DNA of 64,000 nt from assembly GCA_001898505.1 (NCBI GenBank), contig MKTZ01000011.1:248001-312000 (forward strand). Reading direction: 5' to 3'. Below are positions 1 through 64,000 of the stretch, one piece after another. The stretch's first letter is position 1. Every line of letters begins with the position of its first letter. The notes below the pieces were generated by a model. That model searched no databases and was not told the origin of the DNA. It was given only the letters and a program-made list of their open reading frames with translations. This DNA comes from Sphingobacteriales bacterium 50-39 (lineage in GTDB: Bacteria > Bacteroidota > Bacteroidia > Chitinophagales > Chitinophagaceae). The translations under genes and the position numbers were made by a program.

Positions 1-2
1 AT

Positions 3-1445
3 GCTTTAACCCCCAGCAACGACCCCACCGGCGATACGTATACATCTTTATGGGCGGGCATTTATGATGCCAATGTTTTTTTGGCAAATATTGACGGAGC
101 AAATGTTACTACGGGGAATAAAAAGATGCGTTATAAGGCAGAGGCCCAATTGCTACGCGCCTTTTATTACCTGGAGCTCGTCAAAAAATACGGTCCGTTG
201 CCGTGGATTGACAAGCCGTTCGATCCCAAGTTTGATTATTCGCAATTAAAGCGGCCATCTTTCCAGGACATTACAAATAACATTGTTACCGACTGCGACT
301 CGGCTATTGGCAATCCGGCATTGCCACTGCGAATTACTTCCGACAATGAGCGGGGACGTTTGACAAAAGCAGCTGCCTATGCGATCAAGTCCGAAGTATT
401 ATTATTCAATGCGAGCCCGCTGTGGAATCCGGCTAATGACGCGGCGAAATGGCAGGCGGCTTCCAATGGAGCAAAGGAAGGACTACAGGCGCTGACTGCC
501 GGGGGCGCTTTTCAGCTCTTTGGTGATTATGGAACATACTTTTTGCATAACTCCGATGTTTCCGCAGCGCCTCTCGACCGGGAAACGATTTTTGAGCGGC
601 CGCTGGGGAGTGTTTCGGCGCTTATCAACAGTATTCCAAGCAAGCCGGGAATGATGAAGGCCGGGTCCTGCCCTTCACAGGAGCTGGTCGATAGTTATGA
701 TATGCAAACGACAGGAGAGCCTCCTATACTGGGGTACCAGGACGACCAGCACCTGCAGCCTATTGTAAATCCGGCCTCCGGGTATGATCCGGGCAATCCG
801 TTTGTAAATCGTGATCCACGTTTTTATGCTACGGTTTGGTATAATGGCGCGGTGTATGATATGGGGAACGGCATTTTGCATACAATGGCTATGTATGCCG
901 GTGGCGCCGACCAGATCCTTCAAACCCCACCCAGCAGGCGGAATACCCATACCGGATATTATTTGAGAAAATTCATAGATCCCACTATCCCGGATCAGAA
1001 CGCGCAGAACTCCTCCAACTGGAAAAAATTCAGGCTTGCCGAATTGTACCTGAACTATGCTGAAGCGGAAAATGAGGCAAACGGACCGACACCGGATGTT
1101 TATAATGCGGTGAATGCCATACGGACAAGGGCTACGATGCCGAACCTGCCTGCCGGACTAAGCCAGGATCAGATGAGGGACCGGATACGCAAAGAGAGGC
1201 GCGTGGAATTTGCATTTGAGGAAGAGCGTTTCTGGGATGTGCGGAGATGGAAGATACTGGATAAAACAGACAAGTTTGTAACGGGAATGGAACCTGCTAA
1301 GATCACCGATACTACCTTCAGCTTTAAAAGATTTATCGTAAGAAGCACCAACGTATGGCAAAGCAAGTTCCTGCTGTTCCCTATCCCGCTGAAAGATGCC
1401 TCGATAATTCCTGATTTTGGCAAAAATCAGAACCCGGGCTGGTGA
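3..1445 (+). CDS. SusD/RagB family outer-membrane nutrient-binding protein (5' partial)
   Basis: Surface lipoprotein of the SusCD type that captures oligosaccharides and passes them to a TonB-dependent SusC transporter. The frame is open from base 3, so the true start, the lipobox and the partner susC lie left of the window. Family marks seen: a C-terminal helix with a basic-acidic run followed by ERFWDVRRW, a TPR-like stretch FRLAELYLNYAEAENEAN, and the usual ending FGKNQNPGW. About 480 residues are present, near full length for the family. It heads a same-strand cluster with glycosidase-like genes about 40 bases apart, which fits a polysaccharide-utilisation locus. The family call is certain; the glycan is unknown. 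Confidence 0.95.
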   Translation, partial: ALTPSNDPTGDTYTSLWAGIYDANVFLANIDGANVTTGNKKMRYKAEAQLLRAFYYLELVKKYGPLPWIDKPFDPKFDYSQLKRPSFQDITNNIVTDCDSAIGNPALPLRITSDNERGRLTKAAAYAIKSEVLLFNASPLWNPANDAAKWQAASNGAKEGLQALTAGGAFQLFGDYGTYFLHNSDVSAAPLDRETIFERPLGSVSALINSIPSKPGMMKAGSCPSQELVDSYDMQTTGEPPILGYQDDQHLQPIVNPASGYDPGNPFVNRDPRFYATVWYNGAVYDMGNGILHTMAMYAGGADQILQTPPSRRNTHTGYYLRKFIDPTIPDQNAQNSSNWKKFRLAELYLNYAEAENEANGPTPDVYNAVNAIRTRATMPNLPAGLSQDQMRDRIRKERRVEFAFEEERFWDVRRWKILDKTDKFVTGMEPAKITDTTFSFKRFIVRSTNVWQSKFLLFPIPLKDASIIPDFGKNQNPGW

Positions 1446-1489
1446 GCTAATAGTTGACAACCATAATTATTATTTAAAAGAGCAGCGTC

Positions 1490-2677
1490 ATGAAGATGAA
1501 ATACATAATACTGATACTGGCAATTTTAGCATCCTGTAATAAAAAAGCCATCGATGTGGAGGACCTTAGCCGGTTTCACAAAATATATATTGTACAGGCA
1601 GGTCAAAATCCATTTGCCAATCTTCTGAAAATTACAGACTCCCTGCAAATTATTCAGATAAACGCCGGCATTGGCGGGCTAACGCCGGCAAGCCAGGACA
1701 TGGCAATACATTTTGAAGTTTTAGACGACTCCGTAGCGGCGTACAATGCAGCAAATCTTACCAATTATCAGGTAGTACCTCAGGCGAGCTTTCAATTTTC
1801 TACAGCGGATGTATCCATCAAGAAAGGAGATTATTTTTCCTCTCCTTTGGAAATACAATTTAAAACGCTGGGATATATAGAGGGGGGCGTATCCTACCTT
1901 CTACCCATTGGGATCAGCAAGACCGGTAATGGGGTTCCGGTCAACGATCAGCATGATATTGTCTACCTGCTCATCACCGGATCGTATCCTCTTGGAAAAG
2001 AACCACCCAAACAGGTATTTGATCTGTCGGGTAAATCACTGATATCAGCATTTCCTTATCAGAATGCATTTATAATGGTAGAAACGAATGGAACATTCAG
2101 TACCCATGAATGGGATGCGACCAATAACGTTTATAAAACCGCCGACGTTTTCCCGAACGGTGGGTGGAATATTTTTGATAAGGTGCTAGGGTCAAGTACA
2201 AAAATAATTACCCGTTGGGCGGGGTCTGGTAACTTGTGGGAATATCCTTTTGATGTGTCAAAGAGGAATATGGCTTTTGATGGTGTCACACGAGGAACGA
2301 ATTTTAACAACTATGATATCATTAGCTATTCACAACAATTCGATGCATTATTATGCAGGGCCCCGGCAGGCGAGTTATCCCTGATCAAGCGAAGCGCTGC
2401 GGCCTGGGACCAGAAAACCATATTAGGTACTGATTTTGCAAGTTATACTATGATCGAGGCGTATCTGAATGGGTTTCTTTGTGTGGATGCAGGCGGAGAG
2501 CTGTATTTCTATCCAATAAATAACGATTTGACTTTAGGAGCAAAGGCGCATGCAGGAAGTGGATGGTCAAAGTACAAATCCATCATGTCAAGGGGGAATC
2601 AATTATTAGCGTTGGATTATGGGGGTGTTCTCTGGCAATATAATTTTGATCTCGCTGGTTTTTGGGATATTCGATAG
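1490..2677 (+). CDS. DUF1735-type lipoprotein with C-terminal tachylectin-like propeller
   Basis: Predicted surface lipoprotein of 395 residues. The signal peptide ends in a lipobox with Cys16 (LAILASC). Residues about 30-165 read like the DUF1735 (BT_3987 N-terminal) beta-sandwich common in glycan-utilisation loci: a VxAYN segment, then FSTADVSIKKGD and a final ISKTGNG. Residues about 180-395 show repeated blades with patterns such as GGWNIF, GNLWEYPFD, GGELYFYP, GSGWSKYKSI and GGVLWQYNFD, like tachylectin-2 style sugar-binding propellers. It probably acts as the glycan-binding companion (SusE/F role) of the SusD upstream. The DUF1735 call is fairly secure; the propeller call is inference from repeat pattern. 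Confidence 0.8.
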   Translation: MKMKYIILILAILASCNKKAIDVEDLSRFHKIYIVQAGQNPFANLLKITDSLQIIQINAGIGGLTPASQDMAIHFEVLDDSVAAYNAANLTNYQVVPQASFQFSTADVSIKKGDYFSSPLEIQFKTLGYIEGGVSYLLPIGISKTGNGVPVNDQHDIVYLLITGSYPLGKEPPKQVFDLSGKSLISAFPYQNAFIMVETNGTFSTHEWDATNNVYKTADVFPNGGWNIFDKVLGSSTKIITRWAGSGNLWEYPFDVSKRNMAFDGVTRGTNFNNYDIISYSQQFDALLCRAPAGELSLIKRSAAAWDQKTILGTDFASYTMIEAYLNGFLCVDAGGELYFYPINNDLTLGAKAHAGSGWSKYKSIMSRGNQLLALDYGGVLWQYNFDLAGFWDIR

Positions 2678-2716
2678 CCCGATTGTGATAACCACAAATT
2701 AATAAGAAAAAAGGCA

Positions 2717-4489
2717 ATGAATAGAAGGTCTGTAATAAAAAAGGGGTTGGCCGCCGGCACCCTGTCAATATTGGGTACCCCGGGTTTTTCCGCGGGTCGC
2801 GAACCAAATCAGCTCAAAGAGCAGCCGGGATATTATATAGAAAAGGGACAGCTCCAATTTTGGCTGGAAACATCAATGCGCCGTGTGTACCCCAACACTC
2901 TTCCCGGGGGTAAAGAACAGTTGACATTAATAGCTGCACGGAATGAACAGGTGTCGTTTCAGGCCTGCTTTAGAAACCTGAGCACTGATTCGGCTGAAGT
3001 GAAGTGTGAGCTGACGGACAGTACCGGGTTTACAACAAGAATAAGGCGGGTAGGCTTCGTACCGATGAGGCAATTGAATACCTATACGCCAAAAAATGAG
3101 ATGGAAGGTATAGGTTCTATACCTGGTCTTTGTCCTGATCCGCTGTTCGATGAGAACAGTGTGCATATCGGCCCTGAATCAAATGGTGTCTTTTGGATCA
3201 CCGTGTCTATTCCATCGGATATGAGCCCCGGGGTGCATACCCTTCAGGTAAGCATGACTTTACTGAATCGTTATGGGTATGTGGGCTTAACGAACCCGGA
3301 GCAGGTGAGCGTTGCCCTGCCAGTGAAAATCGATGTACGCAGATTAGTGGTGGCGCCCCGGAAGAATTTTCCTGTAACAAACTGGGTCTCGGCTGACAGT
3401 ATATGGGAGTACTATAAGATAGAGCCGTGCAGCGAGCGCTTTTGGGAATTGGCCGATAAATTTATTTTCAATCTTGTTGCTCATCATAATGATGTGTTGT
3501 ATACCCCTATTTTCAATACGCGGCATGAGCTGTTAAAACGCCCCGCCCAGCTACTGAAAGTTAAAAAGCTGGGAGAGGATCGATATGAGTTTGATTTTAG
3601 CGATGTCGGCAAATGGGTTCATCTGGCCTTAAAACATGGCGCCCGCTATATCGAGTGGTCGCATTTTTTTACGCCGGCGCCTACCAGCGGAAAATACCCA
3701 CAGCGGATCTATGAACGTACCGGCGCCGCGGTTGGCCCCATGCTTTGGCCCCCGGAGATCAGCGCCACTTCCGATACGTATAAAAACTTTTTGAAGCAAT
3801 TTATCCCTGCCTTCAAGACCTTTCTTGAACAGGAGAAGATCCTGGACCGGTCGTTCTTTCATTGTGCGGATGAGCCTGATGGGCCGGAACAGGTTGCCGA
3901 TTATAAAAACGCCAGGGCTTTGTTAATGGAGATAGCGCCGTGGATGCGTGTGATGGATGCATTGAGCGATACCCGTTATGCAAAAGAGAAAATAACAGAT
4001 ATGCCCATTCCAAGCATTACTTCGGCCCTGGAATTCAAGGCTGCCGGGGTACAGTCCTGGGTATATTTTTGTTGTGGGCCCAGGGATAGCTATATGCAAC
4101 GATTGTTCGATACGCCACTGGCAAAAATAAGAATGGCGGGCTCTGTTTTTTACAGGCTGGAGGCTCATGGCTTCCTGCACTGGGGCTATAATTATTGGTA
4201 TAAGTTTGTGACCAGCGAGATCACAGATCCATTTAATCATGGTGATGTAATGGCGTGGCCAGGGCTGCCATATGGAGATCCATTTGTCGTCTACCCAGGG
4301 CCGGATGGCCCGCTGGATTCTATACGATGGGAGGTTTTTGCTGAGGGGCTGCAGGATTATGCGCTGTTGCAGTCGGCAGGTATAAAGTCAACCGACCCAT
4401 TGTTGGCAGACATTAAGAGTTATGCTGATTTTCCGAAAAAGGAAGAGTGGCATGCTAATTTAAGAAGAATGATCTTAGAACGGTATTAA
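2717..4489 (+). CDS. DUF4091 / GH123-like glycoside hydrolase, exported
   Basis: A 590-residue protein beginning with a twin-arginine-like leader (NRRSVIKKG, then a hydrophobic stretch ending at FSAG), so Tat export is possible. The C-terminal half matches the DUF4091/GH123 pattern: HCADEPD with the acidic pair Asp385-Glu386 in the place used for substrate-assisted catalysis by GH123 beta-N-acetylgalactosaminidases, then WVYFCCGP, HGFLHWGYNYW and a final IRWEVFAEGLQDYALL. The N-terminal half is a beta-sandwich. Context in a SusD cluster supports glycan cleavage, possibly of an N-acetylgalactosamine-containing substrate. The specificity is inference. Confidence 0.85.
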   Translation: MNRRSVIKKGLAAGTLSILGTPGFSAGREPNQLKEQPGYYIEKGQLQFWLETSMRRVYPNTLPGGKEQLTLIAARNEQVSFQACFRNLSTDSAEVKCELTDSTGFTTRIRRVGFVPMRQLNTYTPKNEMEGIGSIPGLCPDPLFDENSVHIGPESNGVFWITVSIPSDMSPGVHTLQVSMTLLNRYGYVGLTNPEQVSVALPVKIDVRRLVVAPRKNFPVTNWVSADSIWEYYKIEPCSERFWELADKFIFNLVAHHNDVLYTPIFNTRHELLKRPAQLLKVKKLGEDRYEFDFSDVGKWVHLALKHGARYIEWSHFFTPAPTSGKYPQRIYERTGAAVGPMLWPPEISATSDTYKNFLKQFIPAFKTFLEQEKILDRSFFHCADEPDGPEQVADYKNARALLMEIAPWMRVMDALSDTRYAKEKITDMPIPSITSALEFKAAGVQSWVYFCCGPRDSYMQRLFDTPLAKIRMAGSVFYRLEAHGFLHWGYNYWYKFVTSEITDPFNHGDVMAWPGLPYGDPFVVYPGPDGPLDSIRWEVFAEGLQDYALLQSAGIKSTDPLLADIKSYADFPKKEEWHANLRRMILERY

Positions 4490-4522
4490 TAAAGAACATT
4501 CGCTACCCAATAAGAAATAGCT

Positions 4523-5776
4523 ATGATCCTACAAGAGTATAAAGTAAAAGCACTGGGGTTGGTTTTCTCTGTTTTCGCGGCGATCAATTTTGTAAAAGGG
4601 CAGGATCATGCTCCGGGTGAGGCTTCCTTCTTTCCTTTAATGGCCTGGGATGATGTAAGGGATGAAGCCACCATAAAAAAAATGGCGGAATGTGGGATCA
4701 ATCTCATTGCATTCACACCTACCTCGTTATTAGACGCCTGTAAAAAGTACGGGGTCAAAGCTATTCTTTATGATGCCAAAGTAGCGCCCCAGTGGGACCT
4801 GGCCTTTAAGGCCGATGAGGCTAATATTGCCTTGCGGGAAGTAATCAAAAAATATGACAAGCATCCTGCTGTATTCGGGTATCATTTAAAGGACGAGCCG
4901 GATGGGAACCAGTTTAAAGAATTGGGAAGGTCATCCGGCTTAGTGAACAAGCTGGCGCCGGGCAAATGGGCTTATATTAATTTGCCCCCCGGGCTTGGGG
5001 CGTGGTATGATTCAAGCTATGTGCAGCTTTTTGTAGATCAGTGTAAGCCGAAATATATTTCCTACGATAATTATGCCATCGGCGAAGGGGATCGGTTTGG
5101 ATTTTCATGGGGATATTGGGCGAATATCTGGGATATCCGGAGTGCCGCCCTTAGAAATAATATTCCATTTCACACGATCCTGCTGACAGCAGGTCATTTT
5201 GGATATCGTGCGCCCAGCTTCCATGATCTGTCGTTGCAGGTTTACGGGGCGCTGGCATATGGGGCAAAGGGGCTAGGGTACTATAAATTCGTGGGAGAAA
5301 CATTGCAGGTGCTGCATGCCCCTGAATTGGGGAACTGGAATGGCGCCCCTCTCGATGAGTTCCATGATGTAAATCCTGTTCCGTACTACAACCTGAGAAA
5401 AATGAACAAAAGGATACAGGCCATGGCGCCTGTCCTGCTAAAGCTGAAGAGCACCGATGTATATCACATCGGAGGTGATAGCATTCCCCAAAGGAATCAT
5501 GGCATCACCGACTCCAGCTTGATACAGGGAATGGAGTCCGGGGTCGCATTTATTGTTGGAGAATTTACACATGTCGAAAATGGAGGCGGGTGGATCATGA
5601 TCGTCAATAAAGATCTAAAAGCGTCCACTTTTGTGCGGCCAAAATTTTCAAAAAAAATAAATACGGCATCGATAAAAATCCTGTCGCAGGTGACAGGTAA
5701 GCTGGTTGACTGGCCGGGGATCTGGTTCTCCCTGGAGCCGGGCCAGGGTGTATTGCTGAAAGTGGATGTAAAATAA
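4523..5776 (+). CDS. Putative secreted TIM-barrel glycosidase-like protein
   Basis: A 417-residue protein with a hydrophobic leader (residues about 10-26, ending near VKGQ). The fold reads as a (beta/alpha)8 barrel: an initial FPLMAWDD strand, repeated strand-helix units, then YHLKDEPD with Asp124-Glu125 where clan GH-A enzymes keep the acid/base Glu, and a later YISYDNYAIGEGD segment. The end (about 330-417) looks like a small beta-domain. It follows the GH123-like gene by 33 bases and is probably co-transcribed with it. A role in glycan or glycoside hydrolysis is likely. The exact GH family was not identified, and a catalytically silent relative cannot be excluded. Confidence 0.7.
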   Translation: MILQEYKVKALGLVFSVFAAINFVKGQDHAPGEASFFPLMAWDDVRDEATIKKMAECGINLIAFTPTSLLDACKKYGVKAILYDAKVAPQWDLAFKADEANIALREVIKKYDKHPAVFGYHLKDEPDGNQFKELGRSSGLVNKLAPGKWAYINLPPGLGAWYDSSYVQLFVDQCKPKYISYDNYAIGEGDRFGFSWGYWANIWDIRSAALRNNIPFHTILLTAGHFGYRAPSFHDLSLQVYGALAYGAKGLGYYKFVGETLQVLHAPELGNWNGAPLDEFHDVNPVPYYNLRKMNKRIQAMAPVLLKLKSTDVYHIGGDSIPQRNHGITDSSLIQGMESGVAFIVGEFTHVENGGGWIMIVNKDLKASTFVRPKFSKKINTASIKILSQVTGKLVDWPGIWFSLEPGQGVLLKVDVK

Positions 5777-5783
5777 CGATGAA

Positions 5784-6449
5784 ATGTTCCAGTTTTCGGA
5801 AATTACGCCATGGGGGAAGAACCTGCAAGAAAGTAAGGCTATTTTCGGCCTGACAGATGAGGACATGGATAAGAAAATGGCGGGTTTTGCCGACGGGGCG
5901 TCCAGCCTGAACTGTGAGCTTACCCGGATGGGCAAAAGCATTATTTCTCTGGATCCGGTTTATGGTCTTTCAAAGGAGTATTTGCAGGCCTGCTTTAACC
6001 AGGTCATGGAACAGTCGTCGCAGTTCATAAGAAAATCAGCTACCGGGCAAAAGGCCCAGCTAAAGAGCATCGAGCGGATCAGGAAAAGAACGGTCAGCCT
6101 GTTCCTGGAGGACTATGAGGTGGGGAAGGAAGAAGGCCGATACAGGCAATACAGTTTACCGGGAGCAACCGGCTTTGCGGATCTATCCTTTGAGCTTGGG
6201 CTCTGTTCTAATTTTATATTGCTGTATGAAGAGCTGGGGATAGATTTTCATCTCGCCGCTGTGGCGGAGATGTTAAGGGTTTGTCGTGAGATCAGGATAT
6301 TCCCGGTGGTAAACTTCGCCGGGCATCATTCAGCCATGTTGCCCCCACTGATAGGTTATTTTCAGCATGCGTTTGAGATCGAATTTGTTGCTGTTTATTG
6401 TGAGCCGGGCCCGCATGAATACAGCATGTTGAGAATGAGCAGACATTAA
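5784..6449 (+). CDS. SAM-dependent methyltransferase-like protein
   Basis: A 221-residue cytoplasmic protein that resembles a family of small class I methyltransferases: an initial WGKNLQESKAIFGLTDEDMDKK, a motif-I region GFADGASSLNCELTRMG followed by SIISLDPVYGLS, then FLEDYEVGKEEGRY, LPGATGFADLSFELGLCSNFILLY and CREIRIFPVVN. In relatives the motif-I loop is CGDGPASFNAELT; here it is modified but recognisable. It begins 8 bases after the glycosidase-like gene, so the two may be co-transcribed, although the enzyme type is unusual in a glycan locus. The substrate is unknown. Confidence 0.75.
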   Translation: MFQFSEITPWGKNLQESKAIFGLTDEDMDKKMAGFADGASSLNCELTRMGKSIISLDPVYGLSKEYLQACFNQVMEQSSQFIRKSATGQKAQLKSIERIRKRTVSLFLEDYEVGKEEGRYRQYSLPGATGFADLSFELGLCSNFILLYEELGIDFHLAAVAEMLRVCREIRIFPVVNFAGHHSAMLPPLIGYFQHAFEIEFVAVYCEPGPHEYSMLRMSRH

Positions 6450-6521
6450 TGTTTTTGAATTTGCTGCCGACAATATTTAATGTCAATTGGGGCGCAAGTG
6501 CGGGAGGCTGTTACTTTTGGG

Positions 6522-7031
6522 TCATTTCCGTCCCGCTGCCAGCATCTGTATCTTTGATAATAGATAACTCTCCGACCCCGGCGAGAACCCCGATTGTTCA
6601 AATACCACTTGTCCCTTCTGAACGATAAAAGCCTGGGGTGGCTGAGTAAAATGCAATTGCTTCTGCAAGCCCCCGTCTATGTCCGCATACACATCGAATA
6701 CCCAATTATTCTGCAAGGCCGTGGGCCGCATCCTACTCACCAGGTTGCCTTCATCGATACAAATGCCCAATAGCGTGAACGGAAGAGGCTTCTTATATTT
6801 TGCATATTGCGTGTTCAGTGCATTCAGCTCATCGATCGAGGCGTCGGAATTCACCGACCAGAAACAGATCAGGAGCAGTTGCGACCCGCCCGTCACAGCG
6901 GAGTAGCTCACCAGCTTACCCTTCACGGTTTTTAGCTGCACCGAGTCCAGCGAGGACTGCCCCATGGCGGAATGACAGACGCCGGCAATAAATATCCCGG
7001 TGAAGAAAAATATTTTGCGCAACGGAAACAT
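6522..7031 (-). CDS. Thioredoxin-fold TlpA-like protein lacking the CxxC pair
   Basis: A 169-residue exported protein with a signal peptide (residues about 1-24, ending HSAMGQ). The body has TlpA/ResA-type features: LLLICFWSVNSDASIDELNAL, LLGICIDE, WVFDVYADIDGGLQKQLHF and a cis-Pro-like loop QPPQAFIVQKGQVVFEQSG. At the active-site position (FWSVNSDAS) both cysteines are replaced, so it cannot act as a normal disulfide reductase. It may be a binding or structural relative. The start ATG at 7031 precedes a good signal peptide. Confidence 0.75.
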   Translation of the reverse strand: MFPLRKIFFFTGIFIAGVCHSAMGQSSLDSVQLKTVKGKLVSYSAVTGGSQLLLICFWSVNSDASIDELNALNTQYAKYKKPLPFTLLGICIDEGNLVSRMRPTALQNNWVFDVYADIDGGLQKQLHFTQPPQAFIVQKGQVVFEQSGFSPGSESYLLSKIQMLAAGRK

Positions 7032-7202
7032 GATACAATTTAATGTTTATTTGCCGGTATCCAGAGGTTGCAATCCAATGGCATATGGGGGGTTGAAATC
7101 AAAAAACCCGCAGCGCCAACGCTTACAAAAGGTTTTGATACAGCCTGCGAAGACATAAAGGCAACACGGAAGCCATCGGCCTCACGGAGTTTTTGCAATT
7201 GA

Positions 7203-8738
7203 TCACTTCTTACCCGTAGTTGCATGCAGCTGGATCAGCTCCCGCGCCTTGGCCGTCTTGAAGTCGAACCCTTTCAGGATAGCATCGCTGGTAGGCAGGG
7301 CCGATACGTCCGGGATCACGCCCCGCCCATCTTTCTCCCGTTGTTTGTCCACTACCAGGCGGAAGCGGGGCAGCCGGAAGCGGAGCTTTGTTCCGGGCAA
7401 TGTCACATCCGGGATCATCCAGGCCGTATTGCCATAGTACCCCCCACCCGTCTCTTCGCCTACAAGGGTGACATTCTTCTGGCCTTTCAATGCGCCCGCA
7501 AACAAGCAGGTGGCGGAAAAAGAGTTACCCCCCGTGAGGATATAGATCTGACCATTGAAATGATGCTGCTGTATGGGGCTAAAGACATGACGTTCGAAAT
7601 ATCCGAAATGATATTTTCCATCGGACCGTTTGCTGCTGACCACACCCATCAATATCCGGTACAGGAAGCTGTTTTGAATATATCTGTCGTACCTGCTGTG
7701 GCGGCGGATCGCATAAAGGGAATCTCCCACCTTGAATTTTTTGTCGATAAGGTACCGGGTCAGCAGGGTGGAATTAGTGGCGTCCCCGCCTCCATTCGTC
7801 CGGACGTCGATGATCAGGTTTTGAACATGTTTGTCCGACAGCTCGCGAAAGGACTGACGGAAGAATTTTACCAGGTGATTGCCATGCTCGAATGTATTCA
7901 GGGTCATAAAACCCGTCGTGTTCGTACTGTCGATGACCAGATTACGGGTAAAGAACTCTTCCCTCCGTTTGCGCTCCTTTCTGTTCGGCTCCCTGGCCAG
8001 ACCCGGGCGTCTTACTCCATCAGGCGCCCGAAGAGGTTTTGCCCTTCGGAAAGTGTCGGCCTGTGGATCATACAAAGGGACAGTCGTCTCACGCAGCTGC
8101 CGGGAGGAGTCAAGATAGGTGATCGCAAACGTCGGGGTGAAACCGATGACCTGTTTGTACCAATAGGAGAAATTGAACCCCGTGCTCAGGTATTGGTATT
8201 TACCCGTGAGACTGTATCCATCCGTGACAACGTAATCGCATAAGGTATCCATCAATTTTGCGGCGCTCCATCCATCGATGCTCCGAATGATCGTGCCACG
8301 ACGGAGGATGGTATCTCTCCGATTGAGATTGGCCGCTACCACCATTGTATCCTTCCAGCATTTCAATATCAGGGGAAATTGCGGCAGCTTGGCCGTGTCT
8401 GCATAGTTTAAATACGCTTTCGAGCTGCGCATCGACGTGTGACCGCAATCGACCTTCGCGATCACATAGCTGAGGACAGTCTTGAATTGCGGCTCCGTCA
8501 TAGAGTCCGTGAGAGCGGCATATCCCTTGTCGAAGTAGTAATTCATGCTGTCCCGGGAAGTATACCAGTACAGGCTGGGGTGCAGGTCCTCTAAAATATG
8601 ACGGAACAACATGTAGTCATGCCGCAACACCTCCGGTGCATATTTTCTCTCGGGATTGAACGCCTTTTTCGACGTCCCGCAGGAGACGACAAGCACGGAT
8701 ACAAAGATCAAAAATATGTAGGACAGGTGTTTGTTCAT
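7203..8738 (-). CDS. S41 family (tail-specific protease-like) lipoprotein
   Basis: A 511-residue lipoprotein. The ATG at 8738 is chosen because it gives a lipoprotein signal with Cys20 (VLVVSCGTSKK). The upstream in-frame extension would run into thiL. S41 features: a PDZ-like centre (GTIIRSIDGWSAAKL), VQNLIIDVRTNGGGDATNSTLL, then the nucleophile region LTGGNSFSATCLFAGAL, VGEETGGGYYGNT and a closing GRGVIPDV. It sits 7 bases after thiL on the same strand. It probably acts in the periplasm on proteins or peptides. The substrate is unknown. Confidence 0.88.
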   Translation of the reverse strand: MNKHLSYIFLIFVSVLVVSCGTSKKAFNPERKYAPEVLRHDYMLFRHILEDLHPSLYWYTSRDSMNYYFDKGYAALTDSMTEPQFKTVLSYVIAKVDCGHTSMRSSKAYLNYADTAKLPQFPLILKCWKDTMVVAANLNRRDTILRRGTIIRSIDGWSAAKLMDTLCDYVVTDGYSLTGKYQYLSTGFNFSYWYKQVIGFTPTFAITYLDSSRQLRETTVPLYDPQADTFRRAKPLRAPDGVRRPGLAREPNRKERKRREEFFTRNLVIDSTNTTGFMTLNTFEHGNHLVKFFRQSFRELSDKHVQNLIIDVRTNGGGDATNSTLLTRYLIDKKFKVGDSLYAIRRHSRYDRYIQNSFLYRILMGVVSSKRSDGKYHFGYFERHVFSPIQQHHFNGQIYILTGGNSFSATCLFAGALKGQKNVTLVGEETGGGYYGNTAWMIPDVTLPGTKLRFRLPRFRLVVDKQREKDGRGVIPDVSALPTSDAILKGFDFKTAKARELIQLHATTGKK

Positions 8739-8745
8739 AGTTTGG

Positions 8746-9783
8746 TCATTTGCCAGCAAAAGCATTCCAACCCTGGGCCGTAATGTCAAAGGTATTGCCC
8801 CCTTTGGTGATGATCTTACTGCCCTTCTCCGGCTCCGTCATATAACCAATGACGCTGATCTGTTCGTTTAGCACCAATTTATCATAATCCTGCCCGGACA
8901 CCGTAAATAGCAGCTCATAGTCCTCGCCCCCGCTGAGCGCACAGGCCGTGGGGTCCAGCTCGAACTTGAAAGCCGCATTGCGCGTGTCTTCCGCAATAGG
9001 GATCTTTTCTTCATACAAGACACATCCCACCCCGCTTTCGCGGCAGATATGGAGTATTTCCGAGCTCAATCCATCGCTGATATCCATCATGGAAGTGGGC
9101 ATGATCCCCGCCTCCTGGAAGAATTCGATCTGGTCCTTTCTCGCCTCGGGTTTTAAGAGCCTGCCGATGACATATTTCTCTCCTTCCAGGTCCGCCTTGA
9201 CGCCCGGGTTTTCCAAAAAAATTCTCTTTTCCCTTTCCAGCAGAATAAGGCCAAGATAGGCGGCGCCCAGGTCACCCGTACAGCACAGGAGATCACCAAC
9301 CCTGGCCGTACTGCGTTTTACGAATTTGTCCGGGCTCACCTCGCCGATGGCCGTGACGGATATGATAAAACCTTTCTGTGAGCTGGCCGTATCGCCGCCC
9401 ACCAGGTCTACACCATATTTTTCACAGGCTGCGTAGACACCTTCATAGAATTCATCCAATGCTTCCAGGCTTATCCGGTTGCTGATGCCAATGCTCAGCG
9501 TGATCTGTGTAGGCGTCGCGTTCATCGCATAGACATCGCTCAGATTCACGATCACAGACTTGTAACCCAAATGCTGTAACGGGGTATACATGAGGTCAAA
9601 ATGAACGCCCTCGATAAGGAGGTCCGTTGTCACCACCGTCTGTTTGCCGAAATGGTCGATAACAGCAGCGTCATCGCCCACCCCTACAATGGTGGAGGCA
9701 TTTTGTATCTCGATATTTCTGGTAAGATGTTCGATCAACCCAAATTCACCCAGAGACGATATTTCAGTCCTGTTCTCGCTCAT
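8746..9783 (-). CDS. thiL: Thiamine-monophosphate kinase
   Basis: Phosphorylates thiamine monophosphate to thiamine diphosphate, the last step of cofactor synthesis. The 345-residue length fits. Family marks: an opening LGEFGLIEHL, the Mg-ATP loop VGVGDDAAV, TTDLLIEGVHFDL, the NLSDVYAMNATP motif, VGGDT, and a C-terminal DISDGLSSEILHI followed by ALSGGEDYELLFTV. It lies 10 bases downstream of the inositol-monophosphatase-family gene on the same strand and 7 bases before the S41 gene, so the three are probably one transcript. Confidence 0.96.
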   Translation of the reverse strand: MSENRTEISSLGEFGLIEHLTRNIEIQNASTIVGVGDDAAVIDHFGKQTVVTTDLLIEGVHFDLMYTPLQHLGYKSVIVNLSDVYAMNATPTQITLSIGISNRISLEALDEFYEGVYAACEKYGVDLVGGDTASSQKGFIISVTAIGEVSPDKFVKRSTARVGDLLCCTGDLGAAYLGLILLEREKRIFLENPGVKADLEGEKYVIGRLLKPEARKDQIEFFQEAGIMPTSMMDISDGLSSEILHICRESGVGCVLYEEKIPIAEDTRNAAFKFELDPTACALSGGEDYELLFTVSGQDYDKLVLNEQISVIGYMTEPEKGSKIITKGGNTFDITAQGWNAFAGK

Positions 9784-9793
9784 ATCAAGGTCT

Positions 9794-10579
9794 TTAACTT
9801 AGTTTGTATTCAGGATCGTTCACCACTTTCAACAGCTCGTCATGTATCTTCCCGTTGGAGGCCAACAGATGAGGCTGATAGGGAGAGTATCTGCGCCCTG
9901 TAAAATCCGATACCCGGCCCCCTGCTTCTTCCACGATCAGGAACCCGGCGGCGCTGTCCCAAGCCTGAAGCTTGTGTTCATAGAATCCGTCAAACCTGCC
10001 CGCAGCTACCCAACAGAGGTCGATAGCCGCTGAGCCCAGCCGGCGCACCGGCACCCCACTGCGGATCAGCCTGGAAAACACTTCCAGCGGCCCATTCGGC
10101 TGGTCGAGGTAGGTATAGGGAAAGCCCGTTACCAAACACGCCTTGCTTACAGAGGTCTCGTCGCTGACTCGTAACCTTTTATCATTCAGCGTAGCCCCAT
10201 ATCCCTTTTGGGCAAAAAAGAACTCGCGGATGAAGGGATTGTACACCGCCCCCAGGATCATCTCCCCAGCCTGTTCTATCCCTACCGATACGCAACACAA
10301 GGGCAGCCCATTGGCAAAATTTACCGTCCCATCTATCGGGTCGATGATCCACTTGTAGTTCGAATCCATGGTGATAGCCCCCGCCTCTTCACTAAGGATA
10401 TAATGGTCCGGATAGTCCTGCCGGATGACCTCGAAAATAGCCTTTTCGGATGCATGATCCGCCTCGGTGACCAGGTTATTAACGCCTTCTTTATTGGAAA
10501 TAGTGAATTCGCCCTCGAAATATTTCTGCATCACAGCGGCTCCTGCCTCGACAGCCCTGATAAGTGTTGATTTTAGCAT
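9794..10579 (-). CDS. Inositol monophosphatase family protein
   Basis: Mg-dependent phosphatase of the SuhB/IMPase family, 261 residues from the ATG at 10579 (the frame also has a TTG two codons earlier). The metal-binding motifs are intact: YILSEEAG with the first Glu, WIIDPIDGTVNFANG for the DPxDxT core, and the C-terminal LQAWDSAAGFLIVEEAGG. The substrate may be inositol phosphate, another sugar phosphate, or 3'-phosphoadenosine 5'-phosphate; the sequence alone does not decide. It is first in the run with thiL and is divergent from the glycosyltransferase across a 36-base gap. Confidence 0.93.
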   Translation of the reverse strand: MLKSTLIRAVEAGAAVMQKYFEGEFTISNKEGVNNLVTEADHASEKAIFEVIRQDYPDHYILSEEAGAITMDSNYKWIIDPIDGTVNFANGLPLCCVSVGIEQAGEMILGAVYNPFIREFFFAQKGYGATLNDKRLRVSDETSVSKACLVTGFPYTYLDQPNGPLEVFSRLIRSGVPVRRLGSAAIDLCWVAAGRFDGFYEHKLQAWDSAAGFLIVEEAGGRVSDFTGRRYSPYQPHLLASNGKIHDELLKVVNDPEYKLS

Positions 10580-10615
10580 GCGCAAATATACGCGGAGTTG
10601 GCCGTATCTTCACTT

Positions 10616-11638
10616 ATGGTCCTATCCGTCATAATAGTCAGTTACCAGGTGAAGTACTTCCTCGAGCAATGCCTTTTCTCCGCGGAAAAAGCCCTGCAGG
10701 GCATCCCGGGGACGGAGATCATTGTCGTGGACAATCATTCACAGGACGGGTCCGTAGAATACCTCCAGCCGAAGTTCCCTGCCGTGAAATTTCTTGTCCA
10801 AACGGAAAACCTGGGCTTCAGCCGCGCCAATAATCGCGCCCTCGATCAGGCAAAAGGGAAATACATCCTTTTTCTGAACCCCGACACCATCCTCCCGGAA
10901 GATTTTTTCGCAATATGCCTCTCTTTTATGGATAAAACACCCGGCATTGGAGCGGCGGGGGTTAGAATGGTGGATGGCAGCGGCCGTTTCCTGAAAGAAT
11001 CCCGGCGGGGATTCCCTACTCCCTGGGTAGCGTTCTGCAAGCTGTCCGGTCTCACCGCCCTGTTTCCCCACTCCCGCCTGCTGGCACATTATTACATGGG
11101 ACATCTGCCGGAAGATCAAACCCATCCGGCGCCCATTCTCTCGGGAGCCTGCATGTTCGTATCCCGGAAAGTCCTGGATAAGACAGGCGCTTTTGACGAA
11201 CGCTTCTTTATGTATGCTGAGGACATCGACCTTAGCTATCGTATTGAACAAAAAGGATTTACCAATTATTATATTGCAGATACGACCATCCTCCATTTCA
11301 AGGGCGAGTCCACCCATAAGGATGCCCGATATGTAAAGCTCTTTTATGGGGCGATGATCCAATTCCGGCGGAAACACTTTTCAGGGGTCTTCTCGCGCGT
11401 ATTGAATGGTTTGCTGGCAATAGCCATCCGGATAAGGGCCAGTTTTTCCTCCTCCTCCCCGCCCGCCGTGTCTTCCGGCTATGACATCATACTTTCAGAA
11501 AGCGACAGTTCCTTCAAGGAGATCATTAAATTATTGCAATACCCTCACGGGAAAAGAACGCTTATCCATGCCAGCGCCAGCGGATCTGCCGTAGGCAGTC
11601 CCTCCGCCAAAGGCCGGGGCATCACGATAGTAATGTGA
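10616..11638 (+). CDS. Family 2 glycosyltransferase
   Basis: A 340-residue GT2 (GT-A fold) enzyme. It starts LSVIIVSYQVKYFLEQCL and shows EIIVVDNHSQDGS for nucleotide binding, GFSRANNRALDQAKGKYILFLNPDT for the DxD-type region, LSGACMFVSRKVL, then GAFDERFFMYAEDIDLSYRIEQKG as the acceptor/ED motif. The pattern is typical of rhamnosyl- or related transferases in surface polysaccharide assembly. The ATG at 10616 is preferred over a TTG 18 bases upstream because it begins directly at the first beta strand. Its TGA stop abuts the stop of the opposite-strand membrane gene with no gap. Confidence 0.93.
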   Translation: MVLSVIIVSYQVKYFLEQCLFSAEKALQGIPGTEIIVVDNHSQDGSVEYLQPKFPAVKFLVQTENLGFSRANNRALDQAKGKYILFLNPDTILPEDFFAICLSFMDKTPGIGAAGVRMVDGSGRFLKESRRGFPTPWVAFCKLSGLTALFPHSRLLAHYYMGHLPEDQTHPAPILSGACMFVSRKVLDKTGAFDERFFMYAEDIDLSYRIEQKGFTNYYIADTTILHFKGESTHKDARYVKLFYGAMIQFRRKHFSGVFSRVLNGLLAIAIRIRASFSSSSPPAVSSGYDIILSESDSSFKEIIKLLQYPHGKRTLIHASASGSAVGSPSAKGRGITIVM

Positions 11639-12358
11639 TCACACAATTGCTTCCTTATACTCGAGCACCGACCGCAGACTTTTCCTCGTCAGCAGATAAA
11701 GGACCAATACGACAGCCAGCCATACAAAGAGGAACGATTGCGCTCCCCCTCTTAATATCTTATGAGATAAGAACCCATTTGCCATCAGCGTATTCAACTC
11801 TTTCCCTACCAGCCAGTGATCCACCATACCCGGCAGCACAAGGAAGACAAGGAACCAGAGGATTCTTTGCAGCCAGCCCGCCACAAGCATAAAGGCCCGG
11901 ATAAGAGGCGGCAGACAAAGGATCGATACGATCAGAAGACCCGCTCCCGCAATATAATGATGGTGACCGCCGGTCGAACGCTGAAAAAGCTGACGAAGCG
12001 CCCAGGTCTCATCCCCACCGCCTGCCAGGGCAGCCATTATCCGGGGAAAGGGTAGGGCGGCAAAGACCATGCAATAGCCCATGGACTGTTTTTCAGAAGG
12101 GTTGTCCGGGTGCATCATCATCCATCCGCTCCAGAGTATGAGCGTATTTACCAATGGCCCTGCCAGCGTCGCCAGCGCGAGCCCCCCCGTAGAGGCATTG
12201 CAGAGGACGCAGGGCGCCCAGCTGTCAAATGCACGGTAACCCAGACAACCACAGAAAGAGGCAGCCGTGAGGAAATGGGCCCAGTCATGCAATTCATGGA
12301 TCAGGAACACCAGACAAAAAAAGGAGAGAACAGAAAGGGGGGTTAGTTTTACCTTCAT
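11639..12358 (-). CDS. Multi-pass membrane protein with HELHDWAH motif, unknown function
   Basis: A 239-residue integral membrane protein with about six hydrophobic segments. The first segment holds FLIHELHDWAHFLTA, which looks like the first metal-binding helix of site-2 (M50) proteases but does not fit HExxH strictly (H-E-L-H-D). A second segment has LATLAGPLVNTLILW, similar to the NPDG-containing region of such enzymes but without the NPDG. It could be a distant M50-like metal-binding protein or an unrelated transporter-like protein. A structured repeat ends 8 bases upstream of its ATG. Convergent with the glycosyltransferase. Confidence 0.65.
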   Translation of the reverse strand: MKVKLTPLSVLSFFCLVFLIHELHDWAHFLTAASFCGCLGYRAFDSWAPCVLCNASTGGLALATLAGPLVNTLILWSGWMMMHPDNPSEKQSMGYCMVFAALPFPRIMAALAGGGDETWALRQLFQRSTGGHHHYIAGAGLLIVSILCLPPLIRAFMLVAGWLQRILWFLVFLVLPGMVDHWLVGKELNTLMANGFLSHKILRGGAQSFLFVWLAVVLVLYLLTRKSLRSVLEYKEAIV

Positions 12359-12366
12359 AAATATGT

Positions 12367-12451
12367 GCGGGAATTGGGCTTCGACAAAAATTAGCCCAAT
12401 TCCCGCAAACCGCTAATTTCTGTCCTTCGGACAACGAACCTCCGGTCCGTT
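12367..12451 (+). repeat. Structured intergenic repeat, copy R1 (full, A hairpin perfect)
   Basis: The arms GCGGGAATTGGGCT (12367-12380) and AGCCCAATTCCCGC (12393-12406) form a perfect 14-base inverted repeat (module A). Then come the linker GCTAATTTCT, the small hairpin GTCCTTCGGAC, and a stem AACGAACC/GGTCCGTT. Relatives with the same linker occur at 17.9, 18.7, 23.2, 25.8, 28.3, 43.4 and 47.8 kb. The A hairpin faces the membrane-protein ATG at 12358. On the minus strand its loop reads CTAATTTTTG. Confidence 0.9.
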
Positions 12452-12484
12452 AAATAAATGTAGCAAAAATTTCATCCAAAACGT

Positions 12485-12492
12485 TAGATTTG
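12485..12492 (+). promoter_or_regulatory. Candidate -7 box TAGATTTG for the GH3 gene
   Basis: Matches the Bacteroidota TAnnTTTG -7 consensus and lies about 50 bases before the GH3 start. No clear TTTG -33 element was found at the expected spacing. Confidence 0.4.
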
Positions 12493-12505
12493 CCGCAAAC
12501 GCTAG

Positions 12506-12524
12506 CCTGTGAACGAATCACAGG
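12506..12524 (+). promoter_or_regulatory. Hairpin in the GH3 5' leader
   Basis: CCTGTGA and TCACAGG form a perfect 7-base inverted repeat around the loop ACGAA, ending 18 bases before the GH3 start. It lies downstream of the -7 box, so it would be transcribed. It could be an operator or a translation-control hairpin. There is no T-run, so it is not an intrinsic terminator. Confidence 0.4.
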
Positions 12525-12542
12525 GTGGCGAAATGATACTCA

Positions 12543-14069
12543 ATGGCGTTGATTGAAATTCAATTACCCAAATCGTTGGCCAGAGCATTACGGTTGCCCC
12601 AGAAATCTCCGCGGCGGCAGCAGCTGAAGGTATTGAGGAAACTGCTCAAAAAGGCCCGTTTCACCGAGTTTGGACAACAATACAGGTTTGATGAGATCCT
12701 GCTGAGCAAGCATTCCGGGAAGAAATTCCAGGAGATGGTGCCTACTTTCGATTACAACAAGATATACGAAGCATGGTGGCATAAGACCCTGGAAGGGAAG
12801 GCCGATATCTGCTGGCCCGGAAAGATAAAATACTATGCCCTTTCTTCCGGCACATCGGAGGCCGGGAGCAAATTCCTCCCTATCACCAATGACCTTCTTC
12901 GTGGCAATCGCATTGTCATGGTCAAGCAGCTGCTCACGCTTCGCAACTATCATGATATTCCCGTGAAGAGCATCGGCAAAGGCTGGTTGATGATCGGAGG
13001 CAGCACCAGTCTCCAAAAAAGTTCCGGTTATTATTCAGGCGATCTCAGCGGCATCACCGCCCGGAAAGTGCCCTTTTGGTTTCAACCCTTTTATAAGCCC
13101 GGGAAAAAGATAGCCCGTACAAAGGACTGGTCCAAAAAGCTGGAAGAGGTCGTACGCCTGGCGCCACAATGGGACATCGGATTCCTGGTGGGAGTACCCG
13201 GCTGGATACAGCTGTGTATGGAAAAGGTGATCGAGCGGTACAATCTGAACAATATTCATGAGATATGGCCCAATCTCGGGTTCTTTGTACACGGCGGAGT
13301 TTCTTTCGAACCATACAAAAAAGGCTTTGAAAAGCTCCTGGGCAAACCCATCACTTATATAGAGACCTATCTGGCATCGGAAGGATTTATCGCTTACCAG
13401 GACCTGCAGCACTCCAAAGGCATGCGCCTGGTGACCAATCAGCATATCTTTTTAGAGTTTGTACCCTTTGATAACAAGAATTTTGACCAGGACGGCAATC
13501 TGGTGGATAACCCCGAAGCGTATATGATCCATGAGGTGGAGGAAGGGAAGGACTACGCCATACTCTTGAGCACCAGCGCAGGGGCCTGGCGGTACCTGAT
13601 AGGCGATACCGTACGTTTTGTGGACAAGGCCCGCAGCGAGATCATTATCACCGGCCGCACCAAACACTTCCTCAGCCTGGTAGGCGAGCATCTTAGCGTG
13701 GACAACATGAACAAGGCCGTACAGGTCGTCAGCGAAGAGCTGAATATGTCCATACCCGAGTTCACCGTGGCGGGCATACCCCATGGTCTCTTTTTTGCAC
13801 ATCAGTGGTGGTTGGGCAGCGACGATAATGCAGACCCCGAAGTGCTGCGGCAGAAAATAGATGCAAAACTCCGGGAGTTGAATGATGACTACGCAGTCGA
13901 AAGAGACAGTGCATTAAAAGATATATACGTCCAGGTGCTGCCGGAAGCTAAATTCATGGAATTCATGCGGCTCAAAGGCAAAATAGGCGGACAACATAAA
14001 TTCCCCAGGGTGCTGAAGGGCAAAATGCTCCAGGATTGGCAGAAGTTCCTGGAGACAGGCGCCATCTAG
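12543..14069 (+). CDS. GH3 auxin-responsive promoter family (adenylate-forming) protein
   Basis: A 508-residue bacterial member of the GH3 acyl-adenylating family, which in plants conjugates amino acids to jasmonate or auxin. Seen: IKYYALSSGTSEAGSKFLPIT (phosphate-binding loop), FFVHGGVSFEPYKKGF, TYLASEGFIAYQ, an acidic turn at HEVEEGKDYAILLSTSAGAWRYLIGDTVRF, and IIITGRTKHFLSLVGEHLS. All ATP-binding motifs appear intact, so an acyl-AMP chemistry is likely. Common in Bacteroidota, with unknown substrate. The next gene (LysE family) starts 44 bases downstream on the same strand. Confidence 0.9.
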   Translation: MALIEIQLPKSLARALRLPQKSPRRQQLKVLRKLLKKARFTEFGQQYRFDEILLSKHSGKKFQEMVPTFDYNKIYEAWWHKTLEGKADICWPGKIKYYALSSGTSEAGSKFLPITNDLLRGNRIVMVKQLLTLRNYHDIPVKSIGKGWLMIGGSTSLQKSSGYYSGDLSGITARKVPFWFQPFYKPGKKIARTKDWSKKLEEVVRLAPQWDIGFLVGVPGWIQLCMEKVIERYNLNNIHEIWPNLGFFVHGGVSFEPYKKGFEKLLGKPITYIETYLASEGFIAYQDLQHSKGMRLVTNQHIFLEFVPFDNKNFDQDGNLVDNPEAYMIHEVEEGKDYAILLSTSAGAWRYLIGDTVRFVDKARSEIIITGRTKHFLSLVGEHLSVDNMNKAVQVVSEELNMSIPEFTVAGIPHGLFFAHQWWLGSDDNADPEVLRQKIDAKLRELNDDYAVERDSALKDIYVQVLPEAKFMEFMRLKGKIGGQHKFPRVLKGKMLQDWQKFLETGAI

Positions 14070-14113
14070 CCCCCACCCCCTGGCCGGGTGCGACGAGGCA
14101 CAAACAGAAAGCT

Positions 14114-14746
14114 ATGACAGAAGCCGTATTGAAAGGTTTAGCATTGGGATTCGTTCTTGCCTTATCGGTGGGGCCGATTATTTTTACCATCATCAAGCAA
14201 AGCCTGAACAACGGCCACAAAGGCGGCTTTAGCTTCGTCATCGGCGTCTGGGTCAGCGATATCATCCTCGTCTTCCTTAGCAATACCGTCAGTTCGCTGG
14301 TAAATCAAATGCTCGAGCATAAGAGCGCCATTGCCATCGCCGGCAGCGCCTTTCTCGTCTCCATGGGTGTTTATTTCGCCTTTTTCAAAAAAGCTCATCT
14401 GCCCACGGATGCAGAAGGAAAAGAGGTTCGCTTCCGTAAAAGGGATATGGCCAGGATCTTTGCATCCGGATTTATCATCAATACCCTCAATCCCGGGGTC
14501 ATCCTTTTTTGGCTGGGCAACGCCACCGTACTTTCGGTTGACCATACCCTGCAGGAACGTATCATAATTTTCTCCGTTTGCCTGCTGGTAAATATGGGAG
14601 CCGATGTGTTGAAAGTGATGATGGCCGGCCGGCTGCGCAGCAAGCTCACGTTACGTACACTCACCATCATCAATAAGATCTCCGGATCGCTGCTTATCGT
14701 TTTTGGCCTGGCGCTGGTGCTTTTCTCCCACAGGATCATGCATTAG
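14114..14746 (+). CDS. LysE family amino-acid exporter
   Basis: A 210-residue inner-membrane transporter. The ATG at 14114 opens MTEAVLKGLALGFVLALSVGPI, the standard LysE/RhtB first helix with the GP pair. A charged loop (KEVRFRKRDMARIFASGF) and INTLNPGVILFWLG with the NP motif follow, then three more helices. About six membrane segments in total, as in the family. Likely effluxes amino acids or related metabolites. Follows the GH3 gene closely, which hints at shared transcription but not at a shared substrate. Confidence 0.9.
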   Translation: MTEAVLKGLALGFVLALSVGPIIFTIIKQSLNNGHKGGFSFVIGVWVSDIILVFLSNTVSSLVNQMLEHKSAIAIAGSAFLVSMGVYFAFFKKAHLPTDAEGKEVRFRKRDMARIFASGFIINTLNPGVILFWLGNATVLSVDHTLQERIIIFSVCLLVNMGADVLKVMMAGRLRSKLTLRTLTIINKISGSLLIVFGLALVLFSHRIMH

Positions 14747-14790
14747 GATCACCCCTGCCCCATCCGCCCATAATAGGCTTTCATTAACAC

Positions 14791-14819
14791 TTGGATGTGA
14801 ACATCAATTTGTAAGTTTG
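14791..14819 (+). promoter_or_regulatory. Promoter, TTG -33 and TAAGTTTG -7
   Basis: TTG at 14791-14793 and TAAGTTTG at 14812-14819 with an 18-base spacer fit the Bacteroidota promoter pattern. It ends 9 bases before the ATG at 14829, so the mRNA would have almost no leader. Confidence 0.6.
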
Positions 14820-14828
14820 ACGTACGCC

Positions 14829-15338
14829 ATGAACAGGTTCATCATATTATTTTTTTGCCTTATCCCCTTTGTCACATCGGCGCAGACCGATCTGCTCGTC
14901 CTGAAGAAAAGAGGTGCGCTGATCCACACATATACAGTAGGGGATGCGTTGAACATGGAGACAGTCTATGGTCAATGGTTCAACGGCACCATCACCCAGC
15001 TGAAGCATGACACCGTATACGTAAATGGCCTGGGATTTCATTACAAAGAGATCCGCACCATCCGCCGGACACATTATAATTTTGGCAACACCGTTCTGCC
15101 CTACGGCATGTTTGCCGCCGCTGCGGGTATCCTCGTCCTGAATGCCGCCAACGGAGCCCTTCGACATGACAAGGCGTCCACCTGGTATACCCATTCCGGC
15201 ATTGTCACCGGTATCTCCCTCGTAGTAGGCGGTTTTATCCTGACCCGGACGACACGCTCCACCTATCATCTTGGACACAAGTTCAACCTGGACTATCTCG
15301 AACTCACGTTTAAAAAGCCCCCGCCTAAACCTTTCTGA
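14829..15338 (+). CDS. Exported hypothetical protein with two membrane segments
   Basis: A 169-residue protein. The ATG at 14829 gives a signal peptide (residues 1-18, FVTSAQ), and a promoter ends 9 bases upstream. Next is a small beta-domain (DLLVLKKRGALIHTYTVGD, HDTVYVNGLGFHYKEIRTI), then two hydrophobic segments (about 95-115 and 128-148) and a short basic tail ending KKPPPKPF. No family recognised. Similar short envelope proteins are common in Chitinophagaceae. Confidence 0.7.
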   Translation: MNRFIILFFCLIPFVTSAQTDLLVLKKRGALIHTYTVGDALNMETVYGQWFNGTITQLKHDTVYVNGLGFHYKEIRTIRRTHYNFGNTVLPYGMFAAAAGILVLNAANGALRHDKASTWYTHSGIVTGISLVVGGFILTRTTRSTYHLGHKFNLDYLELTFKKPPPKPF

Positions 15339-15380
15339 GACACATCTTCAAAATATTATCCATAAATTAATAGTTATTCC

Positions 15381-15812
15381 ATGGCCGATAAGTTTTACTC
15401 CGGGAGTTGGGAAGGGTATTATTCACACGGAGCAGGATATGACGAAGAACGGCAAAAGATCAAAGTGGGCTTCTATGTGAAAATGGTTTTGCACAACGGA
15501 ATACTGACAGGTACCTGCGAGGAATATGTAACAAAGGTTCATATGTGGAAAGCCGCGACCCTCACCGGTTCGATAGAGGGTGAGCTCATCCGGTTTGTCA
15601 AACAATATCCCTATTATTATGAAATTGATGAACAGAATAACATACAGATAGACAGAACCAGAGCTGCGGACCAGGTCCACTATTGGGGAAGCTTTGATCG
15701 CGTGATCCGTGCATTTTCCGGAACATGGGGAATAGACCAGCTGCCTGGCACGGACGGCTGGGAGGAGAACGATTATTTGTTTTCGGGCAGCTGGTCAATG
15801 ACCAGGGCATAG
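15381..15812 (+). CDS. Hypothetical protein, small beta-rich
   Basis: A 143-residue protein without signal peptide or membrane segment, rich in Tyr, Trp and Gly (SGSWEGYY near the start and FSGSWSM at the end suggest a closed beta-barrel, lipocalin- or avidin-like). The ATG at 15381 follows an AT-rich stretch. No family recognised. It stands alone between the membrane protein and the YegP-like gene. Confidence 0.6.
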   Translation: MADKFYSGSWEGYYSHGAGYDEERQKIKVGFYVKMVLHNGILTGTCEEYVTKVHMWKAATLTGSIEGELIRFVKQYPYYYEIDEQNNIQIDRTRAADQVHYWGSFDRVIRAFSGTWGIDQLPGTDGWEENDYLFSGSWSMTRA

Positions 15813-15892
15813 CCAGCCTTCGCCAAAGCTTCGGCAGACAAAGCCGCCGTCGTTGTAGAGTTAGTTCTACATTTTATTTTAACATAGCCCTA

Positions 15893-15900
15893 TATTTTTG
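15893..15900 (+). promoter_or_regulatory. Candidate -7 box TATTTTTG upstream of the YegP-like gene
   Basis: Full match to TAnnTTTG, 45 bases before the ATG at 15945. No clear -33 TTTG. Confidence 0.4.
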
Positions 15901-15944
15901 GATTGCTCTCGCACGCGTAAGGTGCCGTTTAATACAATCATACT

Positions 15945-16283
15945 ATGGGTAAATTTATCGTATCAGTTAGAAAGAACGGAGAATATCAATTCAACCTGAA
16001 AGCCGATAATGGCCAGGTGATCCTCACCAGTGAGGGCTATACCACCAAAGCAAGCTGTCTGAATGGCATTGAGTCGGTGAAAAAAAATGCTTCCGAGGAC
16101 AAACATTACGACCGCAAAACAGCCTCCAACGGAAAGTTTTACTTCAACCTCAAGGCGGCAAACAGCCAGATCATTGGGACAAGTGAAATGTATAATGAAG
16201 CGGCCGGGAGGGAAAATGGGATCGAGTCAGTTAAAAGGAACGCACCTACTGCAACCATAAATAATGACTACCAAAACAGTTAG
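15945..16283 (+). CDS. YegP-like DUF1508 tandem-domain protein
   Basis: A 112-residue protein with two copies of the DUF1508 (YegP) unit: GEYQFNLKADNGQVILTSEGYTT...GIESVKKNA and GKFYFNLKAANSQIIGTSEMYNE...GIESVKRNA. The family is widespread, small and cytosolic, with unknown biochemical role (stress-linked in some bacteria). The last 20 bases overlap the start of the next reading frame, so the two may be translationally coupled. Confidence 0.92.
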   Translation: MGKFIVSVRKNGEYQFNLKADNGQVILTSEGYTTKASCLNGIESVKKNASEDKHYDRKTASNGKFYFNLKAANSQIIGTSEMYNEAAGRENGIESVKRNAPTATINNDYQNS

Positions 16284-16566
16284 TCCCAAGGCAATTCATG
16301 CCGATTATGAAAAGTATAGCGGCGCTTTATGGGGATACCTGAAAAACTTCACCGTGGATGAGGCAATGGCGGCTAAGATACTGATCGAGACATTCAGGGA
16401 ATGGATATTGACTCCTGAAATTCCCGGATTTTCCAGGAAGTATACCCAATTGGTGCGGATCGCCACAGCCAAAGCCGTTGAAAATTTGAAATTATCACCC
16501 GATAGGCTGCAGGTAATCATTTTAAGCTATGCCCTATACATACGGGCAAATAAACCCTGGCAATAA
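16264..16566 (+). CDS. Truncated ECF-sigma-region-2-like protein
   Basis: A 100-residue frame overlapping the end of the YegP-like gene by 20 bases. The segment YEKYSGALWGYLKNFTVDEAMAAKILIETFREWI resembles sigma region 2.1-2.2 of ECF factors (core-binding helices). The sequence ends before any region 4, and no continuation was seen in other frames. It could be a sigma remnant, a standalone core-binding protein, or a chance similarity. Weak but consistent over about 35 residues. Confidence 0.5.
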   Translation: MTTKTVSPKAIHADYEKYSGALWGYLKNFTVDEAMAAKILIETFREWILTPEIPGFSRKYTQLVRIATAKAVENLKLSPDRLQVIILSYALYIRANKPWQ

Positions 16567-16691
16567 CCCACAGAATACTACCAGCCATTATCCAGGGCTG
16601 CCTCACGGAAAATACGGTCTCGTGTTTTCTCGCAATTACCCCTTTCCCGGCCCCCCACAAGTATGTATATTGCATACCGTAAACTAACCCG

Positions 16692-17393
16692 ATGCCTATC
16701 AATACCAAGGGATTGGTCCCCCGCGTCTGGAGGGTGATCAAACGTGTTTTTATTTTTTTATTCTTTTTTCAGCTGTTCTATATCCTGTTGTTGAAATGGG
16801 TCAATCCACCGATCACCCTTACGCAACTGGGCAGCGTATTCAGTGGTGACGGGCTGAAAAGAGACTACCAGGGAATGAAGAACATTTCCCCCTACGCCAA
16901 GCTGGCCGTTATCTCCTCTGAAGATCAGCTATTCCCCGACCACGATGGATTTGACTTTAAATCCATCGAGAAAGCCATGAAGCATAATCAAAAGAGCAAG
17001 TCCTTACATGGGGCCAGCACCATCAGCCAGCAGGTGGCAAAAAACGTTTTTCTGTGGCAGGGCAGGAGCTGGGTCCGGAAGGCGCTTGAAGTATATTTCA
17101 CTTTTATGATCGAGTGGATATGGGGAAAGAAACGGATACTCGAAATGTATTTGAATGTGAGTGAAATGGGCAAAGGCGTCTATGGCATCGAGGCCGCCGC
17201 TCATTATTACTATAACAAGCCGGCAAAGAACCTCACCCGTATAGAAGCTGCCAGGATCGCGGCCTGTCTACCCAACCCCAAGGTCTTTACCATCAAACCC
17301 ATGTCGGATCATGTGGCCAGTCGCTCTCCCTGGATATTGGCACAGATGGGACATTTGCAGGACGATCCGGATATACAGCGATTATTGAATTAG
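16692..17393 (+). CDS. mtgA: Monofunctional peptidoglycan glycosyltransferase
   Basis: Polymerises lipid II glycan strands. 233 residues: one N-terminal membrane anchor (about 17-38), then the GT51 domain. Catalytic marks: AVISSEDQLFPDHDGFD with the first Glu, GASTISQQVAKNVFLW, and RILEMYLNVSEMGKGVYGIEAAAHYYYNKPAKNLT with the second Glu region. No transpeptidase domain, so it is MtgA rather than a class A PBP. The 3' end overlaps the convergent NadR-like gene by 12 bases. Confidence 0.95.
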   Translation: MPINTKGLVPRVWRVIKRVFIFLFFFQLFYILLLKWVNPPITLTQLGSVFSGDGLKRDYQGMKNISPYAKLAVISSEDQLFPDHDGFDFKSIEKAMKHNQKSKSLHGASTISQQVAKNVFLWQGRSWVRKALEVYFTFMIEWIWGKKRILEMYLNVSEMGKGVYGIEAAAHYYYNKPAKNLTRIEAARIAACLPNPKVFTIKPMSDHVASRSPWILAQMGHLQDDPDIQRLLN

Positions 17394-17936
17394 CATTTCC
17401 TTGACGGCTGCGATAGCAGCCGTCAACCGATCTTCTTCGCATCCGCTGATCACTCTCCATGGAGTGGATTGGTTGATCATACAGTCCTTATAGATATGGA
17501 ACAGCTGTTCCCTGGGACCCTCGTCCGGGTATTCCCGCAACTCATCCGCCGTCCAGGGTAGATCCGTATTGCACAAAAGATATCCGTCATATGTACGCGT
17601 AACCACCTGGTCCAGTATCCAGGCGTCACAGGCACCGAATACAAATTCGCCCCAGACCTTCATCACATACATGTCCGTATCGATAAAAAGAATGGGATCC
17701 ATCAGCCCCTGACCCCAGCGCTCCTCCAATTCCGCCGCATGTTTTTCTTCCAGCGCCAGCTGCCCCTTCGCGATAGTGAGCAAGTCCGCATATTGGTAAT
17801 TCTTCCCGTGCCGTAACAGGTATTCCCGCGCATACTCGGGTACCCAGTCCGTTCCGAAATGAGCGGCCAGCCCTTCGCACAGCGTGCTTTTGCCCGTTGA
17901 CTCCGGTCCTATGACGACGATTTTCTTAATCGGCAT
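17382..17936 (-). CDS. NadR-type ribosylnicotinamide kinase-like ATPase
   Basis: A 184-residue P-loop protein resembling the C-terminal kinase domain of NadR, which phosphorylates nicotinamide riboside to NMN. Seen: IVVIGPESTGKSTLCEGLA (Walker A), WVPEYAREYL, FIDTDMYVMKVW (Walker B-like) and LLCNTDLPWTADELREYPD. The ATG at 17936 is chosen; the frame continues upstream, but that DNA is repeat R2. pnuC, the matching transporter, lies just upstream on the same strand, which supports NAD salvage by import and phosphorylation of nicotinamide riboside. Confidence 0.9.
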   Translation of the reverse strand: MPIKKIVVIGPESTGKSTLCEGLAAHFGTDWVPEYAREYLLRHGKNYQYADLLTIAKGQLALEEKHAAELEERWGQGLMDPILFIDTDMYVMKVWGEFVFGACDAWILDQVVTRTYDGYLLCNTDLPWTADELREYPDEGPREQLFHIYKDCMINQSTPWRVISGCEEDRLTAAIAAVKEMLIQ

Positions 17937-17942
17937 AAAAGT

Positions 17943-18096
17943 GCGGTAATTGGTCTTGTCGTAAAAATAGCCCAATTCCCGCATATCGCTAATGTCTGAG
18001 GCCTTCGTCGGAGTTCCGAGCCCTCACTCCTCCTCGGTCGGAACCTTCGCAGGCTCGGTTCTATCTGTCCTGCTGACGAACCGCTTTCAGCGGTTC
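17943..18096 (+). repeat. Structured intergenic repeat, copy R2 (full)
   Basis: Module A arms at 17943-17956 (GCGGTAATTGGTCT, imperfect) and 17969-17982 (AGCCCAATTCCCGC), then GCTAATGTCTG, then a long hairpin-rich B module including GAACC...GGTTC (T-A pair of other copies replaced by G-C), and a final hairpin GAACCGCT-TTC-AGCGGTTC at 18078-18096. The last part overlaps the 3' coding end of pnuC. Module A lies 7 bases upstream of the NadR-like ATG. On the minus strand the loop reads CTATTTTTACG. Confidence 0.88.
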
Positions 18097-18720
18097 CTGG
18101 CATTGTTTGGATTTCCTGTTCCATTCTATCAGCCCGGAAATGGCCATGATCAGTAAGATAAGATAATATACGCTGGTGAATACAAGGTGTTTTACAAAAT
18201 AGAGAGGGATAGAGGCGAAATTGGTAGCGATCCACCAGTGCCAGCTCTCCACTTTCTTTTTTGCCATCAGCCACATACCCGTGTAGGCCGTAGCAGAAGC
18301 AAATGCGTCCGCCCAGGGAATAGCCTGGGGCGCAAACCCTTTTTTCAACCAGGTCAGCGCCGAGAAGACGACGATATAAAAAAAGGAAAAGAAACCTATC
18401 TGCTGCGCCCATTCCCTGCCGCTGGACGAGGTGATCTTTAACAATGGCTTATCCTGTTTATCCTTCCGGGCCCAGAGTATCCAGCCGTAAATGCTCACCA
18501 CCGTATAATAAAAATTGACGCTGGCTTCACCCAACAGGGAATAGTGGAAGCTGAGATAGACATAGATGATGGTATTCACCAACCCCGTGGGATAGACCCA
18601 AATGTTTTCCGCCCGGCTGAACCAGACACTGAGGATGCCGGCAAACACCGCTATATATTCCAGACCGGAAGTATTATGTAGATCGCTTAGGAACTGCTGA
18701 TAAAGCTCTGCGAGATTCAT
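18061..18720 (-). CDS. pnuC: Nicotinamide riboside transporter
   Basis: A 219-residue, seven-helix membrane protein of the PnuC family. It opens ...LEYIAVFAGILSVWFSRAENIWVYPTGLVNTIIYVYL with the family's WxxGxxN-like region, followed by FYYTVVSIYGWILW and LKKGFAPQAIPWADAFASATAYTGMWLMAKKKVESWHWWI. The last dozen residues are encoded within repeat R2, so the natural C-terminus may have been altered. Same strand and order as the NadR-like kinase, forming a salvage pair. Confidence 0.94.
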   Translation of the reverse strand: MNLAELYQQFLSDLHNTSGLEYIAVFAGILSVWFSRAENIWVYPTGLVNTIIYVYLSFHYSLLGEASVNFYYTVVSIYGWILWARKDKQDKPLLKITSSSGREWAQQIGFFSFFYIVVFSALTWLKKGFAPQAIPWADAFASATAYTGMWLMAKKKVESWHWWIATNFASIPLYFVKHLVFTSVYYLILLIMAISGLIEWNRKSKQCQEPLKAVRQQDR

Positions 18721-18722
18721 TT

Positions 18723-18760
18723 AACGGACCGGAGGTTCGTTGTCCGAAGGACAAACATTA
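18723..18760 (-). repeat. Structured repeat, partial copy R3 (B module)
   Basis: AACGGACCGGAGGTTCGTT, then GTCCGAAGGAC (stem with GAA loop), then the linker remnant ACATTA. It is the reverse complement of the 3' part of R1 with almost no change. The linker's TAA is the stop codon of the Nfu gene, and the other end lies 3 bases before the pnuC ATG. Confidence 0.88.
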
Positions 18761-19351
18761 TTCAGCTTCTGCCACAACTTCTTTTACTTCAGGGATCATG
18801 CGCTTCATCATGCCTTCGATGCCGGCCTTCAGCGTGATCATGGAAGAAGGGCAGCCCGAGCAGGAGCCCTGCAGCATCAGGTTGACAACCCCCTCGTTAT
18901 AACTCTTGAATTGTATGGCGCCGCCGTCCATTTCTACGGCTGGCTTTACATAGTTCTCCAGCAGCTCTTTTATACGCTTCACCACGTCATCGTCATCAGC
19001 ATCGATCGCGTTGCCTTCCGACTTGACAACGACCACTTCTTCTTCATTGATAACAGGTTTTCCCTCTTCCAGGTACTCTTTCAGGAATTGCCGGATAGAA
19101 GGGATGACATCGTTCCAGTCCGTATCGGAAGTCTTCGTCAGCGTAACAAAATTGCTTGCTATGAAAACGCTTTTTATAAAGGGAAAGCCAAAAAGCTCGA
19201 TGGCCAGGGGAGAAGGTTTGGCGGCTTCGACATCCGGGAAATCTATACTCTTTCCGGGATATAACAGCTTGTTAGCCACAAATTTCATTGTCTCCGGGTT
19301 GGGAGTCATTTCAGTATAGATGCTGATCACCGGATTGCCTGTTTTGATCAT
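18758..19351 (-). CDS. Nfu/NifU-type iron-sulfur cluster scaffold
   Basis: A 197-residue Fe-S carrier. Residues about 9-95 are the Nfu N-terminal domain (YTEMTPNPETMKFVANKLL; FPFIKSVFIASNFVTLTK), and about 120-190 the NifU C-terminal domain with the cluster-ligating CSGCPSS. Delivers 4Fe-4S or 2Fe-2S clusters to target enzymes. The stop codon TAA belongs to repeat R3. Monocistronic in appearance, on the minus strand. Confidence 0.94.
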   Translation of the reverse strand: MIKTGNPVISIYTEMTPNPETMKFVANKLLYPGKSIDFPDVEAAKPSPLAIELFGFPFIKSVFIASNFVTLTKTSDTDWNDVIPSIRQFLKEYLEEGKPVINEEEVVVVKSEGNAIDADDDDVVKRIKELLENYVKPAVEMDGGAIQFKSYNEGVVNLMLQGSCSGCPSSMITLKAGIEGMMKRMIPEVKEVVAEAE

Positions 19352-19452
19352 AACGCGCCAAGTTTAGTTGTTTGCACCGGGTCTGGCTTGTCACCAAAAG
19401 TAATCCATCCCCGGTGCCTGCAAAGTTAACGATTCCGCTCCAAATCATGTAA

Positions 19453-19863
19453 TCATGCCGCCTGGTCCACTTCCCCGGGCACGTCCATCTGCGTCCGCGC
19501 TGCCGCCGGCCTGGACAGGCGGTAGTTCAATACATGGGCCCCCACGATGAGCGCCACGGCAAAGGGAAGGAACCGCAGTTCGTATGCATGCCATATCTGC
19601 TTGGCTACCAGCAACAACACCCCTCCTGTGAACAGCAGCAAGGGCAGGAGATGCCGGTGATGCCGTCTAAAGCCATGTAAAAGAGCCCAGGACCCAATCA
19701 AAAAGGCCAGAAGGATCATCCCATACTCAAAATATGCATTGTGTATGATATTGATCCCCAGTATTGGCAGACTGGCCAGTAACAAGGGCAGCACCGCACA
19801 GTGAATAGCACACAGCACAGAGGCCGTGATACCCAGGACATCCCAATTGATCTTACTAAGCAT
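19453..19863 (-). CDS. MerC-type membrane protein
   Basis: A 136-residue inner-membrane protein with four helices. The opening WDVLGITASVLCAIHCAVLPLLLASLP carries the CxxHC motif typical of MerC-family proteins, proposed to bind or move metal ions; the tail is short. It is chosen to start at the ATG at 19863 because a promoter sits about 45 bases upstream. It lies divergent from the SCO1 gene, a copper-handling protein, suggesting metal homeostasis. No other mer genes are nearby, so mercury resistance is not implied. Confidence 0.85.
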   Translation of the reverse strand: MLSKINWDVLGITASVLCAIHCAVLPLLLASLPILGINIIHNAYFEYGMILLAFLIGSWALLHGFRRHHRHLLPLLLFTGGVLLLVAKQIWHAYELRFLPFAVALIVGAHVLNYRLSRPAAARTQMDVPGEVDQAA

Positions 19864-19908
19864 TTTATTCTGGCCCTTTCCAACGGGTCCATCCAGGGAA
19901 AGGGGTAA

Positions 19909-19940
19909 CAAATATACAACAAACGCAACAGCGTTGCAAA
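19909..19940 (-). promoter_or_regulatory. Promoter for merC-like gene, TTTG and TATATTTG
   Basis: On the minus strand TTTG at 19940-19937 and TATATTTG at 19916-19909 are separated by 20 bases, an excellent fit to the Bacteroidota consensus. The merC-like ATG lies about 45 bases downstream. Confidence 0.7.
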
Positions 19941-19976
19941 TAATTTTCGCGCCGGTCCATCGAAGAGGTGTTTTCG

Positions 19977-19984
19977 TACCTTTG
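19977..19984 (+). promoter_or_regulatory. -7 box TACCTTTG for the SCO1 gene
   Basis: Full match to TAnnTTTG. A start about 7 bases beyond it falls after the ATG at 19988, which supports the ATG at 20021 as the true start. The -33 element is not evident. Confidence 0.55.
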
Positions 19985-20020
19985 CAAATGGATCGCTCCC
20001 AAAGTAGGCGGCCTGGTATT

Positions 20021-20686
20021 ATGAACAAGAAAAAAATTGGATTCTTCATCGTCTTTTTCCTACTGCTTTTCGTCGGGTTCTATTTCGCGCTTGCCCGGTT
20101 CATCCCCGGGTATGGAGATGAGCAGCTACCCGTGATCAGCTATGTGCATGCCTTTTCTTTCACCAACCAGGACGGCAAGCCGATCACACAAAAGGACGTA
20201 GATGGAAAAGTATATGTGGCTGAATATTTCTTCACCACCTGCAAAGGCATCTGCCCCAAGATGAATAGGAACATGAAGCAGATTGCAAACCAGTTTGCGG
20301 GAGAGCCCAATTTTCGCATTCTCTCTTACACCGTAGACCCCCAGACGGATACCATAGCGCGCATGAAACATTATGCCGACTCTTTAGGAGCCGATCCGGG
20401 CAAGTGGTGGTTCCTTACGGGAAGGAAGGATAGTCTGTATGCACTCGCAAGAGGATCTTATTTGTTGGACGATCCGAAGAATAATACCACCAACATTGAC
20501 GAGCAGTTCATACATACGCAATTCCTGGCCCTGGTCGACAAAGGAGGGCGTGTACGAAAAATATATGACAGCCTAAAAAAAGATGAGCTGGCCGAATTGG
20601 AGAAAGATATAAAGGCGCTATTGAAGGAGCCGGCATCCGCTGCGCCACGATTTGCAAACGGATTATTCAATAACAATCCCGGATGA
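20021..20686 (+). CDS. SCO1/SenC family copper chaperone
   Basis: A 221-residue membrane-anchored thioredoxin-fold protein that helps load copper into cytochrome oxidase. One N-terminal membrane helix (about 5-27), then SFTNQDGKPITQKDVDGKVYVAEYFFTTCKGICPKMNRNM with the metal-binding CxxxCP, FRILSYTVDPQTDT, and the distal His in the FIHTQFLALVDKGG region. Both Cys and the His are present. It is 4 bases upstream of the Fur-family gene, so the two are likely co-transcribed. Confidence 0.93.
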   Translation: MNKKKIGFFIVFFLLLFVGFYFALARFIPGYGDEQLPVISYVHAFSFTNQDGKPITQKDVDGKVYVAEYFFTTCKGICPKMNRNMKQIANQFAGEPNFRILSYTVDPQTDTIARMKHYADSLGADPGKWWFLTGRKDSLYALARGSYLLDDPKNNTTNIDEQFIHTQFLALVDKGGRVRKIYDSLKKDELAELEKDIKALLKEPASAAPRFANGLFNNNPG

Positions 20687-20690
20687 TATC

Positions 20691-21116
20691 ATGGACCGTA
20701 AAATTGAAGACATACTCAAACGCAATCAGCTAAGCGTGACCAGCGGGCGAAAGAAGATCCTGGAATTGTTTTTGCAACAGGATGGCGCGTTGGCGCACAA
20801 TGATATTGAAAAACGTGCGGGAGAAAAATTTGATCGTGTCACGATCTACCGTACACTACAGGCCTTTCTCGAAAAAGGCATGATACACAGTATTCCCACT
20901 TCGGATAATTCTATACGTTATGCGTTATGCAAGGACAACTGCTCCGAAGGACATCACCATGACGATCACGTTCATTTTGTTTGCAGCGCCTGTGGCAACA
21001 CAGTATGTCTCGAAGGCGTGATGGTTCCTCCCATTAAGCTTCCAAATGGCTTCGTTGTCGAGCAGGTGGAAATGCTTGTCAGCGGCGTTTGTAAAAGTTG
21101 CAACATGGATGTATGA
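20691..21116 (+). CDS. Fur family metalloregulator
   Basis: A 141-residue regulator: winged helix (RNQLSVTSGRKKILELFLQQDGALAHNDIEKRAGEKFDRVTIYRTLQAFLEKGMIHSI), then a dimerisation domain with a His-rich turn EGHHHDDHVHF and two CxxC pairs (CSAC and CKSC) for structural zinc. It could be Fur, Zur or PerR type. The His cluster and the SCO1 gene 4 bases upstream suggest zinc- or copper-linked control. The ATG at 20691 is preferred over an upstream TTG. Confidence 0.92.
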   Translation: MDRKIEDILKRNQLSVTSGRKKILELFLQQDGALAHNDIEKRAGEKFDRVTIYRTLQAFLEKGMIHSIPTSDNSIRYALCKDNCSEGHHHDDHVHFVCSACGNTVCLEGVMVPPIKLPNGFVVEQVEMLVSGVCKSCNMDV

Positions 21117-21149
21117 GTCAGGCCCCTCGCGGCTTTCAGCACATCAAGG

Positions 21150-21262
21150 TACAAAAAGCGAAAGCCCCGATGTAGAAACACCGGGACTTTTGGTTAAGGC
21201 TCTGATTAGTAGCTTCTTTATGTTAAGAGTGACGTTGAATCACCCGACATAGCTGGTAGTGA
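21150..21262 (-). ncRNA. Candidate small RNA (6S-like?) with own promoter and terminator
   Basis: On the minus strand TTG (21296-21294), a 20-base spacer and TATATTTG (21273-21266) form a promoter with no reading frame behind it. About 75 bases later a 13-base hairpin (21190-21161) is followed by CGCTTTTT. The transcript would be about 110 bases. From memory, similar stretches occur in other Bacteroidota intergenic regions, which suggests a conserved RNA. The 6S-Flavo family is one candidate, not confirmed. Confidence 0.4.
21161..21194. terminator. Bidirectional intrinsic terminator after fur
   Basis: Arms 21161-21173 and 21178-21190 pair over 13 bases (two G-U pairs) with loop AGAA. A T-run follows on the plus strand (TTTTGG) and CGCTTTTT on the minus strand. 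Confidence 0.75.
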
Positions 21263-21353
21263 TTACAAATATAGCCGGAAAAAAGCATACGAGCAATAGG
21301 TATAAGTACTACTTTCCGGGTATTTTTTGAAAAAAATTGCAGGCGTTTCCGGA

Positions 21354-23069
21354 TCAATTCTGCTCCAATTCAGCGCTGACAAATTCCATCAATTGTTTAA
21401 TATGCTCTTTGGAAAAGTTAAACCGAAGACCCGCGGCATCGTATAATTCCGGTAGTGTCCGGGTGCCACCCAGGCTTAGAGCAGCCATGTAATTGTTTAA
21501 CGCTTTCTCTTTGTTCTCCTTATACTGTTTCCACAATCCGATGGCGCCCAACTGTGCGATACCATATTCGATATAGTAGAAAGGTACTTCAAAAAGATGC
21601 AGCTGCCGTTGCCAGCTAAAAGGCCTGTACTGCTCTAGCCCTTGCCAGTCAATCACTTGAGAAGTGAACTCCTGCAGGATTGCCATCCAATGCTCCTTCC
21701 TTTCTTCCAGGGTGTGGTTGGGGTTTTCGTATACCCAATGCTGGAATTTATCGATGGTAGCAATCCAGGGGAATATCGTAATAACACGTTCCAGCTGATG
21801 ACGACGTGCTCTTGCTAAATCGTTTTTAGCGAAGAAAAGATCCCAATGATCCATGCTGAATAGCTCCATCGACATGCTTGCAACTTCTGCAATTTCCATT
21901 GGATACTCCTTGAAGGAGCTCAGCTCCAGCGGGTGTGCTAAAAAAGAGTGTATGGCATGGCCGCCTTCGTGAACCATTGTTGTCAGGTCCCCCATTTGTC
22001 CGGCAGCATTCATAAAAATAAATGGCGCGCCGGTTTCAGCTAACGGGCAATTATAGCCGCCAGGAGCTTTTCCCTTCCTGCTCTCCAGGTCGAACCTTCC
22101 CATGGACTTCATCGTACGCAGACAATCTCCAAAAAAAGGATTTAGCTGATCGAAACATTCGGTCGTCTTGGTGATCAGCTCCCCCGCGTCCTTGAATGGC
22201 CGCAAAGGCTCTACACCAGCGGGTTCCGCCTCCGTATCCCATGGACGCAACGCTTCCAGCCCCAGCTTTGCTTTCTTCTGTTCGAGAATGCGACTCACCA
22301 ATGGCAATACATATTCCCTCACGGCATCGTGGAATTGAAAACAGTCTTCTTTCGTATAATCGAACCGGCCAAGATCTTCAAACTTATAATCGCGATAATT
22401 AGCAAAACCCGCATTCACTGCAACCTGGTGGCGGCGCTGTATCAATTGGGAATACAGATCGCCCAAGGCGTCCTTATCCTGCAGTCTTCGCTCCTGTATC
22501 TTCCGGTAAGCATCTTCCCGCACATTGCGTTGCGGGTTTTCGAGGAATTTTGCCGCTTGTTGCAACGTGTATTCTTTCCCATCCAGGGTCACGGTCATCT
22601 TTCCCGCGATCATTCCATACTGCTGCGCCAGCACGCTCAGCTCGGCCTGCAGCGGGATGTTGTTTTCCCGGAAGAGCTCGATTTGCTTTTTTACCCTCCG
22701 GATGTAGGTAAAGAACTCGCGCTTATCCAGCTCGCTCGTATAAGGACATTCCACCAGCTTGCGGTTCAACCTGTCCCCATAGGGTTGTATATGCGGCTGT
22801 ATCTCCATGACAAAATACCGGAAGGATTCTTCCAGCTCTTTATTTTCCGTATCGCATGTCATGCGGATCTGTCTCCAGCTGGAATCTTCGCTGATCACGG
22901 CCTCCAGCTCACTCAGGTCATGTAACCATTTCTCCAATGCCTGTCTCGAATCCAACACCCGCTCTTCCAGATTCTTGAGATAGGGCTCCAACCCATTCCA
23001 ATCCGTCAACACAAAATCCTCTGGTAAAAAATGCCTCTTTGGCTTTTCCAATTCAGCTGTATAGTTCAT
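21354..23069 (-). CDS. M3 family oligoendopeptidase F-like metallopeptidase
   Basis: A 571-residue cytosolic zinc peptidase. The zinc site HEGGH is at 367-371 within MVHEGGHAIHSFLAHPL, and the third ligand region YPMEIAEVASMSMELFS follows about 20 residues later. An N-terminal alpha-helical PepF-type domain (about 30-200) and a C-terminal WLYxxPxH-like stretch are present. Cleaves medium-size peptides. It ends 21 bases after the DUF5606 gene begins its run on the same strand, so the pair may be co-transcribed. Confidence 0.93.
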   Translation of the reverse strand: MNYTAELEKPKRHFLPEDFVLTDWNGLEPYLKNLEERVLDSRQALEKWLHDLSELEAVISEDSSWRQIRMTCDTENKELEESFRYFVMEIQPHIQPYGDRLNRKLVECPYTSELDKREFFTYIRRVKKQIELFRENNIPLQAELSVLAQQYGMIAGKMTVTLDGKEYTLQQAAKFLENPQRNVREDAYRKIQERRLQDKDALGDLYSQLIQRRHQVAVNAGFANYRDYKFEDLGRFDYTKEDCFQFHDAVREYVLPLVSRILEQKKAKLGLEALRPWDTEAEPAGVEPLRPFKDAGELITKTTECFDQLNPFFGDCLRTMKSMGRFDLESRKGKAPGGYNCPLAETGAPFIFMNAAGQMGDLTTMVHEGGHAIHSFLAHPLELSSFKEYPMEIAEVASMSMELFSMDHWDLFFAKNDLARARRHQLERVITIFPWIATIDKFQHWVYENPNHTLEERKEHWMAILQEFTSQVIDWQGLEQYRPFSWQRQLHLFEVPFYYIEYGIAQLGAIGLWKQYKENKEKALNNYMAALSLGGTRTLPELYDAAGLRFNFSKEHIKQLMEFVSAELEQN

Positions 23070-23089
23070 CCGAAAATTTTTTATCTATC

Positions 23090-23785
23090 CTATTTTTTCT
23101 TGGCCGCCTTTTTAGGAGCTGCCTTTTTGGGCGTTTCTTCCTCCTCTTTTGCGGCTTTTTTCTTAGGGGCTTCCCCAGAACGAGCCTTCGGCTCGTTGTC
23201 CGAAGGACCATCATTAGATTTCTTTGCTGCCGCCTTCTTTGCAGGGACCGGCTCTTCCTCCGCTTCTTTCTTGGCCTTCTTGGCAGGCGCCTTCTCTACC
23301 GCAACAGCCTTTTCTTCAACCGGCGCTGCTTTTTCCTTCTTTGGCTTTGCAGGGGCCTTTTCTTCTTCTACCAGCTCTTCCTCGGCTACCTCCTCTCCAG
23401 GCTCGGAAAGCTTGATCTCGATGTCATTGCTTTTTAACACACTGAACCATTTGACCATTTTCTTCATGTCACTGGCATACACACGGGTAAAGTCCATGTC
23501 CGGGTATACCTTTGTGAAATAAGCCTGTACGTCCTTATTGTCCTTTTCATTGGGCAGCCTTTCACTGCTTGCTTCCATGGCCTTCAATACATCCACCAGG
23601 TTGACATTTTCCCGGACCGTATAGATCTCGATACTCTCCAGGTGAGAGAAATTGTGGATACGGCTGGATACAAAACGGGTGGTCTTGTCATCCAACGAAC
23701 GTACGATCGCACCATCGGACTTGCTGCTTAACAACTCATATAATCCCGGCAATCCGGTCACAGCGATTACTTTGTTATATTCCAT
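23090..23785 (-). CDS. DUF5606 protein with Lys/Ala/Glu-rich tail
   Basis: A 231-residue protein. Residues 1-115 form the DUF5606 domain known from Bacteroidota (YNKVIAVTGLPGLYELLSSKSDGAIVRSLDD, IYTVRENVNLVDVLKAM, AYFTKVYPDMDFTRVYASDMKKMVKWFSVL). The rest is a low-complexity, highly charged tail of AKK/EE/PAKK units, typical of nucleic-acid or nucleoid-associated proteins. Residues about 190-202 of the tail are encoded by repeat R4. Function unknown; the ATG at 23785 precedes the domain exactly. Confidence 0.88.
   Translation of the reverse strand: MEYNKVIAVTGLPGLYELLSSKSDGAIVRSLDDKTTRFVSSRIHNFSHLESIEIYTVRENVNLVDVLKAMEASSERLPNEKDNKDVQAYFTKVYPDMDFTRVYASDMKKMVKWFSVLKSNDIEIKLSEPGEEVAEEELVEEEKAPAKPKKEKAAPVEEKAVAVEKAPAKKAKKEAEEEPVPAKKAAAKKSNDGPSDNEPKARSGEAPKKKAAKEEEETPKKAAPKKAAKKK
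23179..23217 (-). repeat. Structured repeat, partial copy R4 inside a coding region
   Basis: AACGAGC-CTTCG-GCTCGTT, then GTCCGAAGGAC, then CATCATTAG. It is 39 bases, a multiple of three, so the host frame is kept. Only the B module and linker are present. The stem differs in sequence from R3 (AACGGACC/GGTTCGTT) but pairs better. Confidence 0.85.
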
Positions 23786-23895
23786 GCTGATAATTTTATG
23801 GGAGATGCAAGTTAATACGAAACGGCCAGTTTGACCATAAATTTTTACCCCTACGGTGCCGCAGCCCACACAGCACCGAAGGCCCCGGCCGAGTC

Positions 23896-24552
23896 CTACG
23901 CCTGAGCCCTGGCTGCCTCCAGCGCCCGTTCGAGGGCGCCACGGAAGGTCTCATAGTCGGTATACCCCCTGCTCAATAGATACATCCGCGACTCGCTCAC
24001 CTGTAACAGCAGGGTGGGAAACCCCGTAATTCCCAACTGTTTCACCAGCTCGAACTCCTCATAGGCTTTAGCTTTATATACAGGACTATGCAGCTTTTCA
24101 TAAAACTCCTTGTCCGCGATCCCATATTTCTCCAGGAGGTGGCGGTAGGCCTCGTCATCCGTAAGATCACGTCCCTCCTCGTGCAGGGCATACTGCAGGT
24201 CCGCCGCGAAGGGGATAGCCAGCTCCGGATGATACTCCTTGAATACACAAAGAGCAATGGCCGGCTTCTCCGAAGAAGGGTACCAGTCGCTTTCTTCAGG
24301 ATTGAAAATATGCCACAGCCAGTCTTTGCCAAATCTTATGCCAGTCTGCTCCTCCACAGTCTTGTAAGCCTTTTGTATATAGGCCGCCATGACCCCGATA
24401 GGTTGCGGTTTTTCAGGAAGTATCATGCCTCCGGACAATACCTCGAAGGCCAGGCGGTCACGGTACTCTTCGAAGATCCGCCGGATGACAGGGCTAAACC
24501 CATAACACCATCCGCAATAGGCGTCATAACAGTAATACAACGTGGGCGTCAT
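23896..24552 (-). CDS. DsbA-family thiol oxidoreductase-like protein
   Basis: A 218-residue cytoplasmic protein of the DsbA/FrnE-like group. The active-site pair is at the start: YYCYDAYCGWCYGFSPV (CGWC). The insert helices and cis-Pro loop ITGFPTLLLQ follow, as in the family. The ATG at 24552 overlaps the TGA of the histidine kinase gene (ATGA), which fixes the start and shows translational coupling. Without an export signal it likely acts as a cytosolic disulfide or glutathione-type exchange enzyme. Confidence 0.9.
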   Translation of the reverse strand: MTPTLYYCYDAYCGWCYGFSPVIRRIFEEYRDRLAFEVLSGGMILPEKPQPIGVMAAYIQKAYKTVEEQTGIRFGKDWLWHIFNPEESDWYPSSEKPAIALCVFKEYHPELAIPFAADLQYALHEEGRDLTDDEAYRHLLEKYGIADKEFYEKLHSPVYKAKAYEEFELVKQLGITGFPTLLLQVSESRMYLLSRGYTDYETFRGALERALEAARAQA

Positions 24553-25610
24553 AATGTGCTCTCCTGATTGCAAGGTAATTCTATTCTCCATTCACACCCC
24601 TCTCCGGGGGCGGTCTTCAGGTGAAAGGATCCCTTATAATATTCCACACGGTTTTGAATATTGTTCAGCCCAATACCCCTTTTGACAGCCTTCTCATCAA
24701 AGCCACGGCCATTGTCGGTCAGTATTAGGCTTATCTTCTCCTCATAGACGGTAAGGGCTATGCTCAATTCCGTGGCCTGCGAATGTTTCAGGACATTGCT
24801 TATTTTTTCCTGTATACTGCGGAAAATGGCCAGCTTGATGTCCGGACTGATCGTCTCCTCTTCCAGATTCTGAAATGACAGGAGCCGTATCGACAGCTTG
24901 CCCGACTGGTTGATCTTTTGCACGATGTCGTGCACGGCAGCAGCAAGACCCAGGTCCTTTAACGTATACGGAGTAAGATTATGCGAGATATTACGGATCT
25001 CTTCGATGACCATCTGGATATTCTGATAACAGTCGTCGATAAACCGCGCATCCGCAGGATTGTTCCTGGCTATTTCCAAAAAGAGCTTGCAGGTAGTGAG
25101 GATCTGGTTTACATTATCATGCAGCTCGGAAGAGATCTCCTTCCGCTCCTTCTCCTGCGCCTCCATGATAGCCTTGATGATCTCCCTTTTCTTCCGCACC
25201 TCTTCTTCCACCATCATCTTCTCCAGGTTCTTCTGCAACGTGATATCCCGGTAAATGGACACATATCCCATCAGTTGATCATCCGGCCCCTTGATACAAG
25301 AACTGCTGCACTCCAGAAAAATTTCGCTATCCCCCCTTTTCAGCGCCATGACCCCTTTCCACTTTCCATCCCGTCTAAGCTCTATCCAGGCCGTCTCGCG
25401 GCTGTCGGTAAGAAAATCATAATCCACCACATCCCGTATCGACTTGTCCAGCACCTCGATCACCTTGAGCCCGAACATCTCCTCAGCAGCCTTGTTCCAG
25501 CTCTTGACAGCATAATTCAGATCAGTGGATATAACCACATCGCTGATATTGTCCAGGATAAAACCTGGCTGATTAGGCCAGAGATGAGAAACTTCATTGG
25601 TCAGAGACAT
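24549..25610 (-). CDS. PAS-domain sensor histidine kinase (HisKA_3 type)
   Basis: A 353-residue kinase without membrane segments. The PAS domain (about 16-125) is followed by a coiled-coil linker, then HisKA_3 (RKEISSELHDNVNQILTT, phospho-acceptor His164) and HATPase (NVLKHSQATELSI, DNGRGFDEKAVKRGIGLNNIQNRV). This type usually signals to LuxR/NarL-family response regulators; no such regulator is next to it. A TTG 27 bases upstream is the less likely start. Coupled to the DsbA-like gene by ATGA, suggesting redox or ligand sensing. Confidence 0.93.
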   Translation of the reverse strand: MSLTNEVSHLWPNQPGFILDNISDVVISTDLNYAVKSWNKAAEEMFGLKVIEVLDKSIRDVVDYDFLTDSRETAWIELRRDGKWKGVMALKRGDSEIFLECSSSCIKGPDDQLMGYVSIYRDITLQKNLEKMMVEEEVRKKREIIKAIMEAQEKERKEISSELHDNVNQILTTCKLFLEIARNNPADARFIDDCYQNIQMVIEEIRNISHNLTPYTLKDLGLAAAVHDIVQKINQSGKLSIRLLSFQNLEEETISPDIKLAIFRSIQEKISNVLKHSQATELSIALTVYEEKISLILTDNGRGFDEKAVKRGIGLNNIQNRVEYYKGSFHLKTAPGEGCEWRIELPCNQESTL

Positions 25611-25637
25611 AGCACAAAGTTTTCGTAATGAAACCAA

Positions 25638-25674
25638 AGGTCGCCATAGACGACCTGGCCGAAGGCCCAGATAG
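25638..25674 (-). repeat. Structured repeat, partial copy R12
   Basis: AGGTCG and CGACCT flank CCATAGA, followed by the small stem GGCCGAAGGCC (GAA loop) and CAGATAG. Same order as R3, R4 and R7 with new stem sequences. It lies just upstream of the histidine kinase ATG. Confidence 0.65.
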
Positions 25675-25724
25675 TAGAAATTTTTTCGCGGGGACTACTT
25701 TTGACCATAGGACACCCGAAAAAT

Positions 25725-25766
25725 AAAGCCTCGATAAGCAGTTACACTTATTCGAGGCTTTTTGTT
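25725..25766. terminator. Intrinsic terminator, bidirectional, after the surface-protein gene
   Basis: Arms 25725-25738 (AAAGCCTCGATAAG) and 25747-25761 pair with one bulge. TTTTTG follows on plus, TTTATTTTT on minus. Repeat R5 lies between it and the upstream gene's stop. Confidence 0.75.
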
Positions 25767-25772
25767 TATTGA

Positions 25773-25858
25773 TGCTTAGATCTTCGCTACGCTCAGACCT
25801 TCGTCGGAGCTCCATGTATTCGCTCCTCCTCGGTCGTAACCTTCGCTGCGCTCGGTTA
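25773..25858 (+). repeat. Structured repeat, copy R5 (B module)
   Basis: GCTTAGATC linker variant, then the multi-hairpin B module CTTCGTCGGAG...CTCCTCCTCGGTCG and TAACC...GGTTA. Very close to R2, R6 and R11. Its final TAA supplies the stop codon of the 784-residue surface-protein gene. The terminator at 25725-25766 occupies the position of module A. Confidence 0.82.
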
Positions 25859-28210
25859 TCCTCTTCTCCTGCCGCCCCCACCACCACCGGAGGAAGGTCT
25901 CGAACCACCGCCACCGCCTCCGCCGCTCGACCGGGGAGCGCTAAATCCGCCTCCACTGGGCCGGCTGAACCCGCCACCTCCGCTGGGTCTGCTAAAGTTC
26001 TGGGGACGGGAAGGAGCGTTATAGCTTCTCGCCCTTTCAAAATTCTGTGTGCTCTGCTGTCCACGCGCGCGCATCTGCTGATCCCTGTTCAGGTTCTGAA
26101 CATTTGGATTGTTATTGGGTACAGGCCTCCATGAGTTGGACTGCCGCTGTTGCCATTGATTGGTGGTAGCATTCCGCTGATAGACATTCCCGCTCCTGTC
26201 CGAATAGACATTGTTCCCTCCGGGCCTGGTCGAATATCCATTGGGCTGGCCGTTGTACCCGCCACCCGGTCTGCCGCCCTGTGTAATAGGCCGGCTGGAA
26301 CCGTTAAAGGAGCCGCCGGGACGCCCGCCGTTGGCGACAGGACGGGTTGACACGGGACGGTAATAAGTGCCGCCGTTTACATTGCGAGTCACGATGCCCC
26401 CCCTGTTCCGGTAAATATTGGTGGTATAGTGATTCGCGTATACATTCCTGTTCCGGTAGAAATTATTGCCATAGTAACCATAAGTACGGTAGTTGTTCCA
26501 GGTATAGGAGGGACGATACATACGAGGTCCCCACCATCCGCCACCGGCCCATCCGCCCCAGTAGCCCCCATAGCCAAAGCCGCCAAAGCCCATTCCGTAA
26601 TGGAACCATCCCCAGCCATATCCAAAGCCAAGGCTCCATCCGGCCCAGGGATTATAACAGACCCCAAAACCCCAGCTCCAGGGACGGGGATAATAGAACC
26701 CGTCAAACCAGGGGTCATAGTAAAAGCCTGTTCCATAGACCACGGTAGGCCCGTAGATGTAGGTATTCAAATATCCGGGCGTATAACCCATATATACATA
26801 CTGAGGCGTTACATCATACACATATACGTACTTGATATTATAGAGAGGCGAGTTCGGCGGAATCCTGTCCACTTCTTCGGGACGCTCGGTAGCTACCTGC
26901 CAGGGACCGCTCGGACTCGGGCCTACAAACCAGACACCATTGTCCACCGTGTAATAATTGTCGCCATATTTGACAACGGAGCTCGATGTATTGGTAGCAT
27001 ACTGCATGTCCGTACCCTGCAACGGCGCAAATTTGGGGTCGCCATTGTACTGTACATCGGTAGAGGCCGTGCTGCGATCGACCTTTGCCGTTTGCGGGAT
27101 CTGGGCATCCATGATGGCTTCCCGGGCTGCTTCCGTACCGGCTACGCTCGCCAGGACATTATCCTTGGGGCTTCCTTCCGGTATCCGGGCAAAATTTGCA
27201 GGCAATGCATTGGCGGCCACGTAGTGCCATCCTCCCGTAAGGGAAGAAGAGGTGTACCATCTGCCCGACAGCAACACATAATAGCTGCCCGTGCTCTGAT
27301 CCTGGAATATATCGTTGGGCGAATTGCTGATATAGCTGAGGTCTGTCCCCGAAATTGGGCTCCAATTGGGCTGACCGCTGGATTGGATCAGCTCCGCAGG
27401 GGACGTGCTGACAACAATGTTCGAGAGCTGATTGTCCTGTGAAGCGCTGGCGCTATCGATATAGCCGGCATTGGAGCTATTGGCCGCATCCACAGCACTC
27501 TTCACGGGATCAAGATTGGACGGAACATTGCCGGCAGGAGAGTAGGGCCCTGTTGCGGCTTGGGCGGTATACCAGTGTTTGCCCCCATATAGATAAAAGG
27601 CGCCGTCATTATTTTTTACAATGGTAAAAGGCGAGTTGACTACGACATCCACACCCCAATCCTTGTTCGGTTGCAGTTTGGGCTGACCATCGATCAGCAC
27701 CAGTATGGAAGTCCTGTCGCTATAAATGATCCTTGGAGCCGTTGTGTTCAGGTCCTTGGATAATTTCTTTTGTTCGGTATTCTGATCCAGGGAAGCCAGC
27801 AGCTCGTCCAGTGAAAGATCTCCCGCGGCTGAAGGCAAATTGGCTTCCAGTGAGCTCTTAAGACTGCTGTTGAAGTTATCGTCTTGTTGTCCGGGGAATC
27901 GTACGTTTGGCACTTTCACCGACTGGATCACTACCCGGCGGTTGTCCCTGTCCGTCTCCACATTGGCTATCGACCAGAAAGTACCAAAGACTGGTTCCGA
28001 CTTGCCATTCTGCAATACGGAAATAGCCCAGCGGCTTTTCAGGACATTGTCCGAAAAAGATTCCGGCTGGGGCTGAAAGATCTTTATCACCGTACCATCA
28101 TCTGTCGTAAAACTCCTCGGCCACTCCTGCTGAGCCTCCTGTCCAACGGCAGTGCCGGCGAAAAAGACGGCGCAGAACAGCGGAAATAATATAGTACGAA
28201 TGCTTTTCAT
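25856..28210 (-). CDS. Large exported aromatic/glycine-rich protein
   Basis: A 784-residue secreted protein. Signal peptide 1-23 (TAVGQE). Residues about 30-460 hold repeated units around short aromatic motifs (GGKHWYTAQAATGPYS, LSGRWYTSSSLTGGWHYV, DNGVWFVGPSPSGPWQV), of the kind sometimes annotated as carbohydrate-binding family V/XII. Residues about 470-600 are extremely rich in Tyr, Trp and Gly with GYT/FGYGWGWF motifs, then NRN/GNNVYS repeats, and the end is Gly/Ser/Arg-rich (GGGGRRRG). Probably surface- or wall-associated. Function unknown; no enzyme motif seen. The stop lies in repeat R5. Confidence 0.72.
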   Translation of the reverse strand: MKSIRTILFPLFCAVFFAGTAVGQEAQQEWPRSFTTDDGTVIKIFQPQPESFSDNVLKSRWAISVLQNGKSEPVFGTFWSIANVETDRDNRRVVIQSVKVPNVRFPGQQDDNFNSSLKSSLEANLPSAAGDLSLDELLASLDQNTEQKKLSKDLNTTAPRIIYSDRTSILVLIDGQPKLQPNKDWGVDVVVNSPFTIVKNNDGAFYLYGGKHWYTAQAATGPYSPAGNVPSNLDPVKSAVDAANSSNAGYIDSASASQDNQLSNIVVSTSPAELIQSSGQPNWSPISGTDLSYISNSPNDIFQDQSTGSYYVLLSGRWYTSSSLTGGWHYVAANALPANFARIPEGSPKDNVLASVAGTEAAREAIMDAQIPQTAKVDRSTASTDVQYNGDPKFAPLQGTDMQYATNTSSSVVKYGDNYYTVDNGVWFVGPSPSGPWQVATERPEEVDRIPPNSPLYNIKYVYVYDVTPQYVYMGYTPGYLNTYIYGPTVVYGTGFYYDPWFDGFYYPRPWSWGFGVCYNPWAGWSLGFGYGWGWFHYGMGFGGFGYGGYWGGWAGGGWWGPRMYRPSYTWNNYRTYGYYGNNFYRNRNVYANHYTTNIYRNRGGIVTRNVNGGTYYRPVSTRPVANGGRPGGSFNGSSRPITQGGRPGGGYNGQPNGYSTRPGGNNVYSDRSGNVYQRNATTNQWQQRQSNSWRPVPNNNPNVQNLNRDQQMRARGQQSTQNFERARSYNAPSRPQNFSRPSGGGGFSRPSGGGFSAPRSSGGGGGGGSRPSSGGGGGGRRRG

Positions 28211-28240
28211 ATGTGTTAATTTATCAGTTTAGTAATGTCC

Positions 28241-28384
28241 GGAAAACGGGCGCCCGAGAAATATAGCCCGTTTTCCAGAAAGATCTAATGTCTGAGGCCT
28301 TCGTCGGACCTGCTTCGACACGGTCCTCCTCGGTCGTAACCTTCGGTCCCTCGGTTACGGACAACGTGCCTCCGGCCCGTTCTG
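28241..28384 (+). repeat. Structured intergenic repeat, copy R6 (full, divergent A hairpin)
   Basis: A hairpin with different sequence, GGAAAACGGGC (28241-28251) and GCCCGTTTTCC (28266-28276), a perfect 11-base pairing, then CTAATGTCTG and the B module with GTAACC...GGTTAC. The A hairpin faces the ATG at 28210, and its loop reads TATATTTC on the minus strand. Loss of sequence but not of pairing argues for selection on structure. Confidence 0.85.
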
Positions 28385-28476
28385 GGTAGAGATAAAACTT
28401 AGGGGCATACATCTCCCAGGTATGACTGTATCGGCACCCAAAAGTTTTATGGCCCTGAAAAATAAATTGTTAAAAT

Positions 28477-31380
28477 CTAATGCGCCTCCAGCCAGTTTAC
28501 GCCCGACCCTACTTCTGCCAGCACAGGCACCTCATTAGGAAGGGGAAGCGCCGTCTCCATACAACGCATAATGATGGGTTTGATTTTATCCACCTCATCC
28601 TTATGGGCGTCAAAGACAAGTTCGTCATGCACCTGCAATAACATTTTCGATTGGAACCCTCCCAGACGGAAGGCTTCATCCACCCGGATCATAGCCAGCT
28701 TGATCATATCGGCTGCCGTACCCTGGATAGGGGAGTTGATGGCGTTCCTTTCCGCAAACCCCCGGACGGTAAAATTCGCCGAATTGATATCCCTCAGCCA
28801 TCTTTTACGGCCCATCAGGGTCTCGACATAGCCTGTCTCACGGGCAAAGTTCATCGTCTTATCCATGTATTGCTGAATACCCGCAAACTGCTTTTTATAG
28901 TTGTCGATGATCTCTTTTGCCTCCGTCCGGCTGATGCCCAGGTTGTCCGCCAGTCCAAAAGCGCCCTGGCCATAGATAATGCCGAAATTGACGCTTTTCG
29001 CCTTGTAACGCATCTCCTTGGTGACATCCTTTTCCTCTACCCCAAAAACCTTGGCTGCCGTGGCGGTATGGATATCCTTGCCTTCCTTAAAGGCTGCGCA
29101 CAGATTCGGGTCCGCACTGATAGCGGCTACAATACGCAGCTCAATCTGGGAATAGTCCGCGGATAAGAGCACATATTCTTCACTACGGGGTATAAAGGCC
29201 TTGCGGATCTCCCGCCCGCGTTCCGTCCGGATGGGAATATTCTGCAGGTTGGGATTATTGGAGCTGAGCCTGCCGGTCACAGCGACAGCCTGCGCATAGC
29301 TCGTATGGACCCGGCCCGTCTTACGATTTACCATCAGCGGCAGCGCATCCACATAGGTTGATTTTAGCTTCGTCAGCTCGCGGAAGGCAAGGATATCGTC
29401 CACGATCTGGTGACGGGTCGCCAGCTTCAGCAGGACGTCCTCACCCGTGGCATACTGCCCCGTCTTGGTCTTCTTCGCCTTGGGGTCCAGCTGCATTTTT
29501 TCGAACAGCACTTCTCCCAACTGTTTGGGCGACGCCAGGTTGAACTTCAATCCTGCCTGGGCGTAGACCTTTTCCTCCGCCTCTTTCGCCTCCCTGTCAA
29601 GCTCCTTGGAGTATTCCTTCAGGAAGTTCATATCGCATCGGATGCCTTCGTATTCCATAGAAGTAAGCACCTTCACAAGAGGGTTCTCCACTTCATAAAA
29701 AACCTTCTCCACTTCTTTCTTCTTCAAAAGGGGAAGGAAGCAATGCTGCAGCTGCAGGGTGATATCCGCATCTTCCGCCGCATAGTCCTTTATCTTTTCC
29801 AGCTCGACATCCCGCATCGTCCCCTGCGTCTTTCCTTTCTTGCCGATAAGCTCTTCGATATGCACCGGCTCATATCCCAGGTATTGGGCGCTCAGCAGAT
29901 CCATACCCCGCTTACCTTCCGGCTCGATGACATAGTGGGCCAGCATCGTGTCGAAAATAGGTCCCTTCAGCTCCACCCCATACCACTTCAACACCAGCAG
30001 ATCGTATTTAAGGTTTTGCCCGATCCAGGTGATGGACTCCTCCTTGAACACATTCGCAAAGGCGTTTAATATTTTCTTTGTCTCCGCCTGGTCTGCAGGG
30101 CAGGGAACATAATAGGCTTCGCCTGCCTGCCAGGAAAAGCTCATGCCCACCAGCTCCGCATCATTGGCGTCCAGCCCCGTCGTCTCCGTATCGAAACAGA
30201 TCTCCGTTTGTAACAAGAGTTTTTTTACCAACTCCCCTATAGCCTCATCTCCCACCACCGCGGTGTAGGTATGAGGGCTGTTGTTGATATTCTTTCCCGC
30301 CACGATGCCCGCAGCCTTCTCTCCTTCTTCCCCAGCGCCTTCTTCTCCTTTTTCCACCGCCGCCTCCAGCCTCGTGCTGGCTTCCTCCAGCTTCTCCACC
30401 GAGGGAGGCGCCGCCGCCGCGCTTTTTTTCGACCCGCCGGCCGGTTTTACCACATTCCCGAAAAGATCAGTCTGTACTCCCTCGGGAGCCGTAACGACAG
30501 GGCTAAAGCTGTCTCCAAGAATTCTTTTCCCGATGGTCTTGAACTCCAGCTCCGTGAAAATGTTATTCAAGGCCTGCTTGTTCCATTCTTTCAACCTGAA
30601 ATTCTCTTCATGAAATTCCACCGGCACATTCGTGATAATGGTCGCCAGCTTCTTGCTCATCACCGCGAGCTCCTTGCCCGTACGGATCTTTTCACCCAGC
30701 GCCCCCTTGATCGTGTCCGCACTGGCCACCACGTTCTCCAGCGTGCCATATTCCGCCAGCAGCTTTGCGGCCGTCTTCTCACCCACACCCTTGATGCCCG
30801 GAATATTGTCCACCGCATCCCCCATCAGACCCAAAATATCGATCACCTGTGATACGTCCTTGATATTCCATTTGGCACACACTTCCGCAGGACCTAGTAT
30901 CTCCACGCTGCCACCCTGGTAGCCCGGCTTGTAGATCTTTACTTTCTCTGAGACCAGCTGCCCATAATCCTTGTCCGGCGTCACCATGTACACCTCATAG
31001 CCTGCCGCCGCCGCCTGCTTGCTCAATGTCCCGATGACATCGTCCGCCTCGTATCCATCCAGCTCCATACAGGGGATATTGAATCCCTCGATGATGGCCT
31101 TGATATCCGGCACCGCGCTCAGTAGGTCTTCCGGGGTTTCCTGCCGGTTGGCCTTATAGTCCGCGAAATCAACGTGACGTTCAGTAGGGGCGTGCGTATC
31201 GAAACACACCGCCATATGGGAAGGCTGCTGATTGTTGATCAGGTCGATGAGCGCATTGGTAAATCCGAACTGTGCATTCGTATTCCGGCCCTTGGTGGTA
31301 ATGCGGGGACTGCTGATGAGTGCATAATAAGCACGAAAGATCAGCGCCATGGCGTCCAATAGAAAGAGTCTTTTATCCAT
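28477..31380 (-). CDS. polA: DNA polymerase I
   Basis: A 967-residue repair and Okazaki-fragment polymerase. 5'-3' exonuclease domain 1-290 (LDAMALIFRAYYAL, DGYEADDVIGTL, VTPDKDYGQLV, GLMGDAVDNIPG). A 40-residue Ala/Glu-rich linker follows. The 3'-5' proofreading domain keeps its motifs: CFDTETTGLD at 396-404, GQNLKYD at 454-460, YAAEDAD at 533-539. Polymerase motifs: ADYSQIELR (741-749), KSVNFGIIYG (796-805) and VHDELVFD (917-924). All three activities appear intact. Preceded by about 100 bases of untranslated DNA before the XRE-type gene. Confidence 0.98.
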   Translation of the reverse strand: MDKRLFLLDAMALIFRAYYALISSPRITTKGRNTNAQFGFTNALIDLINNQQPSHMAVCFDTHAPTERHVDFADYKANRQETPEDLLSAVPDIKAIIEGFNIPCMELDGYEADDVIGTLSKQAAAAGYEVYMVTPDKDYGQLVSEKVKIYKPGYQGGSVEILGPAEVCAKWNIKDVSQVIDILGLMGDAVDNIPGIKGVGEKTAAKLLAEYGTLENVVASADTIKGALGEKIRTGKELAVMSKKLATIITNVPVEFHEENFRLKEWNKQALNNIFTELEFKTIGKRILGDSFSPVVTAPEGVQTDLFGNVVKPAGGSKKSAAAAPPSVEKLEEASTRLEAAVEKGEEGAGEEGEKAAGIVAGKNINNSPHTYTAVVGDEAIGELVKKLLLQTEICFDTETTGLDANDAELVGMSFSWQAGEAYYVPCPADQAETKKILNAFANVFKEESITWIGQNLKYDLLVLKWYGVELKGPIFDTMLAHYVIEPEGKRGMDLLSAQYLGYEPVHIEELIGKKGKTQGTMRDVELEKIKDYAAEDADITLQLQHCFLPLLKKKEVEKVFYEVENPLVKVLTSMEYEGIRCDMNFLKEYSKELDREAKEAEEKVYAQAGLKFNLASPKQLGEVLFEKMQLDPKAKKTKTGQYATGEDVLLKLATRHQIVDDILAFRELTKLKSTYVDALPLMVNRKTGRVHTSYAQAVAVTGRLSSNNPNLQNIPIRTERGREIRKAFIPRSEEYVLLSADYSQIELRIVAAISADPNLCAAFKEGKDIHTATAAKVFGVEEKDVTKEMRYKAKSVNFGIIYGQGAFGLADNLGISRTEAKEIIDNYKKQFAGIQQYMDKTMNFARETGYVETLMGRKRWLRDINSANFTVRGFAERNAINSPIQGTAADMIKLAMIRVDEAFRLGGFQSKMLLQVHDELVFDAHKDEVDKIKPIIMRCMETALPLPNEVPVLAEVGSGVNWLEAH

Positions 31381-31480
31381 GCTGCAATTTAGTCAAATAT
31401 CATCACCGGCCGCAGCTGGACTTGCTAAAATTTTTAGTTTTCGTATGGTCTTGAAGATCCGACGCTTAAATGAAACGAAC

Positions 31481-31933
31481 TTATAACCCTTTCGGGTTCG
31501 CCAGCTTGTGATTGGTTTCTGCCAGGATCAAATTACTTTGCGACATTCTATTATTGCTTTCTGCCATGGTCTGGTTAGTTTCGACAATTTTGCCAAAGTT
31601 GGAGCGCAGAAATTCATTTTGCACCTTTAGCTCATCGATCAATACCCGTCGATTTCGCTGCATGAGCGCAAGTTGCTCCTCATTGACTTCGGTAAGTAGA
31701 TCGTCATCACCGGGGTGATCGTAACCCAACTTAGTCAGGTCTTCCTGGAATACACTATAAAATTTGTCAATGAATTCCGCCCCGGGAGTTTTATTACCAG
31801 ATACATAACTACTTAAATTACCGGGATCCATGGGTATTTTGTCTGCTATTTCGTCATTGCTATATAGCTCTCGTAGTCGATAATAATCTCGTCTAAACTT
31901 TTTAATTTTTGTTAAAGGGGCTTTCTTTGCCAT
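31481..31933 (-). CDS. XRE-like helix-turn-helix regulator
   Basis: A 150-residue protein with a short HTH (SNDEIADKIPMDPGNLSSYVSGNKTPGAEFIDKFYSVF) similar to Cro/XRE repressors, followed by a coiled-coil region rich in Asn, Glu and Met (LRSNFGKIVETNQTMAESNNRMSQSNLILAETNHKLAN) that probably dimerises. It sits at the edge of an AT-rich island and has a TACAAT-T-ATTGTA palindrome about 70 bases upstream of its ATG. Looks like an acquired regulator, perhaps plasmid- or phage-derived. Confidence 0.8.
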   Translation of the reverse strand: MAKKAPLTKIKKFRRDYYRLRELYSNDEIADKIPMDPGNLSSYVSGNKTPGAEFIDKFYSVFQEDLTKLGYDHPGDDDLLTEVNEEQLALMQRNRRVLIDELKVQNEFLRSNFGKIVETNQTMAESNNRMSQSNLILAETNHKLANPKGL

Positions 31934-32335
31934 AATTGTAAAATCTCTTTGGTTTTTGTAATAAAAATTGTAATATTGTATACGTGCTTTACAAGTATAA
32001 ATACAATTATTGTATTTTATGATGTCTTTTAAGTCCGCAATTTTACAATTGTTTAGGCATTCGCTTTTCGACAATTGAGGTTGAGAGTTAATTCTTGTCA
32101 CTATGCAGCAGCAATAGTTGCATATTTTTATATGCATGGTTGTTAGTTTTTGACAAAACAATAATGTGCCGAAGCGTGGCCTCAGCTTAAAAGATGATTA
32201 TCGAAGGTTGGAAGCAAAGAAGTTCTGCGAAGGTTTACTTACAAGATACCATAGTATCTGCAATATGCAGATACCAAAATACGAATATTTCTTATACAAA
32301 TAATTATAGACTGTATTTTCTCGAAAGAAGTGAAT
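31934..32335. other. AT-rich region upstream of the XRE-type gene, no gene seen
   Basis: 402 bases, strongly AT-rich compared with neighbours. It contains the TACAAT palindrome and ATTGTA half-sites. A second site at 32254-32274 has GTATCTGCA-ATA-TGCAGATAC (9-base perfect arms), next to GATACC-ATAGTATC at 32245-32258. No convincing coding frame and no T-run terminator were seen. The composition suggests horizontally acquired DNA. Confidence 0.6.
32002..32014. promoter_or_regulatory. Candidate operator TACAAT-T-ATTGTA
   Basis: A perfect 13-base palindrome in the upstream region of the XRE-type gene. Additional half-sites ATTGTA occur at 31935, 31967 and 31975 (plus strand). The -7-like sequence TATACTTG (minus 31999-31992) lies immediately beside it. 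The pattern suggests autoregulation. Confidence 0.45.
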
Positions 32336-32875
32336 CTATTTCCCCCAGATTTCCTTGAAATCAATAATAGCAGAACAACTTCCTAAAGAAAACTGATAGG
32401 AGAAGAGTTTCCCGTTTTTGTCAAGTGAGTAGGCGCTACTATTCAATTTATATACTTCAACCTGCTCTGCATCCGGGTCGATGATTAGATAATATGGAAT
32501 TCCCTGTGATTCATAGATAGAATACTTGCTATGCCGGTCTTTTAATGCAGTAGCAGGAGATAATATTTCAACTACCAGGGCCGGAGGAAAATCAAGATAC
32601 TTTTTAGTTATTTCCCCGCATACGACTAACATATCCGGCTGCAAAATGGTGTCATCTGATATACGGTAATCTACCGGCTGGTACGCTGTACATTGCTTAC
32701 AGCTTTTAAGCATCATAGTAAACTCCGCCCCTAAAGCCATGGCGATTTTTTGATGTTTGGGTACAGGCAAAGGACTCATGGCATAAGGAATGCCTTCAAT
32801 TAATTCCCATTGCCCCTCCCACTGCTCATAGTCATGGTAGGTATAATGAGGTAATATTTTAATGGCGCCTGACAT
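32336..32875 (-). CDS. Uma2 family (DUF820) putative nuclease
   Basis: A 179-residue protein of the Uma2/DUF820 PD-(D/E)XK group. Seen: YTYHDYEQWEGQWELIEGIPYAMSPLPVPKHQKI, the acidic core ILQPDMLVVCGE, then PALVVEILSPAT and RHSKYSIYESQGIPYYLIIDP, which carry the catalytic Asp, the E-x-L and the Lys. The ATG at 32875 is preferred to a TTG 6 codons upstream. Often found in cyanobacteria and mobile regions; the function in the cell is unknown. It borders the AT-rich island, consistent with acquired DNA. Confidence 0.88.
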   Translation of the reverse strand: MSGAIKILPHYTYHDYEQWEGQWELIEGIPYAMSPLPVPKHQKIAMALGAEFTMMLKSCKQCTAYQPVDYRISDDTILQPDMLVVCGEITKKYLDFPPALVVEILSPATALKDRHSKYSIYESQGIPYYLIIDPDAEQVEVYKLNSSAYSLDKNGKLFSYQFSLGSCSAIIDFKEIWGK

Positions 32876-32950
32876 GGGCCGTAATTTACGCAAAGAAATC
32901 CGATATTGGTAATAACCCCCTTTTTACGTTAGTAATCAAACAAGTACACC

Positions 32951-34990
32951 CTACCTCTTCATCTCCTCCAACCGCTTCTGCATGCTGAACATATTATCCC
33001 TCAACCTCGCCGCCTCCATAAAATCCAGGTCCCTCGCCGCCTTCTCCATCTCCTTCTTCACCTTCGCGATAGCCTTCTCCATCTGAGGTATCGTCTGGTA
33101 TGTCTCCTGCTCCTCCGCCACCATCGTCACAATGTCCTCATCCGGCGAAATAGCATAGGGATTGGTCTGATCATAACCCTTGATATCCAGTACAGAGGTC
33201 TGCTTAAATACCTGCTCCTTGGATTTGGTCACCGTGCGAGGAACGATCCCATGCTCTGCATTGTAGGCCATCTGCTTCTCCCGCCGCCGGGCCGTCTCAT
33301 CCATCGTCCGCTGCATGCTCTCCGTGATCGTATCCGCATAAAAGATCACCAGCCCATCCACATTCCGGGCCGCCCTTCCCGCCGTCTGCGTCAGCGACTT
33401 CTCATTGCGCAAAAAACCTTCCTTATCCGCGTCCAGGATGGCTACCAACGACACTTCCGGAAGATCCAATCCCTCCCTTAACAGATTCACCCCCACCAGT
33501 ACGTCGATCTCGCCAAGACGCAGCTGTCGTAAGATCTCCACCCGCTCCAGCGTATCTACCTCGCTATGGATATATTTCGATTTGATGTCGATCCGATGCA
33601 GATACCGGTCCATTTCTTCCGCCATCCTTTTCGTCAGCGTAGTGACCAGCACCCGGTCCCCTTTCTTCACCCACTTGTCGATCTCATCCAGAAGATCGTC
33701 GATCTGACCCGCACTGGGCCTCACTTCGATGGGAGGGTCCAGCAATCCCGTAGGACGTACCACCTGCTCCACGACGACTCCGCCCGTCTTCTCCAGCTCA
33801 TAATCACCGGGAGTGGCCGACACAAAGATCGTCTGACCCGTCATCGATTCGAACTCATGAAAGTTCAGCGGCCGGTTGTCCAGCGCGCTGGGGAGCCGGA
33901 ACCCATAGTCCACCAACACAAGCTTACGGCTGCGGTCACCCCCGTACATCCCGCTGATCTGGGGCACCGTCTGATGACTTTCATCCAGCACCAGCATAAA
34001 ATCCTTGGGGAAATAATCCAGCAGACAGAAAGGACGTGTACCCGGGTGCCGCCTGTCGAAGAATCTCGAATAGTTCTCTACTCCGTTGCAGTAGCCCAGC
34101 TCCCGGATCATCTCTACATCATAGTTCACCCGCTCGCTCAATCGCTGGGCCTCGATATATTTACCGACATTCTTAAAATAAGCTACTTGCGCAGACAGCT
34201 CGTCCTGTATCTCATAGATTACCTGCTGCAATATGTCTTTGGGCGCCAGGTACAGGTTCGCAGGAAAGATCGCCGCGTTTTCCATCACCCCGATCCGCTT
34301 CCCCGTCTTGACGTCAAAGCTCTCGATCTCGTCGATCTCATCTCCAAAAAAGCTGATACGATAGCCATAGTCCACATAAGGAAGATTTATATCCACCGTA
34401 TCCCCCTTTACCCTGAAACTCCCACGACTGAAGTCTATTTCGGTGCGCTTGTACAGGCTGTTCACCAATGCATGTAAAAAGCCCTGGCGGCTGACCATCT
34501 GACCCTTTTGTATGCGGACGATACCATTCTCGAATTCTGCCGGATTACCGATACCATAGATACAGCTCACCGAGGCGACCACGATGATATCCCGCCTGCC
34601 GCTCAACAACTGTGTCGTGGCCTGCAGACGCAGCTTTTCCAGCTCCTCATTGATGGAAAGGTCCTTTTCGATATAGGTATTGCTCACCGGCATATAGGCT
34701 TCCGGCTGATAATAATCATAATAACTGACAAAATACCCCACCGCATTGTCCGGGAAGAACTGTTTGAACTCGCCATACAGCTGCGCCACCAGCGTCTTGT
34801 TATGCGTCAGCACCAACGTGGGCCGCTGCACATTCTGGATAACATTGGCAATGGTAAACGTCTTGCCGCTGCCCGTGACCCCTAATAAAGTATGGTATTG
34901 TTCCCCTGAAAGAATGCCCTCGGTCAGCTGGCGAATGGCGGCCGGCTGATCACCCGCCGGAGCATATTCGGAATGAATTTTAAACCCCAT
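32951..34990 (-). CDS. uvrB: UvrABC system protein B
   Basis: Damage-verification helicase of nucleotide excision repair, 679 residues. Walker A GVTGSGKT at 37-44, the beta-hairpin region YDYYQPEAYMP, LVLDESH as motif II, SATPGDYELEKT, then helicase motifs REGLDLPEVSLVAILDADKEGFLR and QTAGRAARN, and a C-terminal UVR domain (AIAKVKKEMEKAARDLDFMEAARLRDNM) for UvrC contact. Complete. On the minus strand about 50 bases after the AsmA-like gene, with a terminator in between. Confidence 0.98.
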   Translation of the reverse strand: MGFKIHSEYAPAGDQPAAIRQLTEGILSGEQYHTLLGVTGSGKTFTIANVIQNVQRPTLVLTHNKTLVAQLYGEFKQFFPDNAVGYFVSYYDYYQPEAYMPVSNTYIEKDLSINEELEKLRLQATTQLLSGRRDIIVVASVSCIYGIGNPAEFENGIVRIQKGQMVSRQGFLHALVNSLYKRTEIDFSRGSFRVKGDTVDINLPYVDYGYRISFFGDEIDEIESFDVKTGKRIGVMENAAIFPANLYLAPKDILQQVIYEIQDELSAQVAYFKNVGKYIEAQRLSERVNYDVEMIRELGYCNGVENYSRFFDRRHPGTRPFCLLDYFPKDFMLVLDESHQTVPQISGMYGGDRSRKLVLVDYGFRLPSALDNRPLNFHEFESMTGQTIFVSATPGDYELEKTGGVVVEQVVRPTGLLDPPIEVRPSAGQIDDLLDEIDKWVKKGDRVLVTTLTKRMAEEMDRYLHRIDIKSKYIHSEVDTLERVEILRQLRLGEIDVLVGVNLLREGLDLPEVSLVAILDADKEGFLRNEKSLTQTAGRAARNVDGLVIFYADTITESMQRTMDETARRREKQMAYNAEHGIVPRTVTKSKEQVFKQTSVLDIKGYDQTNPYAISPDEDIVTMVAEEQETYQTIPQMEKAIAKVKKEMEKAARDLDFMEAARLRDNMFSMQKRLEEMKR

Positions 34991-35004
34991 AAACGCAAGT
35001 TACC

Positions 35005-35026
35005 AAAAAGATGCCACTGGCATCTT
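35005..35026 (-). terminator. Intrinsic terminator between the AsmA-like gene and uvrB
   Basis: Stem AAGATGCC/GGCATCTT with loop ACT (35008-35026), followed on the minus strand by TTTTTGG. Ends about 15 bases before the uvrB ATG. Confidence 0.65.
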
Positions 35027-35039
35027 GGCCGGGCAGGGG

Positions 35040-37523
35040 CTATTTTTTCTTTTTGAGCGCTTTTTTGAAAGGGTCCCAGCTGATCTTCATTTTGCCATCA
35101 TCTCCCCTGCGTACCCGCAGACGCACGCTAAGACCCGCCTTGCCGTCATTGCCCTTACTCTCCGGAGCCATGGCAGCATTGCGATCTTTCAGATTGCTCA
35201 AAGGCGCCTTCACGCTGAGGTCCGGACCCGTCCGGAAATCATAGATCCCCTCCACAAAAAGTGTAAAGGCCGTGGACTGTATCTCCATGCGATGGATATG
35301 CAAGGTAGTTGTATCCAGGTCCAGCTGATTGTTCAACTCGCCAAACCGGATTTCGGAGAGATCTCTTTTCTTCAACACCATCTCATGTATCTTTTCCATC
35401 GGCTCGAAGTCGATCAGCTGCCCTCCTTTGATGCTAAAACTGACGGTTCCTTTCATGCTGTTTTTAACCATCCGCGCCTTGTCCGTGAGCTGTCCTGTCA
35501 TGGCTACATCGGCCGTGAGCTTGCCTTTGAGGTTCCTGGCCGTTAGACCGTCCTGCCCAAAATTGTTAAACGCCGTAAAGAGCTTCGGAATATCCACCTG
35601 TTCCAAATGACTTTTAAAAGTCAGCGGATTTCCTCCACCGCCCGGCTGTCTGCGAAATGTCCCTGTCAATGTCAGCGACCCGTCGTCCTGAGCGAGCTCC
35701 ATTTTTTTTAGCTGCACCTCACCCGCCTGGAATAACAATTCAGCCTTTGCCCGTACACCCGAGAAGTGCTGATAACGTAGCTCCGCGGCATCTATTTGCA
35801 GATGGATCGCCCCATCCCGTAGCAGCTGGTCCAGCCGCCCAGCCGATTCGCGAAACAATGGTTTCGAGCCCGCCCGCCCCATCGCTGCCGCCGCCGGTCT
35901 GCCCAGCACAGGCGCCAGGTCTTCGAGGTCCAGCCGGGGGCTGCTGAGAGTAAGATCGATAGCCGGACGCACCCCGGGTCCGTTGTCCAAAGGACCGACA
36001 TGTTTGTCGCCGGGGTTTTGATCGATCAGCGGAGAAATATTCCGGATAATACCTTTCAAGCCGAGCTTGCTGCTGCCGGCCCTGGCTTCCAGTTTATCGA
36101 ATACCAGGTCCTGGTCTTTAAATCGGATCTTGCCCGTGCCTTCCGTCAGCTGAAAATTATAGGGAAGATAGAGTACCGTGGCGCTGTCGATCGTCATGCT
36201 GCCAAACAGCGACACCGTCGAACTATCCTCCTCCCGAAGAGGACCCTTGTAGTTGATATTCAGCGAACAGGCGCCTTTACGAAAGGCAATGCTCCTGCTG
36301 CCCGCCAGCTCGTTCAGCCGGGTCAGCTCGAAAGCCGACCGGAGATCACAATCCAGCATGGGGTGTTTCAGGTCCGTGATCACCGCCGTATCGGAATGCA
36401 AAGGAATGTTCATCAGCGAGCCGGAAAAGGACAATAGCCGGATCGCCGAATTTTCATCCCTTCTTTTTTCATGACGCACCCATTCATTGGTGAAGCTCGC
36501 CATAACATTCACCCCGTCCAATCGGCCCACAGGGGTATTGACACTGGCATTCTGCAGGTTCAGGTGGACAGTCATCAACGGAGTAGGGTCGTCTGCCGCC
36601 CCCGCATCCAGGTCAGCCTGTATCGATACAGGCTTGTCGACATCATAGAGGTCTAGTTTTTGTTGGATGGCAGGCGTCAAAAGCGCTGTCGCCTGTCTAT
36701 AAGGAATATCATTCACCTGAATACTTAATGTAAAAGGATCAGGCTTTACGTTGGGAAAAAATCGCCCCGTCAATACAAAAGGATGGCCATCGATGCGCAC
36801 CATGGCCTTATTGAACTGTACGATCTTACTGCCCGAATTGAATTGCAGGATAAAATGCCCCGCCAGTGTCTTGTCTTTTATAAAGCTCCCTTTTTCCGTA
36901 TTGAAGGAGAAATGCTGCACCAGCGCATCGGCATCTGTTGTCAGTGACAATGTTCTTCCGTTCTTGCCGATAGCACAATCCAGCCGCCGGAATTCCAGGT
37001 CGAAGAATTTATGGCGATCCTGGTTTTCGATGACCAGCCGGACATCCGTGCACGCGAAATCCGGAAACTGCACATCCTCACGGCCCCCAGACAGACCACG
37101 GTTCAATGCGGAGGTATTGCTATAGCCCGTCGTGTCGGTAAAAAGATAGACAGTGCCTTTTTCCACGAACACCTTACCCAGCCGGGCCTTGCCGGCAAAA
37201 AGACTCCGGAACAGGGCAAGGCTGAGATACATATCCTCCGCATGCAAGAGATCATGATGATGCTCCTGCCAGAGACTATCGCGGAGCGTGACTTTTGAGA
37301 GATGCAGTGTGATATGTGGAAAATGATGGAAGAAAGAAACTTCCATATCTCCAATGCGGACGTCCCCACCTAAACGTTTCTTTAATTCCGTCCGGGCTTT
37401 TTGAAGGATCACGGGCTTACGGATCATGATATACGCCGCCACCCCCAGCCATAAAAGAATGAACAGGCAGCCGAGGCCGCCTGTTATCCATAAACTGTAT
37501 CGAAAAAATTTTTTCAAATTCAA
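35040..37523 (-). CDS. AsmA-like envelope protein
   Basis: An 827-residue protein with a single N-terminal membrane anchor (about 9-33) and a large periplasmic region. Motifs of the AsmA/TamB-like superfamily occur at both ends: KARTELKKRLGGDVRIGDMEVSFFHHFPHITLHLSKVTL near the start, and a terminal beta-rich section with MKGTVSFSIKGGQLIDFEPM. Such proteins shuttle lipids to the outer membrane. There is no ATG before the anchor; the TTG at 37523 overlaps the stop of the upstream peptidase gene (TTGA), giving a likely coupled start. Confidence 0.85.
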   Translation of the reverse strand: MNLKKFFRYSLWITGGLGCLFILLWLGVAAYIMIRKPVILQKARTELKKRLGGDVRIGDMEVSFFHHFPHITLHLSKVTLRDSLWQEHHHDLLHAEDMYLSLALFRSLFAGKARLGKVFVEKGTVYLFTDTTGYSNTSALNRGLSGGREDVQFPDFACTDVRLVIENQDRHKFFDLEFRRLDCAIGKNGRTLSLTTDADALVQHFSFNTEKGSFIKDKTLAGHFILQFNSGSKIVQFNKAMVRIDGHPFVLTGRFFPNVKPDPFTLSIQVNDIPYRQATALLTPAIQQKLDLYDVDKPVSIQADLDAGAADDPTPLMTVHLNLQNASVNTPVGRLDGVNVMASFTNEWVRHEKRRDENSAIRLLSFSGSLMNIPLHSDTAVITDLKHPMLDCDLRSAFELTRLNELAGSRSIAFRKGACSLNINYKGPLREEDSSTVSLFGSMTIDSATVLYLPYNFQLTEGTGKIRFKDQDLVFDKLEARAGSSKLGLKGIIRNISPLIDQNPGDKHVGPLDNGPGVRPAIDLTLSSPRLDLEDLAPVLGRPAAAAMGRAGSKPLFRESAGRLDQLLRDGAIHLQIDAAELRYQHFSGVRAKAELLFQAGEVQLKKMELAQDDGSLTLTGTFRRQPGGGGNPLTFKSHLEQVDIPKLFTAFNNFGQDGLTARNLKGKLTADVAMTGQLTDKARMVKNSMKGTVSFSIKGGQLIDFEPMEKIHEMVLKKRDLSEIRFGELNNQLDLDTTTLHIHRMEIQSTAFTLFVEGIYDFRTGPDLSVKAPLSNLKDRNAAMAPESKGNDGKAGLSVRLRVRRGDDGKMKISWDPFKKALKKKK

Positions 37524-39742
37524 TGTATCCCATCCAGATAATCCGCGAACTTCTTCAGCACCGCCGCCGCAATACCAATTTGCTCCTGCGCTTCCTTCCA
37601 ATTGCGTTGCTCGATAGCCTCACGTATGCCCGGCAGGGTCTTTACCCCATATCCCGTATAAAAACCTGGCGCGTATATCACATGCCGGTACCAGGAACGG
37701 CGAGGCAATCCGTTATCGGACAGCAATTGTTGTTCCGCCCTGTAAAGAGCCTGATTTACAGCGACTGATGCAGTAGTCGTTAATTGTTGTTTCCCCAATG
37801 TATCCGCCAGACGGTCCGTGGCTTTTTCCAGCGTCCGGGAGGCATTCTGGAGAGCAGAAAAATCCAGGTACGGAACTTCGTCCTTCACCGCCGGCGGAAG
37901 AAGGGTCACCGTCGGATCGCCCGCATAGCTATAGTAACTACCGCGTATCAGTTGGTTGGATAGAGCCGTATTCTCTCTCATCTGGTCCACCAAAGAGGTC
38001 AACTCTCCTATATAACCATGCACCGTCTTGTAAAAGCTGCGGAAGTCGAAGGGGAGAAGGCTGGCATCCGCCATACGCAGGCTCGTGCGGCCCGCTGCCT
38101 TGGCCAGGGCCACTCCATATTGGAACCCCGGATCTTTAAATCTCCGGTAGTCATCATAGGAATCATAGATGGAATGATACTCCCCGCCAGGGTCCTCTCC
38201 CCCAAAGCCCAGGTTGAAGCTGGGGATCCCCGCATGTTGCAGGAAGGCGGAGAAGTCCGAGCCCGAACCCAGCGCACCGATGGTAAAGCTCTTTTTTTCG
38301 AAGAGGTCTTTTTTCAACCTGCCGCCGTCAGCCGCATTTACCAGCTCACGGGAGTGCATACGATCCGCGATGCTGATACCCGTCTCCGGGTCGGTGACGT
38401 CACGGGCCACCTCATTGATAAAGGGCTCCAGGGCATGCGACCCTTCGGCTCCAAAAAAGCCACGGCCATTGCCATCGGAGTTGATGTATACCACCGCCTT
38501 TTTCTGAAGTTCGTCCATATGATATTCTACCCATTCAGTAGAGCCTAATAGTCCCGGCTCTTCACCGTCCCAGGCACAATAAACCAGTGTACGTTTTGGC
38601 TTCCATCCCGTCTTCACCAGCTCGCTGATGCCACGGGCCTCTTCCAGCATGGCAGACATCCCGCTGATAGGATCACCCGCTCCATTTACCCATCCGTCGT
38701 GGTGGTTGCCCCGGATCACCCACTCGTCCGGCCATTGCGAGCCAGGTAGTTTGGCGATGATATCATTGATGGGTTTGATGTCCCAATTGAAGGCCAGCTT
38801 GAGATGTACCGTAGTCTTGCCCGGACCCACATGATACGTAAAGGGCAGCGCGCCCCTCCAGGACTCGGGAGCTACCGGCCCCTCCAGCGACTTCAGCAGC
38901 GGGGCCGCATCGTGATAGCTGATGGGCAGGACGGGTATCTTTAATATAGTGGTCACATCCTTTCTGTCCAGTCTTTTGGCGTCTTTTGTCGCTCCAATCC
39001 CCGGCGTAAGCGGATCACCGGGATAAATTGGCATATCCATTACCGAGCCCCGTTGTACGCCATATTCATTCTTAAAAGCGCCTTTGGGATATACGTCGCC
39101 TTGATAATAACCGTCATCCTGAGGGTCGGAATAAATAAGACAGCCAATGGCGCCATGCTCTTGTGCCACCTTTGGTTTGATACCCCGCCAGGAATGACCG
39201 TATTTGGCGATGACGATCTTTCCTTTTACCGAAATACCCAATCGTTCCAATCTATCGTAATCTTCAGGCACACCATAGTTGACAAAGACCAGTTCCCCCG
39301 TGACATCCCCGTCCGGGCTCCAGCAGTTATACGTGGGCAATTGTTCGCGAGTCTGTCCCGAAGTGGCGTCCTCTTTTAGCGCCGGCTCTGCCAATACCGC
39401 CTTGTAGGAGGTTGGACCCGTCATTTCCAGGAGGCGTTCTTTGGGTGTAGGGAATAAGACATAGAAGGTCTCCATCTGTACATCATAGCCCCAGCTTTTG
39501 AACTGGTTGTAGATGAAGTCGGCGTCCGCCTTGCCACCAGGACTGCCAACATGGTGCGGATGGGAGGACAGCGTCTTCATAAAACTGTCTACGTTGGAAG
39601 CTTTCAGATAGCTGTCGAACTGTTCTTCTTTAGCCATCTCATCTTTGGCGGCGGCTTCGCTAAAGCCCGCCAGGGGTTTGGTCTGGGACCATGCCATGGA
39701 CACCAGCAGCAGGGCGCCGGCGGTTAAAAGGTATTTTCTCAT
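37520..39742 (-). CDS. M28 family peptidase, PSMA/transferrin-receptor-like
   Basis: A 740-residue exported metallopeptidase. Signal peptide 1-19 (SMAWSQ). A PA domain sits in the middle of the first half (VKGKIVIAKYGHSWRG, GCLIYSDPQDDG). The zinc peptidase core follows: VIRGNHHDGWVNGAGDPISGMSAMLEEAR (His and Asp), YCAWDGEEPGLLGS (Glu-Glu), VYINSDGNGRG, and GSGSDFSAFLQHAGIPSFNLGFG. A C-terminal helical dimerisation domain is typical of glutamate carboxypeptidase II-type enzymes. Probably acts in the periplasm. Spaced 1 base after mgsA on the minus strand. Confidence 0.94.
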   Translation of the reverse strand: MRKYLLTAGALLLVSMAWSQTKPLAGFSEAAAKDEMAKEEQFDSYLKASNVDSFMKTLSSHPHHVGSPGGKADADFIYNQFKSWGYDVQMETFYVLFPTPKERLLEMTGPTSYKAVLAEPALKEDATSGQTREQLPTYNCWSPDGDVTGELVFVNYGVPEDYDRLERLGISVKGKIVIAKYGHSWRGIKPKVAQEHGAIGCLIYSDPQDDGYYQGDVYPKGAFKNEYGVQRGSVMDMPIYPGDPLTPGIGATKDAKRLDRKDVTTILKIPVLPISYHDAAPLLKSLEGPVAPESWRGALPFTYHVGPGKTTVHLKLAFNWDIKPINDIIAKLPGSQWPDEWVIRGNHHDGWVNGAGDPISGMSAMLEEARGISELVKTGWKPKRTLVYCAWDGEEPGLLGSTEWVEYHMDELQKKAVVYINSDGNGRGFFGAEGSHALEPFINEVARDVTDPETGISIADRMHSRELVNAADGGRLKKDLFEKKSFTIGALGSGSDFSAFLQHAGIPSFNLGFGGEDPGGEYHSIYDSYDDYRRFKDPGFQYGVALAKAAGRTSLRMADASLLPFDFRSFYKTVHGYIGELTSLVDQMRENTALSNQLIRGSYYSYAGDPTVTLLPPAVKDEVPYLDFSALQNASRTLEKATDRLADTLGKQQLTTTASVAVNQALYRAEQQLLSDNGLPRRSWYRHVIYAPGFYTGYGVKTLPGIREAIEQRNWKEAQEQIGIAAAVLKKFADYLDGIH

Positions 39743-39743
39743 G

Positions 39744-40214
39744 TTAATTGGTTGGCCGGTTCAACGGCCTTTTTATGTATTGACTATAGTCGGTTAGAAT
39801 GATATCGTACTCCTCATACATCAGGGGCGAGGTCATCATAAAGTCCGCGGTAGCCCGGTTGTTCGCAATAGGGATATTCCAGGTGACGCCCAGACGCAGC
39901 AGGGCCTTGATGTCCGGGTCATGAGGCTGGGCTTCCATCGGGTCCCAGAAAAAGATCAGCACATCCAGCTTCCCTTCGGCTATACGGGCCCCGATCTGCT
40001 GATCACCACCCAACGGACCGCTGAGAAACTTGCTGACCGACTGACCCAGGGCCTTTTCCAGCAGGGCGCCCGTGGTGCCTGTGCCATACAGACGATGCCG
40101 GGCGAGCGCATTCTTATTATATACGGCCCATTCGATGAGTTCTGCTTTCTTGTTGTCGTGTGCCACCAGGGCAATTCTTTTGGAACCGGCCATTTTCCGG
40201 AGTTTCGTTTCCAT
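39744..40214 (-). CDS. mgsA: Methylglyoxal synthase
   Basis: Converts dihydroxyacetone phosphate to methylglyoxal and phosphate. 156 residues from the ATG at 40214, which gives 13 residues before the conserved IALVAHD, as in E. coli; an ATG 11 codons upstream (40247) is also possible. Marks: KRIALVAHDNKK, the phosphate-binding YGTGTTGALLEKALG, LSGPLGGDQQIGARIAEGKLDVLIFFWDP with catalytic Asp, and NIPIANNRATADFMM. It may act as an overflow valve when phosphate is low. Reads into the M28 gene with no gap. Confidence 0.95.
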   Translation of the reverse strand: METKLRKMAGSKRIALVAHDNKKAELIEWAVYNKNALARHRLYGTGTTGALLEKALGQSVSKFLSGPLGGDQQIGARIAEGKLDVLIFFWDPMEAQPHDPDIKALLRLGVTWNIPIANNRATADFMMTSPLMYEEYDIILTDYSQYIKRPLNRPTN

Positions 40215-40247
40215 GCGCGTTGATTTAAAGTTTCTCTTTAAAGTCAT

Positions 40248-40466
40248 CTATCCGCCCTATGGACCGACACAGCCCTCCTTTCGGCGGACACAGTCGGAGG
40301 ACGGGACGACGAGCCAGAGCTTCGTCAGCAAAGTAATCCGGTTTTAAGAAGATTATAACAACTATAAAAAAATTTCAAAGTAATCCACACGTTATCCACA
40401 TTGGGCATAGATTTTGTTGAATGCAATCTCCCGGATTTTTTACTTACTAACCCAGATTAATTCGCT
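40248..40466. other. Intergenic region with GC hairpins and two DnaA-box-like sites
   Basis: First part: GC-rich hairpins (CCGAC...GTCGG; GACGACGAGCC...CTTCGTC) similar in style to the structured repeats but not clearly a copy. Second part: the 9-mers TAATCCACA (40381-40389) and TTATCCACA (40392-40400) resemble DnaA boxes and are next to an AT-rich stretch. No gene was seen. Confidence 0.5.
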
Positions 40467-41132
40467 ATGAAGTGTGTATGGCTTCTCGTGCTAGTGCTTT
40501 GCTGTTGCCTCACCGTTAGATCGCAACAGAGAGGAGAAGCTACAGGCTCTTCAAACGACAGCGTCAAGCTCATAATAGACGATAGCAGCAAGCTGATAAC
40601 GGCCAAGGATAATGGAGCTGTATTCACGAACTTTATAGGAGCCATTCGGGAAAGTGGTAAAGTGTGGTTGCAATGGGATGTGGACAGCGCAGAAGACGGA
40701 GACTATTTCGTGGTCCAACGTTCTACGGATGGAGTTACGTTCGAAACCATCGGTGCAATGAGAAAGACGGGGAACAATAGTCATTATGAATTGACCGATA
40801 TAGCGCCGCCCAATGGTACCAATCTGTATCGTATCAAATACACCGGGCAGGACGGAAAATTCCTCTATTCCAAGCAGGTTCAACTAAGTCTTTCCGGGGA
40901 TATAGAATTTAAGTTTTACCCAAATCCCGTAGATAAACTACTTATTATCCGAACCGAGCACACCATCGATATTCAGATCGTGGATGGCGTCGGAAGCATA
41001 CGTCTGAACAAGCGGTTACAGCCTGGAATACAGGTGATTAACGCATCTTCTCTCGAGCGGGGCGTCTACGTTTTACGCGTTGCTGATAAGGAAAGCAACA
41101 GAATTGTATCCAACCAGTTACTCAAGAATTAA
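40467..41132 (+). CDS. Secreted protein with T9SS C-terminal sorting domain
   Basis: A 221-residue exported protein. Signal peptide 1-19 (LTVRSQ). Residues about 55-140 resemble a fibronectin-type or discoidin-like beta-sandwich (YFVVQRSTDGVTFETIGAM, YRIKYTGQDGKFLYSKQV). Residues about 150-221 read as a type A T9SS sorting domain: FKFYPNPVDKLLIIRTE, then QPGIQVINASSLERGVYVLRVADKESNRIVSNQLLKN. It is expected to be secreted across the outer membrane and anchored. Specific function unknown. Confidence 0.85.
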   Translation: MKCVWLLVLVLCCCLTVRSQQRGEATGSSNDSVKLIIDDSSKLITAKDNGAVFTNFIGAIRESGKVWLQWDVDSAEDGDYFVVQRSTDGVTFETIGAMRKTGNNSHYELTDIAPPNGTNLYRIKYTGQDGKFLYSKQVQLSLSGDIEFKFYPNPVDKLLIIRTEHTIDIQIVDGVGSIRLNKRLQPGIQVINASSLERGVYVLRVADKESNRIVSNQLLKN

Positions 41133-41262
41133 AAAGGACTTAAAAAAAAGATTACCTGAAAATGGTATTGCAGATTTGATCTGAATCCTCTACCTTTATC
41201 TTGGTTTTTCATAGGATATTGGATTTTAAAACGGGGTTGAATTTCTATTCAGACCCCTTTTG

Positions 41263-41290
41263 TTTTTTAGCGGTGGCCACCGCTAAAAAA
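41263..41290. repeat. 28-base perfect palindrome
   Basis: Six T, AGCGGTGG, CCACCGCT, six A: perfectly self-complementary with no loop. Could be part of a bidirectional terminator. Confidence 0.7.
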
Positions 41291-41430
41291 CGGCTTCGCC
41301 GCCAAGGCTTCGCACAGCGAGGCCCGGCATCCGAAGGATGCTCATCATCAGACCCAAAATCCTGCTGGTGCCGAAGGCGCCAGCAACACCTCACCCAAGT
41401 CTAAAAAATCCTCCCAAACATCGAGATAGT

Positions 41431-41468
41431 CTAAAAAAAAGCCTTCAAATCCAGCGACTTGAAGGCTT
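41431..41468 (-). terminator. Intrinsic terminator for the lipoprotein gene at 41532
   Basis: Arms AAGCCTTCAA (41439-41448) and TTGAAGGCTT (41459-41468), 10-base stem, followed on the minus strand by eight T. Confidence 0.8.
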
Positions 41469-41531
41469 CGTGATCCGGATTGGGCAGATTTCAAACCCAA
41501 TCGGGAAAGATATAAATTCTGTATTGACTAT

Positions 41532-42032
41532 TTATTGGGGTATCCTGACCTCCGTTGACAATGTAGCAGTTCCATTTGTGGAATAATACTCCGTATAATG
41601 AAGGGCGTTGTCATCATATGAAATATTCTCCCAGGTTACAGTAACGGGCGAAGACAAATTCCATAACCATACGATCGACGTATTGGTCGCGTCGGTAAAA
41701 TGCCAGGTAAAACTAGTTTGAGTCCCGGAATTATCGGTATAGACGCCGGTGTTATCTGATTTAAAGGTGATATACTCATTGTCAAGGCTCATAGTATTAG
41801 CAGAGCCGCCCCTCTGATAAAACAGGATATTGCCCCCAACACTCGCTCTATCATATTGAACTTTCCAGGAATTAGCGGTTAATATTGCTGATGTTAAGGT
41901 TGTATCTTTCTCTTGCACCTTAAAGGTATCTGTCTTTATCGTTGTCTTTGAACAGGCAGTGATACCATACGAACAAGTAAGCATCATTATGATGATAGGA
42001 AGGGACGAAAAACAAAGCATTTTTTTTAGCAT
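41532..42032 (-). CDS. Lipoprotein, lipocalin-like
   Basis: A 166-residue lipoprotein. Signal with Cys27 (YGITAC). The body resembles short lipocalin-like proteins of Bacteroidota: an initial TANSWKVQY, then YITFKSDNTGVYTDNSG, FTWHFTD and a final strand TVTWENISYDDNALHYTEYY. No catalytic residues seen. Surface or periplasmic role unknown. Followed by a clear terminator. Confidence 0.75.
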   Translation of the reverse strand: MLKKMLCFSSLPIIIMMLTCSYGITACSKTTIKTDTFKVQEKDTTLTSAILTANSWKVQYDRASVGGNILFYQRGGSANTMSLDNEYITFKSDNTGVYTDNSGTQTSFTWHFTDATNTSIVWLWNLSSPVTVTWENISYDDNALHYTEYYSTNGTATLSTEVRIPQ

Positions 42033-42105
42033 ATGGGGATATTTTTTCTATTGCAAAGAAAAATAAAATATTAGGCTCTTGGTGATCCTGTCAGGATTCG
42101 CTCAC

Positions 42106-42133
42106 AAAAAAAAGCCCCCATAAACATGGAGGC
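42106..42133 (-). terminator. Intrinsic terminator after recA
   Basis: Stem GCCTCCAT/ATGGGGGC (one G-T pair) with loop GTTT at 42133-42114 on the minus strand, then eight T. Repeat R7 lies between it and the recA stop. Confidence 0.82.
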
Positions 42134-42171
42134 CGTACTTACTAACCCAATTAAAAATATAGCTTACGACA

Positions 42172-42209
42172 GAACGAACCACAGGTTCGTTGGCCGAAGG
42201 CCAGACTTA
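42172..42209 (-). repeat. Structured repeat, partial copy R7 after recA
   Basis: ACGAACC-ACA-GGTTCGT, then TGGCCGAAGGCCA (GAA loop) and GACTTA, whose TTA is the recA stop codon (TAA) on the minus strand. Same order as R3 and R4, with a changed first stem and G-C exchange in the small stem (GTCC/GGAC to GGCC/GGCC). Confidence 0.85.
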
Positions 42210-43208
42210 CGAAGTCTGCATTTCTTTCACTTTCTCGCGGATCTTGTTCTCGATCTCTGTAGCCAGTTCGGGATTGTCATGCAACAGCTGTTTCACCGTA
42301 TCCCTTCCCTGTCCCAGCTTGTCGGTACCATAGCTGAACCAGCTACCACTCTTCTGAACGATACCCAGCTCCACACCCATATCGATGATCTCACCCATCT
42401 TGCTAACGCCTTCTCCAAAAACAATATCGAATTCAGCACTACGGAAAGGGGGAGCTACCTTGTTCTTTACAACCTTAACTTTTACCCGGTTGCCTATCGC
42501 CTCTTCTCCATCCTTGATCTGCGCCATACGACGGATATCCAATCGTACGGAAGCATAGAATTTTAGCGCATTACCACCAGTAGTCGTTTCTGGATTGCCG
42601 AACATGACCCCGATCTTTTCACGTAACTGGTTGATGAAGATGCAAATAGTGTTGGTCTTGCTGATAGTAGCCGTTAGCTTGCGCAGGGCCTGTGACATCA
42701 GACGGGCCTGGAGACCCATTTTGCTATCTCCCATTTCCCCTTCCAGCTCACCTTTGGGAACAAGGGCGGCAACGGAGTCGATAACGACCACATCCAGCGC
42801 GCCGGAGAGGATCAGCCGATCCGCGATCTCGAGGGCCTGCTCGCCATAGTCCGGCTGAGAAATAAGAAGATTGTCGATGTCCACACCCAGCTTCTGCGCA
42901 TAGCCGCTGTCAAAGGCATGCTCGGCGTCGATGATGGCGCACATGCCTCCTTTCTTCTGCGCTTCGGCAATGATATGCGTAGCGATGGTCGTCTTACCGG
43001 AAGATTCGGGACCATAGATCTCGACAACCCTTCCTTTCGGGAGACCACCTACTCCTAATGCCATGTCCAGCCCAATCGAACCCGTGGATACAACTTCCAT
43101 CGGCTCCTGGCTTTTTTCATTCATCATCATGACACTGCCCTTCCCGAAATCCTTGTCGATCTTATCTATTGTCAGCTTTAAAGCCTTGAGTTTTTCTGCA
43201 TTTGACAT
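42207..43208 (-). CDS. recA: Recombinase A
   Basis: Homologous recombination and SOS co-protease, 333 residues. The ATG at 43208 gives [10 protein letters not shown]. Walker A GPESSGKT at 66-73, the Walker [11 protein letters not shown], loop L2 [37 protein letters not shown]. Complete. The C-terminal acidic tail is short (KVKEMQTS), and the stop lies in repeat R7. A -7 box TAAATTTG is about 25 bases upstream of the start. No LexA-type palindrome was recognised. Confidence 0.99.
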
Positions 43209-43229
43209 AATCGTAGTTTTTAGTTCTCC

Positions 43230-43237
43230 CAAATTTA
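43230..43237 (-). promoter_or_regulatory. -7 box TAAATTTG of recA
   Basis: Full TAnnTTTG match on the minus strand, giving a leader of about 15-20 bases. -33 element weak. Confidence 0.45.
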
Positions 43238-43448
43238 TTGATTCAGTAAAGTTAGAATAATTATTTTGTTAACACCAAAATTTTTAGCACTTTCTCACTA
43301 ATTTTTTTGGCCCCGCCGGGCGCACCCGGGCCGCGCACAGCGCGGCCGCGCGAAGCGCAATAGAACAGCGACCGTGTAAAGGCCCCGTGCCGGCAGGCAC
43401 GAACTCCGTGAAAAGGCCGTCCCTCCGCAGCAATCCAGGAGCCGCAGG

Positions 43449-43505
43449 AGGCGGCTCGTCCGAAGGACAGACATTAGCGGTTTGGGGGAATTTTCCCTAT
43501 GCCGG
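43449..43505 (-). repeat. Structured repeat, copy R8 (A hairpin decayed)
   Basis: GAGCCGC-AGGAG-GCGGCTC, then GTCCGAAGGAC, then AGACATTAGCGG (linker), then GGGGGAATTTTCCCTATG in the position of module A. The A end faces the ECF sigma start at 43587 as in R1, R2, R6 and R9. Confidence 0.8.
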
Positions 43506-43586
43506 GCAACCCCGACCTTGCAATCGGCATTTAATCCCGTGGACCCCCGTTTTCAAAAAAAGATTAAATTCAGATCCAGACCTATC

Positions 43587-44141
43587 ATGGAAATATCCAT
43601 TCTCATAAAGGACGCAGCAAAAGGCAGTGCAGGAGCACAAAAATGCCTCTTCGACCGCCTGGCGGACCCGATGATGGCCGTTTGTTGCCGCTATGTCAAG
43701 GGTAGGGAGGATGCAGAGGAAATATTGCTGGACGGGTTCTTTAAATTCTTTAAGAACCTGCCCGGACTTACTTACCAGGGGGAGGCAGCCCTATACGGCT
43801 GGATCAAGATGATCATGATACGGGAATGCCTGATGTTCCTTCGGAAGAAGAATGTATTCACCATGCTGGCGGAAGTCGAGGCCGAAGACATCCCCACCGA
43901 GTCGGAGATCCTGTCCCAGCTTTCCGCGGCAGAGATCTTCAACCTCATCGTCCAGTTGCCCGTGGGGTATCGTACCGTCTTCAATCTCCATGTGATAGAA
44001 GGCATGGAGCACAAAGAGATAGCCATAGAGCTGGGCATCGCCGAAGGCACTTCCAAATCCCAGCTCAGCAAGGCCAAGGTCCTATTACAAAAAATGTTAT
44101 TACAAAAAGGGATTAGTTATGGACAACGAAAGACACAATGA
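43587..44141 (+). CDS. ECF-type RNA polymerase sigma factor
   Basis: A 184-residue sigma factor. Region 2 (GAQKCLFDRLADPMMAVCCRYVKGREDAEEILLDGFFKFFKNL; ALYGWIKMIMIRECLMFLRK) and region 4 (LPVGYRTVFNLHVIEGMEHKEIAIELGIAEGTSKSQLSKAKVLLQKML) are both present. The ATG at 43587 is the first start after repeat R8. Overlaps the next gene by 23 bases, a common sigma/anti-sigma arrangement, and probably controls an envelope response. Confidence 0.94.
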   Translation: MEISILIKDAAKGSAGAQKCLFDRLADPMMAVCCRYVKGREDAEEILLDGFFKFFKNLPGLTYQGEAALYGWIKMIMIRECLMFLRKKNVFTMLAEVEAEDIPTESEILSQLSAAEIFNLIVQLPVGYRTVFNLHVIEGMEHKEIAIELGIAEGTSKSQLSKAKVLLQKMLLQKGISYGQRKTQ

Positions 44142-44889
44142 ACGCACATGGTGGAGCAGCCGGCTGGAAGAGCCGGGGGCATTGCCGGGGACAGGTCTTG
44201 CGGATAAAGAGGCCGCCTGGGATAAGCTATACGACCGCCTGAAAGGATCAAATGCGCCCCGTCGTAAGAGGATCGTTTGGCTCTGGACCGCAGCCGCCTG
44301 TCTCCTGCTGATCGTAGTACCGGTCGCCCTGTTATTAAAGGACGGAATTCACAGCCCTCATTCGGGCACGCTGCCAATTCCAGTAGCCGCCAGGTCAAAT
44401 AAGGAGAATGCGACATCCAAGGATAGGCTGGCCTCCCGTCCAGCCGTGGCTGTCAATCCACGGCACAAAGGCGCCACCCACCCTCACCCGGCTTTGCCTG
44501 AAAATTCCGCCCTGACCCGCCCGGCGCCCGGTCAGTCGCCCCATCCTACATCCGGTCAGCCATCCCATCCAATGTTGGCCCGTCCCGATCTTGACAAGCT
44601 GCTGGCCCATGGCGCCGACACGCTGACCCTGGTCTTTGCCCCCCGTCCCGACCTGTCCAAACCCATAAAAGTGACAGCCACCACACCTATCAAAAAAGAA
44701 CAACGCGTTGTACATATCAATGAGCTCGAACCTTCGCAGCCCACGCCAGCCATGGTAAAAGGCCCGCGCCAGAAGCCAGGCGGCCTGCGTATTGGACTTG
44801 ATCCGCAGGAGACTTTCCGCCCATCTACCACTTACGCCGGGCTGGAAGCGCATTCTATATTGTCACTAAAACACACACAAAACCCATAA
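44119..44889 (+). CDS. Probable anti-sigma factor or membrane partner of the ECF sigma
   Basis: A 256-residue single-pass membrane protein: a cytoplasmic N-terminus of about 50 residues (AAWDKLYDRLK), one helix (about 53-73, IVWLWTAAACLLLIVVPVALLL), and a long extracytoplasmic part rich in Pro, His, Ala and Thr. The layout and the 23-base overlap with the sigma gene suggest it holds the sigma factor, although no standard zinc anti-sigma (HxxxCxxC) motif is seen. Followed by a secreted protein gene 4 bases downstream. Confidence 0.75.
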   Translation: MDNERHNERTWWSSRLEEPGALPGTGLADKEAAWDKLYDRLKGSNAPRRKRIVWLWTAAACLLLIVVPVALLLKDGIHSPHSGTLPIPVAARSNKENATSKDRLASRPAVAVNPRHKGATHPHPALPENSALTRPAPGQSPHPTSGQPSHPMLARPDLDKLLAHGADTLTLVFAPRPDLSKPIKVTATTPIKKEQRVVHINELEPSQPTPAMVKGPRQKPGGLRIGLDPQETFRPSTTYAGLEAHSILSLKHTQNP

Positions 44890-44893
44890 CGTC

Positions 44894-45994
44894 ATGAAGA
44901 GTTTTATTGTCACGATGCTCATCCTTCTGAGCATCCTGGGAAAACTTTGCGCCCAGCCTAATCTCACCATCCGCGCCAGCCGGTCATTCGCAGGAATATC
45001 CGCCGAACACCTCCAAAACCGCTTCTGGATCGACCTGGGCAAAGGCAATCGTCTTTGCCTGGAGCTGGAAGACGGACAGGACCTGGAAAAATTCACCAAC
45101 ATCGACTCGCTCCTGATGGTATTCGTCGCCGACATGAAACCATTCAATGACTCCCTTTCCGACCCCCTCTCCTGGCACCTCATCGATTATGTAGTCGATG
45201 CCGGCGGAAAAAAGAAAGTTCGGTTTCAATCCTTCCGACCCGCCGCCAGCAGCTTTTTGCTCGATCAGACTGAACCTGCCGCCCTCCGCCTCGAACAGGA
45301 CACCATTCAGATCGTGCTCGAATTCCCTGTCACTTCCGGCCGTCGTCACGATGGCATCCGGCAGGACCGCCTCAGCCTTTACCTGAACAATTACCATGAG
45401 ATATCCAACTATATCACCGGAGGATTGAACGAGAAGATCCGCTGGCTGCAAAAGAATGTCAACGGGTATTGGGTGCGCGATAAAAACATCTACCGCGCAG
45501 AGAAGGACCCCAGCATCTCCGCACCCTTGCCCGCCGGATATATTGCTGCCAGCAACGACCAGCTCTACTCCATCATACAGGTCAACATGGGAAATTATAA
45601 GAATTATTTCGCGCCCTCCTTCAGCCTGGGCGTCGGTTTTAGCTTCAAAAGAGAAGAAAGCACCCGCCGGCTCATGTTCATGTGGCAGCCCCTCTTCCTG
45701 TTCGGCACTAACGCCCAGGGCCATCTGCAGACCTATCGAAATGAGTTCGTCGTCGTCAATATCTTCAGGGATTGGAACAAGCCGAACCAGGTCCATTATA
45801 TCAACTTCAACCCATCCATTTCCTTTGGCTTTATGGTCCGTCGCGACGGGGATTTTTTTCAGAAGAACAGCTACTTTTTAGGCATAGGCCACGTGAACCT
45901 GCTTAAACATGCCATCGAACTTCAGCCCGGCATGTACTTTCATGACCTTTTTAAAGAAGCGACCCCTTCCATCAGACTTAATTTCAATCTTTAA
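44894..45994 (+). CDS. Secreted protein, possible outer-membrane beta-barrel
   Basis: A 366-residue protein. Signal peptide 1-20 (LGKLCAQ). The N-terminal half is beta-rich (LTIRASRSFAGISAEHLQNRFWIDLGKGNRLCLELED). From about residue 225 amphipathic strands alternate (SIIQVNMGNYKNYFAPSFSLGVGFSF, RLMFMWQPLFLF, YRNEFVVVNIF, HYINFNPSISFGFMV, IELQPGMYFHDLF) and the last residue pattern (SIRLNFNL) fits a barrel C-terminus. Part of the sigma operon, so perhaps its output or signal sensor. No family recognised. Overlaps the convergent DUF885 gene by 11 bases. Confidence 0.7.
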   Translation: MKSFIVTMLILLSILGKLCAQPNLTIRASRSFAGISAEHLQNRFWIDLGKGNRLCLELEDGQDLEKFTNIDSLLMVFVADMKPFNDSLSDPLSWHLIDYVVDAGGKKKVRFQSFRPAASSFLLDQTEPAALRLEQDTIQIVLEFPVTSGRRHDGIRQDRLSLYLNNYHEISNYITGGLNEKIRWLQKNVNGYWVRDKNIYRAEKDPSISAPLPAGYIAASNDQLYSIIQVNMGNYKNYFAPSFSLGVGFSFKREESTRRLMFMWQPLFLFGTNAQGHLQTYRNEFVVVNIFRDWNKPNQVHYINFNPSISFGFMVRRDGDFFQKNSYFLGIGHVNLLKHAIELQPGMYFHDLFKEATPSIRLNFNL

Positions 45995-47756
45995 CCCCCG
46001 CCGCCCATGCATCCATCTTCTTTTCCAGCACTTCCAACGGCATCGCCCCATCTTTCAGGATCTCATCGTGGAAGTCCGCCAGATGAAATTTGTCCTTCAG
46101 CTCCGCCTCATATTTACTGCGCAGCTCCCGTATCTTGAGGGCGCCGATCTTGTAACCCAGCGCCTGACCCGGTATTGCCATATAGCGCTCGATCTCGGCC
46201 GTAGCTCCGTCCAGGGAGATAGCCTCATTATCCATCATATATTTGATAGCCTCTTCACGGGTCATTCCCTTCGTATGTATCGCAACGTCCACTACCAGGC
46301 GAATGGCCCGGTGGATCTCATCCCCCAGCGCACCCATATATTGATATGGGTCCGTATACAGCCCCAGCTCCTTGCCCAGCGACTCGCAATATAAAGCCCA
46401 CCCCTCCACATACGCATTGTTCCCGCCAAATCTCCGGAATGCCGGCAGCAGACTGTCCTCCTGCTGAAGAGAGATCTGATAGTGATGACCCGGAATGGCT
46501 TCATGGAGGAAAAGGGACTCCATACCCGAAGTGATATTGAAAGTAGTCGCATCCAGAATAGGAACATAAAAGACGCCGGGACGCTTCCCATCCGCCGAAC
46601 CCTGTAAATATTCAGCACTTGCGCTGGCAGCCCGGAAGGCCTCCGTCTGACGGATCTCGAACCCCGTCCTCGGAACATGGTGGAACATCGTAGCCAGCTG
46701 CGGCTGCATCGTTTGATGGATCTTCCCGAACGCATCCAGCACTTCCTTCGGCGTCTTGTAAGGCATGAATCGTTTGTCCGTTCTCATATATTCAAAAAAT
46801 GCGGGCAGATCCCCTTTGAACCCCACGGCCTTCCGCACACTGTCCATTATCCCCCGGATACGCGCCACTTCACGCAATCCCGTCTGGTAGATCTCTTCCG
46901 GGCTCTTGCTCGTCGTCGTCTGATCCCGCACCAGATAGGCATACCAGTCAGCACCACCCGGCAACGCACCAATACCCGAGCTCGCCCTGGCCTTTGGCAG
47001 GTATTCATTTTTTAAGAAATCCGCCAGCTTCTTATAGGAAGGCACGACCTGCTCCTTTATCACCGCCACATAATCGTTCTTCAACCGCGCGATCACAGCC
47101 GTATCGGACGTCACCTTTTCCAGCCTGGTGGCGGGCGTGTAAAAAAGGCTTTTCTCCGGCTGGTCCGTCACCAGCGCCTGCATCTGCGGGATCATTTTTA
47201 TCACCAGCGCCTTTGGTAATACAATACCCGCCGGGATCCCTTTTCTAAAATAGGCGATGGCGCTGTCCGTCCATGGACCAAAGGCACGCGCCCGCTTCAG
47301 CCAGTCCTCGTGATCCTTCACCGAGTTGAAGGGCTGGAAACCATCGCCACTGCCCAATTGCCCCATCGTCAGCGGCAGGGCATAGAACTGGTTGAAAGGT
47401 GTATAATAATAGGGATATGTAAATGCTTCTATGCGAGTGCCCGTCTCCCATTGGAGAATATCATAGCTGATACCATCATCCGCGCTCAGCTTGCTTCGAT
47501 CCCATTTGCCGAGCCCTTCCCGAACCCGGGTGTAGAAATTCTTCAATGAGTCACGATAGCCGTCGGTGAAGTCGGCAGGCAGCAGGTCATTATAGCGCGT
47601 ATAGCCATTTTGCGTGGCTTCCAGGGGTAGAAGGCGCATCCTGCCCTCGAAATAGTCGTTGAGATACTGTGCGAATTCCTTGTTGTTCTCATGTGCCGAA
47701 GACGCTGGAGTATCCTTTGGCATTAACTTACAGCCTATCAGACATGCAAATAACAT
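45984..47756 (-). CDS. DUF885 family putative metallopeptidase lipoprotein
   Basis: A 590-residue protein of the DUF885 family, which includes secreted dipeptidase-like enzymes. The metal motif is FLHEAIPGHHYQISLQQEDSLL (HExxPGHH), followed by YVEGWALYCESLGKELG and ATAEIERYMAIPGQALGYKIGALKIRELR, all family-typical. The first ATG (47756) gives a very short signal ending in LIGC (Cys9). The frame is open upstream, but that DNA is repeat R9, so the original N-terminus may have been lost or replaced. Confidence 0.88.
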   Translation of the reverse strand: MLFACLIGCKLMPKDTPASSAHENNKEFAQYLNDYFEGRMRLLPLEATQNGYTRYNDLLPADFTDGYRDSLKNFYTRVREGLGKWDRSKLSADDGISYDILQWETGTRIEAFTYPYYYTPFNQFYALPLTMGQLGSGDGFQPFNSVKDHEDWLKRARAFGPWTDSAIAYFRKGIPAGIVLPKALVIKMIPQMQALVTDQPEKSLFYTPATRLEKVTSDTAVIARLKNDYVAVIKEQVVPSYKKLADFLKNEYLPKARASSGIGALPGGADWYAYLVRDQTTTSKSPEEIYQTGLREVARIRGIMDSVRKAVGFKGDLPAFFEYMRTDKRFMPYKTPKEVLDAFGKIHQTMQPQLATMFHHVPRTGFEIRQTEAFRAASASAEYLQGSADGKRPGVFYVPILDATTFNITSGMESLFLHEAIPGHHYQISLQQEDSLLPAFRRFGGNNAYVEGWALYCESLGKELGLYTDPYQYMGALGDEIHRAIRLVVDVAIHTKGMTREEAIKYMMDNEAISLDGATAEIERYMAIPGQALGYKIGALKIRELRSKYEAELKDKFHLADFHDEILKDGAMPLEVLEKKMDAWAAGVKD

Positions 47757-47784
47757 AAGGGAGAGAGTAGCCGAAGAAATAAGT

Positions 47785-47975
47785 GCAGGAATTGGTCTTG
47801 TCCAAAAAATAGACCAATTCCCGCATATGGCTAATGTCTGTAGGAGCTTCGAAGACCTGCTTCGCCACGAGAGCTTCGCTCGTATCCTTCGTCGGTTCCA
47901 ACACTGTTGGACCCTTCCTCGGATACCTCGGTCGGGACCTCCGGTCCTGGACGAACCGCTGAAAGCGGTTCCTGG
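47785..47975 (+). repeat. Structured intergenic repeat, copy R9 (full, longest)
   Basis: Module A: GCAGGAATTGGTCT (47785-47798) with AGACCAATTCCCGC (47811-47824). It pairs GGTCT/AGACC where R1 has GGGCT/AGCCC, a compensatory change. Linker GCTAATGTCTG, an extended B module, and a final hairpin GAACCGCT-GAA-AGCGGTTC (47953-47971). Module A faces the DUF885 start 29 bases away; loop on the minus strand CTATTTTTTG. Confidence 0.9.
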
Positions 47976-48151
47976 TAATTGTCTCATTGCGCGTATAGTT
48001 TGAAAATAAATAGGAACATGCGGCGTATATACCCGCCAAAATCGTCGGATATTAGGTTTTTCTATATACAATTGTCTCTTTAACTGTTTTTTGGCATTAA
48101 ATTCGCCTTATTTTTGCACACGTTAAAATAACTTTTTTCGTTTGTTGACAT

Positions 48152-48159
48152 TATCTTTG
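48152..48159 (+). promoter_or_regulatory. -7 box TATCTTTG for the OmpA-family gene
   Basis: Matches TAnnTTTG and lies about 85 bases upstream of the ATG, giving a long AT-rich leader. A T-run at the -33 position is only a weak match. Confidence 0.45.
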
Positions 48160-48242
48160 ACATTATTCTATTCATCGCCAGGTGATCGTTTACCCCTCTG
48201 CGATTAGGAATAATCTATTTTTTTTAAAAAAATGATATTACC

Positions 48243-49109
48243 ATGAAGCTTAAACAGACCCTTTTGTTCGGTGTTCTCTCGGTATTACTTTTCTCATGCG
48301 TTAGCCAAAAGAAATTTAAAGCCGCACAGGCCAAGATCGACTCCCTGACCGCCGCCAACGCCAAGCTTGCCAGCGACCTGAAGAATTGTAATGACCTTAC
48401 TGCCCAGGACGCCAGCCAAAAGACAGCTCTTCAGCAGCAGATCGATGCGCTTAACAAACAAATCGATTTCCTGAAGCAGAATCACGACGCTACGCTTAAG
48501 CAACTGCAGGATCTTTCTGTTATCTCCAACTCACAGGCAGAAAGCATCAAAAAATCTTTGGATAACATCGGTTCAAAAGATGCTTATATCCAGAACCTGC
48601 AGAATGAGCTGGCTCACAAAGACAGCCTGAACATGGCCCTGGTGATGAACCTGAAAGGCGCCATCGGCAACATGGACGACAAGGACATCAACATCAAGGT
48701 CGACAAGGGGGTTATCTATATCGACATCTCCGACAAGCTGCTCTTCAAGAGCGCCAGCTACGAAGTCAACGAAGCAGCCAAGACTGTACTCGGCAAAGTT
48801 GCTGCGGTGCTGAAAGCTCAGCCCGACATCGAGTTCATGGTAGAAGGCCACACCGACAACAAGGCTTACCACCGCGCCGGTCAGCTGAAAGACAACTGGG
48901 ACCTTTCTGTAAAGCGTGCAACCTCTGTTGTTAGGATCCTGCAAGGTCAATATGGCCTCGACCCCGCTCATATCACTGCAGCCGGTCGTGGCGAATATGT
49001 ACCTGTTGCCACCAACGATACAGACGAAGGACGCGCTGCTAACCGCCGCACCCGTATCGTGATCCTGCCTCAGCTGGATCAGTTCTTCAAATTACTGGAA
49101 AAGAAATAA
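48243..49109 (+). CDS. OmpA family lipoprotein with coiled coil
   Basis: A 288-residue outer-membrane lipoprotein. Signal with Cys19 (LLFSC). A long coiled coil (about 25-115) leads to the OmpA C-terminal peptidoglycan-binding domain (about 165-285): YEVNEAAKTVLGKVAAVLKAQPDIEFMVEGHTDN, then LSVKRATSVVRIL, AAGRGEYVPVATNDTDEGRAANRRTRIVIL. Links the outer membrane to peptidoglycan. Single gene with its own promoter region and a strong terminator, fitting abundant expression. Confidence 0.95.
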   Translation: MKLKQTLLFGVLSVLLFSCVSQKKFKAAQAKIDSLTAANAKLASDLKNCNDLTAQDASQKTALQQQIDALNKQIDFLKQNHDATLKQLQDLSVISNSQAESIKKSLDNIGSKDAYIQNLQNELAHKDSLNMALVMNLKGAIGNMDDKDINIKVDKGVIYIDISDKLLFKSASYEVNEAAKTVLGKVAAVLKAQPDIEFMVEGHTDNKAYHRAGQLKDNWDLSVKRATSVVRILQGQYGLDPAHITAAGRGEYVPVATNDTDEGRAANRRTRIVILPQLDQFFKLLEKK

Positions 49110-49126
49110 GTGTAACATACTAGCGG

Positions 49127-49160
49127 CGCCGTCCACCTTGGTGGGCGGCGTCTTTTTTTT
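49127..49160 (+). terminator. Intrinsic terminator after the OmpA-family gene
   Basis: Stem CGCCGTCCACC (49127-49137) with GGTGGGCGGCG (49140-49150), 11 pairs including one G-T, then nine T. Confidence 0.92.
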
Positions 49161-49235
49161 TGCCCCAGTCGATCATTTTAACTGGTAAAATACGTTATTT
49201 GTATTTATTGTTTTAGCCCAATAGGAACCCGGCTT

Positions 49236-51608
49236 ATGGTGGTAGCTTTACGCAAAATAGGGTGGACCCTGCTAACTTCGCTCATTTGTCTTACCTGTTT
49301 TGCACACCGGGAGCCGGATCATGACGCACAAAAAGGAGTGCTGGACCTGCGTAATGCCGATCTTTTCGACCATCCCGTAAAGCTTCATGGTGAATGGAAA
49401 TTTTATTGGATGCACCTGCTCTCCCCCGACAACCTCACATCCGCCACCCCTGACGTTGCTCCCTATCCACGTCTTTGGAAGGATCTTAGCCTCCATGGTC
49501 GGAAATACCCAACCCAGGGATATGCCACCTACTCGCTCACCGTGCTCTTGCCCAAGAGACGGCCGCGCATAGGATTGGAGGTGCCGGATACCTATTGCTC
49601 CTATAAATTATTTGTCAACGGCGCCGTGCAATCCCAGAATGGCCAGCCCGATACTACAAGAGACGCTTCCACCCCCTTCTGGGCTACCCGCACCGTCGTA
49701 TTGCCCGCCGGGGAGACGGATACACTGCGGGTAGTAATACAGATCGCCAACTTCTGGCATGCCAAGGGTGGACCCTACAAAGAAATTCTTTTGGGGAATA
49801 AGGACGATCTTATCCTGAAAAAATACCAGGATGCGGCATATGATTTTACGCTGGCAGGCTGTCTCTTTATGGGCGGGCTCTTTTTCCTGGGCCTGTTCAT
49901 TTTTGGCCGCCACGACAAGACCACTCTTTACTTTTCCCTGTTCTGCCTGATATACAGCTATCGCATGGTGGGCACCGACACGTACACCCTGCATTTGCTC
50001 TTTTCCGACCTCTCCTGGTTCGTTACCATACGGATAGAATACCTGAGCTTGTCGCTGAGCGTAGCCCTGTTCTCCCTATATACCCGGCACCTTTATCCCA
50101 ACGACACGCATCCCACGTTCATGAAAGGGATGATCTGGTTCTGCCATTTGTATACAGCCATCATTATTTTGACCCCGCCAACTATCTTCACGCGGTTTAT
50201 GACGACCTTTCTCGTGGTGATGTTCTTTTGCATCGCCTACGCCATGTACGTCTACATAAGAGCAGCCCGGCACAAACGCAGCGGCTCGCTCTTCGCACTG
50301 CTAAGCACCGCGGTCATGTTGTTCGTGTTCCTGCTGTTGAACCTCCATTTCTTTGGGTTCATCCCGCCATTACGTCCCGTCATATTCACAGGATATATTT
50401 CTTTCTTCTTTTTACAGTCCCTCTCGCTGTCCCACCGTTTTGCCCATACCTTCAAACAGGCGGCCTTCCAGGCACAGCAGGGTCTTCGGGCCAAGTCGGA
50501 GTTCCTCTCCACTATGTCCCATGAGATAAGGACGCCCCTGAATGCGGTCATTGGAATGACCCATTTGTTGTTGCGAAATGAACCGCGAGCCGATCAGAAA
50601 GAAGACCTGGGCGTATTGCTTTTCTCCGCCAACAACCTTCTTTCCATCGTCAATAATATCCTCGATTATAACAAGATCGAAGAAGGGAAGATAGGGTTCG
50701 AACAGATACCTATGGACCTGCCCGCCATCGCCCGCAATATCGTTGCCGGTCTTCAAAACGCCGCCGGCGAAAAAGGTATTTCCCTGCTGCTCGAAGTGGA
50801 CGAGAGACTGGACAGAAAGCTCGTCGGTGATCCTACCCGCACAAGCCAGGTAATAAACAACCTCGTACACAACGCCGTAAAATTTACAAAGGAAGGCTCC
50901 GTCCGGCTGATCATCCATGTAGAGACGCTTACACGGGATGCCGCCACCGTCCTTGTAAAGGTAGTGGACACCGGTATCGGCATTGCACGGGAAAAACAAA
51001 GCATGATCTTCGACAGATTCACACAAGCCGATTCTTCTACCTCCCGCAGCTACGGGGGTACAGGACTAGGCCTCGCCATTACTAAGCGGATACTGGAGCT
51101 GCAGGGTGTTGTATTGCAATTGAAAAGCGAGCCCGGCAAAGGCTCCGAATTTTATTTTACCCAGACCTTCTCCTTTAGCAATGAGGCCATCGGCGAGCGG
51201 ACCGTATCTTCCAACTACACTTTCCGCGACCAGCTGTTAAAAGGCATCACTATATTATTGGTAGAGGACAACCCATTGAACGTCCTCGTGGCGCAGACCA
51301 TGCTGGAAAATTGTGGAGCCACAGTAGATGTGGCGACCAATGGATTGGAAGCCCTGGATAAGCTGGATGCAAGCCGCCACCGCCTCGTCCTGATGGACCT
51401 CCATATGCCCGAAATGGATGGTTACGAAGCTACCATACTCCTGCGCAAAAGAGGAGAGACCCTGCCCATCATCGCGCTCACCGCCAGCACGCCCAAAGAA
51501 GTAGAGAGCGAAGCCTATGCCGCCGGTCTCACCGATGTCATCGTAAAACCCTTCGACCCCGACGATCTCTATCGCGTCATCCTGCAGCACGCAGGACCTG
51601 CTGCCTAG
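49236..51608 (+). CDS. 7TM hybrid sensor histidine kinase/response regulator
   Basis: A 790-residue membrane sensor. Signal peptide 1-23; the extracellular 7TMR-DISM-type beta-domain (about 35-190: VKLHGEWKFYWMHLL, YATYSLTVLLP, YCSYKLFVNGA); seven membrane helices (about 205-400); HisKA with phospho-acceptor His429 (MSHEIRTPLNAVIGM); HATPase (NLVHNAVKFTKEG, DTGIGI, GGTGLGLAI); and a C-terminal receiver with Glu677-Asp678, phospho-Asp721 (LMDLHMPEMDGYEAT) and Lys771. All catalytic residues are present. The extracellular module probably binds a carbohydrate-like ligand. No obvious target gene is adjacent. Confidence 0.96.
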   Translation: MVVALRKIGWTLLTSLICLTCFAHREPDHDAQKGVLDLRNADLFDHPVKLHGEWKFYWMHLLSPDNLTSATPDVAPYPRLWKDLSLHGRKYPTQGYATYSLTVLLPKRRPRIGLEVPDTYCSYKLFVNGAVQSQNGQPDTTRDASTPFWATRTVVLPAGETDTLRVVIQIANFWHAKGGPYKEILLGNKDDLILKKYQDAAYDFTLAGCLFMGGLFFLGLFIFGRHDKTTLYFSLFCLIYSYRMVGTDTYTLHLLFSDLSWFVTIRIEYLSLSLSVALFSLYTRHLYPNDTHPTFMKGMIWFCHLYTAIIILTPPTIFTRFMTTFLVVMFFCIAYAMYVYIRAARHKRSGSLFALLSTAVMLFVFLLLNLHFFGFIPPLRPVIFTGYISFFFLQSLSLSHRFAHTFKQAAFQAQQGLRAKSEFLSTMSHEIRTPLNAVIGMTHLLLRNEPRADQKEDLGVLLFSANNLLSIVNNILDYNKIEEGKIGFEQIPMDLPAIARNIVAGLQNAAGEKGISLLLEVDERLDRKLVGDPTRTSQVINNLVHNAVKFTKEGSVRLIIHVETLTRDAATVLVKVVDTGIGIAREKQSMIFDRFTQADSSTSRSYGGTGLGLAITKRILELQGVVLQLKSEPGKGSEFYFTQTFSFSNEAIGERTVSSNYTFRDQLLKGITILLVEDNPLNVLVAQTMLENCGATVDVATNGLEALDKLDASRHRLVLMDLHMPEMDGYEATILLRKRGETLPIIALTASTPKEVESEAYAAGLTDVIVKPFDPDDLYRVILQHAGPAA

Positions 51609-51663
51609 CAGCCGCAGCAGGCGACTTGTCCAATGTGTTGTCCTGGGGGGAAGAAATATAAAT

Positions 51664-51690
51664 AAGGCGGCCCGTCGGACCGCCTTTTCT
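51664..51690. terminator. Bidirectional terminator between the sensor kinase and the small helical gene
   Basis: AAGGCGG (51664-51670) pairs with CCGCCTT (51680-51686), followed by TTTTCTT on plus. The minus side is AT-rich (ATTTATATTT). Confidence 0.7.
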
Positions 51691-51723
51691 TGAGCGCCCA
51701 CTGAAGGGCCGGGCGCCAATTTT

Positions 51724-51999
51724 TTACTGAGGCTTTTCTTCTTCTTTTCCCGTAAGCTTATCCCAGACCCCTTTTGCCTTGTCCGTCAGATCATGGATCT
51801 TTTCGTTTGCTTCATCCCGTAGGTGCTCCAGGTTCTCCTTCATTTCCCCTGACTTTACTTTGTCCCAGGTTTCACCCGCCTTTTGCTTGATGTCATCGGC
51901 AAATTCGCCTGCCTTACCCTTTAATTCTTCGAGCTTTTCAGCTGCCTGGTCTTTTAAGGCGCTGGCCTTGTCACTCCAGGATTCGTTTGGATTCGACAT
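51724..51999 (-). CDS. Small LEA-like/YtxH-like amphipathic helical protein
   Basis: A 91-residue, very hydrophilic protein made of repeated helices (SWSDKASALKDQAAEKLEELKGKAGEFADDIKQKAGETWDKVKSG...). The 11-residue periodicity with K/E/A/D matches LEA or apolipoprotein-type stress proteins. Could stabilise membranes or proteins under desiccation or osmotic stress; this is inference. It is convergent with the sensor kinase. Confidence 0.75.
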   Translation of the reverse strand: MSNPNESWSDKASALKDQAAEKLEELKGKAGEFADDIKQKAGETWDKVKSGEMKENLEHLRDEANEKIHDLTDKAKGVWDKLTGKEEEKPQ

Positions 52000-52047
52000 A
52001 GAAAGATGATTTAAAAGTGATGTAATAAAAACAATACCTGATTACGG

Positions 52048-52080
52048 ATAACGAACCCAAGGTTCGCTCGGACCGAAAAC
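52048..52080 (-). repeat. Structured-repeat fragment R10 (weak)
   Basis: AACGAACC-CAA-GGTTCG, then CTCGGACCGA. It resembles the first stem of the B module, but the GAA hairpin and linker are damaged. It lies next to the stop of the minus-strand gene at 52080. Confidence 0.45.
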
Positions 52081-52553
52081 TACTTTAAGAGACTTAATGC
52101 TTTGTCAAAGGCCGGACGTTTGCTGGCCCAGCTGCTGAGAAAGGCTTCGGGTTTTAGTCCTCCTTCCAGGTTCTTCAACATCCCGCCCGCATCGGAGAGT
52201 GTTTTCACGGTACCGGCAGCTTGCGTGATGCTGCCGACATTGAAGCCCTGCTTGAACATAGAGGGTTTGATAAAACTGGTCAACGAAGATACGCTTTTCG
52301 CCATGCTGATGGCATCGGAAACTTTACCGGCGGCGCTCAGCCAATTGGTCTTACCCCCGCTGGCCCAGCTGCTCAAAAGAGAGGTGGGTTTTAGCGCCCC
52401 GGCAAATTGTGTCAACAGGCTGCCGGGACTGGGTGATGAGCCACCCGCCTTGGAGAGAACATCTTTTAACTGTGCCTGCGATGTGGTGGCAGTCAGGCCG
52501 ATCACGAATAATAGCAGAAGGAATCTTTTTGGTAGGAAGGTGATGCTGGTCAT
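52080..52553 (-). CDS. Secreted protein with repeated LKPxxxLSSWAS units
   Basis: A 157-residue exported protein. The ATG at 52553 gives a signal peptide (residues about 1-27, TATTSQAQ). The mature part contains two matching units, FAGALKPTSLLSSWASGGKTNW and LEGGLKPEAFLSSWASKRPAF, separated by about 80 residues, and a GSLLTQF/GGMLKNL partner segment. No family recognised. Probably periplasmic, helical. The duplication suggests a structural or assembly role. Confidence 0.7.
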   Translation of the reverse strand: MTSITFLPKRFLLLLFVIGLTATTSQAQLKDVLSKAGGSSPSPGSLLTQFAGALKPTSLLSSWASGGKTNWLSAAGKVSDAISMAKSVSSLTSFIKPSMFKQGFNVGSITQAAGTVKTLSDAGGMLKNLEGGLKPEAFLSSWASKRPAFDKALSLLK

Positions 52554-52630
52554 GGCATTTTTCTTAAATATAAGACCTTTCCCCCATATAAAGAGTGCCA
52601 TGCGACGGTTATCTTCTTGTTAACGGGCCA

Positions 52631-54241
52631 TTACTTCGCCCGTACTCCCGTTCTTCGGAAACGGGCCTCCTCCAGATCCAGCTCGAATTCCTTGCCCCGC
52701 AGCAGCTCCTCCGGGTATAGTTTATCATGACGCATTTTCGACAGCTCCTTTCGCTGCACATCCACCAGCTCCAGCAACAGCTGACGGTAGCGGGGGAGAA
52801 AGGAAGGATTCTCTTCCCTGCCCTCTTCCTTTTCCAGCTTTTTACTGGTTATCTGCACCATCCGCTCATAGCGCTCTTTCAGCCGGTTGAATGCATCGAT
52901 GGAAGTCGCCTCGTCTCCATATTGCTCTGTGATATGGTCCAGCACGGCAGTGGCCAGCCGGAGCCGGATACCCAGCTGCTGCTCTTCTTCATTCTCCTGC
53001 ACTTCCAGCTTGAGCCGGCGCACCAGCAGCGGTAAGCTAAGCCCCTGCAGCACCAGTGTAAAAAGGATGACGACAAAAGTGATGAACAGGATGAGATTCC
53101 TGTGCGGAAAAGCCGTCTCGGGCGCCAGGGTGTACGGAATAGCCAGGGCAGAAGCCAGTGACACGATGCCCCGCATACCGCTCCATCCGATGATAAATAC
53201 CATTTTTTCCTCCGGCCTTGGTTCCCGCATACGGATCTTTTTAAAACAGATGCGCGGCAGATAGGCGCTGGGAAAGACCCAGACGATCCGGATAACGATG
53301 GCTACGAGGCTGATCACGATGCCGTAGAGGATCGCCGATCCAAGTGAGTATTCCCCCAGCCCTTTTACAATGGCAGGCAATTGCAGCCCGATAAGGATAA
53401 AGACAACGCCATTCAGCAAAAAAATAAGCACGCTCCACACACTGTTGGCTTGCAGCCGGGAATTGTACGTGAGACTGTCATGGCTCCGGTAGCTGCCAAA
53501 AAGACCTCCGCTTACTACCGCCAGCACCCCGGAGAAATGAAAATGTTCCGCCGTGATATACATCAGGTACGGCGCTATGAGAGAAATACCCGTATCGATG
53601 CTGGGTGTGGTGGGTAGCCACCGGTGAATTAGATATATACCCACACCAATAAACAGCCCGATGGCAATACCCATAATAGATACCAGCGCGAATTCCACAC
53701 CCGCCTTCCATAATACGAATTGCCCCGTCACCATCGCCACCATGGCAAATCTGAACACGATCAGGCTCGACGCGTCATTTATCAGGCTTTCGCCTTCAAG
53801 TATAGTAACCACACGCTTGGGGACTTTAAGGGATTGCAATACGCTCGTGGCAGCCACCGCGTCGGGCGGGGAAACGATCCCGCCCAGGAGAAAGCCCAGG
53901 GCCAGGGGGAATCCCGGGATCATCCGGTGGCTGACCCAGGCCACCACGCCAGCCGTGCAGATCACCAGTCCGAATGCCAGCAGCCCGATAGGACGGCGCC
54001 ACCGCCAGAAATCCTGCCAGGAGGTATTCCAGGCAGCCGAATACAACAATGGAGGAAGAAAAATGATAAAAATAATGTCCGGATCGATCATGATCCGCGG
54101 GACACCCGGAAAAAGACTGATAAGGAGTCCGGCAATGACCAAAAAGATAGGGTAGGAGATACCAAGCTTGTCACTCAGCATGGATAACATCGTGACGGCA
54201 AATAAAAGAGATATGATCAGCAGTAGATTGTCCTGGAGCAT
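52631..54241 (-). CDS. CPA1 family Na+/H+ antiporter
   Basis: A 536-residue antiporter with about 12 membrane helices (1-405) and a hydrophilic helical tail of about 130 residues. Family marks: LPPLLYSAAWNT, LGGIVSPPDAVAATSVLQSL with the ion-binding Asp, EGESLINDASSLIVFRFA (the conserved ND pair), and FIIGWSGMRGIVSLASALAIPY. All transport residues look intact. The ATG at 54241 starts at the first helix; the open frame further upstream is not used. It pumps Na+ or K+ against protons. The tail may regulate it. Divergent from the META lipoprotein gene. Confidence 0.95.
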   Translation of the reverse strand: MLQDNLLLIISLLFAVTMLSMLSDKLGISYPIFLVIAGLLISLFPGVPRIMIDPDIIFIIFLPPLLYSAAWNTSWQDFWRWRRPIGLLAFGLVICTAGVVAWVSHRMIPGFPLALGFLLGGIVSPPDAVAATSVLQSLKVPKRVVTILEGESLINDASSLIVFRFAMVAMVTGQFVLWKAGVEFALVSIMGIAIGLFIGVGIYLIHRWLPTTPSIDTGISLIAPYLMYITAEHFHFSGVLAVVSGGLFGSYRSHDSLTYNSRLQANSVWSVLIFLLNGVVFILIGLQLPAIVKGLGEYSLGSAILYGIVISLVAIVIRIVWVFPSAYLPRICFKKIRMREPRPEEKMVFIIGWSGMRGIVSLASALAIPYTLAPETAFPHRNLILFITFVVILFTLVLQGLSLPLLVRRLKLEVQENEEEQQLGIRLRLATAVLDHITEQYGDEATSIDAFNRLKERYERMVQITSKKLEKEEGREENPSFLPRYRQLLLELVDVQRKELSKMRHDKLYPEELLRGKEFELDLEEARFRRTGVRAK

Positions 54242-54360
54242 GCTGTAATTTAGAAATTTTCCCGGGGAATTTATTCCCCAGGCCGATCTCCCATCTATCC
54301 CGCCAGCCCACCGCCCGGCGATTGGCATAGTTTTCGACCGCCTTTATAAAAAACACCGGT

Positions 54361-54903
54361 ATGAAGCACCTTTTTACGATATCCAAACGAACCGTAGGTT
54401 CATTATTGGGCGTATCCTGCCTGGTCCTGCTCGCATGTCAGCAGCCGCAGACGAAGAACAGCCCCACCCCCAGGGACACCCTGACAAAAGATTCCGCCGC
54501 CATGGCGGCCATTCCCAAACGTCCTGTTATCCTCGACTCCACCGTACTGGATGGTTCCTGGTACCTGCAGCCGGTGCTGCCTTCCGACACCGCCACGGGC
54601 AAAAGAGCTACCATCGAGTTCAATGTAAAAAAAGCGCATTTCTCCGGCAATACCGGATGCAATAGCATGAATGGAAAATATTATTTCAGCATCGTCGACA
54701 GCAGCCTTTCCTTTGGCGATAAGCTCGTCACGACCAAAATGGCCTGTGTCGGCTATAATGAAAAGGCATTTCTGAAAAACCTTCTGCTGACGACGCACTT
54801 CAAGATGAGAAATGGCGTCCTCATCCTGCTGGCCGAAGATAATACAGAGCTGTCCAGATGGGAAAGGAAACCAACAAACCCGGCCAATACAGGGAAGGCA
54901 TAG
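54361..54903 (+). CDS. META domain lipoprotein
   Basis: A 180-residue lipoprotein. Signal with Cys26 (VLLACQQ). The META/HslJ domain (about 60-170) shows LDGSWYLQPV, IEFNVKKAHFSGNTGCNSMNGKYYFSIVDSSLSF, TKMACVGYNEKAFLKNLL and a final VLILLAEDNTELSRWER, with the paired cysteines of the family. Roles range from heat stress to secretion support; the precise role is unknown. Confidence 0.88.
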   Translation: MKHLFTISKRTVGSLLGVSCLVLLACQQPQTKNSPTPRDTLTKDSAAMAAIPKRPVILDSTVLDGSWYLQPVLPSDTATGKRATIEFNVKKAHFSGNTGCNSMNGKYYFSIVDSSLSFGDKLVTTKMACVGYNEKAFLKNLLLTTHFKMRNGVLILLAEDNTELSRWERKPTNPANTGKA

Positions 54904-54916
54904 AGCACCGCGCCAG

Positions 54917-54970
54917 CTACTTCAATTCTTTCACCTTGATATTGCGGAAATAGATAGGCGCACCCGCATG
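54917..54970 (-). pseudogene. 3' remnant of a DUF1080 (3-keto-disaccharide hydrolase-like) gene
   Basis: Reading the minus strand from 54970 to 54917 gives HAGAPIYFRNIKVKELK and a TAG stop. This is the standard end of DUF1080 domains. The remnant is in the same frame as the truncated gene at 55022-55489 (distance divisible by three), with repeat R11 between them. The normal segment between the two halves (about 30 residues around the PPWL and GxIGLQ motifs) is missing. Confidence 0.85.
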
Positions 54971-55035
54971 AGGCCTTCGTCGGAGCTGCTTCGTCACGCT
55001 CCTCCTCGGTCGTAACGTTCGCTACGCTCCGTTAT
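54970..55035 (+). repeat. Structured repeat, copy R11 (B module) inside a disrupted gene
   Basis: AGGCCTTCGTCGGAG, CTTCGTCACGCTCCTCCTCGG, then TAACG-TTCGCTACGCTC-CGTTA. Compared with R5 (TAACC/GGTTA) the stem has a compensatory C-G to G-C swap. Module A is absent. Its TAG codon ends the truncated DUF1080 frame. Confidence 0.88.
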
Positions 55036-55489
55036 CTTTCGCGGAAGTATACAAGCTCATATCGCAGGTATTCACCAGTTGCCCATTCAAGGCTACCCAG
55101 ATCATCCGTCCCTTGCAGGTGATCGTATAATGATTCCATTCTCCCGGCTTTTTTACAATGTGTTTGGTGGCCGGCTGATGACCGAATATGGCGGCGCACT
55201 GCCAGCTGGGTTCCACCTTGGACCATTTCTCCGACCAGTCGTCTGCGATCTGTATCTCCACAGAATGAGGTATCCAGTCTTCGATATTGCTGGCATGGAC
55301 CACCTCCCGCACTGTCCATACCCCTGCGGGGAAAATAGCATTGGACAGGCTGTCATTAAAAAGAGGGCCCCATCCCTTACCCGAAGTGTCCGGACCCGTC
55401 AGCTCCTTGTCCCCGGCCTTATCCTGGGCGCCGGCAGGAAAAACCCACATAAAAAAAAGAAAGAAACAGACTGGTTTGAACTTTTGCAT
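55022..55489 (-). CDS. DUF1080 domain protein, truncated by repeat R11
   Basis: A 155-residue exported protein, the 5' part of a DUF1080 gene (related to 3-keto-disaccharide hydrolases and concanavalin-like lectins). Signal peptide 1-21 (FPAGAQ). Domain marks: VWTVREVVHASNIEDWIPHSVEIQIADDW, CAAIFGHQPATKHIVKKPGEWNHYTITCKGRMIWVALNGQLVNTCDMSLYTSAKDN, where the normal domain continues for about 50 residues more. The frame instead runs into repeat R11 and stops, while the true end survives at 54917-54970. Probably inactive. Confidence 0.85.
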   Translation of the reverse strand: MQKFKPVCFFLFFMWVFPAGAQDKAGDKELTGPDTSGKGWGPLFNDSLSNAIFPAGVWTVREVVHASNIEDWIPHSVEIQIADDWSEKWSKVEPSWQCAAIFGHQPATKHIVKKPGEWNHYTITCKGRMIWVALNGQLVNTCDMSLYTSAKDNGA

Positions 55490-55631
55490 GGCTGGCTGGT
55501 TTATACGTAGAGCGCCGGCATCCGGTCGGCCGGGCCGAAGGTAGGAAGTTCACAGGAAATGCACAATTGCCCGGCTACACAGTAGGTTAACATAAAGTTC
55601 ACAGGTTGGTAATATAATTGCAGGAATTTAC

Positions 55632-55952
55632 ATGGAACAATTTGGCCCATCGGCCGCACCACAAAACACCGGAAGTATGACAAAAACATTGGTCGATCTC
55701 ACCCGGGAGCTGCTGAGCAGCGGGGTATTCAATCATCTGCCAGACAACGAGATCGCTCGCCTGCACTGGATGATCATGCAGGGCCAGCGCGAAGATCAGC
55801 TACCTCTGCAGCCTTTGTTCAGCTATTGGTATAGGGGAGACTTCTATGCGTCCAATACATCGCCCCGTCTCCTCCAGCAATGCAATGAATACCTTCAACG
55901 CATGGGACAGCCCCTTATCGACGTATATGGGGAAGAGTTTTACGAGGCATAA
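55632..55952 (+). CDS. Small hypothetical protein
   Basis: A 106-residue cytoplasmic protein without signal peptide, with an amphipathic N-terminus (TKTLVDLTRELLSSGVFNHLPDNEIARLHWMIMQ) and a Tyr-rich end. No family recognised. Ends 3 bases before the stop of the opposite-strand gene. Confidence 0.6.
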   Translation: MEQFGPSAAPQNTGSMTKTLVDLTRELLSSGVFNHLPDNEIARLHWMIMQGQREDQLPLQPLFSYWYRGDFYASNTSPRLLQQCNEYLQRMGQPLIDVYGEEFYEA

Positions 55953-55954
55953 TT

Positions 55955-56350
55955 TCACCCCACCCGCCCATCCTGCGGCGCCCCACCCGGACCCTTGTAA
56001 TAGCTCCCCGGGTCCGTCAACACTTTTTTCCACTGACGCTGGTGGCTCTCCTGCCACTTCTTATTCGGATGCACACTCCAATTCACCCTTTTCAGCTGCT
56101 CACGCACAAAATCCCGTTGTTCGGGATGAACAAATAAAGGATGGAGATAATACCATTTTGGGTCCTTTGTCAACTCTTTCCAAAAGGCGGTAAAGTCCGG
56201 GTAGATGGTCTCAAAGACCTTTATCTCGTCTTTTTTGTCATCATAGGTGCTGTGATTATAATAAAAATTTACACCCGACAGCCCCTTTACCCGGTACAGA
56301 CTTCCCCCGCTCCGTTCCGAGCTGATATCAAAATAAAGTTCCCTGGACAT
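55955..56350 (-). CDS. Small hypothetical protein, convergent with the previous gene
   Basis: A 131-residue protein, soluble and rich in Lys, Tyr and Trp (SRELYFDISSERSGGSLYRVKGLSGVNFYYNHSTYDDKKDEIKVFETIYPDF; WYYLHPLFVHPEQRDFVREQLKRVNWSVHPNKKWQESHQRQW). No family recognised. The final GPGGAPQDGRVG looks disordered. Confidence 0.6.
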   Translation of the reverse strand: MSRELYFDISSERSGGSLYRVKGLSGVNFYYNHSTYDDKKDEIKVFETIYPDFTAFWKELTKDPKWYYLHPLFVHPEQRDFVREQLKRVNWSVHPNKKWQESHQRQWKKVLTDPGSYYKGPGGAPQDGRVG

Positions 56351-56454
56351 GTTAACCTCCTCGCTTTTTACGTTAATTCAGTATCTTCACGGACAGACGC
56401 CGCTACGCGGCGCCTGTCAGATCGAACCCATTATTAAAACAATAACCCAATCAT

Positions 56455-56613
56455 ATGGCACTGATCCCCAATAATAAGAAGAAAAAAGACGGTAAGGCCC
56501 TCTCCGGTCCAAAAAGCAACATCCCCGGATTTCCCGCCGCCAAAGGCAAGGCGAATTCTAAAGGAGTCGTTAAAAACGCCCGTCTCACCGGCGGCTCACA
56601 ACGGGGGTCCTAA
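56455..56613 (+). CDS. Short basic protein, 52 residues
   Basis: ATG at 56455, TAA at 56611-56613. The peptide begins MALIPNNKKKKDGKALSGPK and ends with GGSQRGS; it is very rich in Lys, Gly, Asn and Ser with no hydrophobic core, so it is probably disordered and nucleic-acid-binding. Preceded by an AT-rich run. It overlaps the stop codon of the long opposite-strand gene by 4 bases. From memory, short proteins of this composition are frequent in Chitinophagaceae. Confidence 0.6.
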   Translation: MALIPNNKKKKDGKALSGPKSNIPGFPAAKGKANSKGVVKNARLTGGSQRGS

Positions 56614-59600
56614 GACATATATCCTTTATTTTGTTTCTCCCGTATTAGCTTTTCCATTTCTTTTTTGGCGACCTCCTCGTCAGGGAAGCTCTTTAGCTGT
56701 ATCTGACCCCTCGTGCCCGATCTGCCCCAGCGGACGATCAGCTTATTGCCGTCCGTTGCTGCCTCCCAAAACTTTTCATTGCCGTTCTCTTTATGATACA
56801 GCCGGTGGAAAGGCAGATGATCATAAGGGCTCGCCGGTACACCACCGCCTGCTTCATCCTGCCGGAGATCTACCGCAGCAGGTTTCTCCACTACAGGGGC
56901 AGCCGCTTCCTGGACGCCGCCAGACACTATAGGCTCCTCCAGCAATTTACGGATCATATCGATTATCTTCTGCGGCTGATGCAGCCAGTCCCTGGAATAT
57001 ACCGGCAGGACCTTCCATCCAAATCGCTCCAGTATCGCCGGACGCTGATAATATTGTTCGATAAGATTCTCGTTCAGATAATGTTTTTCGTCATCCAGCA
57101 AAATGCCCAGCACATACGTCTCGTCGTCCGGCCGGGCCTTTATGGCCAGCGAACATTTGAAATCCGATTGCCCGATCTGCTCATCCACAAAATAGCCCAT
57201 TGCCTCCAGCTGCTGCTTGATCTGGTCCCTCACCCGGCTTGGCCGCACAGCAGCACCCCCTTCCGTCCGCCGCAGCACCATGCTGTCCAGGATGGCCCGT
57301 GCACCCGCCATCTGCCCCTGGCTAACCATCTCCGCATATTGCAAAAATCTTTTTAAATAATTGGCCCCTTCGTTGTACTCATTGGTGATGGCGGAATGCC
57401 GGATGCTGCTGACCACCGCCATATGCGTCCTGGCCCGGCTAAAAAGTACGTTCAGCCTTTTTTCGCCTCCCTTCTTATTGATAGGCCCGAAATTCATCAG
57501 CATCTTCCCTTTCGCATCGGGACCATAACAAACGCTCATGATGATAATATCCCGCTCATCCCCCTGTATATTCTCCAGGTTCTTCACGATGAGCCCCGTG
57601 AACTGATCGTTCTCCGTTCGATTGTACGCCTCTTCCAGTTTCACCATAAAGGCGGGATCTTCCTCTCCCAGCTCATCCAGCGCCTGCTCGATCATATGCT
57701 GCTGCTCCTGGCTGAAGGCAACGATACCGATACTCGGACTCCCATCCCTGTTCAATAATTCCCGCACCAGGCAGGCAATGTAAATAGCCTCCCCCCTGTT
57801 GCTTCGCTTTTCATAAACACTGCCTTCCAATAAATGATAGCTGATACTGCGATCGAACAAATGATCGATCTGACCCGCCATCTCCCGGACATTGCTCACC
57901 ACGATAGGCGCTCGCTCTTCCGTATGGATCGTCTTGTCGGGAATGGTAAGCAGCCTGCCTTCATAAAACGCATGGTTGCTAAAGCTGATCAGCGTTTCAT
58001 AATGACTACGATAGTGCCAGCTGAGCAAGGTGCTATCCAGTTTGCGGGCGCCCTGCGCCAGGAGACTGTCCACATCATCGCTAAGCCACTCGTCATCCTC
58101 CTCAGCCATCCCTTCCAGGTCATCCGGGTCTTCCGATCGGGCACTGAAGAAGTCGGTAGGGGGCATCTGTTTTTCGTCGCCCACAATAATGGTCTGCCGA
58201 CTGCGATACAGGGCCGGGACACCCTCTTCCAGGGTGATCTGGCTGGCTTCATCGAAGATCACCACATCGAAATGATCACTATCCAGCGGCAGACTGTCGC
58301 TCACACTATAGGGACTCATCAGCCAGATAGGTTTGATATCCTTCAATACCAACCCGCTTTCTCGCGACGATAGTTCCCGAATGCTCTTGTAACGCATGCT
58401 TTTCCCAAACTCGTTCTCCAGTATCTTTCTGCCTTCGCTATAGGTTTTCTTGAATTTTTTCTGCTCCTCATTCAGCTGGCTCGACGCCATACTCGAGAGA
58501 TCGATCTGCTGCAGGAATCGCTGGCGGATAAAGGCGCGTATCAGGTCCGCATTTACCTGTTGCAGGGCCGAATAGGATTCGCCCAGCTGCTGCACCGCCT
58601 TGTCCAGCACCTGTCTGTCGATATGCGCAAAGTCCCGGTTGGACTGATACACATGATGAAGTGTTTTTCGAGCAACTACGGCCTCTATCTGCATAGGGCT
58701 CAACTCGAACTGACGCAGGGTCTCTTTCACCGCCTCCGGCAGACTGGTAAAACTTCGGAGGGCCGGCAACAATTCCCGAAGTCCATCTGCGTTTAGTCGG
58801 ATATTCTGCAGCTCGTCGCGCAAGTCCTCCAGCGTCAGGGCGGCGTCAAGGCCCCCATGAAGGCAATCCTTCAAACGGCTCTCCAGGTCGATCAATGGCT
58901 GGTGCAGGGATTGCAAACCCGTCACCACTCGTATGGCTTCCTGATGACGGAGCAGATACAGCAGGGCCGGATCATCCTTTTTTTGATGAAGGATGCCGAT
59001 GCCAAGCCATGCCGTATCCGGATTGTCCAGACGATAATCCGTTTGGAGCCGGCGTTTAGCCTGCTCCATCCCACGGGCCTTCTCATATTCGTCCTTTAAA
59101 TTCTCAAGGATGCCCCGATAGGCCGGCCTCACAGCGTGCTGGGAAAGATCATAGCTTTCCTGCAATCTCTTTTTCAATCGTCGCCAACTACCGTTCAGGA
59201 AATTCAAAAAAGCCTTCTCCTGCCGGATCGCCAGCGTCAATGCCTGCTCGACATCCTGTTCTCCTAGTTTCTCTTTCCAATGTATGTTCTTAGCCAGGGC
59301 CTCCTGGTAGAGGTCGACCTTCTGTTTATAGTCGGTCCACCGGCTGATAAACTCCCTTGCCTCCCCACCAGCCGGGTCGGCCAGGCGGAAATTATCCGTC
59401 ACCACGAGTGGATACAATAGCACCGCAAACTGCACCATACTCTTCAGCCTTACGGGACGCAACGCCTGTTCACGGTCCATCGGTACACCCGCCAGCCGTT
59501 GGTCGATGGTATCCAGTATCTCCAGGGCCTGCCCCAATAGCTGGTCCAGCATACGATGCGGCTGTTCGGAAAGAAAGATCCGTTCGTGGAGTCGGCTAAA

Positions 59601-62009
59601 AGGATGACTGGCAAAAACGGCATCCCCGCCCGCCTCTTCCAGCGCCTCCGTCAACTGGGCAATAGTCCCTCCGGCGCCCTGCCAGGCTGCATAGGTGGGC
59701 AGCGCTTCTTCTTCCAGCGCCGTCAGCGTTACCAGCTCCTGCCGCAACTCTATGATACGTTCGATAAGATCCCTAACGACAATACCTATCTCCTTTTCGC
59801 CGCTGAGACTGGTGAGATGAAACTCCCGCAATATATCTACCCGCCTGTTCATTTTTTCTACCAGGGATGTTCGCCGTGCCCGCAACGTAGCAAGGTCCAT
59901 CCTGTTTGTGGTGAACTCCTCGTAAGTGGAACGCAGGTTGCGGATGAATTCCCGCTTGTCTCCCTGGCTGTCGTGTATATAGCAGCAGAGTTCGTCCAGC
60001 CCGTTTTGTTTCAGTCGATGATAGACCACATCCAGCGCTGCCCGTTTCTCGCATACAAAGAGGATGCTCTTCCCTCTCGCCACAAAATCCGCTATCAGGT
60101 TGGTGATGGTCTGACTCTTGCCCGTACCCGGAGGACCCTGTATGATATAGCTGTAACCTGCCCGGCTTTGTAAGATGGCCTTTGTCTGTGTGGGGTCCGC
60201 CTGTATGACATGATGCCAGTCGTCGGGTCTGTTCAGATTGAAAGGATGCCCCTTAAGCGCACGCGGCTGCTGACTGAACAACGCATCGAATACAGGATGC
60301 TGCAATTGCTGGTCGATGACTACATTATAGTCACGCACGAGGCTCATCTTTTTGTAATTGAAATTGCCCAGCACCATATGACAGACGTCGAAGTCCCAGC
60401 TATAGGGATTATTCTCGCTCTCCGCCAGCTTGTATAGCTCGGGCTCCCGCAGAGCGGCGGCGTCTGGCTCCGATGAACCGTTCATCAGGTATTCCAGCGG
60501 ACCCGGGTCCGTCTTTATACGGCTGCGAAATATTTCCAGCCCCAAAGGCTGATAATGCTCCGGTTTATAGCTATACGGGATATGATGATAGCTGCTGAGA
60601 CCAGGCTGCCGGCGGAGACGTTTGCGATAATTATTCACCGTTTGACGCGCCTCGCCATGGATCAGGCGGATACGCGGCTTGCCGATATAATTCAATACGA
60701 TACCCTGGTTCGCCTCGTCGATCTGTGTCTTCACCTGCTGGTAGAATTGTTCCGGACTTATCTCATCCAGGTCCACAAGATCAGGCAGCCGGATGCCATA
60801 TAACTCTCTCAATTGACTCGCCAGAACAGGATTTACTTCTGCTGCATTATCCAGCGTCTTGATCACATAGTGATCTTCCTTTAATTTCTTATTCTTTTTC
60901 AGCTGCACCGGCAAAAGAAGCAATGGACTTTGTATCCGTTCCTGCGGGTCTTCTTTCAGATTGTGCCAGCTAAGAAAAACGATAACTAGTTTCAGTTGAT
61001 TGAATCCATATTCCTGTATGGCCCGCTGCGACTCCACCCGCACCCTGTCCAGGGACGAAGGCAGATAAGCGTGGTCGTCAAATCTCAGGTATTTATTCAG
61101 CACGATCTCCTTCATCCCCCGCAGCTTTTCCGCCAGCTCCTCACTCCATATAAAAAGATGCTCGGGGCGGATGCTCTGGTAGTGCAGCACTACAGGAACA
61201 CTGCTGACCGTAAGGTTTACAAATCGCATATTGGGTTTGTAATACAGGAGCCTGTTGCGCCGGCTGGTATCGAAAAGCCTGTTCCGCAGCTTGTTCAGGA
61301 TAAAAGCATCCCGCTCGGTCAGCTCCTTGCCCAACCAACCCCTCACCTGGCTGAGATCCGTGGTCTTTTCAGGATCATAATCCCTGTAATGCTGCAGCCG
61401 GTGGATCACATCATACAGGTCCTGCGCACGGCGACCCCTGTCCAGCTCCGTCATTTCCGTAATAAGCCTTGCGATAGTGGGGTGCAGCGTCTCGTTATAG
61501 GACGAAGGGTTGCTTCGGACAGAAGCAAAGTTCTCCAGGTCGTTCGGGTCGTACAGGTCCAGGCCCAGGGCGATGCTGCCCAGGATCGATCCCAGGCAGA
61601 AGATATCCGTCAGGGGATCATGATGTCCTAATATTTGTTCGAAGGATTGGTATCCGGGTATATAGGCAGGGTAGGTCAGTGGTTGCCGGAAATCCAGGTG
61701 TACGTCCGCGCTCAGCTTTATCTTGCCGACGACCTCGAAGTTCCGGGACCGGACGTCAGGGAATAGTGCTGATACACGACTAAGGTGGTGAACAGGTGCA
61801 TGTGCCAGCCGTTCGTCGATATCCAGTGCCTGCTCCGTCAGGAACAAGGCCTCTTCTTTTCCAAAAGGAGCCACCAGCCCCATTTCGTGGAGGCTGCATA
61901 CTTCCTGGAACAGCGGCAGAACAAAGGCGATCACATCATCCGTGGTATAGTCCCCATTGTCCCAGGCGGTCCGGAGGAATTGTTTAAAATATATTCTGTC
62001 AGTGGGCAT
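56610..62009 (-). CDS. Multidomain SF1 helicase: kinase-like C-lobe, DUF4011, helicase, degenerate nuclease, WGR
   Basis: A 1799-residue cytosolic protein. Residues 20-210: C-lobe-like part of a protein kinase (LFQEVCSLHEMGLVAPFG, then DPLTDIFCLGSILGSIALG and LTEMTELDRGRRAQDL), without the N-lobe Lys or the HRD loop, so inactive as kinase. About 225-545: DUF4011 (FILNKLRNRLFDTSRRNRLLYYKP). Helicase: Walker A GPPGTGKS at 625-632, DEAS at 1253-1256, GDEKQMPP at 1277-1284, WHYRSH at 1331-1336, and motifs V-VI at 1475-1489 and 1517-1527 (KRLNVLFSRAR). A long helical insert fills 690-1240. About 1592-1690: MTES_1575-type restriction nuclease fold, in which the catalytic Asp and Glu positions appear changed (KCSLAIK, LGILLDD). 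About 1730-1797: WGR domain (LIVRWGRSGTRGQ...KGY). DUF4011-helicase-nuclease proteins are linked to anti-phage defence; the role here is inference. Confidence 0.85.
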   Translation of the reverse strand: MPTDRIYFKQFLRTAWDNGDYTTDDVIAFVLPLFQEVCSLHEMGLVAPFGKEEALFLTEQALDIDERLAHAPVHHLSRVSALFPDVRSRNFEVVGKIKLSADVHLDFRQPLTYPAYIPGYQSFEQILGHHDPLTDIFCLGSILGSIALGLDLYDPNDLENFASVRSNPSSYNETLHPTIARLITEMTELDRGRRAQDLYDVIHRLQHYRDYDPEKTTDLSQVRGWLGKELTERDAFILNKLRNRLFDTSRRNRLLYYKPNMRFVNLTVSSVPVVLHYQSIRPEHLFIWSEELAEKLRGMKEIVLNKYLRFDDHAYLPSSLDRVRVESQRAIQEYGFNQLKLVIVFLSWHNLKEDPQERIQSPLLLLPVQLKKNKKLKEDHYVIKTLDNAAEVNPVLASQLRELYGIRLPDLVDLDEISPEQFYQQVKTQIDEANQGIVLNYIGKPRIRLIHGEARQTVNNYRKRLRRQPGLSSYHHIPYSYKPEHYQPLGLEIFRSRIKTDPGPLEYLMNGSSEPDAAALREPELYKLAESENNPYSWDFDVCHMVLGNFNYKKMSLVRDYNVVIDQQLQHPVFDALFSQQPRALKGHPFNLNRPDDWHHVIQADPTQTKAILQSRAGYSYIIQGPPGTGKSQTITNLIADFVARGKSILFVCEKRAALDVVYHRLKQNGLDELCCYIHDSQGDKREFIRNLRSTYEEFTTNRMDLATLRARRTSLVEKMNRRVDILREFHLTSLSGEKEIGIVVRDLIERIIELRQELVTLTALEEEALPTYAAWQGAGGTIAQLTEALEEAGGDAVFASHPFSRLHERIFLSEQPHRMLDQLLGQALEILDTIDQRLAGVPMDREQALRPVRLKSMVQFAVLLYPLVVTDNFRLADPAGGEAREFISRWTDYKQKVDLYQEALAKNIHWKEKLGEQDVEQALTLAIRQEKAFLNFLNGSWRRLKKRLQESYDLSQHAVRPAYRGILENLKDEYEKARGMEQAKRRLQTDYRLDNPDTAWLGIGILHQKKDDPALLYLLRHQEAIRVVTGLQSLHQPLIDLESRLKDCLHGGLDAALTLEDLRDELQNIRLNADGLRELLPALRSFTSLPEAVKETLRQFELSPMQIEAVVARKTLHHVYQSNRDFAHIDRQVLDKAVQQLGESYSALQQVNADLIRAFIRQRFLQQIDLSSMASSQLNEEQKKFKKTYSEGRKILENEFGKSMRYKSIRELSSRESGLVLKDIKPIWLMSPYSVSDSLPLDSDHFDVVIFDEASQITLEEGVPALYRSRQTIIVGDEKQMPPTDFFSARSEDPDDLEGMAEEDDEWLSDDVDSLLAQGARKLDSTLLSWHYRSHYETLISFSNHAFYEGRLLTIPDKTIHTEERAPIVVSNVREMAGQIDHLFDRSISYHLLEGSVYEKRSNRGEAIYIACLVRELLNRDGSPSIGIVAFSQEQQHMIEQALDELGEEDPAFMVKLEEAYNRTENDQFTGLIVKNLENIQGDERDIIIMSVCYGPDAKGKMLMNFGPINKKGGEKRLNVLFSRARTHMAVVSSIRHSAITNEYNEGANYLKRFLQYAEMVSQGQMAGARAILDSMVLRRTEGGAAVRPSRVRDQIKQQLEAMGYFVDEQIGQSDFKCSLAIKARPDDETYVLGILLDDEKHYLNENLIEQYYQRPAILERFGWKVLPVYSRDWLHQPQKIIDMIRKLLEEPIVSGGVQEAAAPVVEKPAAVDLRQDEAGGGVPASPYDHLPFHRLYHKENGNEKFWEAATDGNKLIVRWGRSGTRGQIQLKSFPDEEVAKKEMEKLIREKQNKGYMS

Positions 62010-62098
62010 AATTCAATGGTTCGGTTGTTTTTGGCGGCTTACAGGACAGGTACTCTATTCGGAGTAACACAGGTTGGTTTAAAAAAACACCGATTTTA

Positions 62099-62111
62099 GT
62101 ACTTGTAGTAC
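62099..62111. promoter_or_regulatory. Palindrome GTACT-TGT-AGTAC upstream of the helicase gene
   Basis: Perfect 5-base arms with a 3-base spacer, in the 173-base gap between the M48 and helicase genes, about 90 bases upstream of the helicase start. Candidate operator. No clear TAnnTTTG box was seen beside it. Confidence 0.3.
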
Positions 62112-62181
62112 GAAAATTCGACAAATAATAAACCAAAATTGCTATGCCTTTAAACATAGTTGTTCTTGACCGTCTTGGCAA

Positions 62182-63306
62182 CTAGGATTGTCTGGGGATG
62201 TTAAGCTTCACACGCTCCCATTGTTTATCACTGTATGTCATTTCCTTTTTGACAATGGGCTCCAGCACCGGCGTAAGTCCAAGGGTCTCCGCCAGAGACA
62301 GCGCATGACCCAACGGCACGTCTTCCAGGTCCGGGTCGGCCAGGGCAAGATCCAGCAATACATAGGCGAAATATTCCCGTACACTCTGGTGCGCACCGGT
62401 CAGAAAGGTGGTGAGCCCGTCCGGAAAGATCGCCCCGGCGCCCGTCCCCACCTCCAGATCCGGAAAATATTGATGCGCCAGCGCCAACACCACCGGCGTC
62501 CGAAACCACTCCGGATACAAATATCCGGTCAGCAGCTCCCGGGTCATCCCGGACAAGACAGCCTGCGCGAGCACATCCAGGCGGTCCAGCTCCATGATAC
62601 CCTCGATCATTTGTGCAATGGCAGGACCTGCCGCATCTCGCTCCTCATGCCACAGATGCAAGGCCCTCGTACGGATAAAATTCTCCGGATGGGTGAGCGA
62701 AGACGACTGCACCACCTCGAGCCCCGTCGCCAGTTTTAATAGCATGGTAATGATAGGACCCTCCTCTCCCAATACCCCATAGGCCTCTCTGTCACAATGT
62801 ATCTCCTTATACAGCCGGAACAGGCGGGCTGTTTCATAATGGGACGCCCCGCTGTCGGGGCTGCCCGCAAGCGCCGTGATGATCCTGTCCGTTATCTCCA
62901 GATCACCCTCCAAAAGGGAGTAGAATTTTATATGCGCCAGCTCATGGGCGATAAGGGCTGAGAGCTCCTGCTCATCCAGCAACTGCAGGACCCCTCCGCT
63001 AAAGACCATATGCGCCTCACCCTGAAGACAAACAATGCTGGCATTCAGCTCTGAAGAATGAGCCGCCTGATAGGCAGTCACGGACAGATGGCCAAGACCC
63101 ATCTTTTCCCGAATAATATTGATTTTTTCATATAAGAGAAGGTCGCTGCCCGGCTGGAACTGGTAAGTGTTCTTTAGCAGGTCGGATTTAAAGGAAGACA
63201 GCTGCTCCTCCTTTTTCCGGGTGGCAGAAAAAAAGGACCAGATCCCGGATTGCCCTTTAAAATAGTCCCGGATCTTCCAATGGTAAGGCAGCGGTTCGGA
63301 TAGCAT
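62182..63306 (-). CDS. M48 family metallopeptidase-like protein, cytosolic
   Basis: A 374-residue protein. LIAHELAHIKFYSLLEGD carries HExxH (His-Glu-Leu-Ala-His), and the downstream LYKEIHCDREAYGVLGE has the third-ligand Glu/Asp region. No signal or membrane helix, unlike HtpX. The C-terminal half is helical and rich in short repeats (LDLALADPDLEDVPL). It is upstream of the giant helicase gene on the same strand (173 bases apart), which suggests they work together. A known pairing is not recalled. Confidence 0.82.
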   Translation of the reverse strand: MLSEPLPYHWKIRDYFKGQSGIWSFFSATRKKEEQLSSFKSDLLKNTYQFQPGSDLLLYEKINIIREKMGLGHLSVTAYQAAHSSELNASIVCLQGEAHMVFSGGVLQLLDEQELSALIAHELAHIKFYSLLEGDLEITDRIITALAGSPDSGASHYETARLFRLYKEIHCDREAYGVLGEEGPIITMLLKLATGLEVVQSSSLTHPENFIRTRALHLWHEERDAAGPAIAQMIEGIMELDRLDVLAQAVLSGMTRELLTGYLYPEWFRTPVVLALAHQYFPDLEVGTGAGAIFPDGLTTFLTGAHQSVREYFAYVLLDLALADPDLEDVPLGHALSLAETLGLTPVLEPIVKKEMTYSDKQWERVKLNIPRQS

Positions 63307-63404
63307 AGGCGCCCAAATTAATTAAACTTGGCCTCAGTATCAAGAGCTACCGGCTTCTTTTAACATCTCATAACGAAGCCTGGAAATTTCTTTAACTTCG
63401 CCGC

Positions 63405-64000
63405 ATGAGCGATTATATCAGAGGTCTTAATGACCAGCAGAAAGAGGCGGTTTTGCATAAAGATGGTCCTATTATGATCGTAGCAGGGGCTGGCAGCGGC
63501 AAGACAAAGGTCCTCACTACCCGCATCGCCCATCTGCTGGCGCAAGGCGTGGATGCATTCAATATACTGGCGCTCACTTTTACCAACAAGGCGGCAAAGG
63601 AAATGAAGGAGAGGATTGAAAAGATCCTCGGGAACACCAGCGCCCGCAGTCTCTATATAGGTACTTTTCACAGCGTATTTGCCCGGATCCTTCGCGGAGA
63701 GGCACACCGTATCGGCTATCCCAACAATTTTACCATATACGATACAGACGACGCCAAAAGTGTCGTAAAAACGGTCATCAACGAACTCAACCTGGATGAC
63801 AAGCACTACAAGCCCAATGTGGTGTACAACCGCATTTCCCAGGCAAAGAACAGCCTCGTAGGACCCACCGAGTATGCCAATGATTACCATATCCAACAAG
63901 AGGATATGCGGGCCAATCGTCCCGCCATCGGGCAGATTTATGCAGCCTATGCCGCCCGTTGTTTCAAGAATGGAGCGATGGATTTTGACGACCTCCTTAT
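63405..64000 (+). CDS. UvrD/PcrA superfamily 1 DNA helicase (3' partial)
   Basis: Starts at the ATG at 63405 and runs off the right edge. Motifs seen: LNDQQKEAVLHKDGPIMIVAGAGSGKTKVLTTRIAHLL (Q-motif and Walker A), LALTFTNKAAKEMKERI (Ia), IGTFHSVFARILR (Ib) and MDFDDLL (start of motif II). The order and spacing match UvrD/PcrA. Involved in excision repair and replication-fork processing. TAACTTCG lies 5 bases upstream of the ATG, a near match to a -7 box. Confidence 0.93.
   Translation, partial: MSDYIRGLNDQQKEAVLHKDGPIMIVAGAGSGKTKVLTTRIAHLLAQGVDAFNILALTFTNKAAKEMKERIEKILGNTSARSLYIGTFHSVFARILRGEAHRIGYPNNFTIYDTDDAKSVVKTVINELNLDDKHYKPNVVYNRISQAKNSLVGPTEYANDYHIQQEDMRANRPAIGQIYAAYAARCFKNGAMDFDDLL

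Follow-up and report, generated by a model that had tools for sequence, protein, structure and literature searches.

REPs are short repeats that occur widely among bacteria, and the palindromic elements of Rickettsia are palindromes that lie in frame within genes. The elements described here occur in some soil bacteria of the Puia group and differ from those of Rickettsia in their host and in being mostly intergenic. The TnpAREP subclass 2.6, or RAYT group 5, was assigned to Bacteroidetes in the part of PMC6006769 consulted. Like this subclass, the Puia elements have a Bacteroidota host, lack GT[AG]G and occur in copies elsewhere in the genome, and a related protein carries HUH, WQ and a YIH[QN]NP-like motif (PMC6006769, same part). 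However, subclass 2.6 genes are said to be flanked by the structures, whereas 14 of the 15 Puia loci were without the element in the examined flanks; the tyrosine belongs to the subclass 2.6 motif, whereas it is replaced in Puia, where a second, HUH-less protein adjoins; and the subclass 2.6 structures were called weaker, the comparison with the Puia elements being by description alone (PMC6006769, same part). The group 3 REPs of Stenotrophomonas are likewise short palindromes with a 3-nt loop, and those of Stenotrophomonas and Marinomonas are cleaved at CT, which was found here in TCT-G before S and in CT-G after B (excerpts of PMC8266576). Differently, group 3 REPs have a GTAG motif and a catalytic tyrosine, while the Puia element has TAATGT and two abutting hairpins (PMC8266576, excerpts). 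Similar to REPINs and BIMEs, the Puia element is a composite of several palindromic units (BIME: PMC6006769, in part), but a REPIN or BIME is an inverted pair of one unit according to the excerpts consulted, whereas the Puia units follow each other in the direct order A-(C)-S-B. The ends of IS200/IS605 and their miniature derivatives also show hairpins with a 5' guide tetranucleotide (PMC8266576, excerpts); an IS200/IS605-type autonomous parent with the same ends was not seen in 864 kb of the 7.9 Mb genome. No earlier description of the Puia family was found among the RAYT/REP papers surveyed or in the consulted parts of PMC6006769, PMC3733652 and PMC8266576, although one may exist, for instance among the subclass 2.6 structures of PMC6006769. 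The dissemination of REPs was called poorly understood in PMC8266576 (excerpts). The Puia elements resemble known bacterial REPs, but a related protein pair in the same genomes has lost residues normally used for DNA cutting.

The window, a stretch of 64,000 nt from Sphingobacteriales bacterium 50-39 (GCA_001898505.1, contig MKTZ01000011.1, positions 248,001-312,000, forward strand), contained a repeat whose core was a 30-nt double hairpin, in which S (GTCCTTCGGAC) abutted B (8 bp, 3-nt loop). A longer hairpin, A, was often located upstream of S+B, with C hairpins in between, and the units were ordered as A, the guide-like TAATGTCT, optional C hairpins, the adjoining S and B and a terminal CTG, measuring 30 nt for S+B alone and about 95 nt for A-S-B. 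The right end was sharp, with an information content of 0.44, 0.31 and 0.85 bits at CTG and at most 0.14 bits thereafter. The conserved 5' motif of S was TAATGTCT and that of hairpin A was A[TA]G in 22 of 31 cases (by eye), neither of which is the GT[AG]G tetranucleotide of canonical GTAG-type REPs. A shared order of hairpin A, linker, small stem with a GAA loop and further stems had been proposed in the first-pass annotation. The common architecture was confirmed, but that order mixed the strands because the GAA loop lies on the other one; in the strand reading GCTAATGTCTG, the small stem is GTCCTTCGGAC with the loop TTC. What had been taken for a second type of B stem (TAACC/GGTTA) was a separate module, C. 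The linker proposed as shared was not enriched alone in the window (13 matches with at most 2 mismatches vs 14.15 expected) and was therefore dropped as a family marker, whereas linker plus S (TAATGTCNGTCC) was enriched genome-wide (66 vs 9), and S itself gave 102 matches vs 8 for the reversed control. Hairpin A was detected at 31 of 101 sites when the scan was anchored on S, vs 5 in the control; a loose linker-based scan (128/1325 sites vs 70/1197 in reversed sequence) was too noisy and was set aside. The subtypes of A were linked to those of B (9:1 vs 0:6, p 0.0009), which suggests that A, S and B move together.

Based on the covariance model R1, built on S+B and used to search 864 kb of the 7.9 Mb, matches with E<0.03 were obtained in the window at 12410, 18055, 18723, 23179, 25638, 28334, 35966, 42173, 43439 and 47932. 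Nine of the twelve places listed earlier were among them; those at 25.8 and 55.0 kb consisted of C modules only, that at 52.0 kb was a lone B-like hairpin, and the match at 35966 had been omitted from the list. The DNA fold of 12364-12454 had a z of -6.4, and the fold of the 18.7-kb copy was no better than shuffles (60/200 as good). All features are given in Table 1.

Table 1. Positions of the hairpin modules and repeat copies in the window
Feature	Position	Strand	Remark
Hairpin A, 12.4-kb copy	12366..12407	+	15 bp, 12-nt loop
Linker TAATTTCT (family consensus TAATGTCT)	12414..12421	+	
S (GTCCTTCGGAC) + B hairpin, 7/8 pairs	12422..12451	+	R1
Hairpin A	17941..17984	+	
C modules (CCTTCG...CTCGG hairpins)	18000..18065	+	
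B hairpin GAACCGCTTTCAGCGGTTC	18078..18096	+	in 3' end of NMN-transporter reading frame (18061-18720, minus)
S+B copy	18723..18760	-	fills gap from NifU-like gene stop codon to next gene's start codon
S+B copy	23179..23220	-	inside DUF5606/DUF6852 protein reading frame (23090-23869)
S (GGCCTTCGGCC) + B copy	25638..25667	-	R1
C modules only	25795..25858	+	
Hairpin A, type 2 (GGAAAACGGGC), AATGTCC before it	28241..28276	+	
C modules	28296..28358	+	
B hairpin, 28.3-kb copy	28363..28381	+	R1
Degenerate S+B copy	35966..36003	-	R1 E 0.028; 39 nt in frame in 853-aa reading frame
S+B copy	42173..42202	-	at recA stop codon
S+B copy	43439..43468	-	R1
Hairpin A	47783..47826	+	
Linker + C modules	47827..47952	+	
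B hairpin	47953..47971	+	R1 E 0.013
Lone B-like hairpin (AACGAACCCAAGGTTCGCT)	52050..52068	+	no R1 match
C modules only	54972..55036	+	

Compensatory change was evaluated at 101 sites that had been selected on S only, with B pairing disregarded. At least 6 of the 8 B pairs were kept at 91 of these sites, compared to 15 of 404 controls; the 91 paired copies contained 45 different B stem sequences, 57 of the 101 B hairpins were fully paired, and the mutual information exceeded all 2000 shuffles at each of the eight B pairs. In alignment A2, the percentage paired, the cells changed on both sides and the covariation score were each reached by 0/500 shuffles, while neither the number of pairs nor that of pair types was beyond shuffles (65/500 and 124/500). 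These values come from shuffled pairs, slid controls and permutations of the mutual information, all of which ignore the relatedness of the copies. Alignment A1 comprised 52 rows, namely 48 of the 66 scan matches plus L004, L010, L017 and L022, which were added despite unpaired or poorly paired B, with the remaining 18 matches (chance-like, near-duplicate) excluded by eye; since A1 copies were chosen partly by pairing, its counts are biased, and A2 and the test on the 101 sites are the fair ones. The earlier observation that the stems vary yet stay paired was reproduced, A2 and the S-picked test fitted its suggestion of selection for structure over sequence, and a lack of significant covariation, which it had named as counter-evidence, was not borne out.

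The source genome contained at least 147 copies according to the covariance model, and the element was present in 15 of 33 genomes belonging to the genus (Puia group), with at least 2 to 148 copies each; copy numbers are lower bounds, as 150 candidates were scored per genome. Copies restricted to the window, the other refuting outcome considered beforehand, are inconsistent with these counts. The repeat family is real, genome-wide and structure-conserved. No copies were detected at E<=0.01 in 28 further or element-free genomes. The named strains of the Puia group included Puia dinghuensis CGMCC 1.15448 and Flavitalea sp. BT771. On a RecA tree of 30 of the 33 genomes (G001, G017 and G019 gave no RecA; G029 was partial), the 15 element-bearing genomes formed one clade, with 1 change, in 66% of bootstrap trees. 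A hairpin census by stem length failed to tell the genomes apart, in part because the mirror control of P. dinghuensis contained low-complexity sequence, and was discarded.

Of 63 copies, 45 lay between genes, compared to 17.6% of random points. In their short palindrome, high copy number and mostly extragenic location, the elements match REPs in the wide sense. No clear orientation preference was found in tandem gaps (9 copies same, 16 opposite to the genes), and two copies were in frame inside genes (23179, 35966). Most copies had no counterpart at the corresponding sites in the nearest relatives; because the relatives are distant, gain here and loss there were not separated at every site. 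The 12.4-kb unit (~12364-12451) was missing in G002, G007 and G009, the 18723 and 35966 copies in G002 and G007, and the 23179 copy in 25/25 relatives' orthologues with a readable C-terminus. The recA site was empty in G002 and G009 and also occupied in G007; at the 52.0-kb hairpin, BLAST flanks gave about 46 extra nt relative to G007 and direct alignment gave no clean gap. Pairs of copies were 96% identical over 94 and 98 nt, and the match stopped there in 480-nt windows, whereas the RAYT-like genes of the nearest relatives were at dS about 0.8-1.5; two copy pairs shared sequence beyond the unit, at L008 (gene duplication) and L325 (copies close together). The description as REP/MITE-like was upheld by elements that are short, palindromic, mostly intergenic, dispersed and largely missing from relatives' matching sites. 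The repeats flanking the copies had no shared length, so a common target-site duplication was not found. TCGTAAG (7 nt) flanks the recA copy and AAAT (4 nt) the 12.4-kb copy, both resembling target duplications.

A tandem RAYT-like pair, RAYT-1/RAYT-2, started 1.9 kb beyond the window, and the genomes that carry it are precisely the 15 of 33 with the element, a link that amounts to a single contrast because these genomes form one clade. The dN/dS of the RAYT-like genes was 0.04-0.09. The best PDB match of the RAYT-2 model was 4er8, a complex of the E. coli RAYT with a REP hairpin (E 1.3e-5, TM 0.51/0.59). RAYT-2 had the HUH motif and TnpAREP fold of subclass 2.6, H-L-H being kept in 15/15, and lacked the catalytic tyrosine of YIH[QN]NP, which was replaced in 15/15 (H in 12, S in 2, E in 1). 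In a weak alignment, the replaced position corresponded to E. coli TnpAREP residue Y115 (numbered by counting along chain 4er8), whose Y115F form has been called a catalytic mutant. In RAYT-1, the HUH of TnpAREP was lost in 22/22 loci (L341-L362); its AlphaFold model was poor (pLDDT 43) and was left unused. Both proteins scored below the cut-off of 80 for NCBIfam NF047646 (REP-associated tyrosine transposase), RAYT-2 with 65 bits and RAYT-1 with 53 bits. An R1 match near the pair was found in 1/15 loci (2.3-3.6 kb around RAYT-2), and a REPtron arrangement, in which REPs flank the cognate RAYT gene, was absent from the examined flanks of the other 14. All 8 Niastella/Longitalea genomes carried the pair with a HUH-less partner, retained the RAYT-2 tyrosine (8/8) and were without the element at E<=0.01; 400 kb of one of them showed no other abundant repeat. 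Given the lost catalytic residues, the single clade and the Niastella/Longitalea pair without element, the pair stays a candidate mobiliser. Three states can be compared, namely tyrosine kept without element (Niastella/Longitalea), tyrosine lost with elements (Puia) and pair absent without element, which opens a direct test of whether the tyrosine is needed for repeat spread or the proteins merely bind the repeats. For such work the family offers strong covariation, a sharp boundary (15/33 genomes) and named strains.

These results suggested, with a probability of about 0.7, that the family consists of non-autonomous REP-like mobile DNA elements, with RAYT-1/RAYT-2 as the most likely candidate partner. 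A hairpin-binding protein would recognize the hairpins in single-stranded, folded DNA, which would preserve pairing and short loops while stem letters change, and copies would spread via a folded single-stranded intermediate into gaps and at stop codons. RAYT-1/RAYT-2 may be this hairpin-binding pair, probably no longer a canonical HUH-tyrosine nuclease. A bolder version, which we consider distinctly unlikely, is that two co-conserved pseudo-transposases operate a REP-type system, the elements having spread after tyrosine loss: RAYT-2 of the Puia ancestor would have lost its catalytic tyrosine beside the already HUH-less RAYT-1, and the repeats would either move by a non-HUH-tyrosine route, e.g. 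folded single strands handed to replication or repair, or serve as binding sites in a chromosome-level function.

The elements could instead be miniature remnants of a different type of autonomous transposon, lost or unseen, and the RAYT-like pair would then be unrelated. The pair without element in Niastella/Longitalea, its lack of a catalytic set in Puia and the element near it in only 1/15 loci all fit this possibility, which is doubtful but the most serious alternative; against it, 864 kb yielded no transposon bounded by A on one side and S-B on the other. The 3' arm of A with its 5' arm occurred there at 45 places (59 matches without the 5' arm excluded), 20 of which led to the linker, with or without S or C, while the other 25, read by eye, comprised 21 hairpins of the same kind on the opposite strand, 1 leading straight to C and 3 chance-like. 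Under another view, pairing is kept by mutation and not by selection, with template switching during replication correcting imperfect palindromes, and recombination disperses the copies passively. The many fully paired B hairpins, together with their diverse stem sequences, imply few intermediates, as this would predict, and it could account for pairing but not for spread; conserved linker letters, a sharp right end and the clean placement of the 12.4-kb unit in an otherwise intact site also count against it, and it is quite improbable. Very improbable is a much-duplicated structured RNA acting as terminator, mRNA stabiliser or riboregulator, the other option of the first-pass annotation, although pairing survives sequence change and some copies directly follow stop codons. 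The window had 0 Rfam matches at the gathering threshold, the orientation bias was not clear, copies were inserted in frame in coding sequence, and relatives' sites were empty. Moreover, B mismatches in the 91 copies were G-T 12 vs A-C 17 (G-U 7 vs A-C 7 in a smaller copy set), and with no G-U excess the elements are therefore read as DNA rather than RNA.

Besides the RAYT pair, the candidate partner of these probably mobile elements, a Y1 gene in the aro operon (G000:C25:35761) was considered as mobiliser and rejected, since RAYT-2 is the sole PF01797 match at E<=0.001 in G009, a genome that contains at least 118 copies. The tyrosine of this Y1 gene was Phe in G000 and G007 (4 of 16 loci read).

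The repeats reported in the window by the first-pass annotation were present, and on the TAATGTCTG strand their modules followed the order hairpin A, short spacer, TAATGTCT, optional C hairpins, S, B and CTG. Hairpin A contained 10-17 pairs, with an A-rich stretch in the loop before the 3' arm; a score-based scan placed it at 31 of the 101 S sites vs 5 in the control, and A[TA]G lay immediately 5' of the A stem in 22 of the 31 (by eye). The C hairpins (CCTTCG...CTCGG) were located between TAATGTCT and S. The S stem had 4 bp and a TTC loop, and was abutted without spacer by B, with 8 bp and a 3-nt loop. Two main A sequence types, GCGGGAATTGG and CCGGAAAACGGGC, were recognized. Among copies with both modules classified, type-1 A was accompanied by GAxCC B stems in 9/10 and type-2 A by xACGRxCC B stems in 6/6, and A type was linked to B type (p 0.0009; 28 of 45 copies were without a classified A). 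The right end of the element was sharp at CTG, and pairs of copies had 94 and 98 nt in common at 96% identity, where the match stopped. The window covers G000:C11:248001-312000 of the 7.9 Mb source genome (27 contigs), in which the S small stem GTCCTTCGGAC occurred 102 times vs 8 for the backwards pattern, and TAATGTCNGTCC 66 times vs 9 for the backwards control. Among the 400 commonest 12-mers in 464 kb of the window's contig, 36 passed a fourfold excess over the reversed sequence, and 35 of them were assigned by eye to the element family.

The stems of the repeats had been claimed to vary in sequence while keeping their pairing, and this was borne out for B. At the 101 S sites, for which an exact match to the S motif was the sole criterion of choice, B with at least 6 of 8 pairs was found in 91, compared with 15 of 404 control 19-mers; 57 sites were fully paired, and the 91 paired copies carried 45 different 5' arms. 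Across 82 distinct B sequences, the paired fraction and mutual information lay beyond all 2000 shuffles at each of the eight pairs, with a small margin at pair 7 (0.89 vs highest 0.88). In the 30 seed loci (28 distinct), both-side changes were observed in 7/8 pairs, the covariation score was reached by 0/500 shuffles, and two other covariation measures fell within the shuffle range (65 and 124 of 500 shuffles), while 92% of cells were paired vs 21-44% in slid controls. Kinship among copies inflates such tests; the effect size and the slid controls argue against kinship as the whole cause of the covariation.

Single-stranded DNA folding was applied to eight window pieces, and seven, including both strands of the 12.4-kb copy, reached a stability at or above that of 197 of the 200 shuffles, with z from -2.3 to -6.4. 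The best fold of the plus strand of the 12.4-kb copy did not contain B, and the 18.7-kb piece did not stand out from its shuffles (z -0.4). Mismatches in B were G-T or T-G in 12 cases vs A-C or C-A in 17, giving no sign of one strand being kept as RNA. Of the two proposals made earlier, structured RNA and REP-like element, the former was not supported, and the elements fit a family of mobile DNA that is REP-like and non-autonomous.

The copies were not limited to the window. A covariance model of the S+B core (model R1) gave at least 147 matches in the source genome at E<=0.01, and matches were obtained in 15 of 33 genomes of the genus (from 2 to at least 148 each) and in none of the other 18. 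No match at E<=0.01 was detected in 28 further genomes, of which 24 belong to other genera and four are element-free members of this one (best 0.17). Among 18 genomes reached via named loci, four of the Puia group, Puia (Chitinophagaceae) belonging to the genus group of the source genome, had 129, 61, 16 and 4 matches (E<=1), and in the 14 others nothing reached E<=0.01 (best 0.03, Runella).

Copies lay mainly between genes, with 45/63 intergenic vs 17.6% of random points by a rough gene caller; some of the 18 "inside" copies were probably start-site overcalls. Of 42 intergenic copies with both neighbours known, 25 had tandem neighbours, 9 divergent and 8 convergent ones, and in the tandem gaps 9 copies ran along the gene direction and 16 opposite. 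Two copies directly adjoined tRNA-gene-like sequences (L071:8300-8600, minus-strand coordinates, by eye).

At eight aligned sites (by eye), the same element was found at none in relative G002 and at one, recA, in relative G007. The relatives carried copies at other places: a search of 231 kb from three of their genomes gave 13 hits (E<=0.05), including the G007 recA copy. Empty sites in relatives imply either gain of copies after the species diverged or their loss in the relatives; gain is the reading for the 12.4-kb site and the coding sites. On the 3' side of recA in relatives (L199-L227), most of the genomes inspected by eye had a GGGTT(A/G)GTAAGTA-like block together with a terminator-like hairpin.

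Element copies with their state in relatives, and the tandem RAYT-like genes
Feature	Position	Description	Missing in
Coding insertion	23179-23220	low-complexity region, exact ends approximate	25/25 relatives' orthologues with C-terminus read
Coding insertion	35966-36003	39 nt, in frame	G002 and G007
Whole unit	12.4 kb		G002, G007 and G009
Copy	18.7 kb	spans gap, stop codon to next start codon	G002 and G007
Tandem RAYT-like genes RAYT-1/RAYT-2	G000:C11:313876-315137 (L032:779-2040)	start 1.9 kb past the window's right end	

Of the 33 genomes, precisely the 15 with the element had a RAYT-2 at 55-100% identity, and RAYT-1 adjoined it in 15/15. Among the 18 element-free genomes, 14 had no RAYT-2 match and four had remote matches of <=35% identity, except for two short C-terminal pieces at 50% in one of them (G026). 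Both proteins scored under the NCBIfam cut-off for the family; the predicted structure of RAYT-2 (pLDDT 72.5) best matched 4er8, the E. coli RAYT bound to a REP hairpin. The dN/dS of the pair was 0.04-0.09 among three genomes, a rough value with dS near saturation. HUH was lost from RAYT-1 in 22/22 loci and kept in RAYT-2, in which the YIHxNP tyrosine was replaced in all 15 genomes (H 12, S 2, E 1). By a weak alignment to 4er8, counted along the chain, the replaced position is Y115 of E. coli TnpAREP, whose Y115F form is termed a catalytic mutant in PMC8266576. In the same bacterial family, three genomes from a different genus (G235, G223 and G034) also had H at this position, and a second RAYT-like gene was not found in their fetched flanks. 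A C-module-like sequence was noticed by eye at L032:280-310, within the reading frame just upstream of the pair, which we take to be helicase-like.

Given this co-occurrence, a tie between element and protein pair is attractive. However, it rests on one clade, and its simplest form is contradicted by Niastella/Longitalea, where the pair was present with the tyrosine kept in 8/8 genomes and no element was detected at E<=0.01 in any of the eight. The REPtron layout was also lacking, the element being found at 1/15 RAYT-2 loci in the 2.3-3.6 kb around the gene. The whole clade lacks the tyrosine, so its loss probably preceded the spread of those copies in the source genome that are most alike; such an early loss would mean that RAYT-2 acts without the tyrosine, or that another enzyme does the work. 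In Niastella/Longitalea (L354-L362), about 350 nt with conserved sequence blocks separated the two RAYT-like genes.

Passages of the literature describe atypical structures without GT[AG]G in Bacteroidetes subclass 2.6 (PMC6006769), hairpin recognition, a REP with a 3-nt loop and cleavage at CT (PMC8266576), and CGTC repeats in some Bacteroidetes (PMC3733652). Neither the architecture of the present element nor a tandem pair without catalytic residues was found in these passages of the three papers.

None of the three Y1-family proteins found in the source genome kept both HUH and the tyrosine. One IS200-like Y1 gene (L031:1477-1905, contig C25) was set between two genes. Its neighbours are presumably DAHP-synthase-like and 3-dehydroquinate-synthase-like, judging by translation. 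The tyrosine of this Y1 gene was changed to Phe in the source genome and G007, and was kept in G002 and G027.
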